Below, in pieces: positions 1 to 64,000 of a DNA stretch of 64,000 bases. The stretch's first letter is position 1. Each line of letters begins with the position of its first letter. Below the pieces are notes generated by a model. It did no database searches. It saw only the letters and a list, made by a program, of their open reading frames with translations, and was not told the DNA's origin. The translations under genes and the position numbers were made by a program. The DNA is from Aminobacter carboxidus. Its GTDB lineage: Bacteria > Pseudomonadota > Alphaproteobacteria > Rhizobiales > Rhizobiaceae. The stretch covers positions 1,488,001 through 1,552,000 of the forward strand of contig NZ_JACZEP010000001.1 of the NCBI RefSeq assembly GCF_014863355.1. The letters are read 5' to 3'.

Positions 1-522
1 ATGATCGATGTCGGTCTGAGATCGAGCTATGCGGCGAGTCACTTCGCCGCCCCGATCATGGTCCGCCAGCGCTCCGGGCTGATCGCCAACACCTCCGGCC
101 CCGGCGGCAAGATCTATCGCCACAGCCTGCCCTATGGCGTCGGCAAGGCCGGCCAGGACAAGCTGGCCCACGACATGGCACATGAACTGAGGCCGTTCGA
201 CGTGGCGGCGATATCGCTGTGGCCCGGCCTGATCGGAACCGAACGCACGCTGGCGGGCATTGCCGTCGGCGGGGTTGTCGGTGAAAACGCCGGCGGCCTG
301 CCGCATATCGAAACACCGTTCTTCGTTGGACGCGTCCTGGCCGCCATCCATACGGCGGGCGATGCGCGCACCCTCAGCGGCGGCACGTTCTATTCGACCG
401 AACTCGCCGCCCGCTACGGCGTTGTCGATGCCGACGGCCGCTTGCCCGTCTCGCGCCGGGCGATGTTCGGCGCACCGCTATATGCGCCGATCTCCGGCGA
501 GGCCGTCGAGGCATTTTCATGA
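1..522 (+). CDS. SDR family oxidoreductase, C-terminal part (cut by window edge)
   Basis: This is the C-terminal 173 residues of a short-chain dehydrogenase/reductase. The active-site pattern is visible: Ser32 in NTSG, then Tyr45-x3-Lys49 in YGVGK, the correct 13-residue spacing. The segment after it (LWPGLIGTERT) is the usual substrate-loop start. The N-terminal Rossmann TGxxxGxG motif is missing, so the gene almost certainly begins before base 1 and the ATG at base 1 is internal. It reads toward the TetR gene 172 bp downstream. The substrate is unknown; the C-terminal half differs from classical FabG and resembles DHRS1-like SDRs (weak inference). Confidence 0.8.
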   Translation: MIDVGLRSSYAASHFAAPIMVRQRSGLIANTSGPGGKIYRHSLPYGVGKAGQDKLAHDMAHELRPFDVAAISLWPGLIGTERTLAGIAVGGVVGENAGGLPHIETPFFVGRVLAAIHTAGDARTLSGGTFYSTELAARYGVVDADGRLPVSRRAMFGAPLYAPISGEAVEAFS

Positions 523-694
523 CACCGGTGCGTGACGACAAAAATCCTGCATCGCGGCAGGCTTACAGAAACGCGAACCGTATTATATTCGTTCCGACCC
601 GCAGCGCAGGCTTTGGGCGATTCGACCCCCGGTTGTCGAACGACCCGGCGAGTATCCAAAGCGTGGAGTTGCTGAGTTGAGCAGGATAGCGCGT

Positions 695-1432
695 ATGGCA
701 CAGATGGACGGCGGCGCAGGCGCAGAATATCTTGATCGCGATGGCTCGGCTCGCGCATCGACCAATCCGCGCAAGGAATTGGTGCGCGAGCAACTGATCG
801 ACATTGCCGCCGAGCTGTTCGACAGCAAGGGCTATGTCCAGACTAGCATCAACGACATCGCCCAAGCGCTCGGCCTTGGCCGCTCGGCGGTCTATCACTA
901 CTTCCGCAACAAGGAAGAAATGCTTGCGGCTCTGGTCGAATCGGAGGCGCTGACACCGTCGCACCGTCTGCAGGAGTTGATGGCCGAACCCGGCCTGTCG
1001 GCGTCCGAGCGGCTGCGCCGCGCCATTGTCGACGGCATCGTTCGCCGCCTGTCTTCTGGCTCGCGCTTCATCCTGTTGTCGCGGCTCGAAACCCAGATCC
1101 CCGAGGCGCTGGGCCCGCTCTACAACCAGGGCCGCCGCCACATCTATGATTTCTATGTCCGCTGCATCTCGGACGGGATCGCCAGCGGCGAGTTTCGCAC
1201 CGTCGACCCCAAGGTGACAGCCTTCGCGGTTATCGGGATGGCCAACTGGACGTCGCGCTGGTACTCGCCTGCAGGCGCCAAGACACCTCAGGAGATCGGC
1301 GAGATCATCGCCGACATGGCACTTGCCGGCCTGCGTGCTCATCACGACCAGCCGCGCGATGCCGAAGCCGTGCGCCAAACCATTTCGGGCTTGCGGCAGC
1401 AGATCGACGAGCTGGAAAAGCTGGTCAAATAG
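695..1432 (+). CDS. TetR/AcrR family transcriptional regulator
   Basis: This is a 245-residue one-component repressor-type protein. The N-terminal helix-turn-helix lies at about residues 50-70 (TSINDIAQALGLGRSAVYHYF), preceded by the usual first helix (REQLIDIAAELFDSKGY). The C-terminal part is the ligand/dimer domain and ends in a coiled-coil-like tail (ISGLRQQIDELEKLVK). I chose ATG 695, with AGGA 8 bases upstream. A TTG at 677 with GGAG before it is in frame and would add six residues. The gene faces the long minus-strand catabolic operon and sits at the edge of the island, so it may control it through an acyl-CoA ligand (inference). No copy of the island's 20-bp element lies before it. 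Confidence 0.88.
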   Translation: MAQMDGGAGAEYLDRDGSARASTNPRKELVREQLIDIAAELFDSKGYVQTSINDIAQALGLGRSAVYHYFRNKEEMLAALVESEALTPSHRLQELMAEPGLSASERLRRAIVDGIVRRLSSGSRFILLSRLETQIPEALGPLYNQGRRHIYDFYVRCISDGIASGEFRTVDPKVTAFAVIGMANWTSRWYSPAGAKTPQEIGEIIADMALAGLRAHHDQPRDAEAVRQTISGLRQQIDELEKLVK

Positions 1433-1484
1433 AAGCGGCCGCCTGATACCAGACGGCCGCGGTCTGACAGCAGTTTCCTGGAAA

Positions 1485-2090
1485 TCAGTCGAACTTGACG
1501 CCGGCGTGCTGGATGAAGGCGCTATAGGTGTCGAAACGAATGATCGGATCCGCACCGGTGTAGGCCCGGATGTGGTCGAGCACCGCCTGGCGCGAACGGC
1601 GCCACATCGGCGGCACGATCTCCAGCATCGGCCCGTAGAGATCAGGCGAGCGATAATAGAGGATCGATTGGTCCTGGCCGGCGACTCGGATCTCGTAGTC
1701 GCGCTCATAGCCGGCAGCCTCGACGCGAGCGGTCGCCTCGGTATGGTCATGCACCCAGAAGCCCAGATGCTGCAGGCCTTCGCGACCGGCCGCCAGGAAA
1801 TCCGTGTAGGGAGACGAGGCGTCGTTGGTCTGCTCGATCAGCTCGATCTGTACGTCGCCCATGTAGCCGAAGGCGAGCCGCAGCTCGACTTCGACGGGCT
1901 GGCCGCGATGCCAGGTGGTGCTGACCGGCTGGCTGACGCCGCGTTCCATGAAGATGAAGGGACCGACGCCAAAGACGTCGATCCAGTGCTGCATCGCCTT
2001 CTCGATATCGCGGACGACAAAGCCAAGCTGGGTGGCTGGGCCCAGAATGGGCTTCAATCCTTGTGCAAACCCGAGATGGTCAGCGGTCAT
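1485..2090 (-). CDS. VOC (glyoxalase/bleomycin resistance) family protein
   Basis: The 201-residue protein has a vicinal-oxygen-chelate fold: an N-terminal module beginning with ATQLGFVVRDIEKAMQHWIDVFGVGPF and a second beta-alpha-beta module with LQHLGFWVHD and a late Glu (MLEIVPP). The pattern resembles methylmalonyl-CoA epimerase and related isomerases or ring-cleaving dioxygenases that bind a divalent metal through His and Glu. It has a strong Shine-Dalgarno sequence (GGGAGGGG before ATG). It lies 74 bp after the thiolase gene in the same direction and is probably cotranscribed, which suggests an isomerase or epimerase step on a CoA ester. The exact reaction is not known. Confidence 0.8.
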   Translation of the reverse strand: MTADHLGFAQGLKPILGPATQLGFVVRDIEKAMQHWIDVFGVGPFIFMERGVSQPVSTTWHRGQPVEVELRLAFGYMGDVQIELIEQTNDASSPYTDFLAAGREGLQHLGFWVHDHTEATARVEAAGYERDYEIRVAGQDQSILYYRSPDLYGPMLEIVPPMWRRSRQAVLDHIRAYTGADPIIRFDTYSAFIQHAGVKFD

Positions 2091-2164
2091 CGTCCCCTCC
2101 CAAGCAGCGCCGTGCGTCCATCAGGGCGCGCAAGGATGCTTCTATGCCTTGAAACTGTGTGCGA

Positions 2165-3370
2165 TCAGTTGAAGATTTCGAACAGGCCGGCAGCGCCCAT
2201 CCCGCCGCCGACGCACATGGTAACGACGCCGTATTTCACGCCGCGGCGACGGCCTTCGATCAGCACATGGCCGGCCGTGCGCGCGCCGGTCATCCCGAAC
2301 GGATGGCCGACGGCAATGGCGCCGCCATTGACGTTGAGTTTTTCCGGATCGATGCCAAGCGTGTCGCGGCAGTAGACGGCCTGGCTGGCGAAGGCTTCGT
2401 TGAGTTCCCACAGACCGATGTCGTCGACCTTGAGGCCTTGCTTCTGCAGAAGTTTCGGTACGGCGAAGATTGGCCCGATGCCCATCTCTTCAGGCGCGCA
2501 ACCGGCGACCGTCATGCCGCGATAGGCGCCAAGTGGCTTGAGGCCGAGCTGCTCGGCGCGCTTGGCTTCCATGACCACCAGTGCGGCCGCGCCGTCCGAC
2601 AGCTGCGACGAGTTGCCGGCGGTCACGTACTCGCCAATCTTTATCACCTCGCCATCGGCGAAGACCGGCTTCAACTTGGCCAGACCTTCCAGATTGGTGT
2701 CGGCACGGAAACCTTCGTCCTGCGCCAGCGTCACGTCCTGGAAGCTGGTCTCGTTGGTGTCCTTGTTGACCACCATCTTGCGCGACGCCATCGGCACGAT
2801 CTCGTCGTCGAAGCGGCCGGCCTGGTGGGCAGCAGCGGTGCGCAACTGGCTGGCGAGCGAGAACTCGTCCTGGGCCTCGCGGCTGATGCCGTATTTCCTG
2901 GCGACGATCTCGGCGGTCTCGATCATCGTCATGTACATGTGCGGCCACTGCGAGGTCACCGCCTGCGAACGCGAGCGGTAGCTGTTCTTGTGCTTGTTCT
3001 GGGTCAGGCTGATCGATTCGACGCCACCGGCGACGACCGTCTCCATGCCGTCGACGATGATCTGCTTGGCGGCGATCGATACCGCCATCAGGCCCGACGA
3101 GCACATGCGATCGATCGACATACCCGGCACACTGTCCGGCAGGCCGGCAGCAGCAGCGGTCAGGCGGCCGATGTTGTAACCCTGTGTGCCCTGCTGGGCC
3201 GAACAGCCCAGAATGACGTCTTCCACGGCGTCTGGTGCGATGCCGGCGCGCTTGACGGCTTCGCGCACCGCATGGCCCGACAGCGCCGGCGCTTCGGTGT
3301 CGTTGAAGGCGCCACGAAAGGCTTTGCCGATGGGGGTGCGGGCAACGGAAACGATGACGGCTTCACGCAA
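2165..3370 (-). CDS. acetyl-CoA acyltransferase (thiolase family)
   Basis: This 401-residue thiolase is of normal family length. The nucleophilic Cys is in [11 protein letters not shown], the NEAF motif is in [11 protein letters not shown], the catalytic His is in [16 protein letters not shown], and the second Cys is in [14 protein letters not shown], so it should be catalytically competent. The open frame extends upstream, but the TTG at 3370 is preceded by GGAG at 7-base spacing and starts the conserved [14 protein letters not shown], so I take it as the start. The enzyme would thiolyse a 3-ketoacyl-CoA at the end of the pathway. Its own copy of the island element lies 126 bp upstream. Confidence 0.92.
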
Positions 3371-3496
3371 AGGACTGCTCCAGAACAGTTGTTTTCGGCA
3401 GGGAACCAGGCAGCCAACGCGCAGGACATTTTCTGCTGCGAAGCGCCTGGAACCGAAGTTTTCCAACTACTTGCTAGGAGCGACGGGGCGGCCGAA

Positions 3497-3516
3497 CATC
3501 GTCTGAAAAGACTAAC
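3497..3516 (-). promoter_or_regulatory. island regulon element, copy 1
   Basis: Read toward the thiolase gene it is GTTAGTCTTTTCAGACGATG, with the dyad GTCT/AGAC. It lies 126 bp before the TTG start at 3370 in the otherwise empty gap between the thiolase and the SDR. Confidence 0.6.
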
Positions 3517-3601
3517 GGCGGGTCCGCGATACGCATCGATTGCGAAGCTCGATGCACAAGAGGCAACGGCGCAGATGATGGACACCGCGCCGCAGAAGCG
3601 G

Positions 3602-4372
3602 TCAGACGTGATAACCGCCATCGACGTTGATGACTTCGCCGGAGATGAAGCCGGCGCGGCTGGAGGCCAGGAACGACACTGCCTCGGCAATGTCGATCGC
3701 CTTGCCGTTGCGGCGCAGCGGCGTCGCCATGGCCGCCGCCTGCATGTACTTGTCGTCGATGTAGCCGAGTTTGCTGAGCTCGGTGTGCTGGCCGGTCTCG
3801 ATGATGCCGAGCGCCACGCCATTGGCGCGGATACCGTAGCGCCCCTCTTCCTTGGCCACGCCCTTCATCAGCGCATTCACCGCCGATTTAGGCACCACCG
3901 ACAGGCCGTCGGCGGCGGCGAAGCGGTACTGCGCCGAACTCTGGCAGGCCACGATCGAACCGCGCGCCTTGCGCAGATGCGGGATGGCGTAGTGGACGAC
4001 ATTAAAGAAGCCGAAGGCGTCCTGCATCAGATGCTTGCGCATCTGCTCGGGCTCGATCTTGCTGAGATGGATCAGTGGCACCAGCGGTCCTGCGGCATAG
4101 ACGACGGTGTGGATACCGCCATTGGCTTCCGCTACGCCGTCGATGAAGGCGCGGGTCGCCTCGACGTCCTCGATGTTGAGTTTGTGGGTGGACGCCTTGC
4201 GGCCTTCGCCGCGAACAGCCTCTGCTGCGGCCTCGGCCTTGGCCTGGTTGCTGTGGTAGGTCAGAGCGACATGGCAGCCGTCGCGCGCCAGCACCCGGCA
4301 GATCTCGGCGCCGACGCCGCCGCTGCCGCCGATGACAATGGCCGTTCCTTCAGTCGGGTAAAGTCCGCTCAT
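3602..4372 (-). CDS. SDR family oxidoreductase with atypical active site
   Basis: The 256-residue protein has an SDR fold: glycine-rich loop near residues 13-22 (VIGGSGGVGAE), a VVYAAG segment in place of NNAG, and a C-terminal VDGGYHV. The catalytic Ser is present in the QSSAQ stretch (about 145). At the position of the catalytic Tyr, four residues before Lys162 (SVVPK), there is Ser158. It may therefore be a divergent reductase or a non-reducing SDR. It is the last gene of the 11577-3602 operon and starts just after the kinase gene, with GGGAGG before ATG. An SDR next to the LvaA/LvaC-like pair matches the levulinate lva operon layout, where the SDR (LvaD) acts on the 4-oxo group; equating them is inference. 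Confidence 0.82.
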   Translation of the reverse strand: MSGLYPTEGTAIVIGGSGGVGAEICRVLARDGCHVALTYHSNQAKAEAAAEAVRGEGRKASTHKLNIEDVEATRAFIDGVAEANGGIHTVVYAAGPLVPLIHLSKIEPEQMRKHLMQDAFGFFNVVHYAIPHLRKARGSIVACQSSAQYRFAAADGLSVVPKSAVNALMKGVAKEEGRYGIRANGVALGIIETGQHTELSKLGYIDDKYMQAAAMATPLRRNGKAIDIAEAVSFLASSRAGFISGEVINVDGGYHV

Positions 4373-4383
4373 CTTCGTCCTCC

Positions 4384-5454
4384 CTATGATTTCATCGCCA
4401 GTTCGGCATAGTGCCAGCCAAACTCGGCCACAGGCCGTGCCAAGGCGCCGGCCTCACGGGCGTGCGCGCTTGCTGCATTGCCGTCGACCACGCGCTTCAT
4501 GATGCCTTGGCGAATGCCCGCGACGCGGAACAGGCTGTAGGCAAGATAAGCGTACCAATGGCGGTCCGACACGCCCTGCTGCCCGGTCGCCTTGAGATAG
4601 GCATCGCGGTAGCTGCGCTCGTCGGGGATGCCTAATGCGGCGATGTCGAGGTCGCCCAGCCCACGATAAGGCTTGTTCGGCAGGCGCCATGTCAGCATGT
4701 GATAGGCGAAGTCGGCCATCGGTTCGCCCAGCGTCGACAGCTCCCAGTCCACGAGCGCCACGACGCGCGGTTCGATCGGATGGAAGAGCATATTGTCGAT
4801 GCGGAAATCGCCGTGGATCAGCGACGTGCGCGTTTCAGGAGGGATGTTGCCGGGCAGCCATTCGATCAGCCGGTCCATCGCCTCAATGGTTTCGGTCTCG
4901 GACGCCCGATACTGCTTGGACCACCGTGTCACCTGGCGCGCCACATAGTCGCCCGGCTTGCCGAAATCCTTGAGCCCGACCACCCTGTAGTCCGTGGTGT
5001 GGAGAGCGGCGGCGACGCGGTTCATCTCAAGATAGATGGCCTTGCGTTCTACAGGCGATTGATCGGGCAAGGCAGGTGCCCAGAATGAACGACCCTCGAC
5101 GAAATCCATGACGTAGAACATGGTGCCGACGATGCTTTCGTCGTCGCAGAGCAGCCGTGCCCCGGCGACCGGCACGTCGCTGTCGCGCAGCGCGCTGATG
5201 ACACGGAACTCACGGTCGACGGCATGTGCCGACGGCAACAGCTTGCCGTCGGGCTTCTTTCGAAGCACCAGCTTGCGCTTGCCGTCGAAGGACAACAACA
5301 TCGTCGGGTTGGACTGGCCGCCGCGGAAGCGCTCGACCGTCAACGCACCCTCGCAGCCTTCGATGTTGGCCTTGAGGTAGGCATGCAGCCGCGTTACATC
5401 GATCTTGCTGTCGATGGCGAGCGGCTCGGTGCCGACGAAACGGCTGGCATCCAT
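4384..5454 (-). CDS. APH-family phosphotransferase (LvaA/ACAD11-kinase-like)
   Basis: The 356-residue protein has an aminoglycoside-phosphotransferase kinase fold. Brenner's catalytic motif HGDFRIDN is at 214-221 (Asp216 as base, Asn221 as metal ligand) and the metal-binding DWE is at 236-238. A nucleotide-loop-like segment (RGGQSNPT) lies near 44-51. The frame continues upstream, but ATG 5454 follows GGAGGG and fits the family start. Relatives include the kinase domain of ACAD10/11 and Pseudomonas LvaA, which phosphorylate 4-hydroxyacyl-CoAs. The gene lies 17 bp downstream of an acyl-CoA dehydrogenase gene, which strongly supports that role over antibiotic resistance. No LvaB-like small gene is visible beside it. 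Confidence 0.87.
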   Translation of the reverse strand: MDASRFVGTEPLAIDSKIDVTRLHAYLKANIEGCEGALTVERFRGGQSNPTMLLSFDGKRKLVLRKKPDGKLLPSAHAVDREFRVISALRDSDVPVAGARLLCDDESIVGTMFYVMDFVEGRSFWAPALPDQSPVERKAIYLEMNRVAAALHTTDYRVVGLKDFGKPGDYVARQVTRWSKQYRASETETIEAMDRLIEWLPGNIPPETRTSLIHGDFRIDNMLFHPIEPRVVALVDWELSTLGEPMADFAYHMLTWRLPNKPYRGLGDLDIAALGIPDERSYRDAYLKATGQQGVSDRHWYAYLAYSLFRVAGIRQGIMKRVVDGNAASAHAREAGALARPVAEFGWHYAELAMKS

Positions 5455-5471
5455 GACCTGCCCTCCCTCTG

Positions 5472-6674
<1,203 letters not shown>

Positions 6675-6738
6675 CTTGCGTCCGCCACTGTCATTCCAGG
6701 AAGGAGCCGCCGGCAAACTACTGCCGGCGGCAATGTCG

Positions 6739-7539
6739 TCACGCCGCGCGGACGCCGGGAGGATTGCCCTTCAGCACGGTGGCGCGGAGATTGTGGGGAT
6801 CGAGCCTGCCGATGATCGCCATCTGCTCCTCGGTCGGGGCTGCCGTGGTGGTCATGCGTTCGGCGCGCAGCAGCGGGAAGCCGGTGGCGTCCTGCACCTG
6901 TTCGAAGGTCACGCCGGGATGCAGCGACAACACCTGGGCCGCATGGTCGGGACCATTGAAGTCGAAGACACAGAGGTCGGTGATGACCACGCCGAGCTTG
7001 ACGTCGGCGGGCCTGGCACCCTCCGGCCAATTCTTGGCGTTGTAGCCGACGCTCGCCACCACATCGACCTCACCCTCGACGAAGGTGCGCTTCGAATGGC
7101 TGGGCAGGAACATCGAGTTCTTGTGGCAGATGGAGTTTCCGGGAAAGCCGCGGACACCAAGCATGGCGACCTTCGGCTTCTGGAACTCGCCGCCAAGTGC
7201 CGAGATGTTACCCTGGCCGTAGCGGTCGACCTGTACCGGCGTCACCATCGCGTGGCGACGGCCGCTCCAGACGCTGTCGAAGACGCGGCTATACGGCATC
7301 CAGCCGGAGAGCTTCGGCTTGTAGTCGCCGCGTGGTCCGAGTGGGATCGGGTCCTCGACGAGGTAGGCCTCGCCGTCGGTCATCATGATGCCGGGTGCGC
7401 AGCTCAGCTTGGCTAGACCAGCCGCCAGACGCGGCAGCGGCCCGATGCCGGTTGCCAGAACCTCGCCGTCGGAAGCCCATGCCTGCGCGCCAACGGCGAC
7501 GATCAGTTCGGCAAGCGTGAATTCTTTTGCAGTCGTCAT
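6739..7539 (-). CDS. CoA-transferase beta subunit (IpdB-like)
   Basis: The 266-residue protein is the beta subunit of a class I CoA-transferase-fold heterodimer. It starts with [15 protein letters not shown] and carries a glycine-rich [12 protein letters not shown] and a GVRGFPGNS stretch. Its closest described relatives by pattern are IpdB-type subunits, which together with IpdA act as a carbon-carbon hydrolase opening a cyclic beta-keto acyl-CoA in steroid C/D-ring breakdown, not as a true transferase. The alpha gene ends 11 bp upstream. A real succinyl-CoA transferase role cannot be excluded. Confidence 0.85.
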
Positions 7540-7550
7540 ATCGTGTCCGA

Positions 7551-8429
7551 TCAGAAAATGGGGAGCGGCAGGGCGCGGATCTTGGCTTCGCCGCCAACGC
7601 TCGCGGCGTAGCTGGCCTCGTCGCCCTTCACATATTGGTCGAAATAGCGCTGCCAGCCGCCCTCTTCGCCTGCCGAAACGGCATAGTCCTTGAGGTGACC
7701 CATATCCCAGCCATAGGCGTCATGTGCGGCGGTCGGGTGCGCGCCGAGCGGTGCTGACACCACGCCGGTGACCAGGCAACGTTCGAACAGTTGCTGCTTG
7801 GCCTGGTCGGAGTATTCGGTGTCGATACGGTCGACCAGCACCTCGGTGCTGACGAACACCTTGTCGGCGGCGCGGGCGAACAGGCCGTCGAAGAATGGAT
7901 CCGGACCATCAGTCTGGGTGTTGCCCAGACGGTCAGCGCGGCTCGCGTGGATCAACGCCACGTCGAGCTTGATCGCCGGCATCGCCAGCAGCGTCTCACC
8001 GTCGCCATAAGGCGACTTCACCGTCTTGAAGTGTGGGTTGTACTTCATGACGTCGGAGCCGAGGCCGACGCGTGTCGCAGCGAACGGCAAATTGTGGCCG
8101 GCAGCCTGCAGGCCGAGCAGAAGAAGACCCTCGTCGAGCTCGGAGACTTCGACCGCGCCTGCTTCGCGCGCCTTGCGGAAGTAGGGCTCGATCGGCATCG
8201 CATCGAGCGAAACGAAACCGTAGATCAGCTTCTTGACCTTGCCCGCCGCGCACAGCATGCCGATCTCAGGCCCGCCATAGGCGACCAGCGTCAGGTCTTT
8301 GAGGTCCGAGCGCAAGATCTCGCGCACCAGCGCCATCGGCTTGCGCCGCGGACCCCAGCCGCCGAAGCCGATCTTCATGCCGTCGCGCAGCTGGGCGACG
8401 ACCGCTTTCAGGTCCATTTCCTTGTTCAT
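7551..8429 (-). CDS. CoA-transferase alpha subunit (IpdA-like)
   Basis: The 292-residue protein is the alpha subunit paired with the following gene. It starts with a MKIGFGGWGPRRKPMALVREI segment typical of class I CoA transferases. A SELDEG motif at residues 96-101 holds acidic residues that are candidates for the catalytic carboxylate in the IpdA group (inference). The usual GSxGD loop of 3-oxoacid CoA-transferases is not evident, which fits the IpdAB hydrolase group better than SCOT. The operon position between the FadB-like gene and the beta subunit suggests action on a beta-oxidation intermediate, perhaps opening a ring. Confidence 0.85.
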   Translation of the reverse strand: MNKEMDLKAVVAQLRDGMKIGFGGWGPRRKPMALVREILRSDLKDLTLVAYGGPEIGMLCAAGKVKKLIYGFVSLDAMPIEPYFRKAREAGAVEVSELDEGLLLLGLQAAGHNLPFAATRVGLGSDVMKYNPHFKTVKSPYGDGETLLAMPAIKLDVALIHASRADRLGNTQTDGPDPFFDGLFARAADKVFVSTEVLVDRIDTEYSDQAKQQLFERCLVTGVVSAPLGAHPTAAHDAYGWDMGHLKDYAVSAGEEGGWQRYFDQYVKGDEASYAASVGGEAKIRALPLPIF

Positions 8430-8476
8430 AGCATCCTAGTCCGTCTGTTCTTCGTTCTGGTTCGGCGGGATACGGC

Positions 8477-10570
8477 TCAACCGTAGAAACCCCTGCCCTC
8501 GGCAACCAGCCGCTCGATCAGCGCGGCCGGCTTGAAATATTGATCGCCCACGAGGCCCGCATATTTGTCGAGCGCCGCCTTGACCTTCGGCAGGCCGACC
8601 TGGTCGGCATAAAACATCGGTCCGCCCAGATAGGTCGGGAAGCCGAAGCCGTTGGTCCAGATGACGTCGATGTCGCCAGGCCTTGCAGCAGCACCCTCGT
8701 CGAGGATCCTGGCCGCCTCGTTGACCATGGCAAACAGGCAGCGTTCGAGGATTTCATCGTCGCTGATGGCGCGCGCGGTGAAACCACGTTCCCTACGATG
8801 CGCGTCGAGCAGTTCGTCGACTGCAGGATCGTGCGAAGCCTTGCGGTTCTCGTCATAGACGTAGTAGCCCGCGCCCGACTTCTGGCCGAGCCGGCCGGCC
8901 GCGACCAGCCTGTCGACGATGTTGCACTGCTGCTCTCGTGGCGACATGCGGGCGACGCGCGCCGCCCGTGCTGCGGCCATGATGTCCATGCCGGCGAGAT
9001 CGGCCAGCGCGAACGGGCCGATCGGGAAGCCGAAGGCGGTTAGCACGCGGTCGACCTGTTGCGGCGTCGCACCGTCCTCGAGCAGAAACTGAGCCTCGCG
9101 CGTGCGCTTGGAGAGCATGCGATTGGCAACGAAACCTTCGGAGCGCCCGACCATCACCGGCACCTTGCCAAGCCGCTTGCCCAATGTGGTGATCGTCGCC
9201 AGGACAACGGCGGCGGTCCTGGCTGCGCGCACATTCTCAAGCAGCTTCATGACATTGGCCGGATTGAAGAAATGCATGCCGGCAACGCGCGCCGGGTTCC
9301 TCGACGATCCGGCCAGCTCCTCGATGTCGAGGAACGAGGTGTTGGTGGCGATGATGGCGTCGTTGCGCAGCACGGCATCGAGCTTGGCGAACACGTCCTT
9401 CTTGACCGCCATGTCTTCGGTCACCGCCTCGATCACCAGGTCGACGTCGCCAATGCCGTCATAGGATGTCGTCGGCGTCAGCAGCGCCATGCGGCGCTCC
9501 ATCTCTTCGGTCGACAGGCTGCCGCGCTTGACGCTGCCTTCATAGATCTTGCCGATGGCCTTGACCGCGGTGGCTAGGCCTTCGTCCGTGAGGCCGATCA
9601 ACGTCACCGGAATGCCGATGTTGAGGAAGCAGGCGGCGATGCCGCGACCCATGGTACCCGGCCCGACGATGGCGACCTTGCTTACGTCACGCGGCTTCAC
9701 TTCGGCATCGACGCCGTCGATCTTCAGCGCCTCGCGTTCGGCCGCGAAGATGTGGCGCAGCGCCTTGGACTGCGGCGAGACCAGCAGCTCTTTGCAGGTT
9801 TTGTACTCAAGCGCGATGGCCTCGACGACCGGCGTTTCGGTGACCATCGTCATCAGGTCAACCGCCACAAGAGGGGCCTTGAAGCCTTTGTATTTCTTGG
9901 CCAATGCCGCGCGGCTGGTCTCCAGGACGGCAGCGTCGAATGCCGGCACCGGCAGGTCGCTGGTGCGGCGCAGCCTGGCGCCGTCGGCAATCACCTTCCC
10001 CGTGAAGGCGAATGCTGCCGCCTTGAGGTCGCCCGAAACGACTTCGTCGACGATGCCCTTTTCCAGAGCGTCGCGTGCCGAAATCTGGCCACCCTCGCTG
10101 ATCATCGCCAGCGCCTGCTCGACACCGGCAAGGCGCGGCAGTCGAACCGTGCCGCCCGAACCCGGCAGAATGCCGAGCTTGACTTCCGGCAGGCCGACCT
10201 TCGAGCCTTCGAGCGCGATGCGGTAGCTGCACGCAAGCGCAACTTCAAGGCCGCCGCCGAGTGCGGTGCCATGAATGGCGGCGACTATGGGCTTGGTTGC
10301 AGCGTCGAGCGTATCGATCACCTCACCCAGCAACGGCGCCACCATCGGTTTCTTGAACTCGTGGATATCGGCGCCAGCGATAAAGGTGCGACCTTCGCAG
10401 ACGATGACCATGGCGCGCGCCTCGGCATCGCTTTCCAGTGCCTTCACTGCCTCGATCAGCCCGGACCGGACCGAATGCGACAGCGCATTGACGGGAGGGT
10501 TGTCGACGGTCGCGACCAGAATGTTGCCTTGCTTGGTGACCGAAACGGTCGTTGCGAGCAGCTCGGTCAT
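8477..10570 (-). CDS. bifunctional enoyl-CoA hydratase/3-hydroxyacyl-CoA dehydrogenase (FadB-like)
   Basis: This 697-residue fusion has an N-terminal crotonase domain (about 1-190) with an oxyanion-hole loop FIAGADIHEF and both catalytic glutamates, Glu109 (GGGLEV) and Glu129 (LPEVKLGILPGSGG). The dehydrogenase half has the NAD motif GPGTMG at 303-308, TNTSFLDIEEL, and a catalytic His in GMHFFNPANVM. Two C-terminal 3HCDH domains follow. It hydrates enoyl-CoA and oxidises 3-hydroxyacyl-CoA. ATG follows GGAG by 7 bases and overlaps the stop of the preceding oxidoreductase by 4 bp (translational coupling). Confidence 0.95.
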   Translation of the reverse strand: MTELLATTVSVTKQGNILVATVDNPPVNALSHSVRSGLIEAVKALESDAEARAMVIVCEGRTFIAGADIHEFKKPMVAPLLGEVIDTLDAATKPIVAAIHGTALGGGLEVALACSYRIALEGSKVGLPEVKLGILPGSGGTVRLPRLAGVEQALAMISEGGQISARDALEKGIVDEVVSGDLKAAAFAFTGKVIADGARLRRTSDLPVPAFDAAVLETSRAALAKKYKGFKAPLVAVDLMTMVTETPVVEAIALEYKTCKELLVSPQSKALRHIFAAEREALKIDGVDAEVKPRDVSKVAIVGPGTMGRGIAACFLNIGIPVTLIGLTDEGLATAVKAIGKIYEGSVKRGSLSTEEMERRMALLTPTTSYDGIGDVDLVIEAVTEDMAVKKDVFAKLDAVLRNDAIIATNTSFLDIEELAGSSRNPARVAGMHFFNPANVMKLLENVRAARTAAVVLATITTLGKRLGKVPVMVGRSEGFVANRMLSKRTREAQFLLEDGATPQQVDRVLTAFGFPIGPFALADLAGMDIMAAARAARVARMSPREQQCNIVDRLVAAGRLGQKSGAGYYVYDENRKASHDPAVDELLDAHRRERGFTARAISDDEILERCLFAMVNEAARILDEGAAARPGDIDVIWTNGFGFPTYLGGPMFYADQVGLPKVKAALDKYAGLVGDQYFKPAALIERLVAEGRGFYG

Positions 10571-11577
10571 GCCGGCACTCCTTCCTTGCTATGTCCTGAT
10601 TTGCCTGTCACCAGCACGACCTTGCCCTTGACGGCGCGCTCCATGACGACGTCGAGCGCTTCGGCGAAGCGATCGAGCGGATATTCGGCCGAGATATGCG
10701 GCCTGAGCTTGCCCTTGGCGAACCAGTCCATCAGCTCGCCGATGTTTTCGGCATTCTTCTCCGGCGCCGAGCGCGCATAGGCGCCCCAGAACACACCAAT
10801 TAACGCCGACTGCTTGAGCAGCAAAAGGTTGAGCGCGATCTTGGGGATGTCACCGGCGGCAAAGCCGATCACCAGCAGACGGCCGAAAAGTGCCAGACCA
10901 CGCACCGCCGTTTCCGTCATGCCGCCGCCGACAGGATCGTAGACCACGTCGACGCCCTGCCCGTCGGTCAGTTCCTTGAGCCGCTGGCGAAGGTCCTCGG
11001 TCGAATAGTTGATCGTCTCGTCGGCCCCGTATTCGCGGCATAGCGCCAGCTTCTCGTCGCTGGAGGCGGCAGCAATGACGCGCGCACCCATCTGCTTGCC
11101 GAGCTCGACTGCTGTCAGCCCGACACCGCCGGCAGCGCCGAGAACCAGCAGCGTTTCGCCCGGCTTGATCTGCGCACGATCCTTGAGGGCATGGTGCGAC
11201 GTGGCATAGGTGATCAAGAAGCCGGCGGCCTCGACGAAGCTCATCTCGGCGGGGATCGGAAACACCTTCCAGGCGTCGACCGCGACCTGTTCGCCATAGC
11301 CACCGATGCCGGCAAAGGCCAACACGCGCGCCCCGGCCTTCAGACGCTCGACACCATCGCCGACCGCGACGATGACACCAGCAGCTTCACTGCCCGGCGT
11401 GAAGGGCAGCTCGGGCTTGGTCTGGTACTTGCCCTCGACCATCAGGCCGTCGAAGAAATTGATGCCGCATGCCTCGATGCGGATCACCACCTGGCCCGGC
11501 TTAACCACTGGTTCCGGGATCTGTTCGATGCTGAGCTCCGCCCTTGGGGCGAACTCCCTGCAGATCACTGCCTTCAT
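10567..11577 (-). CDS. NADPH:quinone oxidoreductase / zinc-free MDR family protein
   Basis: The 336-residue protein is a medium-chain dehydrogenase/reductase of the quinone-oxidoreductase branch: GINFFDGLMVEGKY near the N-terminus, the nucleotide motif GAAGGVGLTAVELGKQMGA, and no structural or catalytic zinc cysteine cluster. It probably reduces an enone, enoyl thioester or quinone with NADPH. It is the first gene of the minus-strand operon that ends at 3602 and overlaps the FadB-like gene by ATGA. A copy of the island element lies 84 bp upstream. Confidence 0.9.
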   Translation of the reverse strand: MKAVICREFAPRAELSIEQIPEPVVKPGQVVIRIEACGINFFDGLMVEGKYQTKPELPFTPGSEAAGVIVAVGDGVERLKAGARVLAFAGIGGYGEQVAVDAWKVFPIPAEMSFVEAAGFLITYATSHHALKDRAQIKPGETLLVLGAAGGVGLTAVELGKQMGARVIAAASSDEKLALCREYGADETINYSTEDLRQRLKELTDGQGVDVVYDPVGGGMTETAVRGLALFGRLLVIGFAAGDIPKIALNLLLLKQSALIGVFWGAYARSAPEKNAENIGELMDWFAKGKLRPHISAEYPLDRFAEALDVVMERAVKGKVVLVTGKSGHSKEGVPA

Positions 11578-11661
11578 TTCGATACGCCGCTTGTTGCTGC
11601 CATTTCGGCACTGCCAATTTCTTCAATCGAAGCAAGGAATGGGACAGGGGCAGACCGCTAA

Positions 11662-11681
11662 CATCGTCTGATGGGACTAGT
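11662..11681 (-). promoter_or_regulatory. island regulon element, copy 2
   Basis: Read toward the 11577 gene it is ACTAGTCCCATCAGACGATG. It lies 84 bp before that ATG and is back to back with copy 3 in the same 226-bp divergent region. Confidence 0.6.
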
Positions 11682-11731
11682 CACAAGGCTGCAGGTATTT
11701 TGGCCGCCAAGCCGCTGAAATGTCCGGCAAT

Positions 11732-11751
11732 CTTAGTCCCTTCGGACGATG
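11732..11751 (+). promoter_or_regulatory. island regulon element, copy 3
   Basis: The plus strand reads CTTAGTCCCTTCGGACGATG, with a perfect GTCC/GGAC dyad around a 4-base spacer. It ends 52 bp before the ATG of the plus-strand SDR at 11804. Its orientation is inverted relative to copy 2, matching the inverted gene direction. Confidence 0.65.
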
Positions 11752-11803
11752 TTGAAGGCGCCCGGGCGCGCAGGTTCGCGGCTACAGTTTCGAGGAGATC
11801 ATC

Positions 11804-12559
11804 ATGGCCCGTCTGGCAGGCAAAGTGGCATTCATTACAGGCGCGACCGGCGGCATCGGCGAGACCGCGGCGCGGCTCTTTGCACGTGAAGGCGCCAAGG
11901 TGGCGGTGGCCGGCCGCAGCCGCGACAAGGGCGAAGCCATCGCCTCCTCTATCAATGCTTCGGGAGGCGCAGCACTCTATGTCGAGACAGACGTCACCGA
12001 GCCTGACAGCGTCGAGGCTGCGTTCAGGATGGTGATGGAAAGCTGGGGTCGGCTCGACGTGCTCTACAACAACGCCGGCGGCTCGAGTTCTGCCGACGGC
12101 CCGGTGACGGTTGCGCCGTTCGAGGAATTCTGGCGCTGCATCAAGCTCGACCTGTTCGGCACCTGGGTCTGCTGCCGCAACGCGATTCCGCTGATGCAGC
12201 AATCGGGCGGCGGATCGATCATCAATTGCTCGTCGATCGTCGGCGCCATGGGCATCCCCAACCGCGACGCCTACTCGGCGGCCAAGGGCGGCGTCATCTC
12301 GCTCACCCGCTCCATGGCAGTGGAATTCGCCAAGGATAATATCCGCGTCAACGTGCTGGTGCCGGGCGCGGTCGCCACCGACCGTGTGCTCGGCTTCTTC
12401 GAGCGTGAACCGCATCTCAAGGCACAGTTCGACGCCTATCTGCTCGGTATCGCCGAACCCATCGATGTCGCCAATGCAGCGCTGTACCTGGCTTCGGACG
12501 AATCGCGGAAGATGACCGGTCACCAGTTGCCCATCGACGGCGGCATCCTGATTTCGTGA
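11804..12559 (+). CDS. SDR family oxidoreductase
   Basis: This 251-residue classical SDR has TGATGGIGE as cofactor loop, NNAGG, the catalytic Ser in NCSSIVG and Tyr-x3-Lys in AYSAAKGG, and ends with LPIDGGILIS. GAGGAG lies 6 bases before ATG. The N-terminal VAGRSR after the second strand has arginines that would suit NADP(H), but this is not decisive. It is followed by an acyl-CoA synthetase gene 104 bp downstream, probably in one transcript driven from the element at 11732. Likely role: oxidation of a hydroxyl group on the substrate or an intermediate. Confidence 0.92.
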   Translation: MARLAGKVAFITGATGGIGETAARLFAREGAKVAVAGRSRDKGEAIASSINASGGAALYVETDVTEPDSVEAAFRMVMESWGRLDVLYNNAGGSSSADGPVTVAPFEEFWRCIKLDLFGTWVCCRNAIPLMQQSGGGSIINCSSIVGAMGIPNRDAYSAAKGGVISLTRSMAVEFAKDNIRVNVLVPGAVATDRVLGFFEREPHLKAQFDAYLLGIAEPIDVANAALYLASDESRKMTGHQLPIDGGILIS

Positions 12560-12663
12560 CCGGCGCGCCCGGACTGGCTTAGTCTGTGCAGACGATGCCC
12601 GCTTTCGCGGGCAAGTTCTCTAGTCGCCACGGAATCCCAATTTCGACTGCAGGAAATACGAGT

Positions 12664-14202
12664 ATGGAAATCCTGAGCCAGGTGCTGGCGCGGAACGCAC
12701 GGCTGATCGGCGAGCGCAACTTCATCGTCACCGACAAGGCGACGATCACCTATGAGCGCTTCGCCGAACTGACGGCACAGCTGGCAAATGTGCTCAAGGC
12801 GCGCGGCGTGGCCAAGGGTGACCGCGTCGGGCTCTATCTGCCGAGCACGCCGATGATGGCCATCGGCTTCTGGGCCTGTCAGCGCCTCGGCGCGATCCCA
12901 GCCCCGCTCAGCGCCATGTTCCGCCACGCCGAGCTGCGCAAGATCGTTGCCCAGACCGGAATGAAGGCGCTCGTCGCTGACAGCTCGACCTGGCCCTATT
13001 TTTCCGAGATCAGGGCCGAGTTTGCCGATCTCGCCCATTGCCTGGTCGTTTCGGGCGACGGCAGCACTGACGACCTCACCTCGCTGATGGCCACAGCACC
13101 CGCGACATTCGAAGACGTTGCCTGCCATATCGACGACATCTGCGCCCTGTTCTTCACCTCCGGCACTACCGGTGCGCCCAAGGGTGCCGCGCAATCGCAG
13201 TTCAACCAGTGCTCGACGCTGCGCGACATGATGGTGTCGCACCGCACGCGCTTTGCCGAGGAAGTCTATCTCTGCGCCGTGCCGCTGTTCACCAATTTCG
13301 GCCTGACGGTGACGCTCAACCTCTGCCTCTATACCGGCGGCACCATCGTGTTGCACGAGCGCTGGGACACCCAGCGTGTGCTTTCCGACATCGGCGAATA
13401 CAAGGCGACCTATTTCGGCGGCACGCCGACCATGTATGTCTACATGGTCAACGAGGTCGATCCAGCCAGGCACGACCTGTCGTCGCTGCGCATCTGCACG
13501 ACAGGCGGATCGCCGGTGCCGCAGCCGGTCATTCGCCGCTTCGAGGAACTCTCCGGTGCCCGGGTGACCCAAGTCTACGGCTCGACAGAAACCAGCGGCC
13601 AGAACGTCATGGAACCCACTGCTGGCATCCGCAAGCCAGGCTCAGCCGGCTTGCCTGTCGGCAGCTCGCGCATTTCGATCGTCGACGACGAAGGCAACGC
13701 CGTGCCGCAGGGCGAGATCGGCGAGGTCATTATCTCCGGTGATTGCGTCGCTCAAGGCTACTGGATGGACGAAAAGGCATCAGCCGAGGCCTTCGGCAAT
13801 GGCGGCTGGAAGTCGGGCGATCTCGGCTATGTCGACGAGGATGGCTACCTGTTCATCGTCGACCGCAAGAAGGACGTCATCATCGCCGGCGGCCACAATG
13901 TCTATCCGCTCGAGATCGAGGCGCTGCTCTACAAGCACCCGGCGGTCGCCATGTGCGCGGTGGTCGGCGCACCCGACGAAAGCAAGGGTGAAATCCCGGT
14001 CGCCGTCGTCGTCAGGGCTGTGGGGCATGACGCGACGGCGGAAGATCTCATCCGTTACTGCCGCGAAAGTCTTGCCGCCTACAAAGCCCCGCGCGCCGTC
14101 CACTTCATCGACAACATGCCCGTCGAGGCGGCCAAGATTCGCAAGCGCGAACTGGTGCTGGCGCTGCGCGAGAACCGTCTGGGCGATTTCAGGAACAGGT
14201 AG
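12664..14202 (+). CDS. AMP-dependent acyl-CoA synthetase (AMP-binding)
   Basis: This 512-residue ANL-superfamily enzyme has the P-loop FFTSGTTGAPKGA, the adenine motif YGSTETSG, the hinge region KSGDLGYVDEDGYLFIVDRKKD, the A8 motif GGHNVYPLEIE, and a C-terminal lysine in AAKIRKREL that would catalyse adenylation. It activates a carboxylic acid to an acyl-CoA. I chose ATG 12664 (MEILSQVLARNARL) over upstream in-frame starts because AGGA precedes it and the conserved family N-terminus begins there. It is convergent with the SDR ending at 14290; the 87-bp gap shows no clear terminator. Confidence 0.92.
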   Translation: MEILSQVLARNARLIGERNFIVTDKATITYERFAELTAQLANVLKARGVAKGDRVGLYLPSTPMMAIGFWACQRLGAIPAPLSAMFRHAELRKIVAQTGMKALVADSSTWPYFSEIRAEFADLAHCLVVSGDGSTDDLTSLMATAPATFEDVACHIDDICALFFTSGTTGAPKGAAQSQFNQCSTLRDMMVSHRTRFAEEVYLCAVPLFTNFGLTVTLNLCLYTGGTIVLHERWDTQRVLSDIGEYKATYFGGTPTMYVYMVNEVDPARHDLSSLRICTTGGSPVPQPVIRRFEELSGARVTQVYGSTETSGQNVMEPTAGIRKPGSAGLPVGSSRISIVDDEGNAVPQGEIGEVIISGDCVAQGYWMDEKASAEAFGNGGWKSGDLGYVDEDGYLFIVDRKKDVIIAGGHNVYPLEIEALLYKHPAVAMCAVVGAPDESKGEIPVAVVVRAVGHDATAEDLIRYCRESLAAYKAPRAVHFIDNMPVEAAKIRKRELVLALRENRLGDFRNR

Positions 14203-14289
14203 AGGCTGGGACCAACTAAATAAACTGGCCGCGCATACGCGTCCATCTATTGCGAACCAGGCCGGTTGTCCGCACTTAGTTCAGCCAAT

Positions 14290-15075
14290 TCAGGCCGTCG
14301 CAACGTCTCCAGCACCGCCGAAGGCGCTCCAGCCACCGTCGACCGGCAGCACCGTTCCGGTGATGTAGGAGGCCCAGTCGGACAGCAGGAACACCGACGC
14401 CTTCGCCATTTCCTCCGGCAGCGCCAGCCGACCGAGCGGCGTTCGTCGTTCCAGAATCGTCGGGTCGAGCGCCTTGCGTTCGAGCAGCGCCTGCACCATC
14501 GGCGTGCGCGTATAGGCCGGCGCGATCGCGTTGACGCGGATCCCTGAAGGTCCCCATTCGCAGGCCAGCGTCTGCGTCAGATGGTTGATGCCAGCCTTGG
14601 CCGCAGCATAGGCCGAGCGCCTGGGAAAGCCGCCAAGCCCGACGATCGACGACACATTGACGATGGCGCCGCGCTTCTGCGCCAGCATCGGCCGCGACGT
14701 AGCCCGGCACATCAAATAGGTGCCGCGCAGATTGACGTCGATGACACGCTGCCAGCGCTCCACTGACTGCTCGTGCACTGGCACAAGATCGTCGCCGATG
14801 CCGGCTGAGTTGAACACGAGGTCGAGCCCGCCGAGCACTGCGATCGCTTCCCCTGCCATGCGTTCGGCATCCGCTTCGCTGGCGACGTCACCCTGGGCGA
14901 CACCGGCCGCGCCAACACGCTGTGCCGCCGGATCGAGTTGTTCGCGGTTGAGGTCGGCAATGACCACGCGTGCGCCGAGATCCGACAGCAGCTTTGCCAC
15001 CGTTTCGCCAATGCCGCTGGCGCCGCCAGTCACCAGCACCCGCTTGCCGTCAAACCTGATCGCGGGCGCGCTCAT
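14290..15075 (-). CDS. SDR family oxidoreductase
   Basis: This 261-residue classical SDR has TGGASGIGE, a downstream acidic residue (VIADLNRE) favouring NAD, NSAGIGD, Ser in NVSSIVG and Tyr-x3-Lys in AYAAAKAG, and VDGGWSAFG at the end. ATG 15075 overlaps the stop of the preceding SDR gene (ATGA). It is the last gene of the transporter operon that starts at 20830, so it likely oxidises the imported compound or an early intermediate. Confidence 0.9.
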   Translation of the reverse strand: MSAPAIRFDGKRVLVTGGASGIGETVAKLLSDLGARVVIADLNREQLDPAAQRVGAAGVAQGDVASEADAERMAGEAIAVLGGLDLVFNSAGIGDDLVPVHEQSVERWQRVIDVNLRGTYLMCRATSRPMLAQKRGAIVNVSSIVGLGGFPRRSAYAAAKAGINHLTQTLACEWGPSGIRVNAIAPAYTRTPMVQALLERKALDPTILERRTPLGRLALPEEMAKASVFLLSDWASYITGTVLPVDGGWSAFGGAGDVATA

Positions 15076-15827
15076 GCGTCGGGATCCCCGCCGTCTTCGA
15101 CGTCCTGCTTGAAGTGGAAGTCCGGCTCCCACTCCTCGCGCGGCTGCACGTGCAGCTTCCAGTAGGCGGCGGCCACGAGATCGTGGTCATAGGGCGATCC
15201 GGCCTGCATCGTGCCGTGGATGGCGACGGTCGTGACATGGATACCGGCGGGGGACAGCTCCTTCTCCAGCGAATGTCCGAGGCTGCGCAGGGCTGCCTTG
15301 CCGAGCGAGGTCACGCCCCATTCGATCCAGGGCCCGAAGGCAAGCACGCCGCCGGTGAGCAGGATCGTGCCGCGCCCACGCGCGAACATCCCTGGCACTA
15401 CTGCCTGCGCCGCATGCAGCGCACCGGCCACGTTCGTCCTGAAGGCGTCGACGACGTAGTCGACGCTGGCTGCTTCGCCGTGCGACGTCCAGCCGTCGGC
15501 AGTGCCATATTTTACCTCGCCCAGTCGCGACGGCGTGACGAACCGCGCCGGCTCGACGATGGCGGCATTGTAGATCAGCGCCTCGGCATCGCCATGCCGC
15601 TCGCGGATCGCCGCATGGACATGGTCCATATCTTCGGGTTTGCCGGCGTCACCGACGAAACCGGCGACATCGAGCCCTTCGGCCCCCAGTTCCTGCTCGT
15701 AGCGCGCAATCGCCTCGACGCGGCGGCCGACGAAGGCGACACGATGGCCCTCGCGCGCGAACTTCTTCACAAGCGCCTGGCCAAGGCCCGGCCCCATGCC
15801 GATGACGACAGTTGACGGCGCGCTCAT
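15072..15827 (-). CDS. SDR-fold protein lacking the catalytic Tyr and Ser
   Basis: The 251-residue protein has a Rossmann N-terminus (VVIGMGPGLGQALVKKFAREG) and the SDR secondary-structure pattern, with IYNAAI in place of NNAG. At the active site the Ser position is Thr (LLTGG, about 158) and the Tyr position, four residues before Lys177 (TSLGK), is Thr173. Classical SDR chemistry is therefore doubtful; it may be a binding or regulatory SDR or a divergent reductase. Its ATG 15827 overlaps the stop of the fused permease gene (ATGA), and its stop overlaps the next SDR, so it is made as part of the transporter operon. Confidence 0.82.
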   Translation of the reverse strand: MSAPSTVVIGMGPGLGQALVKKFAREGHRVAFVGRRVEAIARYEQELGAEGLDVAGFVGDAGKPEDMDHVHAAIRERHGDAEALIYNAAIVEPARFVTPSRLGEVKYGTADGWTSHGEAASVDYVVDAFRTNVAGALHAAQAVVPGMFARGRGTILLTGGVLAFGPWIEWGVTSLGKAALRSLGHSLEKELSPAGIHVTTVAIHGTMQAGSPYDHDLVAAAYWKLHVQPREEWEPDFHFKQDVEDGGDPDA

Positions 15828-17772
15828 TGCGCCACCTTGATTCTGGTCGTGGCCTCGGATCGGTCGGCCGTCTGCTGGACCTTGCGCTCGGCGCGGTTCG
15901 CCAGGAATTCCTCCAAAGTGCCGATGATGCCCTTGCGCAGGAACAGCACGCAGAGCACGAAGATGATGCCCTGCACCACCACGACCCAGGCACCGAGGGT
16001 GGCCAGCTCGCGCTGCAGCGTCACCAGCACCGCCGCACCGACCACCGGCCCGAGCAGCGTGCCGACGCCGCCGATCAGCGTCATCAGCAGCACGTCGGCC
16101 GAGGTCATGAAGAACACGTCGGCCAGCGACGCCAGCTGGAAGATGATCGCCTTGAGAGCCCCCGCGACACCCGACAGCATCGCCGACAGGGTGAAGGCGA
16201 TCAGCTTGAAACGGTCGGTCGAATAGCCGAGCGAAATGGCGCGCGGCTCGTTCTCGCGGATCGACTTCAGCGTTTGGCCGAAGGGCGAATGGATGATGCG
16301 GTAGACGAAGGCGAAGCCGACCAGGAACACCGCGAGCGTCACGAAATACATGTTCAGCGTGTTGGAGAGGTCGATGACGCCGAACAGCGTGCCGCGCGGC
16401 ACCGACTGGATGCCGTCCTCGCCATGGGTCCACGGCGCCTGCACCGCGTAGAAATAGATGATCTGCGCCAGCGCCAGCGTGATCATGGCGAAATAGAGCC
16501 CCTGCCGGCGGATCGCTAGCCAGCCGAACAACGCGCCGATGGCGGTTGCCACCACCACGCCCAAGAGAATGCAGAGCTCGGTCGGCAGGCCCCAGGCGGC
16601 AGCGGCATGCGCCGTCACATAAGCCGACGCTCCGTAGAAGGCGGCATGGCCGAAGGCGAGGAGGCCGACGTAACCGAAGATCAGATTGTAGGCGAGTGCA
16701 AACAGCGCCAGCACCAGGATCTTCATGCCCATGACGGGATAGACGAGGAACGGCAGCGCCACGCCGCCAACCGTGAAGATCGCAAGCCACAGGCGGCCGT
16801 TCTCAAGGAAACTGCCACTCCGTCCCGACGAGACGTCGGCGACGGAGTGGCTCGTCGTTTCCTTGCCGAACAGGCCGGCCGGGCGGAAGATCAGGACAAG
16901 CGCCATGATGATGAAGATCACCGTTGCCGATGCCTGCGGGTAAAAGACCTTAGTCAGACCTTCGATCACGCCGAGCATCAGGCCGGAGACGATGGCGCCG
17001 AAGATCGAGCCCATGCCACCGATGACCACGACCGCGAAGATGGTGATGATGATGCCCTGCCCCATCTGCGGACTGACCTGGTAGATCGGGGCTGCCATGA
17101 CGCCGGCGAAACCGGCAAGGCCGACGCCGAAGGCATAGGTCAGCATCAGCAGGCGCGGCACGTTGATACCGAAAGCGCGGACGAGATCGGGATTTTCGGT
17201 CGCGGCCCGGAGGTAGGAGCCGAGCTTGGTTCGCTCGACCATGTACCAGGTGCCGAAGCAGACGACGATTGCCGCGGCGATCACCCAGGCGCGGTAGATC
17301 GGCAGGAACATGAATCCGAGATTGATGCCGCCTTTCAGAGACTCCGGCACGCCGTACATCTGGCCGGCGGCACCGTAATAGACGTTGAAGGCACCCTCGA
17401 TTGCCATGGCGAGGCCGACGGTCAAAAGCAGGCCGTAGGCATGGTCGAGGTCGTAGACGCGGCGGATGAAAATGCGCTCCATCAGCGCGCCGATGACGGC
17501 GACCACCAGCGGAACGATGACCAGCGCCCACCAGTAGCCGATCGACGGCAGGCCGAGGCCGGGAAACAACTCGGGCAGGCGCATGAGATACCACGCCCCG
17601 AATGCGCCCAGCATGTATTGCGCGCCATGGACGAAGTTGCCGATGCGCAACATGCCGAAGATGATCGCCACGCCGAGGCTCATCATGGCGTAGAACGCGC
17701 CGTTGATGAGGCCGACGAGAAGCTGGCCGAAAAGCAGTGCCGGCGGAACGCCAATGAGGTCCATCATGGCCA

Positions 17773-17776
<4 letters not shown>
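15824..17776 (-). CDS. fused branched-chain amino acid-type ABC permease (LivH-LivM fusion)
   Basis: The 650-residue membrane protein contains both permeases of a HAAT-type importer. Residues about 10-300 are LivH-like (GLINGAFYAMMSLGVAIIFGML, VVIGGMGSIFGAIVSG), then a short hydrophilic linker near 310-325, then a LivM-like half (NLIFGYVGLLAFGHAAFYGASAY, TLIGGVGTLLGPVVGAA). LivH and LivM are normally separate proteins of about 290 and 320-350 residues, so this is a full-length fusion. It overlaps the ATPase gene upstream and an SDR downstream. It would form the inner-membrane channel for the ligand bound by the 20830 binding protein. Confidence 0.93.
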
Positions 17777-18478
<702 letters not shown>

Positions 18479-18486
<8 letters not shown>

Positions 18487-19258
18487 CTGCGCCACCGATA
18501 TAGGCTTCGATTACGCGCGGGTCGCGCGACACGGTCTCGTAGTTGCCTTCGGCGAGCACGCGTCCCTGCGCCAGCACGGTGATGGTGTCGGAAAGGGCAG
18601 CAACCACCGACAGATTGTGCTCGACCATCAGGATGGTGCGGTCGGCGGAAACCTTGCGGATCAGTTCGGCGATGCGATCGACATCCTCGTGGCCCATGCC
18701 CGAGGTCGGCTCGTCGAGCAGCAGCATCTCGGGGTCGAGCGCCAGTGTGGTGGCGATCTCGAGCGCGCGCTTGCGCCCGTATGGCAGGTTGACTGCGACG
18801 TGATCGCGATAGTTGAGCATGCCGACGGAATCGAGCAACTCGTCGATGCGGTCGTTGAGCACGCCAAGCGTGCGTTCGCTTTGCCAGAAGCGGTAGGAGG
18901 TACCAGTCGGCCGCTGAAGCGCCATGCGCACGTTTTCGCGCACGCTCATGCGCGGAAACACCGCCGAGATCTGGAACGATCGGACAATGCCCTTGCGCGC
19001 CACCTCTTCAGGCTTCAGGGCGGTGATGTCCTCGCCATTGTAGCGGATCGTGCCTTCGCTCGGCGCAAGGAACTTGGTGATCAAGTTGAAGGTCGTCGTC
19101 TTGCCAGCACCATTGGGGCCGATCAGGGCGTGGATGGTATTGCGCCGGACCTTGAGGTCGACGTCCTTCACGGCGGCGAAGCCGTAGAAATACCGGCTCA
19201 GTCCGGACGCCTCGATGATGTAGTCGTCCGCAGTGCCTTGTTGCACCTTGTCCTCCAC
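18479..19258 (-). CDS. HAAT-type ABC transporter ATP-binding protein (LivG-like)
   Basis: The 259-residue ATPase has Walker A GPNGAGKTT, the LivG-type insertion after it (RNTIHALI ... RNVRMALQRPTG), the signature region LPYGRKRALEIATTLA, and Walker B MLLLDEPTSGM. The signature LSGGQ is replaced by LPYGR, a common LivG variant. It ends with RVIEAYIGG, the characteristic LivG C-terminus. It is cotranscribed with the small DUF1330-like gene upstream and LivF downstream. Confidence 0.93.
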
Positions 19259-19291
19259 GTTCTCTAGGAAATGCGCGGCACGGGTCGCCCG

Positions 19292-19576
19292 TCATGCGTC
19301 GACGAGAATGCCCTTGCCGCATGATGCCAGCTGCCGCAGCGCCACCACGTTCTGGTAGTCGGCCGAATGGTAGAAGCGCCGGGCATCCTCGGCGGTCGGA
19401 AACTCGACCACCGAGATCGACGCCGGCCGCCAGCCGCCTTCGAGGCTTTCGATGCGATCGCTCGACAAGACGAAACGCCCGCCGCTGGCGGCCATGATCG
19501 GGCCCGCAACCTCGCGGTAATGCGCCCAGGCGACCTCGTCGGTGACCTCGATCTCGAAGATCAGATAGCCGGGCAC
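19292..19576 (-). CDS. DUF1330 family small protein
   Basis: This 94-residue alpha/beta-barrel-like protein starts PGYLIFEIEVTD and contains HYREVAGPIMAASGGRFVL and VVEFPTAEDARRFYHSADY, the typical DUF1330/EthD-related core of about 95 residues. GTG 19576 is preceded by GGGAG at 7-base spacing. An in-frame ATG at 19627 would start inside the strong intercistronic hairpin and is less likely. It sits between the binding-protein and ATPase genes of a transporter operon, an unusual place. Its function is not known; relatives are dimeric proteins binding small ligands. Confidence 0.75.
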   Translation of the reverse strand: MPGYLIFEIEVTDEVAWAHYREVAGPIMAASGGRFVLSSDRIESLEGGWRPASISVVEFPTAEDARRFYHSADYQNVVALRQLASCGKGILVDA

Positions 19577-19597
19577 GTCGTTGCTCCCACCAGTCGA

Positions 19598-19627
19598 ATG
19601 CCGGACCGCGAAATGGCGGTCCGGCAT
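19598..19627 (-). other. perfect 12-bp intercistronic hairpin
   Basis: Arms 19598-19609 (atgccggaccgc) and 19616-19627 are exact reverse complements around a 6-base loop. It follows the solute-binding protein stop directly and has no T-run. Such hairpins often protect the 3' end of a highly expressed binding-protein message or attenuate the downstream transporter genes (inference). Confidence 0.6.
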
Positions 19628-19633
19628 CGAGGA

Positions 19634-20830
19634 TCAGCTCTTGCCCAGCTTGCAGGCGCTCTTGTCGATCGAGCGGAAAGCCTGGTCGGCCGGGACTGTG
19701 GTCACGACTTTGAACACATCCTGCGCGTCTGCCGCTTCGCCGGGCGCGCGCACTTCGAGCAGTTGCATGTCGTGCGCAAGGCGGCCGTTGGGCATAAGCG
19801 TCGCGTTCTTGGCAAACAGGTCGTTGATCTTGCCGTCGCGCAGCTTGGCGAGCACCGCGGTCGGCTCGTCGGTGCCTGCGGCCTTGACGGCATTCAGGTA
19901 ATTAGTGGACGCGGAATAGGCGCCCGCCGCTACCCAGCCCGGCGCGTTGCCGGTTTTCTTCTGCATCTCTTCCTTGAAGTGCTTGGAAGCGTCGTCGGTG
20001 TTCCAGTACCAGGCAGCCGCGAACTGGATGCCCTTCAGCGCTTCGAGGCCGATTGCGCGCGCATCAGACTGGTGGAGCACTGTCAGCGCCACGCGCATGC
20101 CCTGGTCGATCAGGCCGAATTCCTGGACCTGCTTCAGCGCATTGACCAGTTCGGGACCGTTGACGGTCAGCGCCAAAACCTTGGCGCCCGATGCCTGCGC
20201 CTGCAGGATGTAGGACGAGAAGTCGGTAGTGCCGAGCGGCGCGCGCACCGAACCCAGAATCTTGCCACCCTCTTCCTCGACGGCGGTCTTAACGCCGGCT
20301 TCCAGCACCTTGCCGGCTTCATAGTCGGGCGACAGGATGAACCAGGTCTCGCCACCCGCCTTGAGCTGGGCGCTGACCGACGAGCGCACCTGCGAATAGG
20401 CGTCGTAGGCCCAGGCCAGGCCATAGCCATTGCAGTCGGCTTCGGTCATCTTGTCGGTCATCGGCGACACGAAGAAGCCGAGCTTCTTCTGCTCGCCGAG
20501 CAGGTTGTTGACCGAAAGCGCGATCGCCGAATTGGCGACGTCGAACAGAGCGTCGACATTGTCGCGCTCCAGCCATTCGCGGGCGATGGACAGTGCGATC
20601 TCGGGCTTGTTCTGGTGGTCGGCCGACACCAGCTCGATCGGCTTGCCCAGCACCTCGCCGCCGAAATCGGAGATGGCGAGCTTGACCGCCTCGGTCACTT
20701 CGGTGCCGCCGAGCGCGGAAAAGGACGAGCTCTGGTCGTTGAGCACGCCGAGCTTGACGCTGGCATCCTGTGCGGCGGCGGTCAGCGCGGTCGACAGCAG
20801 CAATGCTGCCGCAAGAATGGATTTTTTCAT
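19634..20830 (-). CDS. HAAT-type ABC transporter substrate-binding protein
   Basis: This 398-residue periplasmic binding protein has an N-terminal signal peptide (MKKSILAAALLLSTALTAAA, cleavage near AQDA). The mature part starts VKLGVLNDQSS and has the two-lobe peripla_BP_6 pattern. GGGGAGG precedes ATG 20830. It is the first gene of the operon with DUF1330, LivG, LivF, the fused permease and two SDRs. The short ligand-contact motifs do not look like a true leucine-binding protein. The regulon suggests an aromatic or alicyclic acid (inference). Confidence 0.93.
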   Translation of the reverse strand: MKKSILAAALLLSTALTAAAQDASVKLGVLNDQSSSFSALGGTEVTEAVKLAISDFGGEVLGKPIELVSADHQNKPEIALSIAREWLERDNVDALFDVANSAIALSVNNLLGEQKKLGFFVSPMTDKMTEADCNGYGLAWAYDAYSQVRSSVSAQLKAGGETWFILSPDYEAGKVLEAGVKTAVEEEGGKILGSVRAPLGTTDFSSYILQAQASGAKVLALTVNGPELVNALKQVQEFGLIDQGMRVALTVLHQSDARAIGLEALKGIQFAAAWYWNTDDASKHFKEEMQKKTGNAPGWVAAGAYSASTNYLNAVKAAGTDEPTAVLAKLRDGKINDLFAKNATLMPNGRLAHDMQLLEVRAPGEAADAQDVFKVVTTVPADQAFRSIDKSACKLGKS

Positions 20831-20963
20831 ATCATTCCTCCCCAGGAACGTAGGCTTTGCTGCCGGTCTGGATGCGCGCCGGCGCTCATATGCGCGCAAG
20901 GCCGCCACGCCCGTTGGCGCGGAGACTCCTCAAGGAGAAATCACAGGATGCGGCATGGCAGAA

Positions 20964-20983
20964 CATCGTCCATGCGGACTAGC
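20964..20983 (-). promoter_or_regulatory. island regulon element, copy 4
   Basis: Toward the binding-protein gene it reads GCTAGTCCGCATGGACGATG, with a perfect GTCC/GGAC dyad. It is 133 bp before ATG 20830. Confidence 0.6.
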
Positions 20984-21024
20984 GCATATGCTGGCACGGC
21001 TGGACCGCCTCGGCCTTCGCCTGG

Positions 21025-21044
21025 GCTAGTTCGTTTGCAGGATG
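21025..21044 (+). promoter_or_regulatory. island regulon element, copy 5 (weak)
   Basis: The plus strand reads GCTAGTTCGTTTGCAGGATG. It matches the element at about three quarters of positions and has the correct orientation, 32 bp before the GMC oxidoreductase ATG, but the dyad is degraded. Confidence 0.3.
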
Positions 21045-21076
21045 CAAGTTACCGGCCTCGCCTTCGACATCGCGGC

Positions 21077-22681
21077 ATGAGCGAATTCGATACAATCATC
21101 GTCGGCGCCGGGTCGGCCGGTTGCGTTCTGGCCAACAGGCTGAGCGAGGACCCGGGACATAGGGTGCTTGTCCTCGAGGCCGGACCATCAGACCTTCATC
21201 CCTTGATCCGGATGCCCCGGGGATGGGTCAAGCTGACCAGGCATCCGAAACGCTCCTGGAACTTTCCTGTCGAGCAGGAAGAGGGCCGGCCGGAAGCCGA
21301 GACATGGGCGCGCGGCCGCGGGCTTGGCGGATCGAGCTCGATCAACGGAATGCTCTATTGCCGGGGCGCGCCCGAGGACTACGACGGCTGGGCCGACTTC
21401 GGCGTCAAGGGCTGGAGCTGGACCGAGATGATGCCAGTCTTCCACAAGATCGAGAACCACCAGCTTGGTGGCAATACCATCAGGGGCGGCAATGGTCCCT
21501 TGCAGGTCAGCGTTCGTCCTCTAGCCGATCCTCTCGGCCAGGCGTTCCTCGACGCAGGCGCCTCGCTCGGCCTCGATCATCTCGACGATCTCAACGGCAT
21601 CAGGCGAGATGGCGTCGGCACCTACGCGCATACGGTCGACCACAAGGGGCGGCGCATGAGCGCGGCTCGCGCCTTCCTCCGACCGGCGATGCGGCGCAAG
21701 AACCTCGTCGTCCTCACCGGCGCGCAGGTCGGGCGCATCCTGTTCGAAGGCCGTCGAGCGGTCGGCGTCGAATATGTCGCGGGCGATCGCCAACGCACCG
21801 CGCGGGCGGAAAGCGAGGTCATCGTCGCCTGCGGCGCGATCCAGTCGCCGCAACTGCTGCAGGTTTCCGGTATCGGCCGCCCCGACGTTATGTTGTCAGC
21901 CGGGGTCGATACGATCGCCGACCTGCCGGGCGTCGGCCGCAACTTGGCCGAGCATCTTGTCGTGGCACTGCCCTATCGCCTTGCCGGAATGCATGGCCAC
22001 AACCCCAGGCTCAGCGGCCTGCGTTTGATTGGCGAGGTCATACGCTATTACCTCGCCGGCACAGGGCTTATGAGCTTCGGTGCGTCAGAAATGGGCGGGT
22101 TCGTCCGCTCCTCGCCTGACGTCGCCTTTCCGGACCTGCAACTGTCGTTGTCGCCCTACACCTTTGCCCGCGGGCTGCTGCAAGGCAGGCTGAATCTGGA
22201 GGACAAGCCCGGCATCACCATCATCGGCTACGCTTTGCGACCTGAAAGCCGCGGCGAGATCACGATCCGCACAGCCGAGATGCGCGACAAGCCTTCGATC
22301 CGGGCGAACTGGCTGGCGACCGAAAACGACCGGCGCACCGCCGTTGCCATGATGCGCATCATGCGCGACTTCGTGGCACAACCGGCCTTGCGACACTTCG
22401 TCAAGGAAGAGCTGTGGCCGGGCAAGGCCATTCAGACCGACGACGAGTTGTTGGCTGCCTTCCGCTCGACTTTCGTGTCGGGCCTGCACGCGGTCGGCAC
22501 CTGCCGCATGGGCACGGACGCAAACGCCGTGGTCGACGAGCGCCTGCGCGCCCGCGGCGTCAAAGGCCTGCGCGTCGTCGATGCCTCGGTGATCCCGGCG
22601 CCGATCTCTGGCAACACCAACGGCCCGGTCATGGCGCTGGCCTGGCGCGCGGCAGACCTGATCCTCGAAGAACGAGGATGA
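21077..22681 (+). CDS. GMC family oxidoreductase (choline dehydrogenase-like)
   Basis: The 534-residue flavoprotein has the FAD dinucleotide motif VGAGSAGCVLANRLSE at the N-terminus, GMC signature 1 (GRGLGGSSSINGMLYCRG), signature 2 around IQSPQLLQVSGIG, and the catalytic His in LHAVGTCRMG with a partner Asn in SGNTNGPVMALA. It oxidises an alcohol to an aldehyde or ketone, passing electrons to a quinone or oxygen. ATG 21077 has no clear Shine-Dalgarno sequence, and the frame remains open upstream, so the start is chosen from the conserved N-terminus. It is convergent with the SnoaL-like gene. Confidence 0.93.
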   Translation: MSEFDTIIVGAGSAGCVLANRLSEDPGHRVLVLEAGPSDLHPLIRMPRGWVKLTRHPKRSWNFPVEQEEGRPEAETWARGRGLGGSSSINGMLYCRGAPEDYDGWADFGVKGWSWTEMMPVFHKIENHQLGGNTIRGGNGPLQVSVRPLADPLGQAFLDAGASLGLDHLDDLNGIRRDGVGTYAHTVDHKGRRMSAARAFLRPAMRRKNLVVLTGAQVGRILFEGRRAVGVEYVAGDRQRTARAESEVIVACGAIQSPQLLQVSGIGRPDVMLSAGVDTIADLPGVGRNLAEHLVVALPYRLAGMHGHNPRLSGLRLIGEVIRYYLAGTGLMSFGASEMGGFVRSSPDVAFPDLQLSLSPYTFARGLLQGRLNLEDKPGITIIGYALRPESRGEITIRTAEMRDKPSIRANWLATENDRRTAVAMMRIMRDFVAQPALRHFVKEELWPGKAIQTDDELLAAFRSTFVSGLHAVGTCRMGTDANAVVDERLRARGVKGLRVVDASVIPAPISGNTNGPVMALAWRAADLILEERG

Positions 22682-22685
22682 ACTC

Positions 22686-23138
22686 TCAGAAATCGAAGAA
22701 TTCAGAGCGTGCGCTGCTGAACGCCTTTTCGAGGCGATGCACTATGCGCCAGCCGGTTTCAGTTTTGCGATAGCGCACGTCGTACCGGCCGCAAGCCGTG
22801 CGGCTCATGGTGTGGTTGGCCGCGATCCGGCCGATGGCGACGAACTGGAAATGCAGGTGCCCTGAGGCCTCGTCGCCATCGATGTCGAGCAATGGCAGGC
22901 CCGGTACATGTACGCCGGTGAATTTCGCGGTGAATTCCCGGCAGAAGGCCGACAGCTGGTCCCTGCCCTCCACCTTGAGCGGTGGACGATCACCAACCGC
23001 AGCGATCTCGAACACGCCATCTCCTGTGAAGACGTCGGCCCAGCCATTGCCGCCGCTGTCCCAGGCGCGGGCGTAACGCGCCTCCAGCGCGATAAGGTCG
23101 AGCATGGCCTCGGCGCGCGCCAGCCGTGCTTCCATCAT
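22686..23138 (-). CDS. SnoaL-like / NTF2-fold family protein
   Basis: The 150-residue protein has the NTF2-like cone fold pattern: a helical start (LDLIALEARYARAWDSG), WADVFTGDGVFEIAA, a middle KVEGRDQLSAFCREF, and a late GRYDVRYRKTETGWRIVHRLEKAF. Members include dehydratases, isomerases such as ketosteroid isomerase, and polyketide cyclases. It starts one base after the esterase stop and is surely cotranscribed. A role as isomerase or hydratase on an esterase product is inference. Confidence 0.8.
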   Translation of the reverse strand: MMEARLARAEAMLDLIALEARYARAWDSGGNGWADVFTGDGVFEIAAVGDRPPLKVEGRDQLSAFCREFTAKFTGVHVPGLPLLDIDGDEASGHLHFQFVAIGRIAANHTMSRTACGRYDVRYRKTETGWRIVHRLEKAFSSARSEFFDF

Positions 23139-23139
23139 C

Positions 23140-24081
23140 TCACCCCCTCACTGCAAATGCACCGCGCAGCCGCGCGCCGCCATGGTCGATGGCTTGGCGC
23201 GCTTTGCCGATCAGCCCAACCATGCTGGCAAAGCCGTGCGAGACGCCGTCATAGCGCCGCGCCTCGACATCGACGCCGGCCTCGGCCAACGCCATGCAGA
23301 AGGACTCGACCTCGCTGCGCAACGGGTCGAATTCGGCCATGGCGACCGTCGTCTGCGGCAGCTTTGCAAGATCGGCCGACCGCAGCAATGCGACGCGCGG
23401 ATCGGTCAACTCCTCCGGTTGGCCGACATATTGGCGCCAGTACCAGCGCATCATCTCGGCACTGAGGAACAGCGTTTGCGGGAAGGTTTTATAGGTTTGG
23501 CCAGAGGCCGTGGGGTCTGCGGCAGGATAAAACAACAAGAGGTGCCGCAGTATCCGGCGTACATCAGGCGACGCATGGAGTGACGCCGCCGCCGCCAGAT
23601 TGCCGCCCGCGCTGTCACCGGCCAGCGCCAGACGTTCCGGATCACAGCCCAATGCGGAGGCGTTGGCTGCGGCCCATTCAAGCGCAGCCAACGCATCTTC
23701 ATAGGCCGCCGGAAACTTGTGCTCGGGCGCCAGCCGGTAGTCGATCGACAGCACCGCGCAATCGCCCGCCTTGGCCAAGGCCCGGCAGAAATTGTCATGG
23801 GTTTCAAGCGAGCACAGCACGAACCCGCCGCCATGGCAGAAGACGAGCAGCGGCAGTCTCTTGCCCCCGCGCGGCTTGTAATGCCGTGCCGGAATAGCCC
23901 TTGCTCCACCGGCAATGCTGACGTCCTCGACCGAGGCCATCTCGGTACGCTCGGTTGGCCATCCCGCGGCATTCACGGCCGCGCGCAAGGCTGGAATGTC
24001 GACATTGGCCAGGTCGAGCGGTGGCCGCCTGGCGATGATTTCCGCTATCGCAGCAATATCCGCATCGAGCGCCATGTCCAT
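23140..24081 (-). CDS. alpha/beta hydrolase, HSL-type esterase/lipase
   Basis: The 313-residue hydrolase of the hormone-sensitive lipase family has the oxyanion motif HGGGF, nucleophile GDSAGG, catalytic Asp in EFDPLRSE and His in DGVSHGF. It is cytoplasmic, with no signal peptide. I chose ATG 24081 (MDMALDADIAA), which has GGGGAGG 6 bases upstream. An in-frame TTG at 24147 lies inside the regulatory element and is rejected. In this cluster it is the likely enzyme to open an ester or lactone before CoA activation (inference). Confidence 0.9.
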   Translation of the reverse strand: MDMALDADIAAIAEIIARRPPLDLANVDIPALRAAVNAAGWPTERTEMASVEDVSIAGGARAIPARHYKPRGGKRLPLLVFCHGGGFVLCSLETHDNFCRALAKAGDCAVLSIDYRLAPEHKFPAAYEDALAALEWAAANASALGCDPERLALAGDSAGGNLAAAASLHASPDVRRILRHLLLFYPAADPTASGQTYKTFPQTLFLSAEMMRWYWRQYVGQPEELTDPRVALLRSADLAKLPQTTVAMAEFDPLRSEVESFCMALAEAGVDVEARRYDGVSHGFASMVGLIGKARQAIDHGGARLRGAFAVRG

Positions 24082-24137
24082 CGCCAACCTCCCCGGCATT
24101 TTCTCCGCCGAATGAAGGACAGCCCTACGGTTCGTCG

Positions 24138-24157
24138 CATCGTTCAATCGGGTGAGC
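24138..24157 (-). promoter_or_regulatory. island regulon element, copy 6
   Basis: Toward the esterase gene it reads GCTCACCCGATTGAACGATG. It is 56 bp before ATG 24081. It belongs to the GCTCACCCGAT subtype, shared with copies 7, 9 and 10. Confidence 0.55.
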
Positions 24158-24161
24158 CCAC

Positions 24162-24192
24162 GAAAAAGGCGCCGCCGGATGCCGGCGACGCC
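24162..24192 (-). terminator. rho-independent terminator of the 24217 binding-protein gene
   Basis: On the minus strand an 11-bp GC-rich stem (one mismatch) with loop cat is followed by TTTTT at 24167-24163. It is nearly identical to the terminator at 26362-26391 after the paralogous gene. Confidence 0.75.
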
Positions 24193-24216
24193 TTCGCAGA
24201 CCAGCTGTTCTGCGGC

Positions 24217-25416
24217 TTACTGGGCGCAGTCGGCGCGCTCGACGAGGCCGTCCTCGCGTGGCTGGTCCGGGTTCTTGACGATCTTCAGACTGGTTGCAGG
24301 TGGCAGAAAATGGTTGCTTGTGCTGGCCGACAGCCTGCCAACTATGGTGTCGACCGTCTGGACGTTATTTTCCAGCCAGTCCGTCAGCGACGGTCCGTCG
24401 GTCTTGCCTGAGCCGTTCATCGCAGCAGCCAGCAGATAAGGCTGGATGTAATAGAGCTGAAGCGAAGCCGGCCCGCCGATACGTTCGAGCTCCGGGACAG
24501 CTGCCTTGGCGCGCTTGGTGTATTGCGCGAACAACGACCTGCCAAGCGGATCTCCATCGCAATAGGTCAGCCCTTCGAACTGCAGGCTATAGACCCCCTC
24601 GAATGGGTCGTGTCCGATGACGGTTGCGTTGCCCACGGCAGTCGTGGTCATTGTCGGGCTGGCCAGCACCGGCACATCCCAGCCGATATCCATCCGGTTT
24701 TCGAGGAACCTGCGGGCATCGTCTCCGGTCGAATTGATCAACACCAGGACTTCCGCTCCGGAACCGCGTAGCCCCAGCAATTGGGGCGTCATGTCTTCGG
24801 TGCGGAAGGTGAATTCTTGCACCCCAGAAGGTTCGACGCCTTTGTCCTTCATGTAGGGAACGATGTCGGCAATGGCCGATTTCGCCGCCCCGCCATTGTC
24901 GGAGATCAACCCGATCTTGCTGACCTTCAAGGTGTTGAGCGCATATTCGATGCTGGGAATGAGCTGGTTGGCACCGCGTGGCGAGGTGGTGAAATGATAT
25001 GGCGCCATTTCCACCGTGATCTGCGTCGACGCGGCGGTTGAAATCTGGGTCACCTTGCCCTCTGTGGTCACAGCAAGTGTCGGCACCGTTTCCTGGCTTG
25101 TCGCCGGGCCGAGCACAGCCTCCACCTTTTCGCTATCGACCAGGCGCCGCGCCTCGTTCAGGGCGTGTGTCGGATCGCTCATCGTGTCGGCCATCACCAG
25201 CTCGAGCTTCTTGCCCAGGACACCGCCCGACGCATTGATCTCGTCGATCGCCAGCCTCCAGGCGGTCTCGGCGATCTTGCCGATCGATGCCGCGCCTCCG
25301 GTGACCGACACCAGGCCGCCGATCCTGATGGTATCCTCGGCCTTGGCACTTCCGGCACCCAGCATCATTGTCCACAAAAGTGCGAGCACGGCTTTCCTAA
25401 AAGCGGTTCCAGGCAT
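24217..25416 (-). CDS. HAAT-type substrate-binding protein, paralogue A
   Basis: The 399-residue periplasmic binding protein has a signal peptide (hydrophobic LALLWTMMLGAG, cleavage near AKAED) and a peripla_BP_6 fold (IRIGGLVSVTGGAASIGK). ATG 25416 follows GGAGGAG at 5 bases. It is strikingly similar along its whole length to the protein at 26416-27624, sharing blocks such as LGKKLELVMADTMSDPTHA and EDGLVERADCA at the C-terminus. There are no permease genes beside it; it may feed one of the two importers in the island. It follows the SDR at 25520 by about 100 bp. Confidence 0.92.
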   Translation of the reverse strand: MPGTAFRKAVLALLWTMMLGAGSAKAEDTIRIGGLVSVTGGAASIGKIAETAWRLAIDEINASGGVLGKKLELVMADTMSDPTHALNEARRLVDSEKVEAVLGPATSQETVPTLAVTTEGKVTQISTAASTQITVEMAPYHFTTSPRGANQLIPSIEYALNTLKVSKIGLISDNGGAAKSAIADIVPYMKDKGVEPSGVQEFTFRTEDMTPQLLGLRGSGAEVLVLINSTGDDARRFLENRMDIGWDVPVLASPTMTTTAVGNATVIGHDPFEGVYSLQFEGLTYCDGDPLGRSLFAQYTKRAKAAVPELERIGGPASLQLYYIQPYLLAAAMNGSGKTDGPSLTDWLENNVQTVDTIVGRLSASTSNHFLPPATSLKIVKNPDQPREDGLVERADCAQ

Positions 25417-25519
25417 TGCAACTCCTCCAATTTGCATGATTGCGTCTACGACTTCCCCCACCCGGCAGCCCGTTGGCGTGCCGGTAAGTTCCCAAGATGT
25501 TTGTTGCTTGATGCTCTGT

Positions 25520-26284
25520 TCAGCGGGCCAGAAACCCGCCATCGACCGGCAGGCAGACGCCGTTGACGTAGGCGGCGGCTGGCGAGCACAGCCATACGAC
25601 GGCTTCCGCCAGATCGTTTGGCTGCCCGAAGCGCGATTGCGGGATCGTTGCCAATGCCGCTCGGCCAATATCGGCATTTTCGAAGAAGCGGCTGGTCATC
25701 GGCGTTTCGACGACACCTGGAGCAACCGCGTTGCAGCGGATGTTGCGTGCTGCATATTCCTCGCAGACCACCTTGGTAAGGCCCAGCACCCCATGCTTGG
25801 CCGCGACATAGGCCGCGATGTTGGGACTGCTGCGAAACCCCATGATCGAGCTCGTATTGACGATCACCCCGCCGCCGCTCTCCAGCATCAGCGGGAGCTC
25901 GTATTTGGTGCAGTAGAAAACGCCTGACAGATTGACATCCATGACCTTGCGCCAAACGTCGAGATCGTAGGTTGCGACATCGGCGCGGTCTGGTCCACCG
26001 CCAGAAATGCCGGCGTTGTTGAAAGCCATGTCGAGGCGGCCAAAACGCTTGCGTGTGGCCTCGACCATGTTTCGGCACTGCTCGGCTTCGCCAACGTTGG
26101 TCGAAACCGCGATCGCCGCGCCGCCCGCCTGGACAATTTCGTTGGCCAGGGCACGAATGCCGGCTTCATCCGTGTCGGCAAGCACGACCGACGCGCCCCG
26201 ACTGGCGAAGGCAAGTGCCGTGGCGCGGCCGATTCCGTTGGCAGCGCCAGTCACCAGCGCCACCTTGCCCTTCATTTCGGCCAT
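25520..26284 (-). CDS. SDR family oxidoreductase
   Basis: This 254-residue classical SDR has TGAANGIGR, an Asp after the second strand (VVLADTDEAG) favouring NAD, NNAGISGGG, Ser in NTSSIMG, Tyr-x3-Lys in AYVAAKHG, and CLPVDGGFLAR at the end. GGAGG lies 5 bases before ATG 26284. It is the first gene after a copy of the island element and is flanked by two paralogous binding-protein genes. It probably oxidises a secondary alcohol. Confidence 0.92.
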   Translation of the reverse strand: MAEMKGKVALVTGAANGIGRATALAFASRGASVVLADTDEAGIRALANEIVQAGGAAIAVSTNVGEAEQCRNMVEATRKRFGRLDMAFNNAGISGGGPDRADVATYDLDVWRKVMDVNLSGVFYCTKYELPLMLESGGGVIVNTSSIMGFRSSPNIAAYVAAKHGVLGLTKVVCEEYAARNIRCNAVAPGVVETPMTSRFFENADIGRAALATIPQSRFGQPNDLAEAVVWLCSPAAAYVNGVCLPVDGGFLAR

Positions 26285-26336
26285 CAATTCCTCCCTGATA
26301 CCTGGCTTCGATTGAAGCCAGCCAGGGGCGTTGCAG

Positions 26337-26356
26337 CATCGTTCGATCGGGTGAGC
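26337..26356 (-). promoter_or_regulatory. island regulon element, copy 7
   Basis: Toward the SDR gene it reads GCTCACCCGATCGAACGATG, 52 bp before ATG 26284. The adjoining bases up to the terminator are also shared with copy 6. Confidence 0.6.
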
Positions 26357-26361
26357 CGACG

Positions 26362-26391
26362 AAAAAGGCGCCGCCGGATACCGGCGGCGCC
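26362..26391 (-). terminator. rho-independent terminator of the 26416 binding-protein gene
   Basis: On the minus strand a perfect 11-bp stem (arms 26381-26391 and 26367-26377) with a 3-base loop is followed by TTTTT. Confidence 0.8.
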
Positions 26392-26415
26392 TTCGTAAGA
26401 TGAACCGTTCGCTGC

Positions 26416-27624
26416 CTACTTGGCGCAGTCAGCGCGTTCAACGAGGCCGTCCTCGCGCAACTGGTAGGGGTTCTTGACGACCTTGAGGCTTTCCACAGAC
26501 GGTAGGAAGTGGTTGTCGGCACTGGCCGCCAGCTTGCCCGTCAACGTCTTGATCTCGCTGGCATTGGCTTCGATCCAGGCGGCGACCGACTTGCCGTCGG
26601 TCTTGCCCGAGCCGTTCATGGCAGCGGCCAGGATGAAGGGCTGGATGTAGTAGGGCACCAGCGCAGAGGGGCCGCCCATGCGGTCGAGATCGGCGATGTC
26701 GGCCTTGGCCTTCTCGGCGAATTTGGCGAACGGCTTCTCGCCAAGCGCATCCCCCGGGCAGTAGGTCATGCCTTCGAACTGCACCGAATAGACGCCTTCG
26801 AACGGTTCGTTGCCGATGGTGGCGGCGTTGCCGACGGCGTAGTTGGTCATGGTCAAGCTCGCCAGCACCGGCACGTCCCAGCCGATGTCGTAGCGGTTTT
26901 CCAGCATCTTGCGGGCGTCGTCGCCGATCGAATTGATCAGAAGCACCGCCTCAGCTTCCGAGCTGCGCAGCGAAAACAGCTGCGGGGTCATGTCCTCGGT
27001 GCGGAAGGCAAATTCCTGCACGGCTACAGGCTCGACGCCCTTGGACTTCATGTAGTTGACGATGTCGGAAACAGCAGCTTTCGACATGCCGCCATTGTCG
27101 GAGATCAGCGCCAGCTTGGTCAGCTTCAGCATGTCGAGCGCATAGGCGATGTTGGGGATCATCTGGTTCTCGCCGATCGGCGAAGTCGAGAAATGATACG
27201 GGCCAACCTGCGGCGTCAGTTGCGTTGAGGCGGCGCTGGAAATCTGAGCGATGTTGGCCTCGGTGCCGATCGGCATCAGCGGCGTCGTTTCCTGGCTGGT
27301 CGCCGGGCCGACAACCGCCTGCACCTTCTCGCTTTCGATCAGGCGGCGCATTTCGCTTACGCCATGCGTCGGGTCTGTCATGGTGTCGGCGAGCACCAGT
27401 TCGACCTTCTTGCCCAAAATGCCACCGGCCGCATTGATATCGTCGACGGCGCGCTTCCACGCCACTTCGGCATTCTTGCCGATCGAGGCACCCGCGCCGG
27501 TCAGCGACATGATGCCGCCGATCTTGATAGTCTCCTCGGCCTGGGCAGTACTGATACCCGCCAGGGCGGTGAACGACATCAGGGCGGCGACGAGCGCGCG
27601 CCGGCTGCGAATGCTGGAAGTCAT
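26416..27624 (-). CDS. HAAT-type substrate-binding protein, paralogue B
   Basis: The 402-residue periplasmic binding protein has a signal peptide (RRALVAALMSFTALAGISTAQA) and mature start EETIKIGGIMSLTGAGASIGK. It is closely related to the protein at 24217-25416, including the paired Cys near YCPGD and at the C-terminus. ATG 27624 follows GGAGACC. It has its own element upstream and terminator downstream, so it is a single-gene unit. Separate regulation suggests a high level of binding protein for one of the two importers (inference). Confidence 0.92.
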   Translation of the reverse strand: MTSSIRSRRALVAALMSFTALAGISTAQAEETIKIGGIMSLTGAGASIGKNAEVAWKRAVDDINAAGGILGKKVELVLADTMTDPTHGVSEMRRLIESEKVQAVVGPATSQETTPLMPIGTEANIAQISSAASTQLTPQVGPYHFSTSPIGENQMIPNIAYALDMLKLTKLALISDNGGMSKAAVSDIVNYMKSKGVEPVAVQEFAFRTEDMTPQLFSLRSSEAEAVLLINSIGDDARKMLENRYDIGWDVPVLASLTMTNYAVGNAATIGNEPFEGVYSVQFEGMTYCPGDALGEKPFAKFAEKAKADIADLDRMGGPSALVPYYIQPFILAAAMNGSGKTDGKSVAAWIEANASEIKTLTGKLAASADNHFLPSVESLKVVKNPYQLREDGLVERADCAK

Positions 27625-27679
27625 AGTCTGGTCTCCACGGAAATCGATGCCGCCGTTTCGGCCTAACGCGATTGCCACA

Positions 27680-27699
27680 CATCGTCCATAAGGACCATT
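27680..27699 (-). promoter_or_regulatory. island regulon element, copy 8
   Basis: Toward the binding-protein gene it reads AATGGTCCTTATGGACGATG, with a perfect GTCC/GGAC dyad, 55 bp before ATG 27624. It lies back to back with copy 9. Confidence 0.55.
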
Positions 27700-27756
27700 G
27701 AATTGAGCCAGCGCGTTTCCGTTCTGGCCCAACAGGCGCCGACCTTGGGGAAACGC

Positions 27757-27776
27757 CCTCACCCGATCGAACGATG
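27757..27776 (+). promoter_or_regulatory. island regulon element, copy 9
   Basis: The plus strand reads CCTCACCCGATCGAACGATG, nearly the same as copy 7, 73 bp before GTG 27850 of the luciferase-like gene. Confidence 0.6.
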
Positions 27777-27849
27777 AACTTCCGGGGCTCCCACCTGAGA
27801 CTTGTGCCCATGCCGAGAAGGGCATTTGTCTCAAGCGGAGGAGCCTGCA

Positions 27850-28995
27850 GTGAAATTTTCCATGATCTACGAGGCACAGATCGCCGAAACCCATCGCGAG
27901 GCCGAACAGCAGGTATTTCGCGAAATGGCCGAACAATGTGTCCAGCTCGACAGGCAAGGTTTCGACGGCGTCTGGTGCGTCGAGCACCATGGCCTGACGC
28001 AATATTCGCACATGTCAGCGCCCGAGACGTTCCTGGCCTTTGTCGCAGGCCAGACGAAGAAGCTCGAGATCGGCCATGGTGTCGTCTGTCTGCCACCGGC
28101 GATGAACCATCCGATCAAAGTGGCCGAGCGTGTCGCCATGCTCGACATTCTGTCGAACGGCCGGGTCAATTTCGGCGTCGGCAAGGGCGGCAGTCAGCAG
28201 GAGGCCGGCGCCTTCGGCTACCAGCTTGCCGAATTGCAGCCACTGATCGACGAAAGCATGTACCTGATACCGCGCCTCTTCACCGAAGACAGCGTCGAGC
28301 ATGACGGACAGTACATCAAGTTCCCCGCCCGCCCGGTGCATCCCAAGCCGCTGCAGGACCCGCATCCGCGCATGTACATGGCCTGCACGCGCTGGGAGGC
28401 GGTGGTGACCGCCGGTTCGCGCGGCCTCGGCGCGCTGGTCATGGGCTTCGGCGGGCCGGACGAGATCAAGACCAAGAGCGACGCCTATCGCAAGGCTTTT
28501 GCCGAGCGCAAGGCAGAGGATCAGGTCGGTTTCCGCCCAACCGAGCACCTGTCGGCGCTGTGCCCGGCCATCGTCATGCGCGATCGCGACAAGGCCCGGC
28601 GCATCGGCCTGCGTGGCCAGCGCTTCTTTGCCGAGGCGCTGTCGCATTGGTACCAGGGCGGTCCGAAGCCTGAGGTCGACGACATGAGCCCTGAGGAACA
28701 TCTGGCTGCGCTCGACAAGGTGCGCAAGCACAAGTTTGCCAAGCTCGGCGAAGACAAGATCGCCTATAATCCGCAGGCCTATGGCTATCTCGACGACATC
28801 AACGACGCCTATGGCACGCCCGAGGATTGCATCCGTTATGTCGAGCGGCTGTTCCAGGCTGGCGCCGACGAGATCATGTTTCTGTCGCAGATGGGCACTG
28901 TACCGCACGAGGCGATCATGGAAACGATCGAGCTGATCGGCAGCGAGGTGATCCCGCATTTCCGCGGCAAGAAGCTGCGTGTCGCCGCCGAATGA
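27850..28995 (+). CDS. luciferase-like (LLM-class) flavin-dependent monooxygenase
   Basis: This 381-residue protein has the bacterial-luciferase TIM-barrel pattern: MKFSMIYEAQ at the start, GFDGVWCVEHHGL, KKLEIGHGVVCLPPAMNHPIKVAERVAMLDILSNGR and VNFGVGKGG. It should use reduced FMN and oxygen to hydroxylate or to insert oxygen next to a ketone, as in the LLM-type Baeyer-Villiger enzymes of camphor breakdown. GTG 27850 has GGAGGAG 6 bases upstream. A flavin reductase gene is convergent just beyond the shared terminator, giving a complete two-component system. The substrate is unknown. Confidence 0.92.
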   Translation: MKFSMIYEAQIAETHREAEQQVFREMAEQCVQLDRQGFDGVWCVEHHGLTQYSHMSAPETFLAFVAGQTKKLEIGHGVVCLPPAMNHPIKVAERVAMLDILSNGRVNFGVGKGGSQQEAGAFGYQLAELQPLIDESMYLIPRLFTEDSVEHDGQYIKFPARPVHPKPLQDPHPRMYMACTRWEAVVTAGSRGLGALVMGFGGPDEIKTKSDAYRKAFAERKAEDQVGFRPTEHLSALCPAIVMRDRDKARRIGLRGQRFFAEALSHWYQGGPKPEVDDMSPEEHLAALDKVRKHKFAKLGEDKIAYNPQAYGYLDDINDAYGTPEDCIRYVERLFQAGADEIMFLSQMGTVPHEAIMETIELIGSEVIPHFRGKKLRVAAE

Positions 28996-29040
28996 TCCGT
29001 CCGAGCGACCGGAGCATCCAGCCGGTCGCCTCTCTCAAAA

Positions 29041-29079
29041 CGAAAGGGCCGGCACTTGATGCCGGCCCTTTCGTTTCTG
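29041..29079. terminator. bidirectional terminator between convergent monooxygenase and flavin reductase genes
   Basis: A perfect 13-bp stem (29041-29053 with 29061-29073, 7-base loop) is flanked by T-rich sequence on both strands. Confidence 0.85.
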
Positions 29080-29099
29080 TGGATTCTGGGAATTCCTAG

Positions 29100-29597
29100 T
29101 CACATGGCGAGATGGGCCCCGACATAGCGGGCGTCGGCATAGATCAGCGGTTCGATGCTGCCGAACAGTGCGACGTCGGTGACCCGTCCGACGAACACGC
29201 CGTGGGTGCCGTAATAGAACTCGCCGTCATTGGCGCAGAAGATGTTGGCCTGCGCGTCGCCGAGATAGGGAATGCCGTCACGCTCGCGCCAGTCGCCTTC
29301 GGCAAAGCGCGCCTCGCCCTTCACCTGCCCGCCGCAGCGTTGCGCCAGGGCTTCATGATTGCGGGCCAATATGTTGACGCAGAAAGGCGACTTCGCCTGA
29401 AAGGCTTCAAAGATCGACGCGCTGCGATTGACGCATGCAAGCAGCGATGGCGGCTCCATGCACAGGCTGTCGACGGCAGTGGCCGCCATGGCCAGACGTT
29501 GGCCATGATAATTCGTTGTCAGGATGACGACCGATTTCGCCAACCGACGCATCGCCGCCCGGGTATCCGTCACCAGCTCATTGATCTCAACGGACAT
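29100..29597 (-). CDS. flavin reductase family protein
   Basis: The 165-residue protein is an HpaC-type NAD(P)H:flavin oxidoreductase: RRLAKSVVILTT, MAATAVDSLCMEPPSLLACVNRSAS, SPFCVNILARNHEALA, and the C-terminal HGVFVGRVTDVALF. It provides reduced FMN/FAD for a partner monooxygenase, most likely the LLM enzyme next door. GGAGGAG precedes ATG. It is a single-gene unit with its own regulon element. Confidence 0.93.
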   Translation of the reverse strand: MSVEINELVTDTRAAMRRLAKSVVILTTNYHGQRLAMAATAVDSLCMEPPSLLACVNRSASIFEAFQAKSPFCVNILARNHEALAQRCGGQVKGEARFAEGDWRERDGIPYLGDAQANIFCANDGEFYYGTHGVFVGRVTDVALFGSIEPLIYADARYVGAHLAM

Positions 29598-29659
29598 TTC
29601 GCGCTCCTCCTGCCGACGTCCTTCAATGAACGGATCATCGCGCAGAGGGCGCCTTGCGG

Positions 29660-29679
29660 CATCGTTCGAACGGGCGAGC
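29660..29679 (-). promoter_or_regulatory. island regulon element, copy 10
   Basis: Toward the flavin reductase gene it reads GCTCGCCCGTTCGAACGATG, 62 bp before its ATG. Confidence 0.6.
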
Positions 29680-29737
29680 CAAGCAACTCCAGGAAAAGTG
29701 TGGCGTGGTTTCCGTGCGGAGTTGCGTCAGGGCAAGA

Positions 29738-29785
29738 AGCTAGAGCTTTCCCGCGTTTCGTAGAAAAGCGGAAAAAGCTCTAGCT
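29738..29785. repeat. long inverted repeat overlapping the regulator stop codon
   Basis: Arms 29738-29754 and 29768-29785 pair over 12 exact bases (AGCTAGAGCTTT) and then CCGC with a small bulge. On the minus strand it contains CTTTTT. It could terminate the regulator transcript or be a short rhizobial-type intergenic repeat; the two cannot be separated here. Confidence 0.5.
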
Positions 29786-30913
29786 CAGTTCGTCGACCGA
29801 GCGCAAAAGCAGCCGCACCAGCTCGCTCTGCCTGGAAACGCCGGTCTTGGAAAACACCATGCGCAGATGCGCCTTGGCCGTGTTCTTGGTGACGCCGAGG
29901 GCTGCACTGGCGTCATAGAGGTCGAGACCCTGCCCCATCAGTGCGGCGAGTTCGGCTTCGGCCGGCGTCAGCCCGAACAGCCGGACAAGGATCGCCGGCT
30001 GCGGCGCCACCGTGCTGCCGGCGTCAGCGATGATGACGAGTGCCGCCCCGCGTAATGGCGCATGCAGCTTGGCGGAATGTGGTGCCGGCCGTACGACGAG
30101 GCCGAGCGCTTCGCCGCTGGAGCGATGGATTGAAAACGCCCGCGAGCCGGGAAAGGAGGCGGGGTCCGCTTCCGCGATCTCGGCGACTGCCGCAGCGAAC
30201 GCGCCGCTTGGCCCTGCCTCATCAAGCAGGCGCAGCCGCCCACGATCGTTCTTCAGCACGTCCTTTTCGGCCAGGATCGCCTCGGCCTGCGGCGTTGTCT
30301 GCAGGATGCGGCACTCCTTGTCGACGATGATCGCACCGACGGCCAACCGTCCCAGCGCGCCGGCAAAAAGCTCGCGTTCGGATTCGAGGCCGTTGAGCCG
30401 CAGGAACAGGCTCATCGCTTGCGTCAGATGCGGCAGCAGCAGCTGGAATGTCTGGCGCTCACTGGTGCCGAAATTGTCGCGACCCAGCACCCGCGTTGCC
30501 CGCATCCGCACCCTTGCACCCGACGCCTCCACAATGTCGGCGCCCACGACATGCATCCAGCCAGAACCGGTCATGAAGCTTGTCATGAATTCCGAATGCG
30601 AAAAGCCTTCCTCGCCGACGAGCTCGGCCAGCGTCGTCACCTTGCCGAGCGGCAGGTCGATGAACGGATCCTGCCTGTAGAGGGCGTTGTAGCGGGCGAT
30701 GCGCTCTTCCGACGCCGCGCCGGAATAGATGGCGCCCGGCCTGTCGCGGCGCTGGCGCTCGATGATCAGCGTGCTGCTCTCGGCATCTACCGCCGCACGC
30801 AACGCCTTGAGGAAGCCGTCGAACGGTCTGGCCTCGCTGATGCCGGCATAGAGCAACTCGACCAGCCGGTCGTGAGCGGGTCCGACGGCCGGAGCTTCCG
30901 CCCGATCGGCCAC
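29780..30913 (-). CDS. LuxR-type helix-turn-helix transcriptional regulator
   Basis: The 377-residue protein has a C-terminal LuxR/GerE DNA-binding domain (last 65 residues): FGLTPAEAELAALMGQGLDLYDASAALGVTKNTAKAHLRMVFSKTG, with the scissor helix NTAKAHLRMVF. The N-terminal 300 residues have no REC, LuxR autoinducer or ATPase motif that I can see; the middle may be PAS-like (VGAIIVDKECRILQTTPQAEAIL). It starts with GTG 4 bp after the SDR stop and is coupled to it. It is the best candidate to bind the 20-bp dyad found across the island (inference). Confidence 0.87.
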   Translation of the reverse strand: MADRAEAPAVGPAHDRLVELLYAGISEARPFDGFLKALRAAVDAESSTLIIERQRRDRPGAIYSGAASEERIARYNALYRQDPFIDLPLGKVTTLAELVGEEGFSHSEFMTSFMTGSGWMHVVGADIVEASGARVRMRATRVLGRDNFGTSERQTFQLLLPHLTQAMSLFLRLNGLESERELFAGALGRLAVGAIIVDKECRILQTTPQAEAILAEKDVLKNDRGRLRLLDEAGPSGAFAAAVAEIAEADPASFPGSRAFSIHRSSGEALGLVVRPAPHSAKLHAPLRGAALVIIADAGSTVAPQPAILVRLFGLTPAEAELAALMGQGLDLYDASAALGVTKNTAKAHLRMVFSKTGVSRQSELVRLLLRSVDELS

Positions 30914-30915
30914 GG

Positions 30916-31719
30916 TCAGTTCGCGTCCGGTGCGTAACGCTTGATCAGGTCGAGGAACAACGGCGTCTCGCCGCCGCCATGAACCTCGAGCGTCGCGCCG
31001 GTGACAAAGGTCGCCGTCGGGCTGGCGAGATAGAGTGCGGCGCGTGCGATGTCGTCGCCGCGACCCATGCGCTGCATCGGCACCGATGCGGCAATCGCCT
31101 GCTGGGCTTCGCGCGAACCATAAGTCTCGTCGGCCTTCTCGGTCTCAATGAGGCCTACGACGATGGCATTGACGCGCACTTTGGGTGCCCATTCCTGGGC
31201 AAGGCTGGTGGTCAGGCTGAGCAGACCAGCCTTGGCCGCGCCGTAGACCGACGTGCCCGGCGACGGGCGGCGGCCGGAAACGCTGGCGATGTTGATGATG
31301 TTACCGCCTTCCGGCAGCTTGGCCATCCAATGATAGACCGCTTGCGACAGGTAAACCGGCGCCATCAGGTTGAGATTGACGATTGCGTCGGAGAAGCGCG
31401 GCGACACTGTGGCTGCGTCGACATGCGGCGAGCCGCCGGCATTGTTGACCAGAACGTCGATCCGGCCATGTTCTTCGCCGACGCGATCGGCGAGTTCCTT
31501 GCAGGCCTGCGCGGTGCGCACGTCGCATTGCATGAAGATCGCCCGGCGCCCGTTGGAATGCGGCAGGCTGTCGGGCTCGGTGCGGGCGCAGACGACGACG
31601 GTGGCGCCTGCTCCCAGGAAGCCCTCGGCAATCGCCCGGCCGATGCCCTTGGTGCCGCCGGTGACGAGAACAACCCTTCCCTCAAAGGTCGCCGGGGCCG
31701 GTTGCGGGGCGTTGCTCAT
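30916..31719 (-). CDS. SDR family oxidoreductase
   Basis: The 267-residue classical SDR has TGGTKGIGR, an early Arg (VVCARTEP) that suits NADP(H), NNAGGSP, Ser in NIASVSG and Tyr-x3-Lys in VYGAAKAG, and EVHGGGETPLF near the end. GGAG lies 7 bases before ATG 31719; the frame is open further upstream. It is cotranscribed with the LuxR-type regulator. I found no copy of the island element in its own orientation, so this pair may be controlled separately. Confidence 0.9.
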   Translation of the reverse strand: MSNAPQPAPATFEGRVVLVTGGTKGIGRAIAEGFLGAGATVVVCARTEPDSLPHSNGRRAIFMQCDVRTAQACKELADRVGEEHGRIDVLVNNAGGSPHVDAATVSPRFSDAIVNLNLMAPVYLSQAVYHWMAKLPEGGNIINIASVSGRRPSPGTSVYGAAKAGLLSLTTSLAQEWAPKVRVNAIVVGLIETEKADETYGSREAQQAIAASVPMQRMGRGDDIARAALYLASPTATFVTGATLEVHGGGETPLFLDLIKRYAPDAN

Positions 31720-31806
31720 GTCGAAACTCCAGGCTGCTCGGGCGTCGTCGCGCATCTGCCGTTGCGCGCAGTTCTACACGGCTTTAAGTCGATCTTTGGC
31801 GGGATT

Positions 31807-31826
31807 ATTCGTCCCTTCGGACGATG
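31807..31826 (+). promoter_or_regulatory. island regulon element, copy 11
   Basis: The plus strand reads ATTCGTCCCTTCGGACGATG, with a perfect GTCC/GGAC dyad identical in core to copy 3. It is 100 bp before the acyl-CoA synthetase ATG. Confidence 0.6.
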
Positions 31827-31926
31827 CTGGGCCGCCTCCCATGCCTATGTTCCGGCAAACTAGCCCGGTTGGCACACAAGCGCCCAGCCAAATCGTCGCA
31901 TCGGCCCGCGCCCGACAGGTAACCAG

Positions 31927-33513
31927 ATGATATCAGAAGACGCCGACTGGAAATTCACCACCATTCCAAATCTCTGCGCGCGCGCCGCCGAAGTCTACGG
32001 TACGCGAACGGCGGTCGAGGATGGCGGCGTCTCGCTGAACTTCGTCGAGCTCGACGCCATGCGCCGCCGCGTCGCCAAGGCGATGATCGCCGCTGGCGTG
32101 CAGAAAGGCGACCGGATCATGATCTGGGCGCCCAACACCTGGCAGTGGTTCGCCACAGCACTCGGCCTGGTGACGGCAGGCGCTGTGCTCATTCCCGCCA
32201 GCACCCGCTTCAAGGGCACCGAGATCGCCGAACTGGTCAAGCGCAGCGGCACCTCGATGCTGTTTTCTGCCGGCACGTTCCTGGGGACCTACTATCCGGA
32301 CCAGCTGAAGGTCGAAACGCGCGACGCCTTGCGCCATGTCGTGGTCATCGGCGAAACGCGCGGCGACGACAGGAGCTGGGCCAGCTTCGTTGCATCGGGC
32401 GACAGCGTCAGCGACGCTGAACTTGCCGCGCGCGAGGCAGCGGTCGGCCCTGATGACCTGTGCGACATGCTCTTCACCTCCGGTACCACGGGGTACCCGA
32501 AGGGCGTCATGTATGGCCACCAGCAGTGCCTCAAGGCGATCGACGCATGGGCCACCCGCGTCGGCATCCGCGAGCATGACCGCATCCTTGTCATCCCGCC
32601 CTTCTTCCACGCCTTCGGCTACCGCTCGGGTGCCATCGTTGCGATGATGCGTGGCGCCGTTCTGATGCCGCACCTCACCTATGATGCCGGCGAGATCCTG
32701 AAGCGCGTCTCGGAGGAAAAGATCAACGTCATCCCCGGTCCGCCAGCCATTTTCCAGGGTATGCTGCAGCATCCGGAACTTGCGAAATTCGATACCTCCA
32801 GCCTGCGCCTCGGTGTCACCGGCGGCGCCGTGGTTCCTTCGGTCCTGATCCGCCGCATGCGCGAGGAACTCGGCATTGCCGGCGTCGTCAACGGCTACGG
32901 CCTGACCGAATGCGGCGGCTATGGCACCATGTGTCTGGCGACCGACAGCGACGACGTCATCGCCAATACCGCCGGCAAGGCAGCACCTGGCGTCGAAGTC
33001 CGCATCATGGATGACATCGGCAATTTCCTGCCCGACGGTCAGCCGGGCGAAGTCGTGGTTCGCGGCTACATCGTCATGAAGGGTTACTTCAACGACCCCG
33101 AGGCAACCGCCAAGACCATCGACGCAGAGGGTTGGCTGCACACCGGCGACGTCGGCTACTTCGACGCCGACGGCAATTTGCGTATCGAGGATCGTCTCAA
33201 GGACATGTACATCACCGGCGGCTTCAACTGCTATCCGGCCGAGATCGAACGCATGCTGAGCACCCATCCGGCGATCGGCATCGTCGCCGTTATCGGTGTA
33301 GCAGACGAGCGCCTCGGCGAGGTCGGCAAGGCCTATGTCGTGCTGCGGCCGGGAACGAACGCGACCGAGAAAGAGATCATCGACTGGTCGCGCGCCAACA
33401 TGGCCAATTACAAATGCCCGCGCAGCGTCGAAATCCGCCCCTCGCTGCCGACCAGCCCGCAAGGCAAGGTACTCAAGAACCTGTTGCGCGAAGAGGCTCC
33501 CCAACCGGCCTGA
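31927..33513 (+). CDS. acyl-CoA synthetase (FadD3-like AMP-binding protein)
   Basis: This 528-residue ANL enzyme has P-loop FTSGTTGYPKGVMYGH, adenine motif YGLTECGGYGTM, HTGDVGYFDADGNLRIEDRLKDMYITGGFNCYPAEIE, and the catalytic Lys in PTSPQGKVLKN. GGFNCYPAEIE and the length are reminiscent of FadD3-type ligases that activate ring-containing propionates in steroid breakdown, but this cannot be settled by eye. It has its own element upstream and a bidirectional terminator downstream, so it is a single-gene unit. Confidence 0.92.
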   Translation: MISEDADWKFTTIPNLCARAAEVYGTRTAVEDGGVSLNFVELDAMRRRVAKAMIAAGVQKGDRIMIWAPNTWQWFATALGLVTAGAVLIPASTRFKGTEIAELVKRSGTSMLFSAGTFLGTYYPDQLKVETRDALRHVVVIGETRGDDRSWASFVASGDSVSDAELAAREAAVGPDDLCDMLFTSGTTGYPKGVMYGHQQCLKAIDAWATRVGIREHDRILVIPPFFHAFGYRSGAIVAMMRGAVLMPHLTYDAGEILKRVSEEKINVIPGPPAIFQGMLQHPELAKFDTSSLRLGVTGGAVVPSVLIRRMREELGIAGVVNGYGLTECGGYGTMCLATDSDDVIANTAGKAAPGVEVRIMDDIGNFLPDGQPGEVVVRGYIVMKGYFNDPEATAKTIDAEGWLHTGDVGYFDADGNLRIEDRLKDMYITGGFNCYPAEIERMLSTHPAIGIVAVIGVADERLGEVGKAYVVLRPGTNATEKEIIDWSRANMANYKCPRSVEIRPSLPTSPQGKVLKNLLREEAPQPA

Positions 33514-33644
33514 GTTCCCGCCGCCTGCCTCCGATCAGGCGGCGGGCGACAGAAATCCGGACTGGAAGATTGCGGCGCTTCGGCGCCGTTTTCTTTGGGC
33601 GGACCCTGCCGCGCCGCCTGCATCGCGAGACCTCATCCAAACGC

Positions 33645-33675
33645 AAAAAGGGCGCCGGTTGCCCGACGCCCTTTT
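33645..33675. terminator. bidirectional terminator between convergent genes
   Basis: A 9-bp stem with one mismatch (33650-33658 with 33663-33671) is flanked by AAAAA on the left and CTTTT on the right. It serves the synthetase (+) and the SDR-ended operon (-). Confidence 0.75.
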
Positions 33676-33696
33676 CAGGTCCTTGCTGCTAGCTGG

Positions 33697-34602
33697 CTAA
33701 GAGCCGTAGACCGGCTTCGGCGTCGGACGCGTTGCCACCAGTTCGCCGATCTTGTCGCCCAAAGCCGCGGCATCCCAACGGCTGCCCTTGTCGAATTCGG
33801 GCCCGTCGTTCCAGCCAAGGCAAACCCGGATCTTGCCGCCGATCAGCTCGAAGATCTGACCGGTCACGTCGGCTGAGGCCGCGCTGCACAGCCAGGCAAC
33901 CAGTGGCGAGGTATTCTCGGGCGCGAAGATGTCGAACTCGCCATCTTTCGCCTGCATCGCATCGGCAAAGGCAGTCTCGGTCATGCGTGTGCGGGCGTTG
34001 GGTGCAAGGCCGTTCGCGGTGATGCCATAGCGGCGCAGCTCGGCCGCCTGCACCAGCGTCAGCGAAGCGATGCCGCCCTTGGCCGCCGAATAGGCGCTCT
34101 GGCCGACGCTGCCCTGCAAGCCAGCGCCCGACGAAGTGTTGACGATGCGGGCATCGACTGCCTTGCCGGCCTTCTGCTGGGCGCGCCAATAGTCGACGGC
34201 ATGACGGCTGACGCAGAAATGGCCGCGCAGGTGCACGCGCAGCACCGCGTCCCACTCGTCAGGCGTACACGACACGAACATGCGGTCGCGGACGAATCCG
34301 GCATTGTTGACCACCGCATGCAGGTCGCCGAAGGTGTCGATTGCGGCCTTGACGATGCGCCCCCCAGCCTCGAAATCGGTGACGTCGTCATAATTGGCGA
34401 CGGCCTGGCCACCCATCGCGCTGATCTCGTCAACCACCTGCTGTGCCGGCGTCTCCGTGGTCGCATCGCCGTGGGTGCCGACGCCGAGATCGTTGACCAC
34501 CACCTTGGCGCCCTCGGCCGCGAGGCCGAGTGCATAGGCGCGGCCCAGGCCGCGGCCGGCGCCGGTGACGATCACAACCCTGTTTTCGCAGATCCCTGCC
34601 AT
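33697..34602 (-). CDS. SDR family oxidoreductase, long (MFE-2/HSD17B4 dehydrogenase-like)
   Basis: The 301-residue SDR is longer than classical ones. It has TGAGRGLGRAYALGLAAEG, VVVNDLGVG after the second strand, NNAGFVRDRMF, Ser in NTSSGAG, Tyr-x3-Lys in AYSAAKGG, and an extra C-terminal tail (GWNDGPEFDKG). GRGLGRAYAL plus VNDLG is typical of the 3-hydroxyacyl-CoA dehydrogenase domain of peroxisomal multifunctional enzyme 2. AAGGA precedes ATG 34602. As last gene of the beta-oxidation operon it probably oxidises a 3-hydroxyacyl-CoA. Confidence 0.9.
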   Translation of the reverse strand: MAGICENRVVIVTGAGRGLGRAYALGLAAEGAKVVVNDLGVGTHGDATTETPAQQVVDEISAMGGQAVANYDDVTDFEAGGRIVKAAIDTFGDLHAVVNNAGFVRDRMFVSCTPDEWDAVLRVHLRGHFCVSRHAVDYWRAQQKAGKAVDARIVNTSSGAGLQGSVGQSAYSAAKGGIASLTLVQAAELRRYGITANGLAPNARTRMTETAFADAMQAKDGEFDIFAPENTSPLVAWLCSAASADVTGQIFELIGGKIRVCLGWNDGPEFDKGSRWDAAALGDKIGELVATRPTPKPVYGS

Positions 34603-34613
34603 GTCAGTCCTTC

Positions 34614-35216
34614 TCACTTTGTCCTTGTCGACAGTCGCACGGCGCGGGCCTGCCCAACATTGCGCTTGCGGTCGGGCTCCGCCGCACGCAGCGGTTCGCA
34701 TTCCACGAGGTCGGCAAGCGACCGGTCGGCCAGCCGCTGGTACTCGCCGTCGCCATTATTGCGCCAGATGATCGCCGCCTCGGGCATCTCCTTGATCACC
34801 TTGGCCGGATTGCCAGCGATCAGGCTGCGTGGTGGCGTCACAACCTCGTTCTTCACCAGGCTGAGCGCCGCGACCAGGCTGTCGTCGCCGATGACGGCAC
34901 CGTCGAGCACCACTGCATTCATGCCAATCAGCGCGTTTTCGCCCACCGTGCAGCCATGCAGGATAGCGCCGTGGCCCACCGTCGCACCGCGGCCGACGAC
35001 GCAGTCGGAACCGGCACCGGTGTGCAAGGTGCAATTGTCCTGCACACTGGCATCGCCGACAACGGTGATGCGGCCAAAATCCCCCCGGAGCGAAGCGCCC
35101 GGCCCGATGTAGCAGCGCGGGCCGATGGTCACGTCGCCGATCAGCACGGCCGACGGGTGCAGATAGGTGGTCGGGTCGACCACCGGCACAATGCCCTCGA
35201 AGCTATAGACCGGCAT
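34614..35216 (-). CDS. gamma-carbonic anhydrase/PaaY-like hexapeptide protein
   Basis: This 200-residue left-handed beta-helix protein has imperfect hexapeptide repeats over residues 20-130 (HPSAVLIGDVTIGPRCYIGPGASLRGD). Metal-binding His candidates are in CTLHTG and VGHGAILHG. PaaY and CaiE relatives accompany CoA-dependent catabolic pathways; PaaY acts as a thioesterase that rescues CoA from dead-end intermediates. It starts two bases after the thiolase stop. A similar salvage role here is inference. Confidence 0.87.
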   Translation of the reverse strand: MPVYSFEGIVPVVDPTTYLHPSAVLIGDVTIGPRCYIGPGASLRGDFGRITVVGDASVQDNCTLHTGAGSDCVVGRGATVGHGAILHGCTVGENALIGMNAVVLDGAVIGDDSLVAALSLVKNEVVTPPRSLIAGNPAKVIKEMPEAAIIWRNNGDGEYQRLADRSLADLVECEPLRAAEPDRKRNVGQARAVRLSTRTK

Positions 35217-35218
35217 GG

Positions 35219-36370
35219 TCAGAGCCTTTCGATGATCGTCACGTTGGCCTGGCCGCCGCCTTCGCACATGGTCTGCAGCGCATAGCGACCGTTGCGGCGC
35301 TCGAGTTCGTTCAGCATCGTCGTCATGATGCGCGCGCCGGTAGCGCCAAGCGGATGGCCGAGCGCGATGGCGCCGCCATTGACGTTGACCTTGTCGCGCG
35401 GCACGCCAAGATCCTTGATCCAGGCAAGCGGGATCGAAGCGAAGGCCTCGTTGCACTCGAACAGGTCGATGTCGTCGATCTTCAGCCCGGTCTTCGCCAG
35501 CGCATGACGGGTCGCCGGGATCGGTGCGGTCAGCATCCAGACGGGATCGTCACCGCGCACGCTGATGTGGTGGATGCGGGCGCGCGGCTTGAGGTTGTGG
35601 TCTTTCACCGCCTGTTCCGAGGCAATCAGCAGGGCCGCCGACGCATCCGAGTTCTGGCTGGCGACGCCGGCATGCACGCGGCCGCCCTCGATCAGCGTCT
35701 TCAGCGTCGCCATCTTCTCAAGCGTCGTGTCGCGGCGCGGCGTCTCGTCCACGGCGAAGTCGCCGACGGGCACGATTTCATCAGCGAAACGGCCCGCGTC
35801 GATGGCGGCAATCGCGCGCTGGTGGCTTTCGAGCGCGAACTGTTCCATCTCGTCGCGGCTGCACTGCCACTTCTCGGCGATCATCTCGGCCGAGCGGAAC
35901 TGGCCGACCTCCTGGTTGCCGTAGCGGGCGAGCCAGCCCGGCGAGGTGCTGAACGGATCGGGGAAGCCGAACTGCGGCCCGACCAGCATGGCCGACGCCA
36001 TCGGGATCATGTTCATGTTCTGCACGCCACCGGCGATCACCAGATCCTGCGTGCCGCTCATCACCGCCTGGGCGGCGAAATGCACCGCCTGCTGGGCCGA
36101 ACCGCACTGGCGATCGACGGTCACGCCAGGCACATGGTCGGGCAGGCCCGCCACCAGCCAGCAGGTGCGGGCAATGTCACCGGCCTGCGAACCGATCGTG
36201 TCAGTGCAGCCATAGATAACATCGTCAACCGCGTTCGGGTCGATGCCGGTACGCGCCATCAGCGCCTTGATCGGGTGGGCACCCAGATCGGCCGAATGCA
36301 TCTGCGCGAGCGCGCCCTTCTTGCGGCCGACCGGCGTGCGGACGGCGTCGACGATATAGGCTTCAGGCAT
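35219..36370 (-). CDS. acetyl-CoA acetyltransferase/thiolase
   Basis: The 383-residue thiolase has the nucleophilic Cys in DRQCGSAQQAV, ECNEAFASIPLAW, His in GGAIALGHPLGATGAR and the second Cys in TMCEGGGQANVTI, so all catalytic residues are present. QCGSAQQAVHFAAQ and CEGGGQAN are typical of FadA5/FadA6-like thiolases acting on bulky acyl-CoAs (inference). GAGG precedes ATG 36370, which overlaps the end of the ACAD gene by 8 bp. Confidence 0.93.
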   Translation of the reverse strand: MPEAYIVDAVRTPVGRKKGALAQMHSADLGAHPIKALMARTGIDPNAVDDVIYGCTDTIGSQAGDIARTCWLVAGLPDHVPGVTVDRQCGSAQQAVHFAAQAVMSGTQDLVIAGGVQNMNMIPMASAMLVGPQFGFPDPFSTSPGWLARYGNQEVGQFRSAEMIAEKWQCSRDEMEQFALESHQRAIAAIDAGRFADEIVPVGDFAVDETPRRDTTLEKMATLKTLIEGGRVHAGVASQNSDASAALLIASEQAVKDHNLKPRARIHHISVRGDDPVWMLTAPIPATRHALAKTGLKIDDIDLFECNEAFASIPLAWIKDLGVPRDKVNVNGGAIALGHPLGATGARIMTTMLNELERRNGRYALQTMCEGGGQANVTIIERL

Positions 36371-37427
36371 TTGCGGCCTCTCTGGCAAAGGTGTGTTCAG
36401 GTCCGAGCGGACGCGCTAAAACGCGGGCTGCTACGCGCTCGCGGTGGAAGGCGGGACCGCCCCACCAGTTGGTCAGCGCGATGCCGCGCTTGAGGAAGAA
36501 GTGGACATCGACTTCCCAGGAATAGCCCATGGCGCCGTGAACCTGGATCGAGGTGCGGGCGGCGACGTCTGAAGCATCGGTGCAGGCGAGCTTGGCCTGT
36601 GAAATACGGGCGCGGCTGTAGATGTCGCCCTGTTCGAGCTGCGCGGCGGCGGCATGCAGCACCGGCCGGGCAAACTCGATCTTGACCTGCGCGGTTGCGA
36701 GATGATGCTTGACCGCCTGGTAGGAGCCGATCGGTTTGCCGAACTGCTGGCGCTCCTTGGCGTAGGCGACACCGAGGTCAACGCAGCGCTGGGCGATGCC
36801 CTGCATCTGCGCGGCGGCAAAAAGTGCGCCCCGGTCGAGCGCTGCAGCGAGAGCGGCATCGGCTTCGTTGGCTTCGGCGATCAGTGTTTCGGCACTCGGC
36901 TCGAACGCGACCGTGAACAGCCGGCGGAACGGATCGACGCTCGGCTGCGCCACGATCCTGGCCTTGGCGGCCTCGACCAGATGTACCGCCCCGTTGCGCA
37001 CAACGAGCACCGCTTCGGCCGTGTCGGCATCAGCGACGAAGGGATTGGCCGGATGGGCAACGCTGACAGTCACCTCGCCTGCCAAAGCGCGTTCCAGCAG
37101 TGCAGCGGCGCGGTCGTTGCTGGCGAAGGCCGCGAGCAGCGGCAGCGCCACCCCCGCATTCTCGACCAGCGGTTCCGGCAATCCGGCATAACCGCAGACC
37201 TCGGCGATCTGAACAAAGTCGATCGCGGACAAGCCGAGCCCGCCTTTGTCCTCCGGCACAAGCGCGCCTGCGAGACCCATCTGGACAATCTTGGCCCAGC
37301 GCGCTTCGTCGCGGGCAGCGCCTTCGCCCATCAATCGGCGCAGGTCGGCCGGCTGGCAGGCATCGGCGAGCAGCTCGCGGACGACATCCGCCGTCATCGT
37401 CTGTTCTTCGGAGAAACGGAAATCCAT
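36363..37427 (-). CDS. acyl-CoA dehydrogenase, smaller subunit of a likely heteromeric pair
   Basis: The 354-residue ACAD is shorter and more divergent than the partner. It starts MDFRFSEEQTM and keeps the FAD-contacting RQQFGKPIGSYQAVKHHLA and VHGAMGYSWEVDVHFFLKRG, but the middle domain lacks the usual T-E/D-x-GSD segment. Such paired ACAD genes encode alpha2-beta2 FadE enzymes in actinobacterial steroid catabolism. GGAGGG lies before ATG 37427. It is 13 bp downstream of the larger subunit gene. Heteromer formation is inference. Confidence 0.88.
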   Translation of the reverse strand: MDFRFSEEQTMTADVVRELLADACQPADLRRLMGEGAARDEARWAKIVQMGLAGALVPEDKGGLGLSAIDFVQIAEVCGYAGLPEPLVENAGVALPLLAAFASNDRAAALLERALAGEVTVSVAHPANPFVADADTAEAVLVVRNGAVHLVEAAKARIVAQPSVDPFRRLFTVAFEPSAETLIAEANEADAALAAALDRGALFAAAQMQGIAQRCVDLGVAYAKERQQFGKPIGSYQAVKHHLATAQVKIEFARPVLHAAAAQLEQGDIYSRARISQAKLACTDASDVAARTSIQVHGAMGYSWEVDVHFFLKRGIALTNWWGGPAFHRERVAARVLARPLGPEHTFAREAANA

Positions 37428-37440
37428 CTGTCGTCCCTCC

Positions 37441-38604
37441 TTATGCGCGAGGCAGACCGAGCATACGCTCGGCGATGATGTTGCGCTGGATCTCGTTCGA
37501 ACCGGCATAGATCGGCCCGGCCAGCGAGAAGAAGTAGCCGTCCAGCCAGCGGCCGATGCCACCGGCTTCCGGCGCGCGGCGCAGCAGCTCCGCGCGGGCA
37601 CCGAGGATCGACAATGCCGCCTTGTGCATGGCGATGTCCATTTCCGACCAGAATATCTTGTTGGTGCTGGCCTCAGCACCAATATGGCCGCCTGCGGCGA
37701 GCCGCGACGCGGTGGCATAGATCGACAGCGCATAGGCCTCGGCATCCATCCACGATTGCAGCACCGCTGCGCGAACCGTTGGTTCGACTTCGGCCTCATG
37801 CGCCTTGTAGAGATCGACCAGCTTGCGCGCCGCCACCTGGAATCGCGCCGGGCTGCGCAGCATCAGGCCACGCTCGAAGCCGGCCGTCGCCATGCAGATG
37901 TTCCAGCCCTCGCCCTCGCCGCCGAGGCGGTTGAAGGCAGGCACGCGCACGTCGTCGAGGAAGATTTCGGCAAAACCGGTCTCGCCATCGATCTGCGGTA
38001 TCGCCTGCACCCGCACGCCGGGCGCATCAAGCGGGAAGAAGATCAGCGACAGGCCCTTGTGGCGTTGCGAGGCCGGATCGGTGCGGAACAGCCCGAAGGC
38101 CCAGTCGGCGAAGACGGCGCGCGAGGACCAGATCTTGTGACCCTTGAGCACATATTCGTCGCCTTCGAGCACGGCGCTGGCGCGCACGGCAGCAAGGTCG
38201 GAACCGGCCTGCGGCTCGGACCAGGCCTGCGCCCAGATCTCGTCACCCGAAGCCATCGCCGTCAGGAAGCGTGCCTTCTGCTCATCCGTGCCATATTCCA
38301 TCAGCGTCGGGCCGAGCAGGAAGATGCCGTTCTGGTTGACGCGCAGCGGCGCACCGGCGCGGTAGTATTCTTCCTCGAATGTCAGCCACTGGATCAGGTC
38401 GAGGCCGCGCCCACCATAGCTTTCCGGCCAAGTCACCATGCCCCAGCGGCCTTCGGCCAGCACGCGTTCCCAGGCGCGGTGCGCCTCAAAACCTTCGCGG
38501 CTGGCGTCGAAGGACGGTAGCGGCTTTTCAGGTACATGATTTTCGAGCCAGGAGCGCACTTCCTGCCGGAAGGCTTTCTGCTCGTCGGTGCAATCAAGAT
38601 CCAC
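37441..38604 (-). CDS. acyl-CoA dehydrogenase, larger subunit
   Basis: The 387-residue ACAD has the typical WSEPQAGSDLAAVR and GHKIWSSRAVFADW in the middle domain and the C-terminal YAGSNEIQRNIIAERMLGLPR that closes the active site. A Glu in TAGFERG is a candidate catalytic base of the heterotetrameric FadE type. It introduces the first double bond in a beta-oxidation round. It follows the crotonase gene by 34 bp and is paired with the smaller ACAD. Confidence 0.92.
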   Translation of the reverse strand: MDLDCTDEQKAFRQEVRSWLENHVPEKPLPSFDASREGFEAHRAWERVLAEGRWGMVTWPESYGGRGLDLIQWLTFEEEYYRAGAPLRVNQNGIFLLGPTLMEYGTDEQKARFLTAMASGDEIWAQAWSEPQAGSDLAAVRASAVLEGDEYVLKGHKIWSSRAVFADWAFGLFRTDPASQRHKGLSLIFFPLDAPGVRVQAIPQIDGETGFAEIFLDDVRVPAFNRLGGEGEGWNICMATAGFERGLMLRSPARFQVAARKLVDLYKAHEAEVEPTVRAAVLQSWMDAEAYALSIYATASRLAAGGHIGAEASTNKIFWSEMDIAMHKAALSILGARAELLRRAPEAGGIGRWLDGYFFSLAGPIYAGSNEIQRNIIAERMLGLPRA

Positions 38605-38638
38605 GCTTGGAAATTCCCGTTGGTCGGCAGCGGCGGGC

Positions 38639-39535
38639 TCAGGCCTCGCCGGCCTGCTTTTTGTTGGCGGCGGCCATGCTCCTGGCGTCCTGCCCGCCCA
38701 GCGTGTTGCCGGTGGTCAGGTCGTTCTGGGCATGGGCGAAATGATGCATGTGGTAATGCGCGTCCATGGCGGTGCGCTTGCCGCGCAGGTCCTCGACATG
38801 GTTGATCGCCTGCTTGGAGAGCCAGAGCCCCAGGCGCGGATACTGCGCCAACTTCTCGGCCATCGCCCGGCCGGCAGCTTCGAGCTCGTCGCGGGTCACG
38901 ACCTTGTTGACCATGCCGTACTGTTCGGCCCGCACGGCCGACATACGCTCACCCATCATCAGGAATTCCTTGGCGACACGCGGCGGCAGCTCGAAGGCAT
39001 GGGCAAAGTATTCGACGCCGGGAATACCCATGCGCACCACCGGGTCCTGGAAGAACGCGTCGTCGGTGGCGACGATAAAGTCGCAGACCCAGGCCAGCAT
39101 CAGCCCGCCGGCGACGCAGGCGCCCTGGACCAGGGCGATGGTCGGCTTGGGCAGATCACGCCAACGCCGGCACATGCCGAGATAGACTTCGTGCTCCCTG
39201 GTATAGAGCATCTCGGCCGCAGGCTTGTTGGTGTGGTCGGACCACATCAGGCGGCGATCGAAGGTCTTGTTGACGTCGCGGCCCGGCGTGCCGATATCGT
39301 GACCGGCCGAAAAATGCTTGCCCGCGCCGCGCAGAATGATGACCTTGACCGCATCGTCGTCGACAGCGCGTTTGAAGGCGTCATCGAGCGCATAGGTCAT
39401 CTGCGAGTTCTGGGCATTGTTGAACGTCGGACGGTTCATCGTCACCCAGGCAATCGGGCCCTCGGCTTCATAGAGAACCGGCTCGGCCGTCTCATAGGTG
39501 ATGTCTGCCGTGCGCGGCTCAACCAGATCGCTCAT
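38639..39535 (-). CDS. crotonase/enoyl-CoA hydratase family protein lacking both catalytic Glu
   Basis: The 298-residue crotonase has the CoA and oxyanion-hole loop HFSAGHDIG and the second loop GACVAGGLMLAWVCD. The positions of the two catalytic glutamates of enoyl-CoA hydratase are Met146 (GGLML) and Val166 (DPVVRMG), so simple hydration is unlikely. Acidic residues nearby (Asp164, Glu175) suggest another chemistry, such as isomerisation or ring cleavage by a BadI/MenB-like hydrolase. It is the first gene of the 39535-33697 operon and has a regulon element 67 bp upstream. Confidence 0.88.
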   Translation of the reverse strand: MSDLVEPRTADITYETAEPVLYEAEGPIAWVTMNRPTFNNAQNSQMTYALDDAFKRAVDDDAVKVIILRGAGKHFSAGHDIGTPGRDVNKTFDRRLMWSDHTNKPAAEMLYTREHEVYLGMCRRWRDLPKPTIALVQGACVAGGLMLAWVCDFIVATDDAFFQDPVVRMGIPGVEYFAHAFELPPRVAKEFLMMGERMSAVRAEQYGMVNKVVTRDELEAAGRAMAEKLAQYPRLGLWLSKQAINHVEDLRGKRTAMDAHYHMHHFAHAQNDLTTGNTLGGQDARSMAAANKKQAGEA

Positions 39536-39602
39536 TTCAAGGTTTCCGCTGACGATTCAACTCAGTAGCTGACGGGAAACTACGTTCCCCGCCAAGGGGT
39601 GC

Positions 39603-39622
39603 AATCGTCCAAAGGGACTAAC
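39603..39622 (-). promoter_or_regulatory. island regulon element, copy 12
   Basis: Toward the crotonase gene it reads GTTAGTCCCTTTGGACGATT, 67 bp before its ATG. The GTCC/GGAC dyad is perfect. Confidence 0.6.
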
Positions 39623-39649
39623 GCACCAGCAGCGTTGTGCGCCGCACAA

Positions 39650-40594
39650 TCACTTGCAGATCGTGTCGATCTCGGCGAGTTCCGGCCCCGTCAGCTTCCA
39701 AGAGGCAGCCGCAGCATTGGCCACCACCTGCTCCGGACGGGTGGCGCCGGCAATGACGCTCGAGACAATCGGCTGGCAAGCGAGCCAGGAGAAAGCGAGT
39801 TCCAGGATGGTGCGCCCGTGCGCCGCGCTGAAGGCGATCAGCTTCTCGACCTTGTCGAGATTGGCCTCGGTCAGGCCTGATTTGAAATAGGCCATGTTCA
39901 TGCGCGTGTCCTCGGGCATGACCTGGCCCTTGCGGTACTTACCGGTCAACAGGCCGCTCGCCAGCGGGAAATAGGGCAGCAGGGTCATGCCGGTGCGGCG
40001 CATTGCCGGGAACAGCTCAGTCTCCGCCGCGCGCGAAATGAGATTGTATTCGGCCTGAGTGGACTGCAGGCCGTGCAGATTGTGGTGGCGCGAGGTCCAG
40101 CTGGCATCGACCAGCATCCAGGCCGGCAAGTTCGAGCAGCCGAGATAGCGCACCTTGCCTTGTTTCACGAGGTCGTCCAGCGCCCTCAGCGTCTCCTCGA
40201 TCGGCGTCTGTGTGTCAGGGAAATGATATTGGTAAAGGTCGATGTAATCGGTCTTGAGCCGGCGCAGGCTGTCTTCGACCGCGCCCATGATGTAGCCGCG
40301 CGAGCCATTGTAGCGGTTGGACTTCTCGCGGTTGAGCGGCGAGGCGAACTTGGTTGCCAGCACCACTTGCTTGCGGCGGTCGCCGAGCACCTCGCCCAGC
40401 GTGGTCTCCGACCCGCCATTGACGCCATAGGAGTCCGAGGTGTCGAGCAGCGTGATGCCGGCATCAAGCGCCGAATGGATCACCTTGCGAGTCGCGTCGG
40501 TGTCGAGGCTCTTGATCATGCCGCCAAAATTGTTACAGCCGAGACCGACCACCGAAACCTCAAGGCCCGTGCGGCCGAGAACGCGCTTTTCCAT
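39650..40594 (-). CDS. aldo/keto reductase
   Basis: The 314-residue TIM-barrel oxidoreductase has the AKR tetrad region: Asp and Tyr in LLDTSDSYG, Lys in VLATKFAS, and His in LYQYHFPD. The fold starts with RVLGRTGLEVSVVGLGCNNFGG and ends with an NADP-binding SVIAGATRPEQV. It is the last gene of the 46190-39650 operon, downstream of the second GMC gene. It likely reduces or oxidises a carbonyl/alcohol of the substrate with NADP(H). Confidence 0.92.
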   Translation of the reverse strand: MEKRVLGRTGLEVSVVGLGCNNFGGMIKSLDTDATRKVIHSALDAGITLLDTSDSYGVNGGSETTLGEVLGDRRKQVVLATKFASPLNREKSNRYNGSRGYIMGAVEDSLRRLKTDYIDLYQYHFPDTQTPIEETLRALDDLVKQGKVRYLGCSNLPAWMLVDASWTSRHHNLHGLQSTQAEYNLISRAAETELFPAMRRTGMTLLPYFPLASGLLTGKYRKGQVMPEDTRMNMAYFKSGLTEANLDKVEKLIAFSAAHGRTILELAFSWLACQPIVSSVIAGATRPEQVVANAAAASWKLTGPELAEIDTICK

Positions 40595-40627
40595 CTCTTC
40601 TACTCCATCGCTTTCATTCGCTAACGA

Positions 40628-42265
40628 TCAAAATTCGTCGGCAAGCTGCCTAGCCGCGGCCTTGATCATGTCGGCAGCCTTTTCCGCGATCATCACCGTC
40701 GCGGCATAGGTGTTGCCGTTGACCAGCACCGGCATGATCGACGCGTCGGCCACGCGCAGCCGCTCGACGCCACGCACCCGCAACTGCGGATCGACCACCG
40801 AATCTAGGTCGGCGCCCATCCGGCACGTGCCGGCGGCATGGTAATGCGTCACCGCCGACGCGACGATGTCCTCGGCAATGTCATCGAGCGAACGGATCGG
40901 CCGCGCCGGCAGAAGCTCCTTGTCGAGAGCGCAGCGCAGCGCCGGCTGGTTGACTATCGCGCGGGTCCGGTCGGCCCCTTCGACGAGGATTCTCAGGTCG
41001 CGCGGATCGGAGAAATAGTTCGGTGAGATCGCAGCGTGCGCCATCGGATCGGCCGACTTCAGCGTCACCTGCCCGCGGCTGTAGGGCGAGCCGTGGTTGA
41101 GCAGCAGCGTGAAGCCATGTTCCCGCGGCAGGATGCCGAGCACACCGGGCCCGCGACGGATCACCGTTGCCGGTGCCATGCAGACCTGGATCTCGCTGCC
41201 CGGATCGCCTTCGACGGCATGGAAATAGCCCGACGTCGGGAACAGCCCGCGGCTAAGTACCCCGCGACGCTGGAACAGGTATTGCGCGCCCGCCTTCAGC
41301 GCGCCCCACGGCCTGACATGCGTGTAGGCGCTGACCGGCTTGGTCGTCGTGTACATCAGCCGGTACATCGGATGGTTCTGCAGGTTCCGCCCAACCTCAG
41401 GCCGGTCGGCGGCAACCTTGATGCCGAGTTCCTGCAGGCCACGCTCCTCACCCACACCCGACAGCATCAGCAGTTGCGGCGAGTTGACCGCGCCGCCGCT
41501 GAGGATCACTTCCTTGACCGCCCGCGCCACACGCGGTCGGCCTTCATACGCAAACTCCACGCCCGTGGCGATGCCGGCCTCGATGATCACGCGCAGCACA
41601 GGCGCATTAGCGATCAGCGTCAAGTTCGGCCGCTTCAGCGCCGGATGCAGGAAGGCCGCGGCCGTACTCGACCGTTTGCCTTTTCCGATGGTCAGGTCGA
41701 CATGGCCGAAGGCTTCCGGCGCATCCTTGTTGAGGTCGTCAGTCAGCGGCAGGCCTTCCCCAGCCGCCGCATCGAGGAACATGTCGCAGACCGGCGCTGT
41801 ACCTTGCCCCTTCGAAACCTGCATCGGTCCGCTGCCGCCATGGATGTCGCTGGCGCCGCGCTCATTGGTCTCGGACTTCTTGAAGTACGGCAGCACGTCG
41901 TCATAGCCCCAGCCGTCACAGCCCAGCGCCTTCCAGTTGTCGTAGTCGCGGCGGTGGCCGCGCATGTACATCATGCCGTTGATCGAGCTGGAGCCGCCGA
42001 CAATCTTGCCTTGCGCCCAGTAGAGCTTGCGCCCGCCCAGCGCTTCCACCGGCTCGCTTTCGTAGCTCCAGTTGTAGGCCGGGTGCGTGCCGGTCACGAC
42101 ATTGGCGCCGGGAATGCGGATCAACATGCCCGTGTCCAGCCCGCCGGCCTCAATGACCGCAACCCGAACATTCGGGTTCTCGGACAGCCGCGCGGCAAGC
42201 ACGCAGCCGGCAGCGCCTGCGCCAACGACGACGTAGTCGAACTCGAGATCTGCGGTGAAGTTCAC
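40628..42265 (-). CDS. GMC family oxidoreductase
   Basis: The 545-residue flavoprotein has the FAD motif VGAGAAGCVLAARLSENP, GMC signature 1 (AQGKIVGGSSSINGMMYMRG), signature 2 (SGGAVNSPQLLMLSGVG), a catalytic His in THYHAAGTCRMG, and Asn in VNGNTYAATVMI. It oxidises an alcohol, delivering electrons to the respiratory chain or oxygen. GTG 42265 overlaps the thioesterase stop (GTGA) and is preceded by AGGACCAGGAC, supporting this start over the longer frame. It is the second GMC enzyme of the island. Confidence 0.92.
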   Translation of the reverse strand: MNFTADLEFDYVVVGAGAAGCVLAARLSENPNVRVAVIEAGGLDTGMLIRIPGANVVTGTHPAYNWSYESEPVEALGGRKLYWAQGKIVGGSSSINGMMYMRGHRRDYDNWKALGCDGWGYDDVLPYFKKSETNERGASDIHGGSGPMQVSKGQGTAPVCDMFLDAAAGEGLPLTDDLNKDAPEAFGHVDLTIGKGKRSSTAAAFLHPALKRPNLTLIANAPVLRVIIEAGIATGVEFAYEGRPRVARAVKEVILSGGAVNSPQLLMLSGVGEERGLQELGIKVAADRPEVGRNLQNHPMYRLMYTTTKPVSAYTHVRPWGALKAGAQYLFQRRGVLSRGLFPTSGYFHAVEGDPGSEIQVCMAPATVIRRGPGVLGILPREHGFTLLLNHGSPYSRGQVTLKSADPMAHAAISPNYFSDPRDLRILVEGADRTRAIVNQPALRCALDKELLPARPIRSLDDIAEDIVASAVTHYHAAGTCRMGADLDSVVDPQLRVRGVERLRVADASIMPVLVNGNTYAATVMIAEKAADMIKAAARQLADEF

Positions 42266-42804
42266 GTCCTGGTCCTGAAGTCGCGCCGCACAACGCCTTT
42301 CGGCCAAGGCAGCCGCGCATGTTCATGGGAAAGCCTCGTCAGCAGATCGGCCACGTCGCGCTCGACGATCCGGGCCGCCTTGCGCAGGCGCAGGTCGACA
42401 TGGATCGACAGGCCCTCGACTGACGCTGCGCGATAATTCCGGTCGACATTCCACAGTTCATGGAAATGGTGGACGCGCTTGAGGTCGGTCCACAGCACGA
42501 CGCTGCGCGCCTCCAGCCTGGCATCGGGCATCAGTTCGCGCTCGTAACGCACGCTCTTTTCCAGCCTAAAAAAGCTGTAGCTGGTGCGCCTGATGTACTC
42601 GTCATGGATGCCGAAGACCTCGAATAGGTCGCTTTCGGCGATGTCGAAGACGTGGTCGTACCACGACACGTTCATGTGCCGGTTGACGTCGAGCCAATGC
42701 GGCTCGACCTTACCGCGGAAACTGACGTAGGGGCGCGGCGCGTCTTCGGCAGCTCCGGCATTCGCGCCCAAAACCTCGTCCCCGACCGCGCCCTCGTCGT
42801 TCAT
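42262..42804 (-). CDS. hotdog-fold thioesterase family protein
   Basis: This 180-residue protein of the 4HBT/acyl-ACP-thioesterase-like type begins with an unstructured 25-residue stretch and then VEPHWLDVNRHMNVSWYDHVFDIAESDLF, whose Asp and His match the active-site helix of hotdog thioesterases. RRTSYSFFRLEKSVRYERELMPDARL is the central strand. Its stop overlaps the GMC start. It likely hydrolyses an acyl-CoA, either to release a pathway product or to keep the CoA pool free (inference). Confidence 0.85.
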   Translation of the reverse strand: MNDEGAVGDEVLGANAGAAEDAPRPYVSFRGKVEPHWLDVNRHMNVSWYDHVFDIAESDLFEVFGIHDEYIRRTSYSFFRLEKSVRYERELMPDARLEARSVVLWTDLKRVHHFHELWNVDRNYRAASVEGLSIHVDLRLRKAARIVERDVADLLTRLSHEHARLPWPKGVVRRDFRTRT

Positions 42805-42809
42805 CAGCC

Positions 42810-43514
42810 TTACACCGCAGCTACCGCCGGAGCGTTCAGCTTCTCGTCGAGTTCCGAAGCGAGGCAGGAGAACTTCACCTGGCCGCGCTCGATGATCATC
42901 GCGCGGTCGGCGTAAGGTGCCGTCACCGCCAGATGCTGCTCGACGATGACGACCGCCGTGCCTGTCTGCGCCCAGCGGCGCAGGAAGGCGAGGATCGGCG
43001 GCAGCAGCGCCTGGGCCAGGCCCATCGACGGCTCGTCGCAAAGCAGCACCTTGGGCTGGGCGATGAAGGCCTGGCCAAGCGCCAGCATCTGCTGCTGGCC
43101 GCCGGAAAGATCGCGGGCGTAAAGATTCTGCTTCTCCTTGAGGATCGGGAAGACCGCATAGATCTCCTCGACCGCATTGTTGAAGCCGGCGCGATCACCT
43201 CGACGGGCCGCTGCCCCCATGCGCAGATTGTCGAAGACGCTGAGCTCAGGAAATACGCGGTGCCCGTCGAGCACCAGACGCAGGCCCGACTGCGCAACTT
43301 TCTCGGGCGCGGTCCCACCAATCGGCTTGCCGTCGAGCAGGATATCGCCGCTGTCGGGCTTGTTGAAGCCAGCGATCGCCCTCATTAGCGTCGACTTGCC
43401 GGCACCGTTCTCGCCGCCGATGAGCAGGATTTCGCCCGCCTTGGCGGTCAGCGAGACGTCGCGTAACACCGGGATGGTGCCGTAGCCGGCAACCAGATTC
43501 TTGACCTCAAGCAT
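42810..43514 (-). CDS. HAAT-type ABC transporter ATP-binding protein (LivF-like), second system
   Basis: The 234-residue ATPase has Walker A GENGAGKST, signature LSGGQQQMLALGQ, and Walker B VLLCDEPSMGLAQALLP, followed by GTAVVIVEQHLAVTAPYADRAMII. Size and sequence are LivF-like. ATG 43514 overlaps the end of the permease-ATPase fusion by 8 bp. Confidence 0.93.
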   Translation of the reverse strand: MLEVKNLVAGYGTIPVLRDVSLTAKAGEILLIGGENGAGKSTLMRAIAGFNKPDSGDILLDGKPIGGTAPEKVAQSGLRLVLDGHRVFPELSVFDNLRMGAAARRGDRAGFNNAVEEIYAVFPILKEKQNLYARDLSGGQQQMLALGQAFIAQPKVLLCDEPSMGLAQALLPPILAFLRRWAQTGTAVVIVEQHLAVTAPYADRAMIIERGQVKFSCLASELDEKLNAPAVAAV

Positions 43515-45309
43515 GGCGCGACCCCACGAACATATGCTGCACTGCCGGGTCCTTGGCGACCACGTCCGGCTTGCCAGATGAAACCACCCGGCCCTGCTCC
43601 AGCACCGTGATGGTGTCGGCAATGCCCCACACCAGGTCGAGATCGTGCTCGACGAGAATGATGGTCTTTCCCATCTGGCGGCTCAGGAACTTGACGAGAT
43701 TGGCGAAGTTGGTGCGCTCGCTCTGCGACAGGCCGGCGGCCGGCTCGTCGAACAAGACGATCGTCGCTTCCTTCAGCACCGTACGCATCACCTCGACCAA
43801 GCGGCGCTGGCCGTGCGACAGCAATGTTGCGCTGTCCTGGCCGAAGCTCTCTTCCATCGCCTTGGCGAGTGCGGTGACATCGGCGCTGGCCGGGCCGACG
43901 CGGGCGTCCATGCCGATCTTCAGATTGTCCCATAGCGACAGCTGGCTGAAGATGCGCGGCGCCTGGAAGGTACGGCCGAGGCTCATATTGGCGATACGGT
44001 CGGCGGCCATGTTGGTGGCATCGACGCCATTGATCATGAACGAGCCGGTGTTCAGGCGTGACAGGCCGCTCAGCACATTGAGCAGGCTGGTCTTGCCCGA
44101 GCCGTTCGCCCCGATCAGCCCATGGACCTCACCCTTGCGGACCTTGAGATCGACAGCGCTGACGGCCACCACCTCGCCGAACTTCTTGGTGCCGTTGCGC
44201 ACCTCGACGGCAATCTCGTCGCTTGGTTCGCGCACCGTCTTGCCGGCTTGCAGATCGGCGAGGAAGCCGTCGATGCGGAAGGCCTGCTCGCCACCACCTG
44301 ATTGCTTACGCTTGGCGCGCAGCCGCTCGGCGGAGCCGACGATGCCATCGGGGAAAGCCATGACGGCGAGAAGCGTCAGGCAGCCATACATCAAGAGGCG
44401 GTATTCGACGAAGCCGGCAAGCAGGATGTTCGGCAGGATGTAGACGATCCAGATGCCGATGATGGGCCCGAGCATCTGCCCGCGTCCGCCGACGACGACG
44501 GCGAAGAAGAAGACGAAAGACAACTCGATGTTGAAGCCCTGCGGGCTGACGAAGGCCACAGTCGGCAGATAGAGGATGCCGCAGATGCCGGTGCCGATCG
44601 AGGCAACGATGAAGGCGAGGAAGCGCATCACGCCCGGCTTGATGCCGAGGGAACGCGCAGCTTCGGGGCTGAGTGCCGCCACGAACATGCTGCGGCCGAG
44701 CTTGGAGCGGCGGACACCATAGTGGACGAACAGCGCGATCATCGGGAATACGGCAACCGCGATCGAAAGCGGCGACATGCCGAAGACGACAGGATTGGTC
44801 AGCGCCGGCACTGAAACGCTGATGCCGTTGATGCCGTTGGTCCACTTGTCGAGGGTCACCAGCAACTGCGGAAAGACGATCGCGGCACTCATTGTGACGA
44901 AGCCGAGGTGGAAGCCCTGCACACGCAGCGCCGGCAGCGCAAACAGCAGCCCGCCCAGCACGGCGGCGAAAAGGCCACCCAGCGATGCCGCCGCGAACGA
45001 CCAGCCATGCAGGCCAAAGAGGATCGCAGCCACATAGGCGGCAAGGCCGAGGATGGCGCCTTGTCCGAACGACTTCTGGCCGGCATCGACGAACAGCATG
45101 TTCTGGAAGATGGCGGCGGCGATGTAGATGTTGACCAGCTGGAACGTGTGGATCCAGTAGGAATTGCCGGCAATCATGGGGCCGAAGCCGGTGATCCCGA
45201 TCAGGGCGACGCCGATCCAGACCTGTGTCAGGTCTGAGTTGAAGCGGCCTTTCGGCTTGGTTTCGGCCATGGAAACAGGTCCGGTCTGTACGTTTGCGGT
45301 CGCCTGCAT
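43507..45309 (-). CDS. fused permease-ATPase of HAAT-type ABC transporter (LivM-LivG fusion)
   Basis: The 600-residue protein joins a LivM-like permease (about 30-330; AGQKSFGQGAILGLAAYVAA, FAVVVGGRGQMLGPIIG) to a LivG-like ATPase (about 355-600; Walker A GANGSGKTS, signature-region LLSHGQRRLVEVMRTVL, Walker B IVLFDEPAAGL). LivM-LivG fusions are known in this family; here the first transporter of the island instead has a LivH-LivM fusion. Start ATG 45309 lies just past the LivH stop; GTG 45315 is an alternative. Confidence 0.92.
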   Translation of the reverse strand: MQATANVQTGPVSMAETKPKGRFNSDLTQVWIGVALIGITGFGPMIAGNSYWIHTFQLVNIYIAAAIFQNMLFVDAGQKSFGQGAILGLAAYVAAILFGLHGWSFAAASLGGLFAAVLGGLLFALPALRVQGFHLGFVTMSAAIVFPQLLVTLDKWTNGINGISVSVPALTNPVVFGMSPLSIAVAVFPMIALFVHYGVRRSKLGRSMFVAALSPEAARSLGIKPGVMRFLAFIVASIGTGICGILYLPTVAFVSPQGFNIELSFVFFFAVVVGGRGQMLGPIIGIWIVYILPNILLAGFVEYRLLMYGCLTLLAVMAFPDGIVGSAERLRAKRKQSGGGEQAFRIDGFLADLQAGKTVREPSDEIAVEVRNGTKKFGEVVAVSAVDLKVRKGEVHGLIGANGSGKTSLLNVLSGLSRLNTGSFMINGVDATNMAADRIANMSLGRTFQAPRIFSQLSLWDNLKIGMDARVGPASADVTALAKAMEESFGQDSATLLSHGQRRLVEVMRTVLKEATIVLFDEPAAGLSQSERTNFANLVKFLSRQMGKTIILVEHDLDLVWGIADTITVLEQGRVVSSGKPDVVAKDPAVQHMFVGSRHA

Positions 45310-45311
45310 GT

Positions 45312-46190
45312 TCACACCCGCCTCGCGCCGACGCGCCCGAAAAGGCCCTGCGGCCGGAACATCAGGATCAGCACCAGCACCAGCAGCGAGGCGAGGTCCT
45401 GATAGGCGCCGCCGACTTTGTAGGCGGTCAACATCGCCACGACGCCGACCAGCGGACCGCCGATCAGCGTGCCGGCGTTGGAGCCGATGCCGCCGACAAC
45501 GGCCGCGACGAAGCCGTTGAGTACGTATTTCAGGCCGGCATCAGGGCTGACCGAGATGACCGGCGCCACCAGGAAGCCGACGGTACCGACCATCAGGCCG
45601 CTGATCGCAAAGGCGATGAGCTGCAGGCGGCGCACCGGCAGGCCGGCGGCACGCGCAGCGTCGAAATCCTGCGACAGCGCGCTGATGGCGAGGCCGATGA
45701 AGGTCTTTCGCAAGAAGAAGCGCAGCGCGAAGAACCAGAAAATCATTGCAGCGATGGCCAGCGCATAGGCGCCGGGGGTGCGGGTCCCAAAGATGCGGAA
45801 GCTGGGCACGACGCTCTGGACGGAATAGGCGAACGGCCCCTGCGTGATCATCAGCAGTGCTGCCACGATGACAGAAACCGAAACCGTAGAGATCAGCCAG
45901 CTGTCCTGCTCAACCGAAGAACGCAGCGGGAGCAGCGTGATGTACCCCTGGAAGGCAACGACGGCGGCGATGCCAAGCCCCGTCAAAAGCAGCATCAGGC
46001 TCCACTGGCCGAGCCCGACTTGGTTGGCGAGGAAATAGGCGGCGAAGCCGCCGAGGATGAACATGTTGCCTTGGGCGAAGTTGAAGATGTTCGTCGCGCC
46101 ATGGACGATATTGAAGCTCATCGCGATGGTGGCGAAGATCGACCCGATGGCGATCCCGCGTATCACGATGATCAGTATTTCGCTGAGCAT
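45312..46190 (-). CDS. HAAT-type ABC transporter permease (LivH-like)
   Basis: The 292-residue multi-pass membrane protein has the LivH pattern: IVIRGIAIGSIFATIAMSFNIVHGATNIFNFAQGNMFILGGFAAYFL at the N-terminus and FVAAVVGGIGSNAGTLIGGPLVGVV near the C-terminus. GGAGGCG precedes ATG. It is the first gene of the operon running to 39650. There is no binding protein in this operon, so it probably uses one of the separately encoded ones (24217 or 26416; inference). Confidence 0.92.
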   Translation of the reverse strand: MLSEILIIVIRGIAIGSIFATIAMSFNIVHGATNIFNFAQGNMFILGGFAAYFLANQVGLGQWSLMLLLTGLGIAAVVAFQGYITLLPLRSSVEQDSWLISTVSVSVIVAALLMITQGPFAYSVQSVVPSFRIFGTRTPGAYALAIAAMIFWFFALRFFLRKTFIGLAISALSQDFDAARAAGLPVRRLQLIAFAISGLMVGTVGFLVAPVISVSPDAGLKYVLNGFVAAVVGGIGSNAGTLIGGPLVGVVAMLTAYKVGGAYQDLASLLVLVLILMFRPQGLFGRVGARRV

Positions 46191-46308
46191 AAGCTCGCCT
46201 CCCTGACTTCACTTATGAACCCGCCTTGCATGCACCGCGGGCAAGCCCGAAACACCGACGAGGAGGGGTATTTTGAGGTCAGCTTATGCGTGCCAGCCAC
46301 GGCCGCAA

Positions 46309-46328
46309 CATCGTTCGAACGGACTAAC
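46309..46328 (-). promoter_or_regulatory. island regulon element, copy 13
   Basis: Toward the LivH-like gene it reads GTTAGTCCGTTCGAACGATG, 118 bp before its ATG. The rest of this 248-bp gap (46191-46438) shows nothing else I can assign. Confidence 0.6.
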
Positions 46329-46438
46329 GACAATTGCAGGGAAACGCAGCTTCTGGCCGCCTGGCTCAAGGGAACCGGATAGGGTCGATCGACGACGACC
46401 TCAGCCCTGTCATCGACCAACAGAATCCATTGCCCTGT

Positions 46439-47275
46439 TCAGGAAAAACAGGTGCTGGCAGTGTCAAACGATGTGCTCGCCGCCTCACTCAGGCAAAGAG
46501 CAGCGAGATCGGGAGAGATCACCTCGACACTGAACGGCACGGAGACGCCCGTTGCTTCAAGCGTTGCGGCGAAACCTGCGAGGTCAAACCCGCCCTGCCC
46601 GCACAGCTTGCGGTTCATGGTCTCCGTTGACAGCTGACCGGCAGGCACTTCATCAGCGTCGTTCACCTGCACGCACAGCACCTTGTCGGCCGGAATCCGC
46701 CCGAGGTCGCCCAGCGGCACGCCGGCGCGGAAGATGTGCCAAGAATCGATGACCAGACCGGCATTGGGAATGTCGCCGATGATCGCCAGCGCCGTGTCCA
46801 CGTCCCGCACATTGCCCCAGGCCACCAGTTCCAGCGCGATCGTAAAGTCGTTTTCGGCAGCCCTGCTGCAGAGGTCACGGAACTTGTCCTGCATGGTCCC
46901 CAGCGAGATGCCACGCTCGCCAAGGTCAGGTCCGACATTGACCACCTTGGCGCCGAACGCCGCCGCCGCGCGAAACGCCGTCTCCTCGTTGCGCCGCGAG
47001 GCCAGCCCGGCCTCGCCGTCCATGAACCAGTCGGTCAGGAACTCGACCGACACATGCTTGATGCCATGGACATCGAGGATGGCGCGCAACTCGCCATCGC
47101 CAAAACCGCGCGCCCGCTGCTCGGCATAGTCGCGAAAATGCAGGCACATGCCGGTGAAGCCTGCCGCGGCACATGCCTCGACCCGCTCGCCAAAACCATG
47201 GCGCGATGCCACCGGGCCGCCCGGCATCACGCCGCTGACGGTATGCGAGCTGCAGATGTATTCGCGTGATTTCAT
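46439..47275 (-). CDS. sugar phosphate isomerase/epimerase-like TIM-barrel protein
   Basis: The 278-residue protein has the xylose-isomerase-like (AP endonuclease 2) fold: an early ACAAAGFTGMCLHF, a metal-ligand Glu candidate in ALELVAWGN, Asp and His in VIDSWHIFRAG, Asp in VQVNDADEV, and a late Glu in FSVEVISP. Enzymes of this group isomerise or epimerise sugars or act as dehydratases on hydroxyacids and inositols. It sits between the BMP transporter operon and the LivH operon, with its own degenerate regulon element. The substrate is unknown. Confidence 0.85.
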   Translation of the reverse strand: MKSREYICSSHTVSGVMPGGPVASRHGFGERVEACAAAGFTGMCLHFRDYAEQRARGFGDGELRAILDVHGIKHVSVEFLTDWFMDGEAGLASRRNEETAFRAAAAFGAKVVNVGPDLGERGISLGTMQDKFRDLCSRAAENDFTIALELVAWGNVRDVDTALAIIGDIPNAGLVIDSWHIFRAGVPLGDLGRIPADKVLCVQVNDADEVPAGQLSTETMNRKLCGQGGFDLAGFAATLEATGVSVPFSVEVISPDLAALCLSEAASTSFDTASTCFS

Positions 47276-47331
47276 GATGTTCCCGGGGCTGGCTGCTGTC
47301 GGCCCAAAAATGTCCCTCCGGCAATAGGCAT

Positions 47332-47351
47332 ACAGGTCCATTCGGACTAGA
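47332..47351 (-). promoter_or_regulatory. island regulon element, copy 14 (partial match)
   Basis: Toward the isomerase gene it reads TCTAGTCCGAATGGACCTGT. The dyad GTCC/GGAC is perfect, but the following GATG is lost. It lies 56 bp before ATG 47275. Confidence 0.45.
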
Positions 47352-47380
47352 CACGGTTTCGTCAGGTGCCAAAACTAAAA

Positions 47381-47410
47381 ACCCCCGGCAAGACCGGGGG
47401 TTCTTTTTTT
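47381..47410. terminator. terminator after the BMP-family gene
   Basis: An 8-bp stem (47381-47388 with 47394-47401) and 5-base loop are flanked by TTTTTAGTTTT on the minus strand and TTCTTTTTTT on the plus strand. It lies 36 bp after the end of the BMP gene. Confidence 0.85.
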
Positions 47411-47445
47411 GAGCACGAGACACGCGCCCGGCAATGCCCGCCGGC

Positions 47446-48516
47446 TTACTGCGGCAGCTTGTCGTCCACGCCCTTGACGTAGAAGTTGAGGCCGAGCAGA
47501 ACGCCGTTTTCGGCCACTTCGCCGGCCTTGAGCCATTCCGAGCCATCCTGCTTGGCGATCGGCCCTGTGAACGGATTGAACTCTCCGGACTTGATCTTGG
47601 CTGCGGTTTCCTCGGCAAGCTTCTTGACGTCGTCGGGCATGTTGGCGAACGGCGCCATCACGACGTGGCCTTCCTTCATGCCGCCCCAGACATCCTGCTG
47701 CTTCCAGGTGCCGTCGACGACTGCCTTGACGCGCTCGACGTAGTACGGGCCCCAATCATCGACGATCGAAGTCAGCTGCGTGGTCGGGCCGAACTTGATC
47801 ATGTCAGAGGCCTGGCCGAACGCCTTGATGCCACGCTCGGTCGCAACCTGCATCGGTGCCGTCGAGTCGGTGTGCTGGGTGATGATGTCGACGCCCTGGT
47901 CGATCAGCGCCTTGGCGGCATCGGCTTCCTTGCCAGGGTCGAACCAGGTGTTGGCCCACACCACCTTGACCTTGAAGTCAGGGTTGACCGACTGCGCGCC
48001 GAGCACGAAGGCGTTGATGCCCATCACCACTTCCGGGATTGGGAAGGACGCAATGTAGCCCGCGACGCCCGCCTTCGACATCTTGGCGGCGATCACGCCC
48101 TGGATGTAGCGGCCTTCATGGAACTTCGAATTGTAGGTCGCGACGTTCGGATGCTCGCGCTTGTAGCCCGTGGCATGCTCGAACTTCACATCCGGGAACT
48201 TGCCGGCGACCTTGTTGGTAGGGTCCATGTAGCCGAAGGACGTGGTGAAGATGATGTTGCAGCCCGAACGTGCGAAACGTTCGATCGCGCGCTCGGCGTC
48301 AGCGCCCTCGGGAACGCTTTCAAGATAGGCGGTCTCGACTTTATCGCCGAGCTCCTTCTTCATGTGTTCGAGGCCCTGATGATGCTGGTAGGACCAGCCG
48401 AAATCGCCGATCGGGCCGACATAGATAAAGCAGGCCTTGGTCGCGGCTTCCGCCGCCATCGTACCGAAAGACATCACCGCGGCAGCCGCGGCAAACGACA
48501 AAATTGTCTTCTTCAT
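47446..48516 (-). CDS. BMP family ABC transporter substrate-binding protein
   Basis: The 356-residue periplasmic protein has a signal peptide (MKKTILSFAAAAAVMSFGTMAAEA) and the PnrA/BMP fold: FIYVGPIGDFGWSYQHHQGLE, FTTSFGYMDPTNKVAGKFPDVKF, VAGYIASFPIPEVVMGINAF. BMP proteins bind nucleosides or related purine compounds. It is followed by a strong terminator and preceded by a 112-bp gap, so it may also be transcribed on its own. It pairs with the permeases and ATPase upstream in the same direction. Confidence 0.93.
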   Translation of the reverse strand: MKKTILSFAAAAAVMSFGTMAAEAATKACFIYVGPIGDFGWSYQHHQGLEHMKKELGDKVETAYLESVPEGADAERAIERFARSGCNIIFTTSFGYMDPTNKVAGKFPDVKFEHATGYKREHPNVATYNSKFHEGRYIQGVIAAKMSKAGVAGYIASFPIPEVVMGINAFVLGAQSVNPDFKVKVVWANTWFDPGKEADAAKALIDQGVDIITQHTDSTAPMQVATERGIKAFGQASDMIKFGPTTQLTSIVDDWGPYYVERVKAVVDGTWKQQDVWGGMKEGHVVMAPFANMPDDVKKLAEETAAKIKSGEFNPFTGPIAKQDGSEWLKAGEVAENGVLLGLNFYVKGVDDKLPQ

Positions 48517-48591
48517 GCTTTGTTCCTCTTACTGGTTGCCCGGGGCACTATCCCATCCTTTTTGTAGTCCCTGTACATGGTCCGCCTCGAA

Positions 48592-48611
48592 TGCCGTTCG
48601 AAACGACTTTC
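48592..48611 (-). promoter_or_regulatory. island regulon element, copy 15 (doubtful)
   Basis: Toward the BMP gene it reads GAAAGTCGTTTCGAACGGCA, 75 bp before ATG. It keeps AGTC and TTCGAACG but is degenerate at both ends. Confidence 0.25.
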
Positions 48612-48628
48612 GAATCGGTGCCATGGTC

Positions 48629-49543
48629 TTAGCGATCTGGCACAAACGGCCGCCCCAATGAAGCCGGAGTGTTCACCATCGTCAGTCGCCTGTTGCGCGA
48701 GATCAGCACAAGAACAACGACGGTTGCCAGATAGGGTAGCGAAGAAAGCAATTGCGACGGCACGCCGATGCCCAACGCCTGGGCATGCAGCTGGCCGATC
48801 GAAACCGCTCCGAACAGATAGGCGCCAGCGAGTATCCGCCACGGCCGCCAGGAAGCGAACACCACCAGCGCCAAGGCAATCCAGCCCCGGCCTGCGGTCA
48901 TGTTTTCGATCCACTGCGGTGTGTAGACGAGTGACAGATAGGCACCGGCAAGTCCCGCGCAGGCGCCGCCGAACATGACGGCGAGGTAGCGGATGGCGAT
49001 GACCTTGATGCCGAGTGCGTGCGCCGAGGTGTGGTTATCGCCGATCGAGCGCAATGTCAGCCCTGCCCGGGTGCGGAACAGGAAGTAGGCGACGCCTGCG
49101 GTCAACAGCAGAGACACGTAAAACAGCGGATCCTGCCCGAACAATAGCTTGCCCACGAACGGCAGTTCGCTGAGGAAGGGAATGTGGATGTAGTCCATTT
49201 TTATGCCCGGCAGGCCAACGAAGCTCTCGCCGAGCATGCCCGACAGACCAAGGCCGAGCAGCGTCAGGGCCAGGCCTGTCGCCACCTGGTTGGTCACCAG
49301 CGTCAGCGTCAGGAAGCCGAACAGCAGCGAAAACAGCGCACCGACGATGATCGCGGCAAGCACGCCGAGCCAAGGCGAGCCGGTGGTCAGCGCGACGCCG
49401 AAACCGGTCACCGCACCCATCACCATCATGCCTTCGACGCCGAGGTTGAGCACGCCGGAGCGCTCGACGACCACTTCACCGACCGCTGCGATCAGCAGCG
49501 GAGTTGCCGCCGTCGCAATCGTAATCAGGATATCTTCAAACAT
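48629..49543 (-). CDS. ABC transporter permease (BMP/nucleoside system, second permease)
   Basis: The 304-residue membrane protein is of the BPD_transp_2 family (YufQ/NupQ-like): ITIATAATPLLIAAVGEVVVERSGVLNLGVEGMMVMGAVTGF and GRGWIALALVVFASWRPWRILAGAYLFG. VLNLGVEGMM and GRGWIALA are diagnostic for nucleoside-type ABC permeases. ATG 49543 lies within the end of the first permease gene (8-bp overlap), with GGAGG upstream. Confidence 0.92.
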   Translation of the reverse strand: MFEDILITIATAATPLLIAAVGEVVVERSGVLNLGVEGMMVMGAVTGFGVALTTGSPWLGVLAAIIVGALFSLLFGFLTLTLVTNQVATGLALTLLGLGLSGMLGESFVGLPGIKMDYIHIPFLSELPFVGKLLFGQDPLFYVSLLLTAGVAYFLFRTRAGLTLRSIGDNHTSAHALGIKVIAIRYLAVMFGGACAGLAGAYLSLVYTPQWIENMTAGRGWIALALVVFASWRPWRILAGAYLFGAVSIGQLHAQALGIGVPSQLLSSLPYLATVVVLVLISRNRRLTMVNTPASLGRPFVPDR

Positions 49544-50639
49544 TTTGCGTGGCCTCCACGGTCTTTGCAGCGGAGGCGCCGACAAAGCGGATGCGGTAAA
49601 GAATGAGCGTGTCGCAGGCGAGGACGAAGAACAGCAGCATGCCCTGGAACGCGCGCACCACCTTGTCGGACACGCCGATCGATATCTGTGCTGCTTCGCC
49701 GCCGAGATATGACAGCGCCAGCACCAGGCCCGCAGCAATGATACCGAGCGGGTTCAGACGGCCGAGAAAGGCAACGATGATTGCGGCAAAGCCGTAGCCG
49801 GGCGAGATCGTCGGCCTAAGCTGGCCAATAGCGCCCGACACTTCCGAAATACCGGCCAGCCCGGCAAGACCGCCTGACACCAGGAAGGCGAAGAACACCA
49901 TTTTCGATTGCGAAAAGCCTGCGAAGCGCCCTGCGCGTGGGCTTTGGCCCAGCACTAGAACCTCGAAGCCTTTCAAGGTACGCGACAGCATGAACCACAG
50001 CGCGATCGCCGCAACGATGGCGAACACAAAACCCCAGTTGGCGCGTCCCGAAGCCGACCAGATCTCGGGGAGTACAGCACTCGGGCTGAAGGTGCGCGTC
50101 TCCGGAAAGTTCATCCCCGCCGGGTTGCGCCACGGCCCACGCACCATCCAGTCGAGGAACAGCTGCGCGACGTAGACCAGCATCAGGCTGGTCAGGATCT
50201 CATTGGTGTTGAAGCGCACCTTGAGATAGGCCGGAATTGCACCGTAAGCGGCACCGCCTGCAATGCCCATCAAGAGCATCAGCGGCAGCACGATCCACGA
50301 CTGGAAGTCAGGAAACATCACCGGCAGGATCGAGCCGGTAATCGCGCCGATGACGAACTGGCCTTCGGCGCCGATGTTCCAGTTGTTGGAGAGGTAGCAG
50401 ATCGACAGACCGACGGCGATCAGGATCAGCGGAGCTGCCTTGACCGCCAGCTCATGCAGCGACCAGACCTCGCGCAGCGGATCGATGAAGTAATAATACA
50501 GCGCTTCGACCGGGTCTTTGCCAAGCAGCGAAAACATGATCGCGCCGGCAATCAGCGTCAGACCAAGCGCAATGAGGGGCGAAAGCGCTGCAAAAAGCTT
50601 GGAGCGCTCCGGGCGCTTGACGAGTTCGATGCGCATCAT
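49536..50639 (-). CDS. ABC transporter permease (BMP/nucleoside system, first permease)
   Basis: The 367-residue membrane protein is YufP/NupP-like: VGLSICYLSNNWNIGAEGQFVIGAITGSI, EILTSLMLVYVAQLFLDWMVRGPWRNPAGMNFPETRTF and GYGFAAIIVAFLGRLNPLGIIAAGLVLALSYLGG. WNIGAEGQ and the PEGMN-like GPWRNPAGMNFP loop are characteristic. The start codon overlaps the ATPase stop (ATGA). Confidence 0.92.
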   Translation of the reverse strand: MMRIELVKRPERSKLFAALSPLIALGLTLIAGAIMFSLLGKDPVEALYYYFIDPLREVWSLHELAVKAAPLILIAVGLSICYLSNNWNIGAEGQFVIGAITGSILPVMFPDFQSWIVLPLMLLMGIAGGAAYGAIPAYLKVRFNTNEILTSLMLVYVAQLFLDWMVRGPWRNPAGMNFPETRTFSPSAVLPEIWSASGRANWGFVFAIVAAIALWFMLSRTLKGFEVLVLGQSPRAGRFAGFSQSKMVFFAFLVSGGLAGLAGISEVSGAIGQLRPTISPGYGFAAIIVAFLGRLNPLGIIAAGLVLALSYLGGEAAQISIGVSDKVVRAFQGMLLFFVLACDTLILYRIRFVGASAAKTVEATQNV

Positions 50640-52213
50640 GCCACCTCTTTCGCATGGTCGAGGTGACCAGGTTCGGCACCGCCCATCAGCAGGCCGATGC
50701 GCTCAAGCGTGGCGTCGGCGATCGGGATCGGCTTGGACAGCTCACCATTGTGCATGACGGCGATCGAGTCGGAGATTTCAAACAGCTCGTCGAGGTCCTG
50801 GCTGATCACCAGCACCGCCGAGCCGTTGCGCGCCAGTTCGATCAGCGCCTGGCGGATGCGCGCCGCGGCACCGGCGTCGACGCCCCAGGTCGGCTGGTTG
50901 ACGACCATGACGGCAGGGTTGCGGTCGAGCTCACGGCCGATGATGAATTTCTGCAGGTTGCCGCCCGAAAGAGCGGCAGCTTCGGGATCCGGCGCGCTCT
51001 TGCGCACGTCCATCACATCGATGATGCGCTGCGCAGCCTTCTGGATCGCGCCAGACTTGATCAGCCCGAGGCCAGCGACGAACGCCTTGCCGTCAGTGGC
51101 GTGGCGCGACAGCAGCAGATTGTCCGACAGCCGCATGCGCGGGGCAGCACCATGGCCGAGGCGCTCTTCAGGTACGAAGGCAGCACCCAGAAGACGGCGC
51201 GCGGAAATGCCCATGCGCCCTGCCGACTTGCCGCGGATGCGGATAGCGTCAGCACTTTCCTGCAAAGCCTCACCCGAGACCGCCTCGAATAGCTCACCCT
51301 GGCCGTTGCCGGCGACACCGGCGATGCCGATGACCTCGCCGCCGGCGACGCTCAGCCAGATGTTCTTGAGCGGCGTCGAGAACGGTCCGGCCGGCTTGCG
51401 GCTCATGCCGCAGATGCTGAGCAGTTCCTCGCCGCGCACCGATGCCGTGGTGCGCTCGGCGTTCTTGACCTCGGTGCCGACCATCATCCGCGCCAGCGAA
51501 GATGGCGTCTCGAGCCGGGGATTGCAGTGGCCTACAACCTTGCCGTGTCGCATGATCGTGGCGCTGTCGCAGAGCCGGCGGACTTCGTCGAGGCGGTGCG
51601 AGATGTAGAGGATCGACTTGCCCTCGGAGCGCAGGCGCTCGAGCGTCTCGAACAGCCTGTCGGCCTCCTGCGGCGTCAGCACCGAAGTCGGCTCGTCGAG
51701 AATGATCAGATCAGGCGTCTGCAACAGGCAGCGGATGATCTCGATGCGCTGGCGTTCACCGACCGAGAGGTCACCGACCAGTGAGTCTGGATCGAGCGGC
51801 AGACCATAGCTGTAAGACAGCGCCCGCGCCTTGGCGGCGATCGTGCCAATCGGCGTGTCGTCGGCCAGCGAAAGCGCTATGTTTTCGGCAGCCGTCAGCG
51901 CTTCAAACAGCGAAAAATGCTGGAAAACCATGCCGATGCCGAGCTTCTTGGCAACGCCCGGGCTGGTGATCCTGGCCAACTGGCCGTTCCAGTGGATTTG
52001 GCCGGCATTGGGCTCTAACGAGCCGAATAACATCTTCACCAGCGTCGATTTGCCGGCACCGTTTTCCCCAAGCAGTGCGTGGATTTCACCCTTGGCGATG
52101 GTCAGGTCGATCTGGTCGCACGCCTTTAGAGTGCCGAATATCTTCGTCAGGCCGCGAACCTCAAGCAGGTTCCGACCATTGGCTAAAGGGGTTGTGTCCA
52201 CAACGCCTCCCAT
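50636..52213 (-). CDS. ABC transporter ATP-binding protein with two ATPase domains (BMP/nucleoside system)
   Basis: This 525-residue tandem ATPase has a first domain with Walker A GENGAGKST, signature LSVGERQRIEI and Walker B LIILDEPTSVLTPQEAD. In the second domain the P-loop is degenerate (GVAGNGQGE), the signature is LSGGNLQKFIIGRE and Walker B is MVVNQPTWGVD, as usual for RbsA/YufO-type proteins. The longer frame extends upstream, but ATG 52213 starts the conserved protein. It is the first gene of the importer. No regulon element precedes it. Confidence 0.92.
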   Translation of the reverse strand: MGGVVDTTPLANGRNLLEVRGLTKIFGTLKACDQIDLTIAKGEIHALLGENGAGKSTLVKMLFGSLEPNAGQIHWNGQLARITSPGVAKKLGIGMVFQHFSLFEALTAAENIALSLADDTPIGTIAAKARALSYSYGLPLDPDSLVGDLSVGERQRIEIIRCLLQTPDLIILDEPTSVLTPQEADRLFETLERLRSEGKSILYISHRLDEVRRLCDSATIMRHGKVVGHCNPRLETPSSLARMMVGTEVKNAERTTASVRGEELLSICGMSRKPAGPFSTPLKNIWLSVAGGEVIGIAGVAGNGQGELFEAVSGEALQESADAIRIRGKSAGRMGISARRLLGAAFVPEERLGHGAAPRMRLSDNLLLSRHATDGKAFVAGLGLIKSGAIQKAAQRIIDVMDVRKSAPDPEAAALSGGNLQKFIIGRELDRNPAVMVVNQPTWGVDAGAAARIRQALIELARNGSAVLVISQDLDELFEISDSIAVMHNGELSKPIPIADATLERIGLLMGGAEPGHLDHAKEVA

Positions 52214-52315
52214 TGTCAGTTCTTTATTATGTTCCCGGGAGCATGGTAGGCGCGTCCTGCTCCCGGCGCAAAGCATGTCAGAAGTTGAAAGAGCTTCAAG
52301 AATTCCAGCGAAAAC

Positions 52316-53293
52316 TCAAGGGACAAGTACGGTGGTCCCCGTCGTCTTGCGGCCTTCCAGATCGGCATGAGCCTCTGCCACGTCGCGTAGCGCATAACGC
52401 TGGTTGATCCTGATTTCGACCGCTCCTTTGAGCACCACATCGAACAGCGCGTCAGCAGACTTTACCATATCCTCGCGCCGCGCATTGTAGGCAAACAGCG
52501 TCGGCCGCGTTGCAAACAGCGAGCCCTTCTGTGCCAAAAGCGAAATGGAAAATGGCGGGATCGGTCCCGAAGACTGGCCGAAGCTGACGAAGGTTCCCAG
52601 CGGTCGCACGCAGTCGAGCGAACCGGGAAACGTGTCGTTACCGACGGAATCATAGACGACGTCGCATTTCTTGCCGCCGGTGATGGCAGCCACCTCGGCG
52701 ACGAAATCCTGCTCGCGGTAGTTAATGACGTGGTCGAAGCCATGCGCCCTGGCAAGCTCGCCCTTGTCGTCCGAGCCGACCGTCCCGATAACAGTCGCGC
52801 CAAGATGCTTGGCCCACTGACCGAGGATCAGGCCGACGCCGCCGGCAGCGGCATGGTAAAGAACGATGTCGCCGGCCTTCACCTTGAAGGTGCGCAGCAA
52901 TAGATATTCGGCCGTCATGCCCTTCAGCATCATGGCAGCCGCCTGCTCGTCGGAGATGCCGTCGGGCACCTTGACCAGACGGTCGGCGGCAATCACCCGT
53001 TCGTCGCAATACGCCCCTGTGGGTACTGCATAGGCGATGCGGTCGCCGACCTTGAGCCAGTCGACGCCGTCGCCCAATTCCAGCACCACGCCAGCCGCCT
53101 CGCCGCCCGGGGTCACAGGCATGCCGTTTGGCGCGGGGTAGAGCCCGGTGCGGAAATAGACGTCGATGAAGTTGAGACCGATGGCGGTGTGGCGGATGAG
53201 CGCCTGACCGACGCCCGGACGGCCGACTTCCACTTCTTCGTAGGTCAGCGCTTCGGGGCCACCATGGGCATGCACGCGTATCGCTTTGGGCAC
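52316..53293 (-). CDS. NADPH:quinone oxidoreductase (QOR)
   Basis: The 325-residue zinc-free MDR protein has the classic QOR sequence: KAIRVHAHGGPEALTYEEVEVG, GLNFIDVYFRTGLYP, HAAAGGVGLILGQWAKHLGA, RPTLFAYNARREDM. It reduces quinones or enones with NADPH. GTG 53293 is 4 bp after the pcs stop. It differs clearly from the island's QOR-like gene at 10567 and is more like the ordinary chromosomal copy. Confidence 0.93.
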   Translation of the reverse strand: MPKAIRVHAHGGPEALTYEEVEVGRPGVGQALIRHTAIGLNFIDVYFRTGLYPAPNGMPVTPGGEAAGVVLELGDGVDWLKVGDRIAYAVPTGAYCDERVIAADRLVKVPDGISDEQAAAMMLKGMTAEYLLLRTFKVKAGDIVLYHAAAGGVGLILGQWAKHLGATVIGTVGSDDKGELARAHGFDHVINYREQDFVAEVAAITGGKKCDVVYDSVGNDTFPGSLDCVRPLGTFVSFGQSSGPIPPFSISLLAQKGSLFATRPTLFAYNARREDMVKSADALFDVVLKGAVEIRINQRYALRDVAEAHADLEGRKTTGTTVLVP

Positions 53294-53297
53294 GTCG

Positions 53298-54038
53298 TCA
53301 GTCTTTCTCTGTCTCGGTTGCCGGCTTGCCGCCGAGATTGGGGAAGAGCTGCATCACGCCGCCGATGAAGAACAGGTACAGGCCGCTGATGGCGATGCCG
53401 ATCTTGACCCATTCGCTGGCATCCATGTGCTGCCATAGCGCCACGCCGCCCAAGGCGCACCAGATCAGCGTCATCGGCAGGTTGATGTTCCGCAGCCTGA
53501 CGACCCGCACAGGGTGCAGGAAATTCATCGGCACGAAGGTCAGGATGCCCGCTATGACCACCACCGCGAACGAAACCCATTGCCCCGGCTCGATGACGAA
53601 CAGCGTGAACACCACCATGTTCCAGACTACCGGGAAGCCCTTGAAGAAGTTCTCCTTGGTCTTCATGCCGGTGTCGGCATAGTAGATCGCGCTCGACACC
53701 ACGATAATCGCTCCAGACAGGAACGACAGCCCCTCGCCCATGAAGCCGCTCTGATAGAGCGCGAAGGCGGGGATCAGCACATAGGTGACATAGTCGATGA
53801 TGTTGTCGAGCAGTTCGCCCGACCACGTCGGCAGGATTTCCTTGACCTCGAGCTTGCGCGCGATCGGCCCGTCGATGCCGTCGACGAAAAGCGCGAGCCC
53901 CAGCCACCAGAACATCGCCGTCCAGCGTTCTTCACTCGCCGCAACCAGCGATAGGAAGGCAAGGAACGATCCCGATGCGGTGAGAAGATGGACCGAAAAG
54001 GCCCGCGCCTGCGGCCATGTGACTTTCTTGGGCTTCAC
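53298..54038 (-). CDS. pcs: phosphatidylcholine synthase
   Basis: The 246-residue CDP-alcohol phosphatidyltransferase condenses choline with CDP-diacylglycerol to make phosphatidylcholine in the inner membrane. It has the Pcs-type core RAFSVHLLTASGSFLAFLSLVAA, the active-site motif VDGIDGPIARKLEVKEILPTWSGELLDNIIDYVTYV, and many hydrophobic helices, very like rhizobial Pcs proteins. I chose GTG 54038, whose first bases overlap the stop of a small upstream ORF (GTGA). A TTG at 54050 would add four residues. Confidence 0.93.
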   Translation of the reverse strand: MKPKKVTWPQARAFSVHLLTASGSFLAFLSLVAASEERWTAMFWWLGLALFVDGIDGPIARKLEVKEILPTWSGELLDNIIDYVTYVLIPAFALYQSGFMGEGLSFLSGAIIVVSSAIYYADTGMKTKENFFKGFPVVWNMVVFTLFVIEPGQWVSFAVVVIAGILTFVPMNFLHPVRVVRLRNINLPMTLIWCALGGVALWQHMDASEWVKIGIAISGLYLFFIGGVMQLFPNLGGKPATETEKD

Positions 54039-54139
54039 GTTTCCCGCCAATCATTTTGCAGAATTGAGCCGAATGGATGAACATGACCAAGCAATGGAGA
54101 CAATCTGTTGCGGCACGGTTGCACGAATTCTTCCTTCAT
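54035..54139 (-). CDS. small ORF upstream of and overlapping pcs (possible leader peptide)
   Basis: The 34-residue frame (MKEEFVQPCRNRL ... NDWRET) has a very strong Shine-Dalgarno sequence (AGGAGGG, 5 bases before ATG 54139). Its stop overlaps the probable pcs start as GTGA, so ribosomes finishing it could start pcs. No homologue is recognised. It may be a regulatory leader or a real small protein. The remaining 54140-54402 gap holds no gene I can support. Confidence 0.4.
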   Translation of the reverse strand: MKEEFVQPCRNRLSPLLGHVHPFGSILQNDWRET

Positions 54140-54402
54140 CGCGCCCTCCTGTTTGCCACCGATAGTCTCCCTGCCGTTCCGGCACTTAATAGCAGCACCG
54201 CTTTCCAGACAAGACGAAAGCCAAGCCGAAAATGACCAGTTGCGGTGCCAGTACAACTTCATCCACTGCGGCGTTGGCGTCCGGCAACATCCCAAGCCGG
54301 CTGAAATTGCACCGAGATGAACAATTGCGACCGAATGGGATGAATCGCCGCGTTGATCAATGGCTTAGGCCTGCAATATACCGGGATAACTGAGGTGCGC
54401 AG

Positions 54403-55662
54403 ATGGCACCAGAACAGCACGGGCAGCCGATGAGCGTCGATACGACAAACCACGTTGTGGTGGCCGGCACTGGACCGGTGGGGCTTATATCTGCTCTAGC
54501 CTTTGCCGAGGCCGGCTTTGGCGTCGTGCTTGCCGGACCGTCGGCGCGCGCCGACGATGGCCGCACCACGGCACTGATGGTGCCGGCGCTGAAATTCCTG
54601 GCAAAGCTGGGCGTGCTCGATTCGCTCGAACCCGAAGCGGCCCCCCTCAAGGTGATGCGTATCATCGATGGCACGTCGCGGCTGATCCGCAGCCCCATCG
54701 TCACTTTCCGCGCCGGCGAGATCGGCGAAGACCATTTCGGCCTCAATTTCCAGAATCGCGTCTTCAACGCAGTCCTCGAAAAGGCTGTCGAGGCCCATGC
54801 CGGCATCGAATGGCGCCGCGCCATGGTCGACAGCTGGACCCTTGAGCCCAACAAGGTGAATGCCGCGCTATCGGACGGCACATCGGTCGAAGCACCATTG
54901 GCGGTCGCCGCCGATGGCCGGAATTCGCCGGCGCGCCAGGCTGCCGGCATCTCGGCATCGGTGCGTTCGCTGCCGCAGGCGGCATTGGTGCTGAATTTCG
55001 CCCATAGCCGCGACCACGCCTTCACCTCGACCGAATTCCATACCGAAACCGGGCCGTTCACCCAGGTTCCACTGCCCGGCCGCCGCTCCAGCCTCGTCTG
55101 GGTGCTCAGGCCCGAAATGGCAAAGGACTTCGCCAGCCTGGACGACGCAGCCCTGTCGTTGCGGGTCGAACAGCAGATGCAGTCGATGCTCGGCCGCGTC
55201 ACCGTCGAAGGCGGACGCCAGATCTATCCGTTGTCAACATTGCTACCGCAACGTTTCGCCCAGAACCGCGTCGCCCTTGTCGGCGAAGCCGCGCACGTGT
55301 TCCCACCGATTGGCGCCCAAGGGCTCAATCTCGGCATTAGGGATGTCGATCAGCTCGTTGAAATAGCATCGAAATACCGTGACGATGATACAGGTGCTGT
55401 GTTAGCGCTCGCGGCATATGATTCCGCGCGGCGCCCCGACATTCTCGCCCGCACCAGCGCGGTCAACCTGCTCAACACGTCGCTGTTATCCGACATGCTG
55501 CCGGCACAACTGGCGCGCAGTGCTGGGCTCAACGTCCTCGGCGGCTTCTCACCGCTCCGCGCCTTCTTCATGCGTGAAGGCTTGCGCCCGGGCAGCGGCT
55601 TTTCGTCGATCGCATCTGGCCTGCGTTCGCCGCGCAGTCAGCGCGACGCCTCCACCGACTGA
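54403..55662 (+). CDS. UbiH/UbiF family FAD-dependent hydroxylase
   Basis: The 419-residue class A flavoprotein monooxygenase has the FAD motif VVAGTGPVGLISALAFAEAG, a central DG region (AADGRNSPARQAAG), and the GD motif VALVGEAAHVFPPIGAQGLNLGIRDVDQL. PPIGAQGLNLGIRD is the signature of the ubiquinone-biosynthesis hydroxylases. GAGG precedes ATG 54403. It is most likely a ring hydroxylase of ubiquinone synthesis; which ring position cannot be told. Confidence 0.92.
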   Translation: MAPEQHGQPMSVDTTNHVVVAGTGPVGLISALAFAEAGFGVVLAGPSARADDGRTTALMVPALKFLAKLGVLDSLEPEAAPLKVMRIIDGTSRLIRSPIVTFRAGEIGEDHFGLNFQNRVFNAVLEKAVEAHAGIEWRRAMVDSWTLEPNKVNAALSDGTSVEAPLAVAADGRNSPARQAAGISASVRSLPQAALVLNFAHSRDHAFTSTEFHTETGPFTQVPLPGRRSSLVWVLRPEMAKDFASLDDAALSLRVEQQMQSMLGRVTVEGGRQIYPLSTLLPQRFAQNRVALVGEAAHVFPPIGAQGLNLGIRDVDQLVEIASKYRDDDTGAVLALAAYDSARRPDILARTSAVNLLNTSLLSDMLPAQLARSAGLNVLGGFSPLRAFFMREGLRPGSGFSSIASGLRSPRSQRDASTD

Positions 55663-55694
55663 GCACCGGAGGCTGTTCGACAACTCGCAGTCTC

Positions 55695-56657
55695 TTACGG
55701 GAAAAGATCCGGCGGCAATATGCCATGCTGGATCATGTACAGCAGTCCGGTGACCGTCAGCACCGAGATGCAGGTGGTGACAAGCACGCTCGCCGAGGCG
55801 CGCTCGACCCAGACGCCATATTGCTGGGCGATGACGAAGACGTTGGTCGCCGTCGGCAGTGCAGCCATGAGCATCGCCGAAAACAGCCATACCGGCGAGA
55901 AATTGCCAACCCAGCTCAACACGACGTAGCACAGCAGCGGATGCACGATCAGCTTGAGCAGCGCGATCGGCACCATTTCGTGCGGCACCCGCTTCAATGG
56001 CCTGAGCGCCAGCGTCACGCCCATGGCAAACAGGGCGCAAGGCGCTGCCGCGCGTGACAGATATTCGAGGAACCGCTCGACCGGCAGCGGCGGCTGAAAC
56101 TCCGCATAGGCCGCAAATACGCCAACCGCGGTTGCGATGATGAACGGGTGGAGGGCGATCTTCTTGACCACGTCGAGGGCTACGCTCACCGGCGAGCGTG
56201 GCTCGTCGCCGGCCAGCGCCATCATCATTGGCGCGATGGTGAAATGCATGATGTTTTCGAAGCAGAAGATCAGCGCCACCGGCACCGCCGCCTCCTCGCC
56301 GAAGGCCAGCAGCGCAAGGCCGGGGCCCATATAGCCGATATTGCCATAGGCGGAGGCCAGCCCCTTGATCGTCGATTCGGCGATCTCGCCACGCGCCCTG
56401 ATGCAGGACGCCGTGAACATCAGCATGAAGATGACGAAGGTCGAAAACACCGCTCCTGTTATATAACCCCATTCGGTCAGCCGCTCGAACGGCGTCTTGG
56501 CTAGCAGCTGAAAAAACAGCGCCGGCAGGGCGACATAGACGATGAAGGTCGTCATCCAGCCGAGCGCTTCCAGCGGCTGCCTGGTGATCCGGGCAACGAC
56601 GAACCCCATGAAGATCAGCCCGAAGAAGGGCAAGATCAGACCGATCACCTCAGACAT
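55695..56657 (-). CDS. AEC family transporter (auxin efflux carrier-like permease)
   Basis: The 320-residue membrane protein has about ten hydrophobic helices in two halves. Features include PFFGLIFMGFVVARI at the start, ASAYGNIGYMGPGLALLAFG in the middle and ALPTATNVFVIAQQYGVWVERASASVLVTT near the end, which are typical for bacterial AEC/malonate-permease-like carriers. It probably exports or imports an organic acid. It is convergent with the UbiH-like gene. Confidence 0.92.
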   Translation of the reverse strand: MSEVIGLILPFFGLIFMGFVVARITRQPLEALGWMTTFIVYVALPALFFQLLAKTPFERLTEWGYITGAVFSTFVIFMLMFTASCIRARGEIAESTIKGLASAYGNIGYMGPGLALLAFGEEAAVPVALIFCFENIMHFTIAPMMMALAGDEPRSPVSVALDVVKKIALHPFIIATAVGVFAAYAEFQPPLPVERFLEYLSRAAAPCALFAMGVTLALRPLKRVPHEMVPIALLKLIVHPLLCYVVLSWVGNFSPVWLFSAMLMAALPTATNVFVIAQQYGVWVERASASVLVTTCISVLTVTGLLYMIQHGILPPDLFP

Positions 56658-56924
56658 CGGCACTTTCCCGCTTGGCGTGCTGGAAAAGGCGCGTTCACCG
56701 CCTGGCGGCGACGGATGCGCGACGGAGCATAACAACCAGCCGGTATCGTGCCGCCGGACCAGCCGTCAAGCCGCTATGCCATTGAAATAGCTGCCTTGCT
56801 GCGCCAAATAGGAAGTTGGAAGGCACAATTGGCGGGACCGGAGAGCCTCTTCGAACGCGATTGTGACCTAAGCGATTGAAAGCGCGTGTGATTTGGCAAA
56901 TCGAGCGCGGCACAGGTGAGACCC

Positions 56925-57248
56925 ATGAAGACGGCAAAGTTCTCGATCGGACAGGTGGTGCGCCACCGTGTGTTCCCGTTCCGGGGCGTGATCTTCGATG
57001 TCGACCCGGAATTCGCCAATACCGAGGAGTGGTACGACGCGATCCCCGCTGCCGTGCGCCCGCGGCGGGACCAGCCTTTCTATCACCTGCTGGCGGAGAA
57101 TTCGGAGACCGAATATGTCGCCTATGTCTCCGAGCAGAACCTGCTTGAGGACAGTTCCGGCGAGCCGGTCCGGCATCCGCAGGTGGGCGAGTATTTCGAC
57201 AAGACCGCGGATGGCCACTACGCCCCCAAGGCACGCAGCAGCCACTAG
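56925..57248 (+). CDS. hspQ: heat shock protein HspQ
   Basis: The 107-residue YccV-like protein has the family core FSIGQVVRHRVFPFRGVIFDVDPEFANTEEWYDAIP, QPFYHLLAENSETEYVAYVSEQNLLEDSSGEPVRHPQVGEYF. HspQ is a heat-inducible factor that promotes Lon or DnaA-related proteolysis. AGGTGAG precedes ATG 56925. It is followed by a bidirectional terminator. Confidence 0.95.
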   Translation: MKTAKFSIGQVVRHRVFPFRGVIFDVDPEFANTEEWYDAIPAAVRPRRDQPFYHLLAENSETEYVAYVSEQNLLEDSSGEPVRHPQVGEYFDKTADGHYAPKARSSH

Positions 57249-57270
57249 ACGCAACCACTTGATGCCAAAC

Positions 57271-57300
57271 AAAAAAGCGGGGCCAAAGCCCCGCTTTTTT
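57271..57300. terminator. bidirectional terminator between hspQ and the IalB-like gene
   Basis: The stem AGCGGGGC/GCCCCGCT (57276-57283 with 57288-57295) has a 4-base loop and is flanked by A5/A6 and T6 runs. Confidence 0.9.
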
Positions 57301-57322
57301 CATTTCAGATCAGTCAGGTCGA

Positions 57323-57955
57323 TCAGTTGGCCGTCTTGGCCTTATCCTGCTCTTCCTTGAGCTTCTTGGCGAAGTCCTCGTTGTTCTTCGACACGAACTC
57401 CTGGAGCTTCTTCTGGCGGTCTTCCAGGTCCGACTGCTTCAGCGGCTCGCCATCAAAGGCGCCGGTGAAGCCCGACAGCGAAACCTTGATCGGGTTAGGC
57501 TGATTCTGGAAGTTGATCGAGGTCAGCGTCAGATCGGTGCCCTTCTTGAACGAACCGACGAGCGCGTCGGTCAGGGCAATCTCGGCAACGCAGCGATCCG
57601 GGAAACAGATCACGTATTCCAGCTTCTGTGCCTTGGCGCCATCGACCTGCAGGCCGATTCCCGGAGGAATGAGGCGACCGCTCGGCACGGTGACCTGGAA
57701 CACCTTGCGATTGACCTTGCCCTTGAGCTCGATCATCGAAATGCCGGTGACCAGCTGGCCGTTGGAAGCGGTCAGGATGTTCTGCACGTTGCAGATGTCG
57801 ACGTCAGCCTGCTTGGAACAGGCCTTGAACCAGCCCTGCGGCACCTGCTGCTGCTGTGCAGCCGCAGGCGTAAGGCCCGACGCCAGTAGAACAGCAACGC
57901 CAGCCGCCATGGCCGACAGGCGGAGACCGTCGAATTTCTGGCTCGTCATCTTCAT
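57323..57955 (-). CDS. invasion-associated locus B (IalB) family protein
   Basis: The 210-residue exported protein has an N-terminal signal peptide (LRLSAMAAGVAVLLASGLTPAAA), then the IalB core WFKACSKQADVDICNVQNILTASNGQLVTGISMIELKG, with paired cysteines and VPSGRLIPPGIGLQVDG, YVICFPDRCVAEIAL. The C-terminal 40 residues are charged and Lys/Glu-rich, probably helical. It is a periplasmic protein of rhizobia, Brucella and Bartonella; the name comes from a Bartonella invasion locus and does not imply virulence here. Confidence 0.92.
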   Translation of the reverse strand: MKMTSQKFDGLRLSAMAAGVAVLLASGLTPAAAQQQQVPQGWFKACSKQADVDICNVQNILTASNGQLVTGISMIELKGKVNRKVFQVTVPSGRLIPPGIGLQVDGAKAQKLEYVICFPDRCVAEIALTDALVGSFKKGTDLTLTSINFQNQPNPIKVSLSGFTGAFDGEPLKQSDLEDRQKKLQEFVSKNNEDFAKKLKEEQDKAKTAN

Positions 57956-58183
57956 GAATTCCTCTCAAACAATCCCGGGACCGGCCCAAGCCGTGTGTCG
58001 ACGCTACCTGTTGGGCAAATGAGGCAACAGCATGACTTCGCCGCGCGTGTTACACTGCTGCGGGCCGCGAATCCAGCCTGTTTCCATGCATTTGTTGTGC
58101 CTTGAGCCGACAATGGACGGGTCACATGCGCCTGCGCTACGCTTCGAATCATCAAAGCTTCCCCGAATTCGTGGAGAATCGTC

Positions 58184-60004
58184 GTGAGACGCACTCTTTC
58201 GCTGCTGGTTGCCACCGCTGCCATCGCTTTTATCGCCCCGCGCGCAGCCCTGGCCGAGCCGGTTCACGGTCTTTCCATGCACGGCACGCCCGCCTTGCCG
58301 GCAGATTTCAAGAGCTTCCCCTACGCCAATCCTGACGCACCCAAGGGCGGCAAGATCACCTATTGCGTCATCGGCAGTTTCGACAATCTCAACCCGTTCA
58401 TCATCAAGAGCCTGCGCACCACCGCGCGCGGCATGATCGACACAATCTACGGAAATCTCGTCTTCGAATCGCTGATGCAGCGCAGCGCCGACGAGCCCTT
58501 CAGCATCTACGGCCTGACTGCCAAATCGGTCGACATCGACCCCGAGCGCAAATGGATCGAGTTCAATCTCGACCCCAATGCCATGTGGTCGGATGGCCAG
58601 CAGATCACGCCCGACGATGTTATATTCACCTATGAGGTCTTTACCGAAAAGGGCCGTCCGCCCTACTCCGACCGCATGGCCAAGATCGAAAAGATCGAAA
58701 AGACCGGCGACAACAGCGTCCGCTTCACCTTCAACGACAAGGCCGACCGGGAATTCCCGCTGATCATCGCGCTGACGCCGATCGTGCCCAAGCACGCCTT
58801 TTCCAAGGACACGTTCGATCAGACCACGTTGAAGCCGGTCATCGGCAGCGGCCCCTATACGGTGGCCGAAGTGAAGCCGGGCGAGCGCATCGTCTTCAAG
58901 CGCAATCCCGAATACTGGGCACGTGACATCCCCTCCAAGCGCGGCTTCGACAATTACGACCAGATCACCATCGAGTATTTCCTCAACACCGCCGCCCAGT
59001 TCGAGGCATTCAAGAAGGGCATCTGCGACACCTTCACCGAGGCCGACCCGGTCAAGCGCGAACGCGGCTTCGATTTCCCCGCCTTCAAGAACGGCGACAT
59101 CGTCGCCGAGACCTTCAAGAGCGGCCTGCCGCCCGTCGTCACTGGCTTCATGTTCAATACCCGTCTGCCGAAATTCGCCAATCCTGAGGTCCGCCAGGCG
59201 CTCGGCATGCTCTACGACTTCGAGTGGGCCAACCGGAACCTGTTCGCCGGCAAGTACGAGCGCACCGTCAGCTACTGGCAGGGTTCGGAACTGTCGGCCT
59301 ATGGCGTGCCGGCCAATGACAAGGAAAAAGCGCTGCTGGCGCCCTTCCCTGATGCGGTCCGCCCCGACGTCATGGACGGCACGTATCGCCCGCCTGTCAC
59401 CGACGGCTCGGGCCAGGACCGCAAGGTGATGAAACAGGCTTTTGAGCTGTTCAAGAGTGCCGGCTACACCTTGCAGGGCGGCAAGATGCTCGATGCCGAA
59501 GGCAAACCTTTCGCCTTCGAGATCCTGACGTCATCTGAGGCGGAACAGCGCCTTGCCGCGCTCTATCAGCGCACGCTGGAAAAGCTTGGCATCACAGTTA
59601 CCATTCGCGCGCTCGAGGCCGACCAGATCCAGTCTCGCAAGCAGGCCTTCGAGTTCGACGCGTTGATCGGCGTGACCGGCTTCACCGGCACGCTGTCGCC
59701 GGGCATCGAGCAGATCGGACGCTGGGGCTCATCCGCCGCCCAGAAGCCGGGCTCGTTCAATCTCGCCGGCGTCGCAAGCCCCGCGGTCGACGCGATGATC
59801 GAGGCCATGCTCAACGCGCGCGAGAAGGAAGATTTCGTCGCCGCAGTGCGCGCGCTCGACCGTCTGCTGATCTCCGGCAGCTACATGGTGCCATTCCAGC
59901 ATAACTCCGAGCAGTGGCTGGCATTTGCCAACAGACTAAAACATCCGGAAAAAACACCCATATTCGGCTATCAATTGCCGGTCTGGTGGAGTCAGGGCGG
60001 TTAA
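58184..60004 (+). CDS. family 5 extracellular solute-binding protein (peptide/oligopeptide ABC type)
   Basis: The 606-residue periplasmic protein has a signal peptide (RRTLSLLVATAAIAFIAPRAALA) and the SBP_bac_5 pattern: GSFDNLNPFIIKSLRTTARGMIDTIYGNLVFESLM and GSGPYTVAEVKPGERIVFKRNPEYWARD. It is YejA-like. GGAG lies 7 bases before GTG 58184. No permease or ATPase genes adjoin it, which is unusual for yejA; the partners may be elsewhere. Confidence 0.92.
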   Translation: MRRTLSLLVATAAIAFIAPRAALAEPVHGLSMHGTPALPADFKSFPYANPDAPKGGKITYCVIGSFDNLNPFIIKSLRTTARGMIDTIYGNLVFESLMQRSADEPFSIYGLTAKSVDIDPERKWIEFNLDPNAMWSDGQQITPDDVIFTYEVFTEKGRPPYSDRMAKIEKIEKTGDNSVRFTFNDKADREFPLIIALTPIVPKHAFSKDTFDQTTLKPVIGSGPYTVAEVKPGERIVFKRNPEYWARDIPSKRGFDNYDQITIEYFLNTAAQFEAFKKGICDTFTEADPVKRERGFDFPAFKNGDIVAETFKSGLPPVVTGFMFNTRLPKFANPEVRQALGMLYDFEWANRNLFAGKYERTVSYWQGSELSAYGVPANDKEKALLAPFPDAVRPDVMDGTYRPPVTDGSGQDRKVMKQAFELFKSAGYTLQGGKMLDAEGKPFAFEILTSSEAEQRLAALYQRTLEKLGITVTIRALEADQIQSRKQAFEFDALIGVTGFTGTLSPGIEQIGRWGSSAAQKPGSFNLAGVASPAVDAMIEAMLNAREKEDFVAAVRALDRLLISGSYMVPFQHNSEQWLAFANRLKHPEKTPIFGYQLPVWWSQGG

Positions 60005-60033
60005 ATCGAACTGCCTGAGCTAAGGACTTTTCC

Positions 60034-60711
60034 ATGACTGATCAGAACCACATCACCATCGACGTCGTCTCGGATGTCGTCTGCCCATGGTGCTTTCTTG
60101 GCATGAATCGCCTTGAAAGTGCGCTCGCCGGCCTGCCCGACATCAAGGCCGAGGTACATTGGCGGCCGTTCCAGCTTGATCCGACCATCCCGCCGGAGGG
60201 CAAGGAGCGCAGGGCCTACATGCTGGCGAAGTTCAGCGATGAGAACCGGCTGAAGCAAGTCCATGCCAATCTGGTCTCGCTTGGCGCTATCGAGGGCATC
60301 GCCTTCGATTTCGACGCCATCACGGTTGCGCCCAACACACTCGACGCTCACCGCCTCATCCGCTGGGCGGCGGCATCGGGATATGGCGTCCAGGACAAGC
60401 TCGCGCGTTCGCTGTTCAGCCTCTATTTCGAGCAGGGCAAGAACATCGGCGATCATGCCGTTCTGATCGAAGCCGCACGCGCGGCCGGCATGGATGCGGC
60501 AGTAGTCGAGTCGCTGCTCGCTACCGACGCCGATCGCGACGACGTCACCAATGAGATCGTCACCGCGTCGCGCATGGGCATCACGAGCGTCCCGTGTTTC
60601 CTGCTCGACGGCAAATATGCGGTCATGGGCGCCCAGGATGCGGCAACACTTGCCGACGCCATCCGTCAGGTCGCAGCCGAAAAGGCAGCGGGCGAGCCAA
60701 CGCTCAACTGA
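60034..60711 (+). CDS. DsbA family oxidoreductase (FrnE-like)
   Basis: The 225-residue protein has a thioredoxin-fold start DVVSDVVCPWCFLGMNRLE with the CPWC redox pair, a long helical insertion, and the cis-Pro loop GITSVPCFLLDGKYAVMGAQD. No signal peptide is present, so it acts in the cytoplasm like FrnE. It follows the binding-protein gene by 29 bp. Confidence 0.93.
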   Translation: MTDQNHITIDVVSDVVCPWCFLGMNRLESALAGLPDIKAEVHWRPFQLDPTIPPEGKERRAYMLAKFSDENRLKQVHANLVSLGAIEGIAFDFDAITVAPNTLDAHRLIRWAAASGYGVQDKLARSLFSLYFEQGKNIGDHAVLIEAARAAGMDAAVVESLLATDADRDDVTNEIVTASRMGITSVPCFLLDGKYAVMGAQDAATLADAIRQVAAEKAAGEPTLN

Positions 60712-60731
60712 CCTTCTGTTACCAAGGAGAC

Positions 60732-60767
60732 AAATCCCTCATCGCCCTGTGACGGTGAGGGATTTTC
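60732..60767. terminator. terminator between convergent frnE-like gene and mfd
   Basis: Stem AAATCCCTCA/TGAGGGATTT (60732-60741 with 60756-60765) encloses a 14-base loop that can pair further, and is followed by TTTTC on the plus strand. Confidence 0.7.
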
Positions 60768-60770
60768 GTA

Positions 60771-63700
60771 TCAGGCGGCCTGTTCGGCGAGCTTGGCCAG
60801 CTGTGTCATGATGACGGCCGAGCCAGCCAGGCGCTTTTCCGGATTTGGCCAGTCGCGCGCGAACACCACCGAGTGGTCCGGCCTGATCTTGGCCAGCGAA
60901 CCCTGCTCGGCAATGTAGCGCACCAGGCCTGCCGGATTGGCAAATTCGCGCTTGCGGAACTGAACCACAACGCCCTTCGGCCCGGCATCCAGCTTCTCGA
61001 CATTGGCCTTGCGGCACAGCGCCTTGATGAAGACGATCTTGAGCAGGTGCTTGACCTCTTCCGGCAGCGGCCCGAAGCGGTCGATGAGCTCGGCACCGAA
61101 GCCGTCGATCTCCTCGGTGTTCTCCAGGTCGCCGAGGCGGCGGTAGAGCGCCAGCCTGAGCTGCAAATCGGGCACATAGCTTTCCGGGATCATCACCGCC
61201 GTGCCGACCGCGATCAGCGGCGACCAGCCGGTGTCGACAGCTTCGCCGCTGCCGCGCAACTCGGCAACCGCCTCTTCGAGCATCTGCTGGTAGAGCTCGA
61301 AGCCGACTTCCTTGATGTGGCCCGACTGCTCCTCGCCCAGAAGGTTGCCAGCACCACGGATGTCGAGGTCGTGGCTGGCGAGTTGGAAGCCGGCGCCCAG
61401 CGTGTCGAGCGACTGCAGCACCTTGAGCCGCCGCTCGGCGGTCGTTGTCAGCGTCCGGTTGGCCGGCAGCGTGAACAGCGCATATGCGCGCACCTTGGAA
61501 CGGCCGACACGGCCGCGCAGCTGATAGAGCTGGGCCAGGCCGAACATGTCGGCGCGATGCACGATCAGCGTGTTGGCGGTCGGAATGTCGAGGCCCGATT
61601 CGACGATCGTCGTCGACAGCAGCACGTCGTACTGGCCATCGTAGAAGGCGTTCATGATGTCGTCGAGCTCGCCCGGCGGCATCTGGCCGTGCGCCACCGC
61701 CACCTTCAGCTCCGGTACAGATTCCTGCAGGAACTGCTGGATCTCGGCGAGATCGGCGATGCGCGGCACCACATAGAAGCTGTGGCCGCCGCGATAACGT
61801 TCGCGTAGCAACGTCTCGCGGATGACCAGCGGATCGAAGGGCGAGATGAAGCTGCGCACCGCCATGCGGTCGACAGGCGGCGTGGCGATCAGCGACAGCT
61901 CGCGGACCCCGGTCAGCGCCAGTTGCAGCGTGCGCGGGATCGGTGTCGCCGACAGCGTCAGCACGTGCACGTCGCTTTTCAGTTCCTTGAGCCGTTCCTT
62001 GTGCTTGACGCCGAAATGCTGCTCCTCATCGATGATCAGCAGGCCGAGGTTCTTGAACTGAATCGACGACCCCAGTAGCGCATGCGTGCCAACGACGATG
62101 TCGACAGTACCGTCGGCAATGCCTTGCTTGGTCTCGGCCAGTTCCTTGGTGCCGACCAGCCTGGAGGCCTGCCGCACCTTCACCGGCAGGCCGGCGAAGC
62201 GCTGGGTGAACGTCTTGAAGTGCTGTCGCGACAACAACGTCGTCGGCACCACCACGGCGACCTGGAAACCTTCCATGGCCGCGATGAAGGCCGCGCGCAG
62301 CGCCACCTCCGTCTTGCCAAAACCGACGTCGCCGCAGATCAGGCGGTCCATCGGCTTGCCAGCGCCAAGATCCTCCATGACGGAATCGATGGCGCTCTGC
62401 TGGTCGTCGGTCTCCTCATAGGGGAAGCGCGCGGCGAACTCGCCATAGACACCGTCAGGCGGGTTCATTGCGGGGGCTTCACGCATATGCCGCTCAGCGG
62501 CCAGCTTGATCAGTTGCCCCGCCATTTCGAGCAGGCGCCGCTTGAGCTTGGCCTTGCGCGACTGCCAGGCGCCACCGCCGAGCTTGTCGAGCTGGGCTTC
62601 GGCTGTGTCAGAGCCATAGCGCGACAGAAGCTCGATGTTTTCGACCGGCAGGAACAGCCGGCCGTCTGAGGCGTAGTGGATTTCAAGGCAATCATGCGGC
62701 GCGCCCGCCGCCTCGATGGTCTTGAGGCCGACAAAACGGCCGATGCCATGGTCGGCATGGACAACGATATCGCCGGACGAAAGTGCCGAGGCCTCGGCGA
62801 TGAAGTCGGCTGCGCGCTTGCGCTTCTTGGAGCGCCGGATAAGCCGGTCGCCCAAAATGTCCTGTTCGGCAACGAAAACCAGTTCACCTGATTCAAAGCC
62901 GGCCTCGATCGGCAGGACGGCGAGGCCCGCTTCGCCCGGCTTCAAGGCTTCAACCTCGGCCAGGTTCGACACGCGCTTGAGATTGCCGAGATGGTGCTCG
63001 TCGAGGATCTGCGTTAGCCGGTCGAGCGAACCTTCTGTCCAGCCAGCAACGACAACGCGGCGCTTGGCGGCGCGCTGGTCGGCTATGTGGCGGGCCACCA
63101 CGTCGAAGACGTTGGCGTTAGGGTCGGCGCGCTCTTCGGCAAAGCTGCGGCCGGCATGCGAGCCGGCATGCAGCACCTTGCGTCCGCTCGAAAACGGCGT
63201 GTCGAACGGGGTGAGTTCCGCGTTGACCTGGTCGGCGAGCGCCGTGAACACCTCCTCGGGCGACAGATACATCTGTTCCGGCGCCACCGGCTTATAGGGC
63301 ACCGCATCCTTGAGGCCCTTGCCCTCGCCTTGTTTGCGGCGCGAATCGTAGTGATCGAGGATCAGCGTATGGCGTTCGCCCAGCGCTTCGCGCGCCAGAT
63401 GGTCGAACACCACGGGCGCGTCGGGCAGATAGTCGAAGATCGTCTCAAGGTGTGAATAGTAGAACGGCAGCCAGTGCTCCATGCCGGCAAATCGCCGGCC
63501 CTCGCTGACCGCCGCATAGAGCGCATCGTCGCGCGAGGGCGCGCCAAAAGCTTCGATGTAGCTGCGGCGGAACTTGCTGATCGTCTCCGGCGTCAGCGCC
63601 ACTTCGCTCATCGCCTGGAGCGTCACCGAATTGCGGCTGCCCGTCGTGCGCTGGCTGGCGACGTCGAAGGCGCGGATCGTCTCCAGCGTATCGCCAAAGA

Positions 63701-64000
63701 AGTCGAGACGCAGCGCATCGGTAGCGCCCGGCGCATAGAGGTCGAGGATGCCGCCGCGCACGGCGAATTCGCCAACGCCGCGCACCGTCGGCACGCGCTC
63801 GAAGCCGGCGCGTTCGAGCCGCGCCACAAGCTGATTCATCTCGACCTGGTTGCCCGGCTTGGCCCGGAATTCCTGTGCTTCGATGGCGGCTGATGGAGGC
63901 ACGCGCTGCAGCAGCGCATTGGCAGTCGTCAAAACGATCGCCCGATGCGGCTCTTTGCGCAGCGCGATCATCGCCGCCAGCGCGTCGAGCCGGCGTGCCG
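60771..64000 (-). CDS. mfd: transcription-repair coupling factor Mfd (5' end beyond window)
   Basis: The C-terminal 1076 residues are present; the start lies to the right of base 64000. Visible domains in order are the UvrB-like N-terminal part (LEIHYASDG region and earlier), the RNA polymerase-interaction domain (GDIVVHADHGIGRFVG), and the RecG-like translocase with Walker A ICGDVGFGKTEVALRAA, DEEQHFGVKHKE, TLSATPIPRTLQLAL, RGRVGRSKVRAYA, and the C-terminal TRCF domain. It removes stalled RNA polymerase from damaged DNA and recruits UvrA. Confidence 0.97.
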   Translation of the reverse strand, partial: ARRLDALAAMIALRKEPHRAIVLTTANALLQRVPPSAAIEAQEFRAKPGNQVEMNQLVARLERAGFERVPTVRGVGEFAVRGGILDLYAPGATDALRLDFFGDTLETIRAFDVASQRTTGSRNSVTLQAMSEVALTPETISKFRRSYIEAFGAPSRDDALYAAVSEGRRFAGMEHWLPFYYSHLETIFDYLPDAPVVFDHLAREALGERHTLILDHYDSRRKQGEGKGLKDAVPYKPVAPEQMYLSPEEVFTALADQVNAELTPFDTPFSSGRKVLHAGSHAGRSFAEERADPNANVFDVVARHIADQRAAKRRVVVAGWTEGSLDRLTQILDEHHLGNLKRVSNLAEVEALKPGEAGLAVLPIEAGFESGELVFVAEQDILGDRLIRRSKKRKRAADFIAEASALSSGDIVVHADHGIGRFVGLKTIEAAGAPHDCLEIHYASDGRLFLPVENIELLSRYGSDTAEAQLDKLGGGAWQSRKAKLKRRLLEMAGQLIKLAAERHMREAPAMNPPDGVYGEFAARFPYEETDDQQSAIDSVMEDLGAGKPMDRLICGDVGFGKTEVALRAAFIAAMEGFQVAVVVPTTLLSRQHFKTFTQRFAGLPVKVRQASRLVGTKELAETKQGIADGTVDIVVGTHALLGSSIQFKNLGLLIIDEEQHFGVKHKERLKELKSDVHVLTLSATPIPRTLQLALTGVRELSLIATPPVDRMAVRSFISPFDPLVIRETLLRERYRGGHSFYVVPRIADLAEIQQFLQESVPELKVAVAHGQMPPGELDDIMNAFYDGQYDVLLSTTIVESGLDIPTANTLIVHRADMFGLAQLYQLRGRVGRSKVRAYALFTLPANRTLTTTAERRLKVLQSLDTLGAGFQLASHDLDIRGAGNLLGEEQSGHIKEVGFELYQQMLEEAVAELRGSGEAVDTGWSPLIAVGTAVMIPESYVPDLQLRLALYRRLGDLENTEEIDGFGAELIDRFGPLPEEVKHLLKIVFIKALCRKANVEKLDAGPKGVVVQFRKREFANPAGLVRYIAEQGSLAKIRPDHSVVFARDWPNPEKRLAGSAVIMTQLAKLAEQAA

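What the first reader, a model, noticed from the sequence alone, without database searches (positions are those of the whole stretch)
3497..48611. A directional 20-bp element before at least 13 operons defines a single catabolic regulon
A motif close to GTTAGTCCNTTCGGACGATG (read toward the gene) occurs at 3497, 11662, 11732, 20964, 24138, 26337, 27680, 27757, 29660, 31807, 39603, 46309 and 47332, with weaker copies at 21025 and 48592. Each lies in an intergenic gap, 32-133 bp before a start codon, and always with the same polarity relative to the gene, including three pairs at divergent gene starts. The core is a dyad GTCC-N4-GGAC, with GAAC or AGAC variants. A GCTCACCCGAT subtype precedes the esterase, the SDR at 26284, the luciferase-like gene and (slightly different) the flavin reductase. 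No copy was found in the housekeeping part from about 49 kb on. This predicts one regulator for both importers, ligases, oxygenase and beta-oxidation genes.
Basis: seen in the sequence. Interest (0 to 1): 0.88.

Follow-up and report, generated by a model that had tools for sequence, protein, structure and literature searches.

The report
LuxR-type box controlling steroid-ring catabolism genes
A 20-letter DNA switch repeated in front of the genes of a steroid-type breakdown cluster is real, points at the genes, keeps a fixed distance to the likely promoter, and recurs beside the same genes and a LuxR-type regulator in very different bacteria, so it probably marks an activator-controlled steroid regulon whose switch sequence I did not find in print.

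Summary
In detail: all 13 listed copies are present with the stated polarity. One good copy (12578) and several left of the window were missed; 21025 is weak and 48592 unsupported. The 9 strict matches in the 6.29-Mb genome lie in one 61-kb stretch. The genus is Aminobacter. The genes match a HIP-type (steroid C/D-ring) pathway: IpdAB-, IpdC- and EchA20-like proteins, a FadD3-family ligase, an LLM/flavin-reductase pair.

The box (T[AC]GTCC-N4-GGACGATG) precedes the same genes in other Rhizobiales, Stappia, Burkholderiaceae and Vibrio. An A lies 22 bp past the box in 63 of 100 non-redundant sites and 12 of 16 held-out sites. Read as the A of a -10 element, it centres the dyad near -42.5, as for a class II activator.

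The window's TetR travels with the box in alphaproteobacteria. Beta- and gammaproteobacterial loci keep box and genes with a LuxR homologue and no TetR orthologue nearby. The window's LuxR1 is lost or beheaded in two Aminobacter genomes that keep the box. Best reader: LuxR2, a PAS-GerE protein 13 kb left of the window, with paralogue LuxR1 perhaps serving the TCACCC subtype. Binding, effector and start sites are untested.

The parts
3497..3516 (-). box before thiolase 2165-3370; predicted -10 TAGCAA
   Evidence: kept in 6 of 6 Aminobacter relatives examined
11662..11681 (-). box before gene run 11577-3602 (quinone oxidoreductase, FadJ-like, IpdA/IpdB-like, acyl-CoA dehydrogenase)
11732..11751 (+). 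box before SDR 11804-12559
   Evidence: 18.7 bits, kept in 6 of 6 relatives
20964..20983 (-). box before LIV-type importer gene run 20830-14290
21025..21044 (+). weak box before GMC oxidoreductase 21077-22681
   Evidence: 14.6 bits; in 4 of 6 relatives
24138..24157 (-). TCACCC-subtype box before esterase 23140-24081
26337..26356 (-). TCACCC-subtype box before SDR 25520-26284
27680..27699 (-). box before LIV-type solute-binding protein 26416-27624
27757..27776 (+). TCACCC-subtype box before luciferase-like monooxygenase 27850-28995
29660..29679 (-). TCGCCC-subtype box before flavin reductase 29100-29597
31807..31826 (+). near-palindromic box before FadD3-family ligase 31927-33513; 88 bp on its other side from SDR 30916-31719, which LuxR1 follows
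39603..39622 (-). box before gene run 39535-33697 (enoyl-CoA hydratase, two acyl-CoA dehydrogenases, thiolase, gamma-carbonic-anhydrase-like, SDR)
46309..46328 (-). best-scoring box, before LIV-type importer gene run 46190-39650
   Evidence: 30.4 bits; identical in 6 of 6 Aminobacter relatives
47332..47351 (-). marginal box (good dyad, poor proximal end) before sugar-isomerase-like gene 46439-47275
   Evidence: 14.0 bits, leave-one-out 2.7; above 12 bits in G001, G002, G003, not in G004, G005, G009
29780..30913 (-). LuxR1: LuxR-type regulator, paralogue of LuxR2; candidate reader of the TC[AG]CCC subtype
   Evidence: 33% to LuxR2 over the C-terminal part; C-terminal HTH aligned; absent in G005, N-terminal remnant in G004; no Pfam hit of its own
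695..1432 (+).
   Evidence: PF17932/PF00440
31927..33513 (+). FadD3-family acyl-CoA ligase
   Evidence: NF005801, 678 bits, above cut-off
6739..8429 (-). IpdB-like and IpdA-like CoA-transferase subunits (two genes)
   Evidence: PDB 6co6/6coj/6con, best E 8e-81 and 1e-52

Best explanation
The element is the binding box of a LuxR-type, PAS-containing one-component activator: LuxR2 at C1:1474730-1475797, 13 kb left of the window, with LuxR1 (window 29780-30913) as a paralogue perhaps serving the TC[AG]CCC subtype. It switches on an import and degradation programme for a steroid-derived compound, of the HIP (steroid C/D-ring) type. Shown by computation: the box, its polarity, its confinement to the cluster, a conserved A at site position 42 that fits the A of a -10 element, recurrence with the same genes and LuxR homologues in alpha-, beta- and gammaproteobacteria, and its persistence where LuxR1 is lost and where no TetR orthologue lies nearby. 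Inferred: that LuxR2 binds it as a dimer; that binding near -42.5, where a -35 element would sit and where no TTGACA consensus is seen, recruits polymerase (class II activation); and that a steroid or CoA-thioester intermediate sensed by the N-terminal/PAS part controls it. The polarity follows if the proximal half (GGACGATG) also meets polymerase at -35.
For: Confinement and specificity; only this genome of 297 has more than one hit at E<=0.1. Genus: 12-17 hits genome-wide in the 7 of 10 Aminobacter genomes that carry LuxR2 and TetR orthologues, and 0, 0 and 3 weak hits in the other three; of those three only G006 has a LuxR2-like hit, at 29%. LuxR1: intact in 5 of those 7, absent in G005, recognisable only for its first 119 residues (no HTH) in G004, yet both keep boxes at the other operons. 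Wider: hits above 13 bits in 28 of 28 TetR-orthologue loci, 124 hits against a mean of 3.75 (max 10) for 40 column-shuffled PWMs; in the 24 of these loci outside Aminobacter, 75 of 79 boxes with a same-strand start within 200 bp precede a gene at least 50% identical to one of this cluster; LuxR2 homologue in 20 of the 21 such genomes searched (23 loci asked). Without a TetR orthologue in the stretch examined: of 15 LuxR-homologue loci, 7 have at least one box of 14 bits or more before a gene (Caballeronia 5 boxes of 23-30 bits, Cupriavidus C39 28.4, B. arboris 21.6 and 16.0, Vibrio 18.7-24.0, Sphingobium TomTYG64 19.6, TomTYG65 15.6, C. necator N-1 14.8). Same regulon in Caballeronia: boxes precede genes matching the window's LLM (60%) and esterase (41%), a gene run with flavin reductase (48%) and FadD3 (47%), and a run with IpdA/B (62/55%), hydratase (69%), IpdC (65%), EchA20 (71%) and thiolase (65%). 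Same in Vibrio: a model hit of 12.4 bits lies 57 bp before the VOC gene that opens the run IpdA/B, hydratase, IpdC, EchA20, two dehydrogenases, thiolase. Whole-record scans: 3 of 4 hits on the 2.0-Mb Caballeronia plasmid lie within 12 kb of its LuxR; the only hit on the 1.19-Mb Cupriavidus plasmid is beside its LuxR. Promoter: A at position 42 in 63 of 100 non-redundant sites (highest A count at any other position from 21 to 120: 39), and in 12 of 16 held-out sites. HTH: [RK]NTAR[AST]HLR[SA]IFSK[ST]G in LuxR2-type proteins of box-bearing loci from Stappia to Vibrio, with small deviations. LuxR2 has GerE and PAS domains above Pfam cut-off.
Against: No expression, binding or start-site data. Eight of 15 LuxR-homologue loci show no acceptable box: pNL2, ES2-1, S. 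herbicidovorans (best upstream hit 12.1 bits, before its LLM), TomTYG72 (one 15.9-bit hit overlapping the end of a gene, no start downstream; not counted), G389, G496, G576, G704, although the HTH of the four G genomes is close to LuxR2's. The 11 plasmid loci were picked from about 180-200 matching records. One TetR-bearing genome (Burkholderiales MAG, G338) has boxes but no LuxR2 hit; its completeness is unknown. In alphaproteobacteria TetR and LuxR2 co-occur, so those genomes cannot separate them, and the 28 loci were found through TetR. For the plasmid-borne loci I could not search the host chromosomes for TetR, and Caballeronia SBC2 has a 37% TetR homologue on another replicon. Only 7 of the 13 window sites have the A at position 42. 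The -10 position was chosen after looking and the 100 sites are related, so its nominal p-value (9e-23) is too small; the 16 held-out sites include 2 that fall in called genes and 2 near-identical Cupriavidus ones. G004 keeps two TCACCC boxes though its LuxR1 lacks the HTH.
Confidence: 0.78

Rival explanations
1. The box is the operator of the TetR protein at 695-1432, a KstR2-like repressor released by a CoA-thioester intermediate.
For: TetR orthologue in exactly the 7 of 10 Aminobacter genomes with many boxes; boxes in 28 of 28 TetR-orthologue loci; TetR_C_24 domain; KstR2 is among its PDB relatives, E 1.4e-11; boxes but no LuxR2 hit in one TetR-bearing MAG; TetR operators are often short dyads (recalled).
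Against: Betaproteobacterial and Vibrio loci have box and genes with no TetR orthologue in the stretch. Six loci around TetR homologues of 32-37% identity (6 of the 15 listed, of 527 records) have no intergenic box, only 4 hits inside genes, but these TetRs may be paralogues. The box lies within -260..+30 of tetR in only 1 of 25 non-redundant loci. Fixed polarity and fixed spacing to the -10 suit an activator better.
Confidence: 0.13
2. LuxR1 (29780-30913) alone reads all boxes in the cluster.
For: It is the only LuxR-type gene I found in the window, and its HTH resembles LuxR2's.
Against: Absent in G005 and beheaded in G004 while boxes stay. Its orthologue was found in 5 of 61 genomes searched, all Aminobacter, the own one included, while LuxR2 homologues occur in 20 of 21 TetR-bearing genomes elsewhere.
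Confidence: 0.04
3. The box is mainly a core promoter element (a -35 variant) for a special sigma factor, not a regulator site.
For: Fixed distance from the GATG end to the -10-like A, and polarity.
Against: The dyad T[AC]GTCC-N4-GGACGA extends about 15 bp upstream of a -35; fully palindromic versions exist (C1:1473031); confinement to one pathway and co-travel with LuxR genes.
Confidence: 0.04

Closest known systems
TeiR/TesR of Comamonas testosteroni
   Same: LuxR-type positive regulator needed for induction of steroid-degradation genes (passages seen in PMC6895838, PMC6678751, PMC8399759)
pdc cluster (BVMO, TetR, LuxR, LLM) of Caenibius tardaugens and its split counterpart on N. aromaticivorans pNL2
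   Same: LLM beside a LuxR-type gene; the window LLM is 63% identical to the pNL2 LLM and LuxR1 33% to its LuxR; PMC12239570 (passages) suggests that LuxR might be an activator
   Different: No box above 12 bits within 15 kb in pNL2; no operator reported in the passages read
KstR2 regulon of actinobacteria
   Same: Equivalent HIP genes: IpdAB-, IpdC- and EchA20-like proteins, FadD3 family (roles from PMC5380842, passages)
   Different: KstR2 is a TetR repressor (PMC8399759, PMC8700777, passages); here a LuxR-type activator is favoured, and PMC8399759 says KstR2 homologues are absent from bile-acid-degrading Proteobacteria. The KstR2 operator sequence was not compared by a call
EL222 (LOV-HTH) site RGNCYWWRGNCY
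   Same: PAS-type sensor plus LuxR-type HTH; AGTCC half-site; weak structural and sequence match (consensus from PMC10521638, passage)
   Different: Spacing 4 instead of 2, and the proximal half GGACG breaks the consensus

Membership tests
LuxR-type (GerE HTH) one-component regulators (reader of the box) | C-terminal GerE HTH | tested here: met
   LuxR2 PF00196 30.8 bits, cut-off 23.5; LuxR1 gives no Pfam hit and is placed only by its alignment to LuxR2 and a weak NCBIfam match far below cut-off
LuxR-type (GerE HTH) one-component regulators (reader of the box) | N-terminal sensor domain (PAS or similar) | tested here: met
   LuxR2 PF00989 PAS at 153-253, 23.4 bits, cut-off 22.6; model of a LuxR2 orthologue from L096, mean pLDDT 73, with weak PDB matches (TM 0.2-0.3) to PAS sensors, VqmA and EL222
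LuxR-type (GerE HTH) one-component regulators (reader of the box) | Binds this box | not testable with these tools
   only co-occurrence and regulon conservation
Class II activator site | Dyad centred near -42 with a fixed spacing to the -10 | tested here: inconclusive
   A at position 42 in 63 of 100 and 12 of 16 sites; only 7 of 13 in the window; no mapped start sites
TeiR/TesR subfamily | Sequence homology to TeiR/TesR | not tested
   TeiR sequence not held; original paper PMC344414 not held
KstR2 regulon | HIP-degradation gene set | tested here: met
   IpdAB-like, FabK-type IpdC-like, NF005801 FadD3 family, NF005925, NF005880, NF005865 above cut-off (assigning these to EchA20, IpdF and FadA6 is recalled)
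KstR2 regulon | Controlled by a KstR2-type TetR repressor | tested here: inconclusive
   TetR present but its KstR2 match is below other TetR structures (KstR2 47.7 bits, 3dcf 98.8); box persists without a nearby TetR orthologue
EL222-type site | RGNCY-WW-RGNCY | tested here: not met
   box is AGTCC-N4-GGACG against the consensus in PMC10521638

The most novel reading that the evidence does not exclude
A portable, pan-proteobacterial steroid regulon: one LuxR-type regulator family reads one conserved box, at a fixed distance from the -10, in front of the C/D-ring (HIP), LLM/BVMO-type and import genes. Box, regulator and genes have moved together between Alpha-, Beta- and Gammaproteobacteria, and a paralogue (LuxR1, NTAK in place of NTAR in the recognition helix) has shifted the distal half-site from TAGTCC to TC[AG]CCC, splitting the regulon into two sub-regulons.
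Probability: 0.45. Interest if true: 0.78.

Novelty: new variant of a known kind. Interest (0 to 1): 0.7.

Why it matters
[quoted passage not shown] The box gives a concrete, testable cis-element and regulator, lets regulon members be listed from sequence alone, and offers a ready promoter-regulator pair for sensing steroid-ring intermediates. The LuxR1/LuxR2 pair with two box subtypes is a natural experiment on half-site specificity of this HTH class.

Tried and rejected
Bare dyad GTCC-N4-GGAC: at chance level, so useless alone. Search for a -10 using 22 sites of the own cluster only: nothing clear; the signal appeared only with 100 sites. Distinct TetR operator upstream of tetR: no palindrome shared by more than 3 of 25 loci, near shuffle level (1-4). 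Order-wide and class-wide searches for decoupled cases gave few genomes; the four class genomes with a LuxR2-like gene had no box above 12 bits within about 20 kb. Copy 48592: rejected. C1:784900: inside a gene, rejected. Not-in-print statement: paper searches and passages (not whole texts) of PMC6895838, PMC8700777, PMC6678751, PMC12239570, PMC8399759, PMC5380842, PMC10521638; the TeiR/TesR original papers and other subscription papers were not seen.


Full report
1. The observation. I extracted all 15 listed places and aligned the 13 main ones toward the gene. Invariant in 13 of 13: T3, C7, A15, C16; in 12 of 13: C8, G17, A18, T19. The consensus is T[AC][GA][TC]CC-N-[AT]T[CT]-[GA][GA]ACGATG, a dyad TCGTCC-N4-GGACGA whose gene-proximal half is kept and whose distal half is usually TAGTCC or, in four copies, TC[AG]CCC. 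The full pattern exceeds chance (5 against 0.02 expected), the bare core does not (33 against 31.2). A PWM scan of the window plus 38 kb to its left recovers all 13, adds 12578 in the window and 1471629, 1473031, 1480946, 1486090 and 1486687 (13-22 bits) outside it, gives 21025 14.6 bits, and does not list 48592 at 7 bits or more.

2. Genome and relatives. A strict pattern drawn from the window's copies has 9 exact hits in 6.29 Mb: 8 in the window, 1 to its left, none elsewhere. With one mismatch there are 33 hits, 15 of them (14 places) in that 61-kb stretch and 18 outside; reversed-pattern control 5. A sequence-only model of the 13 sites gives 16 hits at E<=10 in the genome, 13 in the cluster (only 150 of 1185 first-look candidates were scored). 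Named relatives place the genus as Aminobacter. In 297 genomes of the order 11 have any hit at E<=0.1, and only this one more than one; that search used stricter filters. In the genus, genomes G000-G005 and G009 have 12-17 hits at E<=1, G006 and G007 none, G008 three weak ones.

3. Directionality and placement. In 100 non-redundant intergenic sites of at least 15 bits (Aminobacter clusters plus 24 loci of other genomes), the 87 asymmetric ones have a start within 160 bp only downstream in 57, only upstream in 6, on both sides in 20, and on neither in 4 (57 against 6 gives p = 8e-12). Of hits above 18 bits in the same sequences (training sites included), 162 of 165 are intergenic where 91% of the DNA is called coding.

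4. Promoter geometry. Position 42 of the site frame is A in 63 of 100 sites; no other position from 21 to 120 exceeds 39. Allowing small shifts in 81 sites gives xAnnnT, as a -10 element. In 16 sites not used for this, from LuxR loci of Burkholderiaceae, Vibrio and Sphingobium, 12 have A there (two of the 16 fall in called genes and two are near-identical). In the window itself 7 of 13 do. Taking that A as -11 puts the dyad centre at -42.5 and the GATG end at about -35. No separate TTGACA is visible. Inference: class II activation; the proximal end is conserved for contact with polymerase as well as with the regulator. The position was found by inspection and the sites are related, so the nominal p-value should not be taken literally.

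5. Which protein reads it. Three candidates: TetR (695-1432), LuxR1 (29780-30913) and LuxR2 (C1:1474730-1475797, outside the window; GerE 30.8 bits and PAS 23.4 bits). LuxR1 is intact in 5 of the 7 box-rich Aminobacter genomes; G005 lacks most of the 22.7-30.9 kb block (esterase, SDR, LLM, flavin reductase, LuxR1), and G004 keeps recognisable LuxR1 sequence only for residues 1-119, without the HTH; both keep the other boxes. TetR and LuxR2 are each present in 7 of 7. Of the 44 loci I took the 28 with 54-98% TetR identity: all 28 have boxes (124 hits, strands counted separately; 40 shuffled PWMs mean 3.75, max 10), the 16 others 3 hits. In the 24 of the 28 outside Aminobacter, 75 of 79 boxes with a same-strand start within 200 bp precede a gene at least 50% identical to one of this cluster, such as IpdC, IpdA, thiolase, FadD3, hydratase and solute-binding genes. 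LuxR2 homologues occur in 20 of the 21 such genomes that could be searched. The decoupling comes from LuxR homologues elsewhere. Of 15 loci without a TetR orthologue in the stretch (11 plasmid records and 4 class genomes that I chose), 7 have a box of 14 bits or more before a gene and 8 do not (Vibrio sites placed by the record's annotation). Six loci around distant TetR homologues (32-37%) have no intergenic box above 11 bits. In Caballeronia SBC2 the boxes stand before LLM- and esterase-like genes and before gene runs with flavin-reductase/FadD3- and IpdAB/IpdC/EchA20/thiolase-like genes; on the Vibrio plasmid a 12.4-bit model hit stands 57 bp before the run VOC-IpdA-IpdB-hydratase-IpdC-EchA20-dehydrogenases-thiolase. 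That is the same regulon in two other classes. A 37% TetR homologue does exist on another Caballeronia SBC2 replicon, with no intergenic box around it. The recognition region is RNTARAHLRSIFSKSG in most alphaproteobacterial LuxR2 proteins, with small changes in Stappia (RNTART), Caballeronia (KNTARAHLRAIFSKTG) and Vibrio (RNTARAHLRSIFSKTG); LuxR1 has KNTAKAHLRMVFSKTG, and pNL2 and ES2-1, without boxes, have NTAKVQLR. The TC[AG]CCC subtype was counted 3-4 times in each of the five genomes with intact LuxR1 and in none of the 37 other loci scanned outside the genus (some overlap) nor in G005; G004 has two copies that the count dropped because they overlap called ORFs. This fits LuxR1 reading the subtype, but gain and loss of the block as a unit would give the same pattern.

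6. What the regulon does. FadD3-family ligase (NF005801, above cut-off); IpdA/IpdB-like subunits whose best PDB relatives are 6co6/6coj/6con (that these are actinobacterial IpdAB is recalled); an IpdC-like FabK-type flavoprotein (PMC5380842 notes IpdC resembles FabK); NF005925, NF005880, NF005861, NF005893 and NF005865 above cut-off (matching these to named HIP genes is recalled); an IpdE2-like acyl-CoA dehydrogenase below cut-off. With LIV-type importers and an LLM/flavin reductase pair like the type II BVMO of progesterone breakdown (PMC12239570, passages), the likely substrate is a steroid-derived acid or a partly degraded steroid. I did not test whether the genome also encodes ring A/B degradation.

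7. Comparison and novelty. LuxR-type activation of steroid genes is known for TeiR/TesR of Comamonas and suspected elsewhere (PMC6895838, PMC12239570, PMC8399759; passages). I found no description of a box for such regulators in seven paper searches of the held open-access library; the TeiR/TesR originals were not seen. Membership in the TeiR subfamily is untested. So: a known kind of regulator, with a new, apparently widespread operator-promoter architecture and a candidate reader for the HIP regulon.

8. Limits. All evidence is comparative. TetR remains possible (0.13). The eight LuxR loci without an acceptable box, the one TetR-bearing MAG without a LuxR2 hit, and the 6 of 13 window sites lacking the -10 A count against a simple one-reader model.

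Noticed in passing
G000 C1:223097 (L014, L070), outside the window: A box (TAGTCCCTTCGGACGAGG) lies 81 bp before a gene that looks LysR-type (from its N-terminus, recalled) far from the cluster and recurs before its orthologue in G001, G002, G003 and G009 at 72-98 bp; possible extra regulon member or a regulator of its own.
   Followed up: partly
G000 C1:1169004 (L017, L072), outside the window: Box-like GCTCGTCCTGATGGACGATG 122 bp before a gene that looks like panB (recalled from its N-terminus); identical in two congeners. Could link CoA supply to the regulon or be chance.
   Followed up: no
window 21077-30913: The esterase-SDR-LLM-flavin reductase-LuxR1 block is absent in G005 and partly lost in G004, so it looks like an accessory module of the cluster.
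   Followed up: partly
L197, L199, L200 (Vibrio alfacsensis plasmid plas1): A 174-kb plasmid of a fish isolate carries a HIP-type gene run, a LuxR2-like gene and 8 boxes above 14 bits in the 63 kb scanned, plus a weaker one before the HIP run.
   Followed up: partly
L090 and L093 (Bradyrhizobium sp. U87765, one contig): Two copies of the TetR gene lie 43 kb apart on one contig, each among genes like this cluster's, suggesting a duplicated cluster.
   Followed up: no
window 47446-52201: An ABC importer at the right edge of the cluster (solute-binding protein with a weak, below-cut-off BMP-type match) has no valid box, so it is probably outside the regulon.
   Followed up: partly
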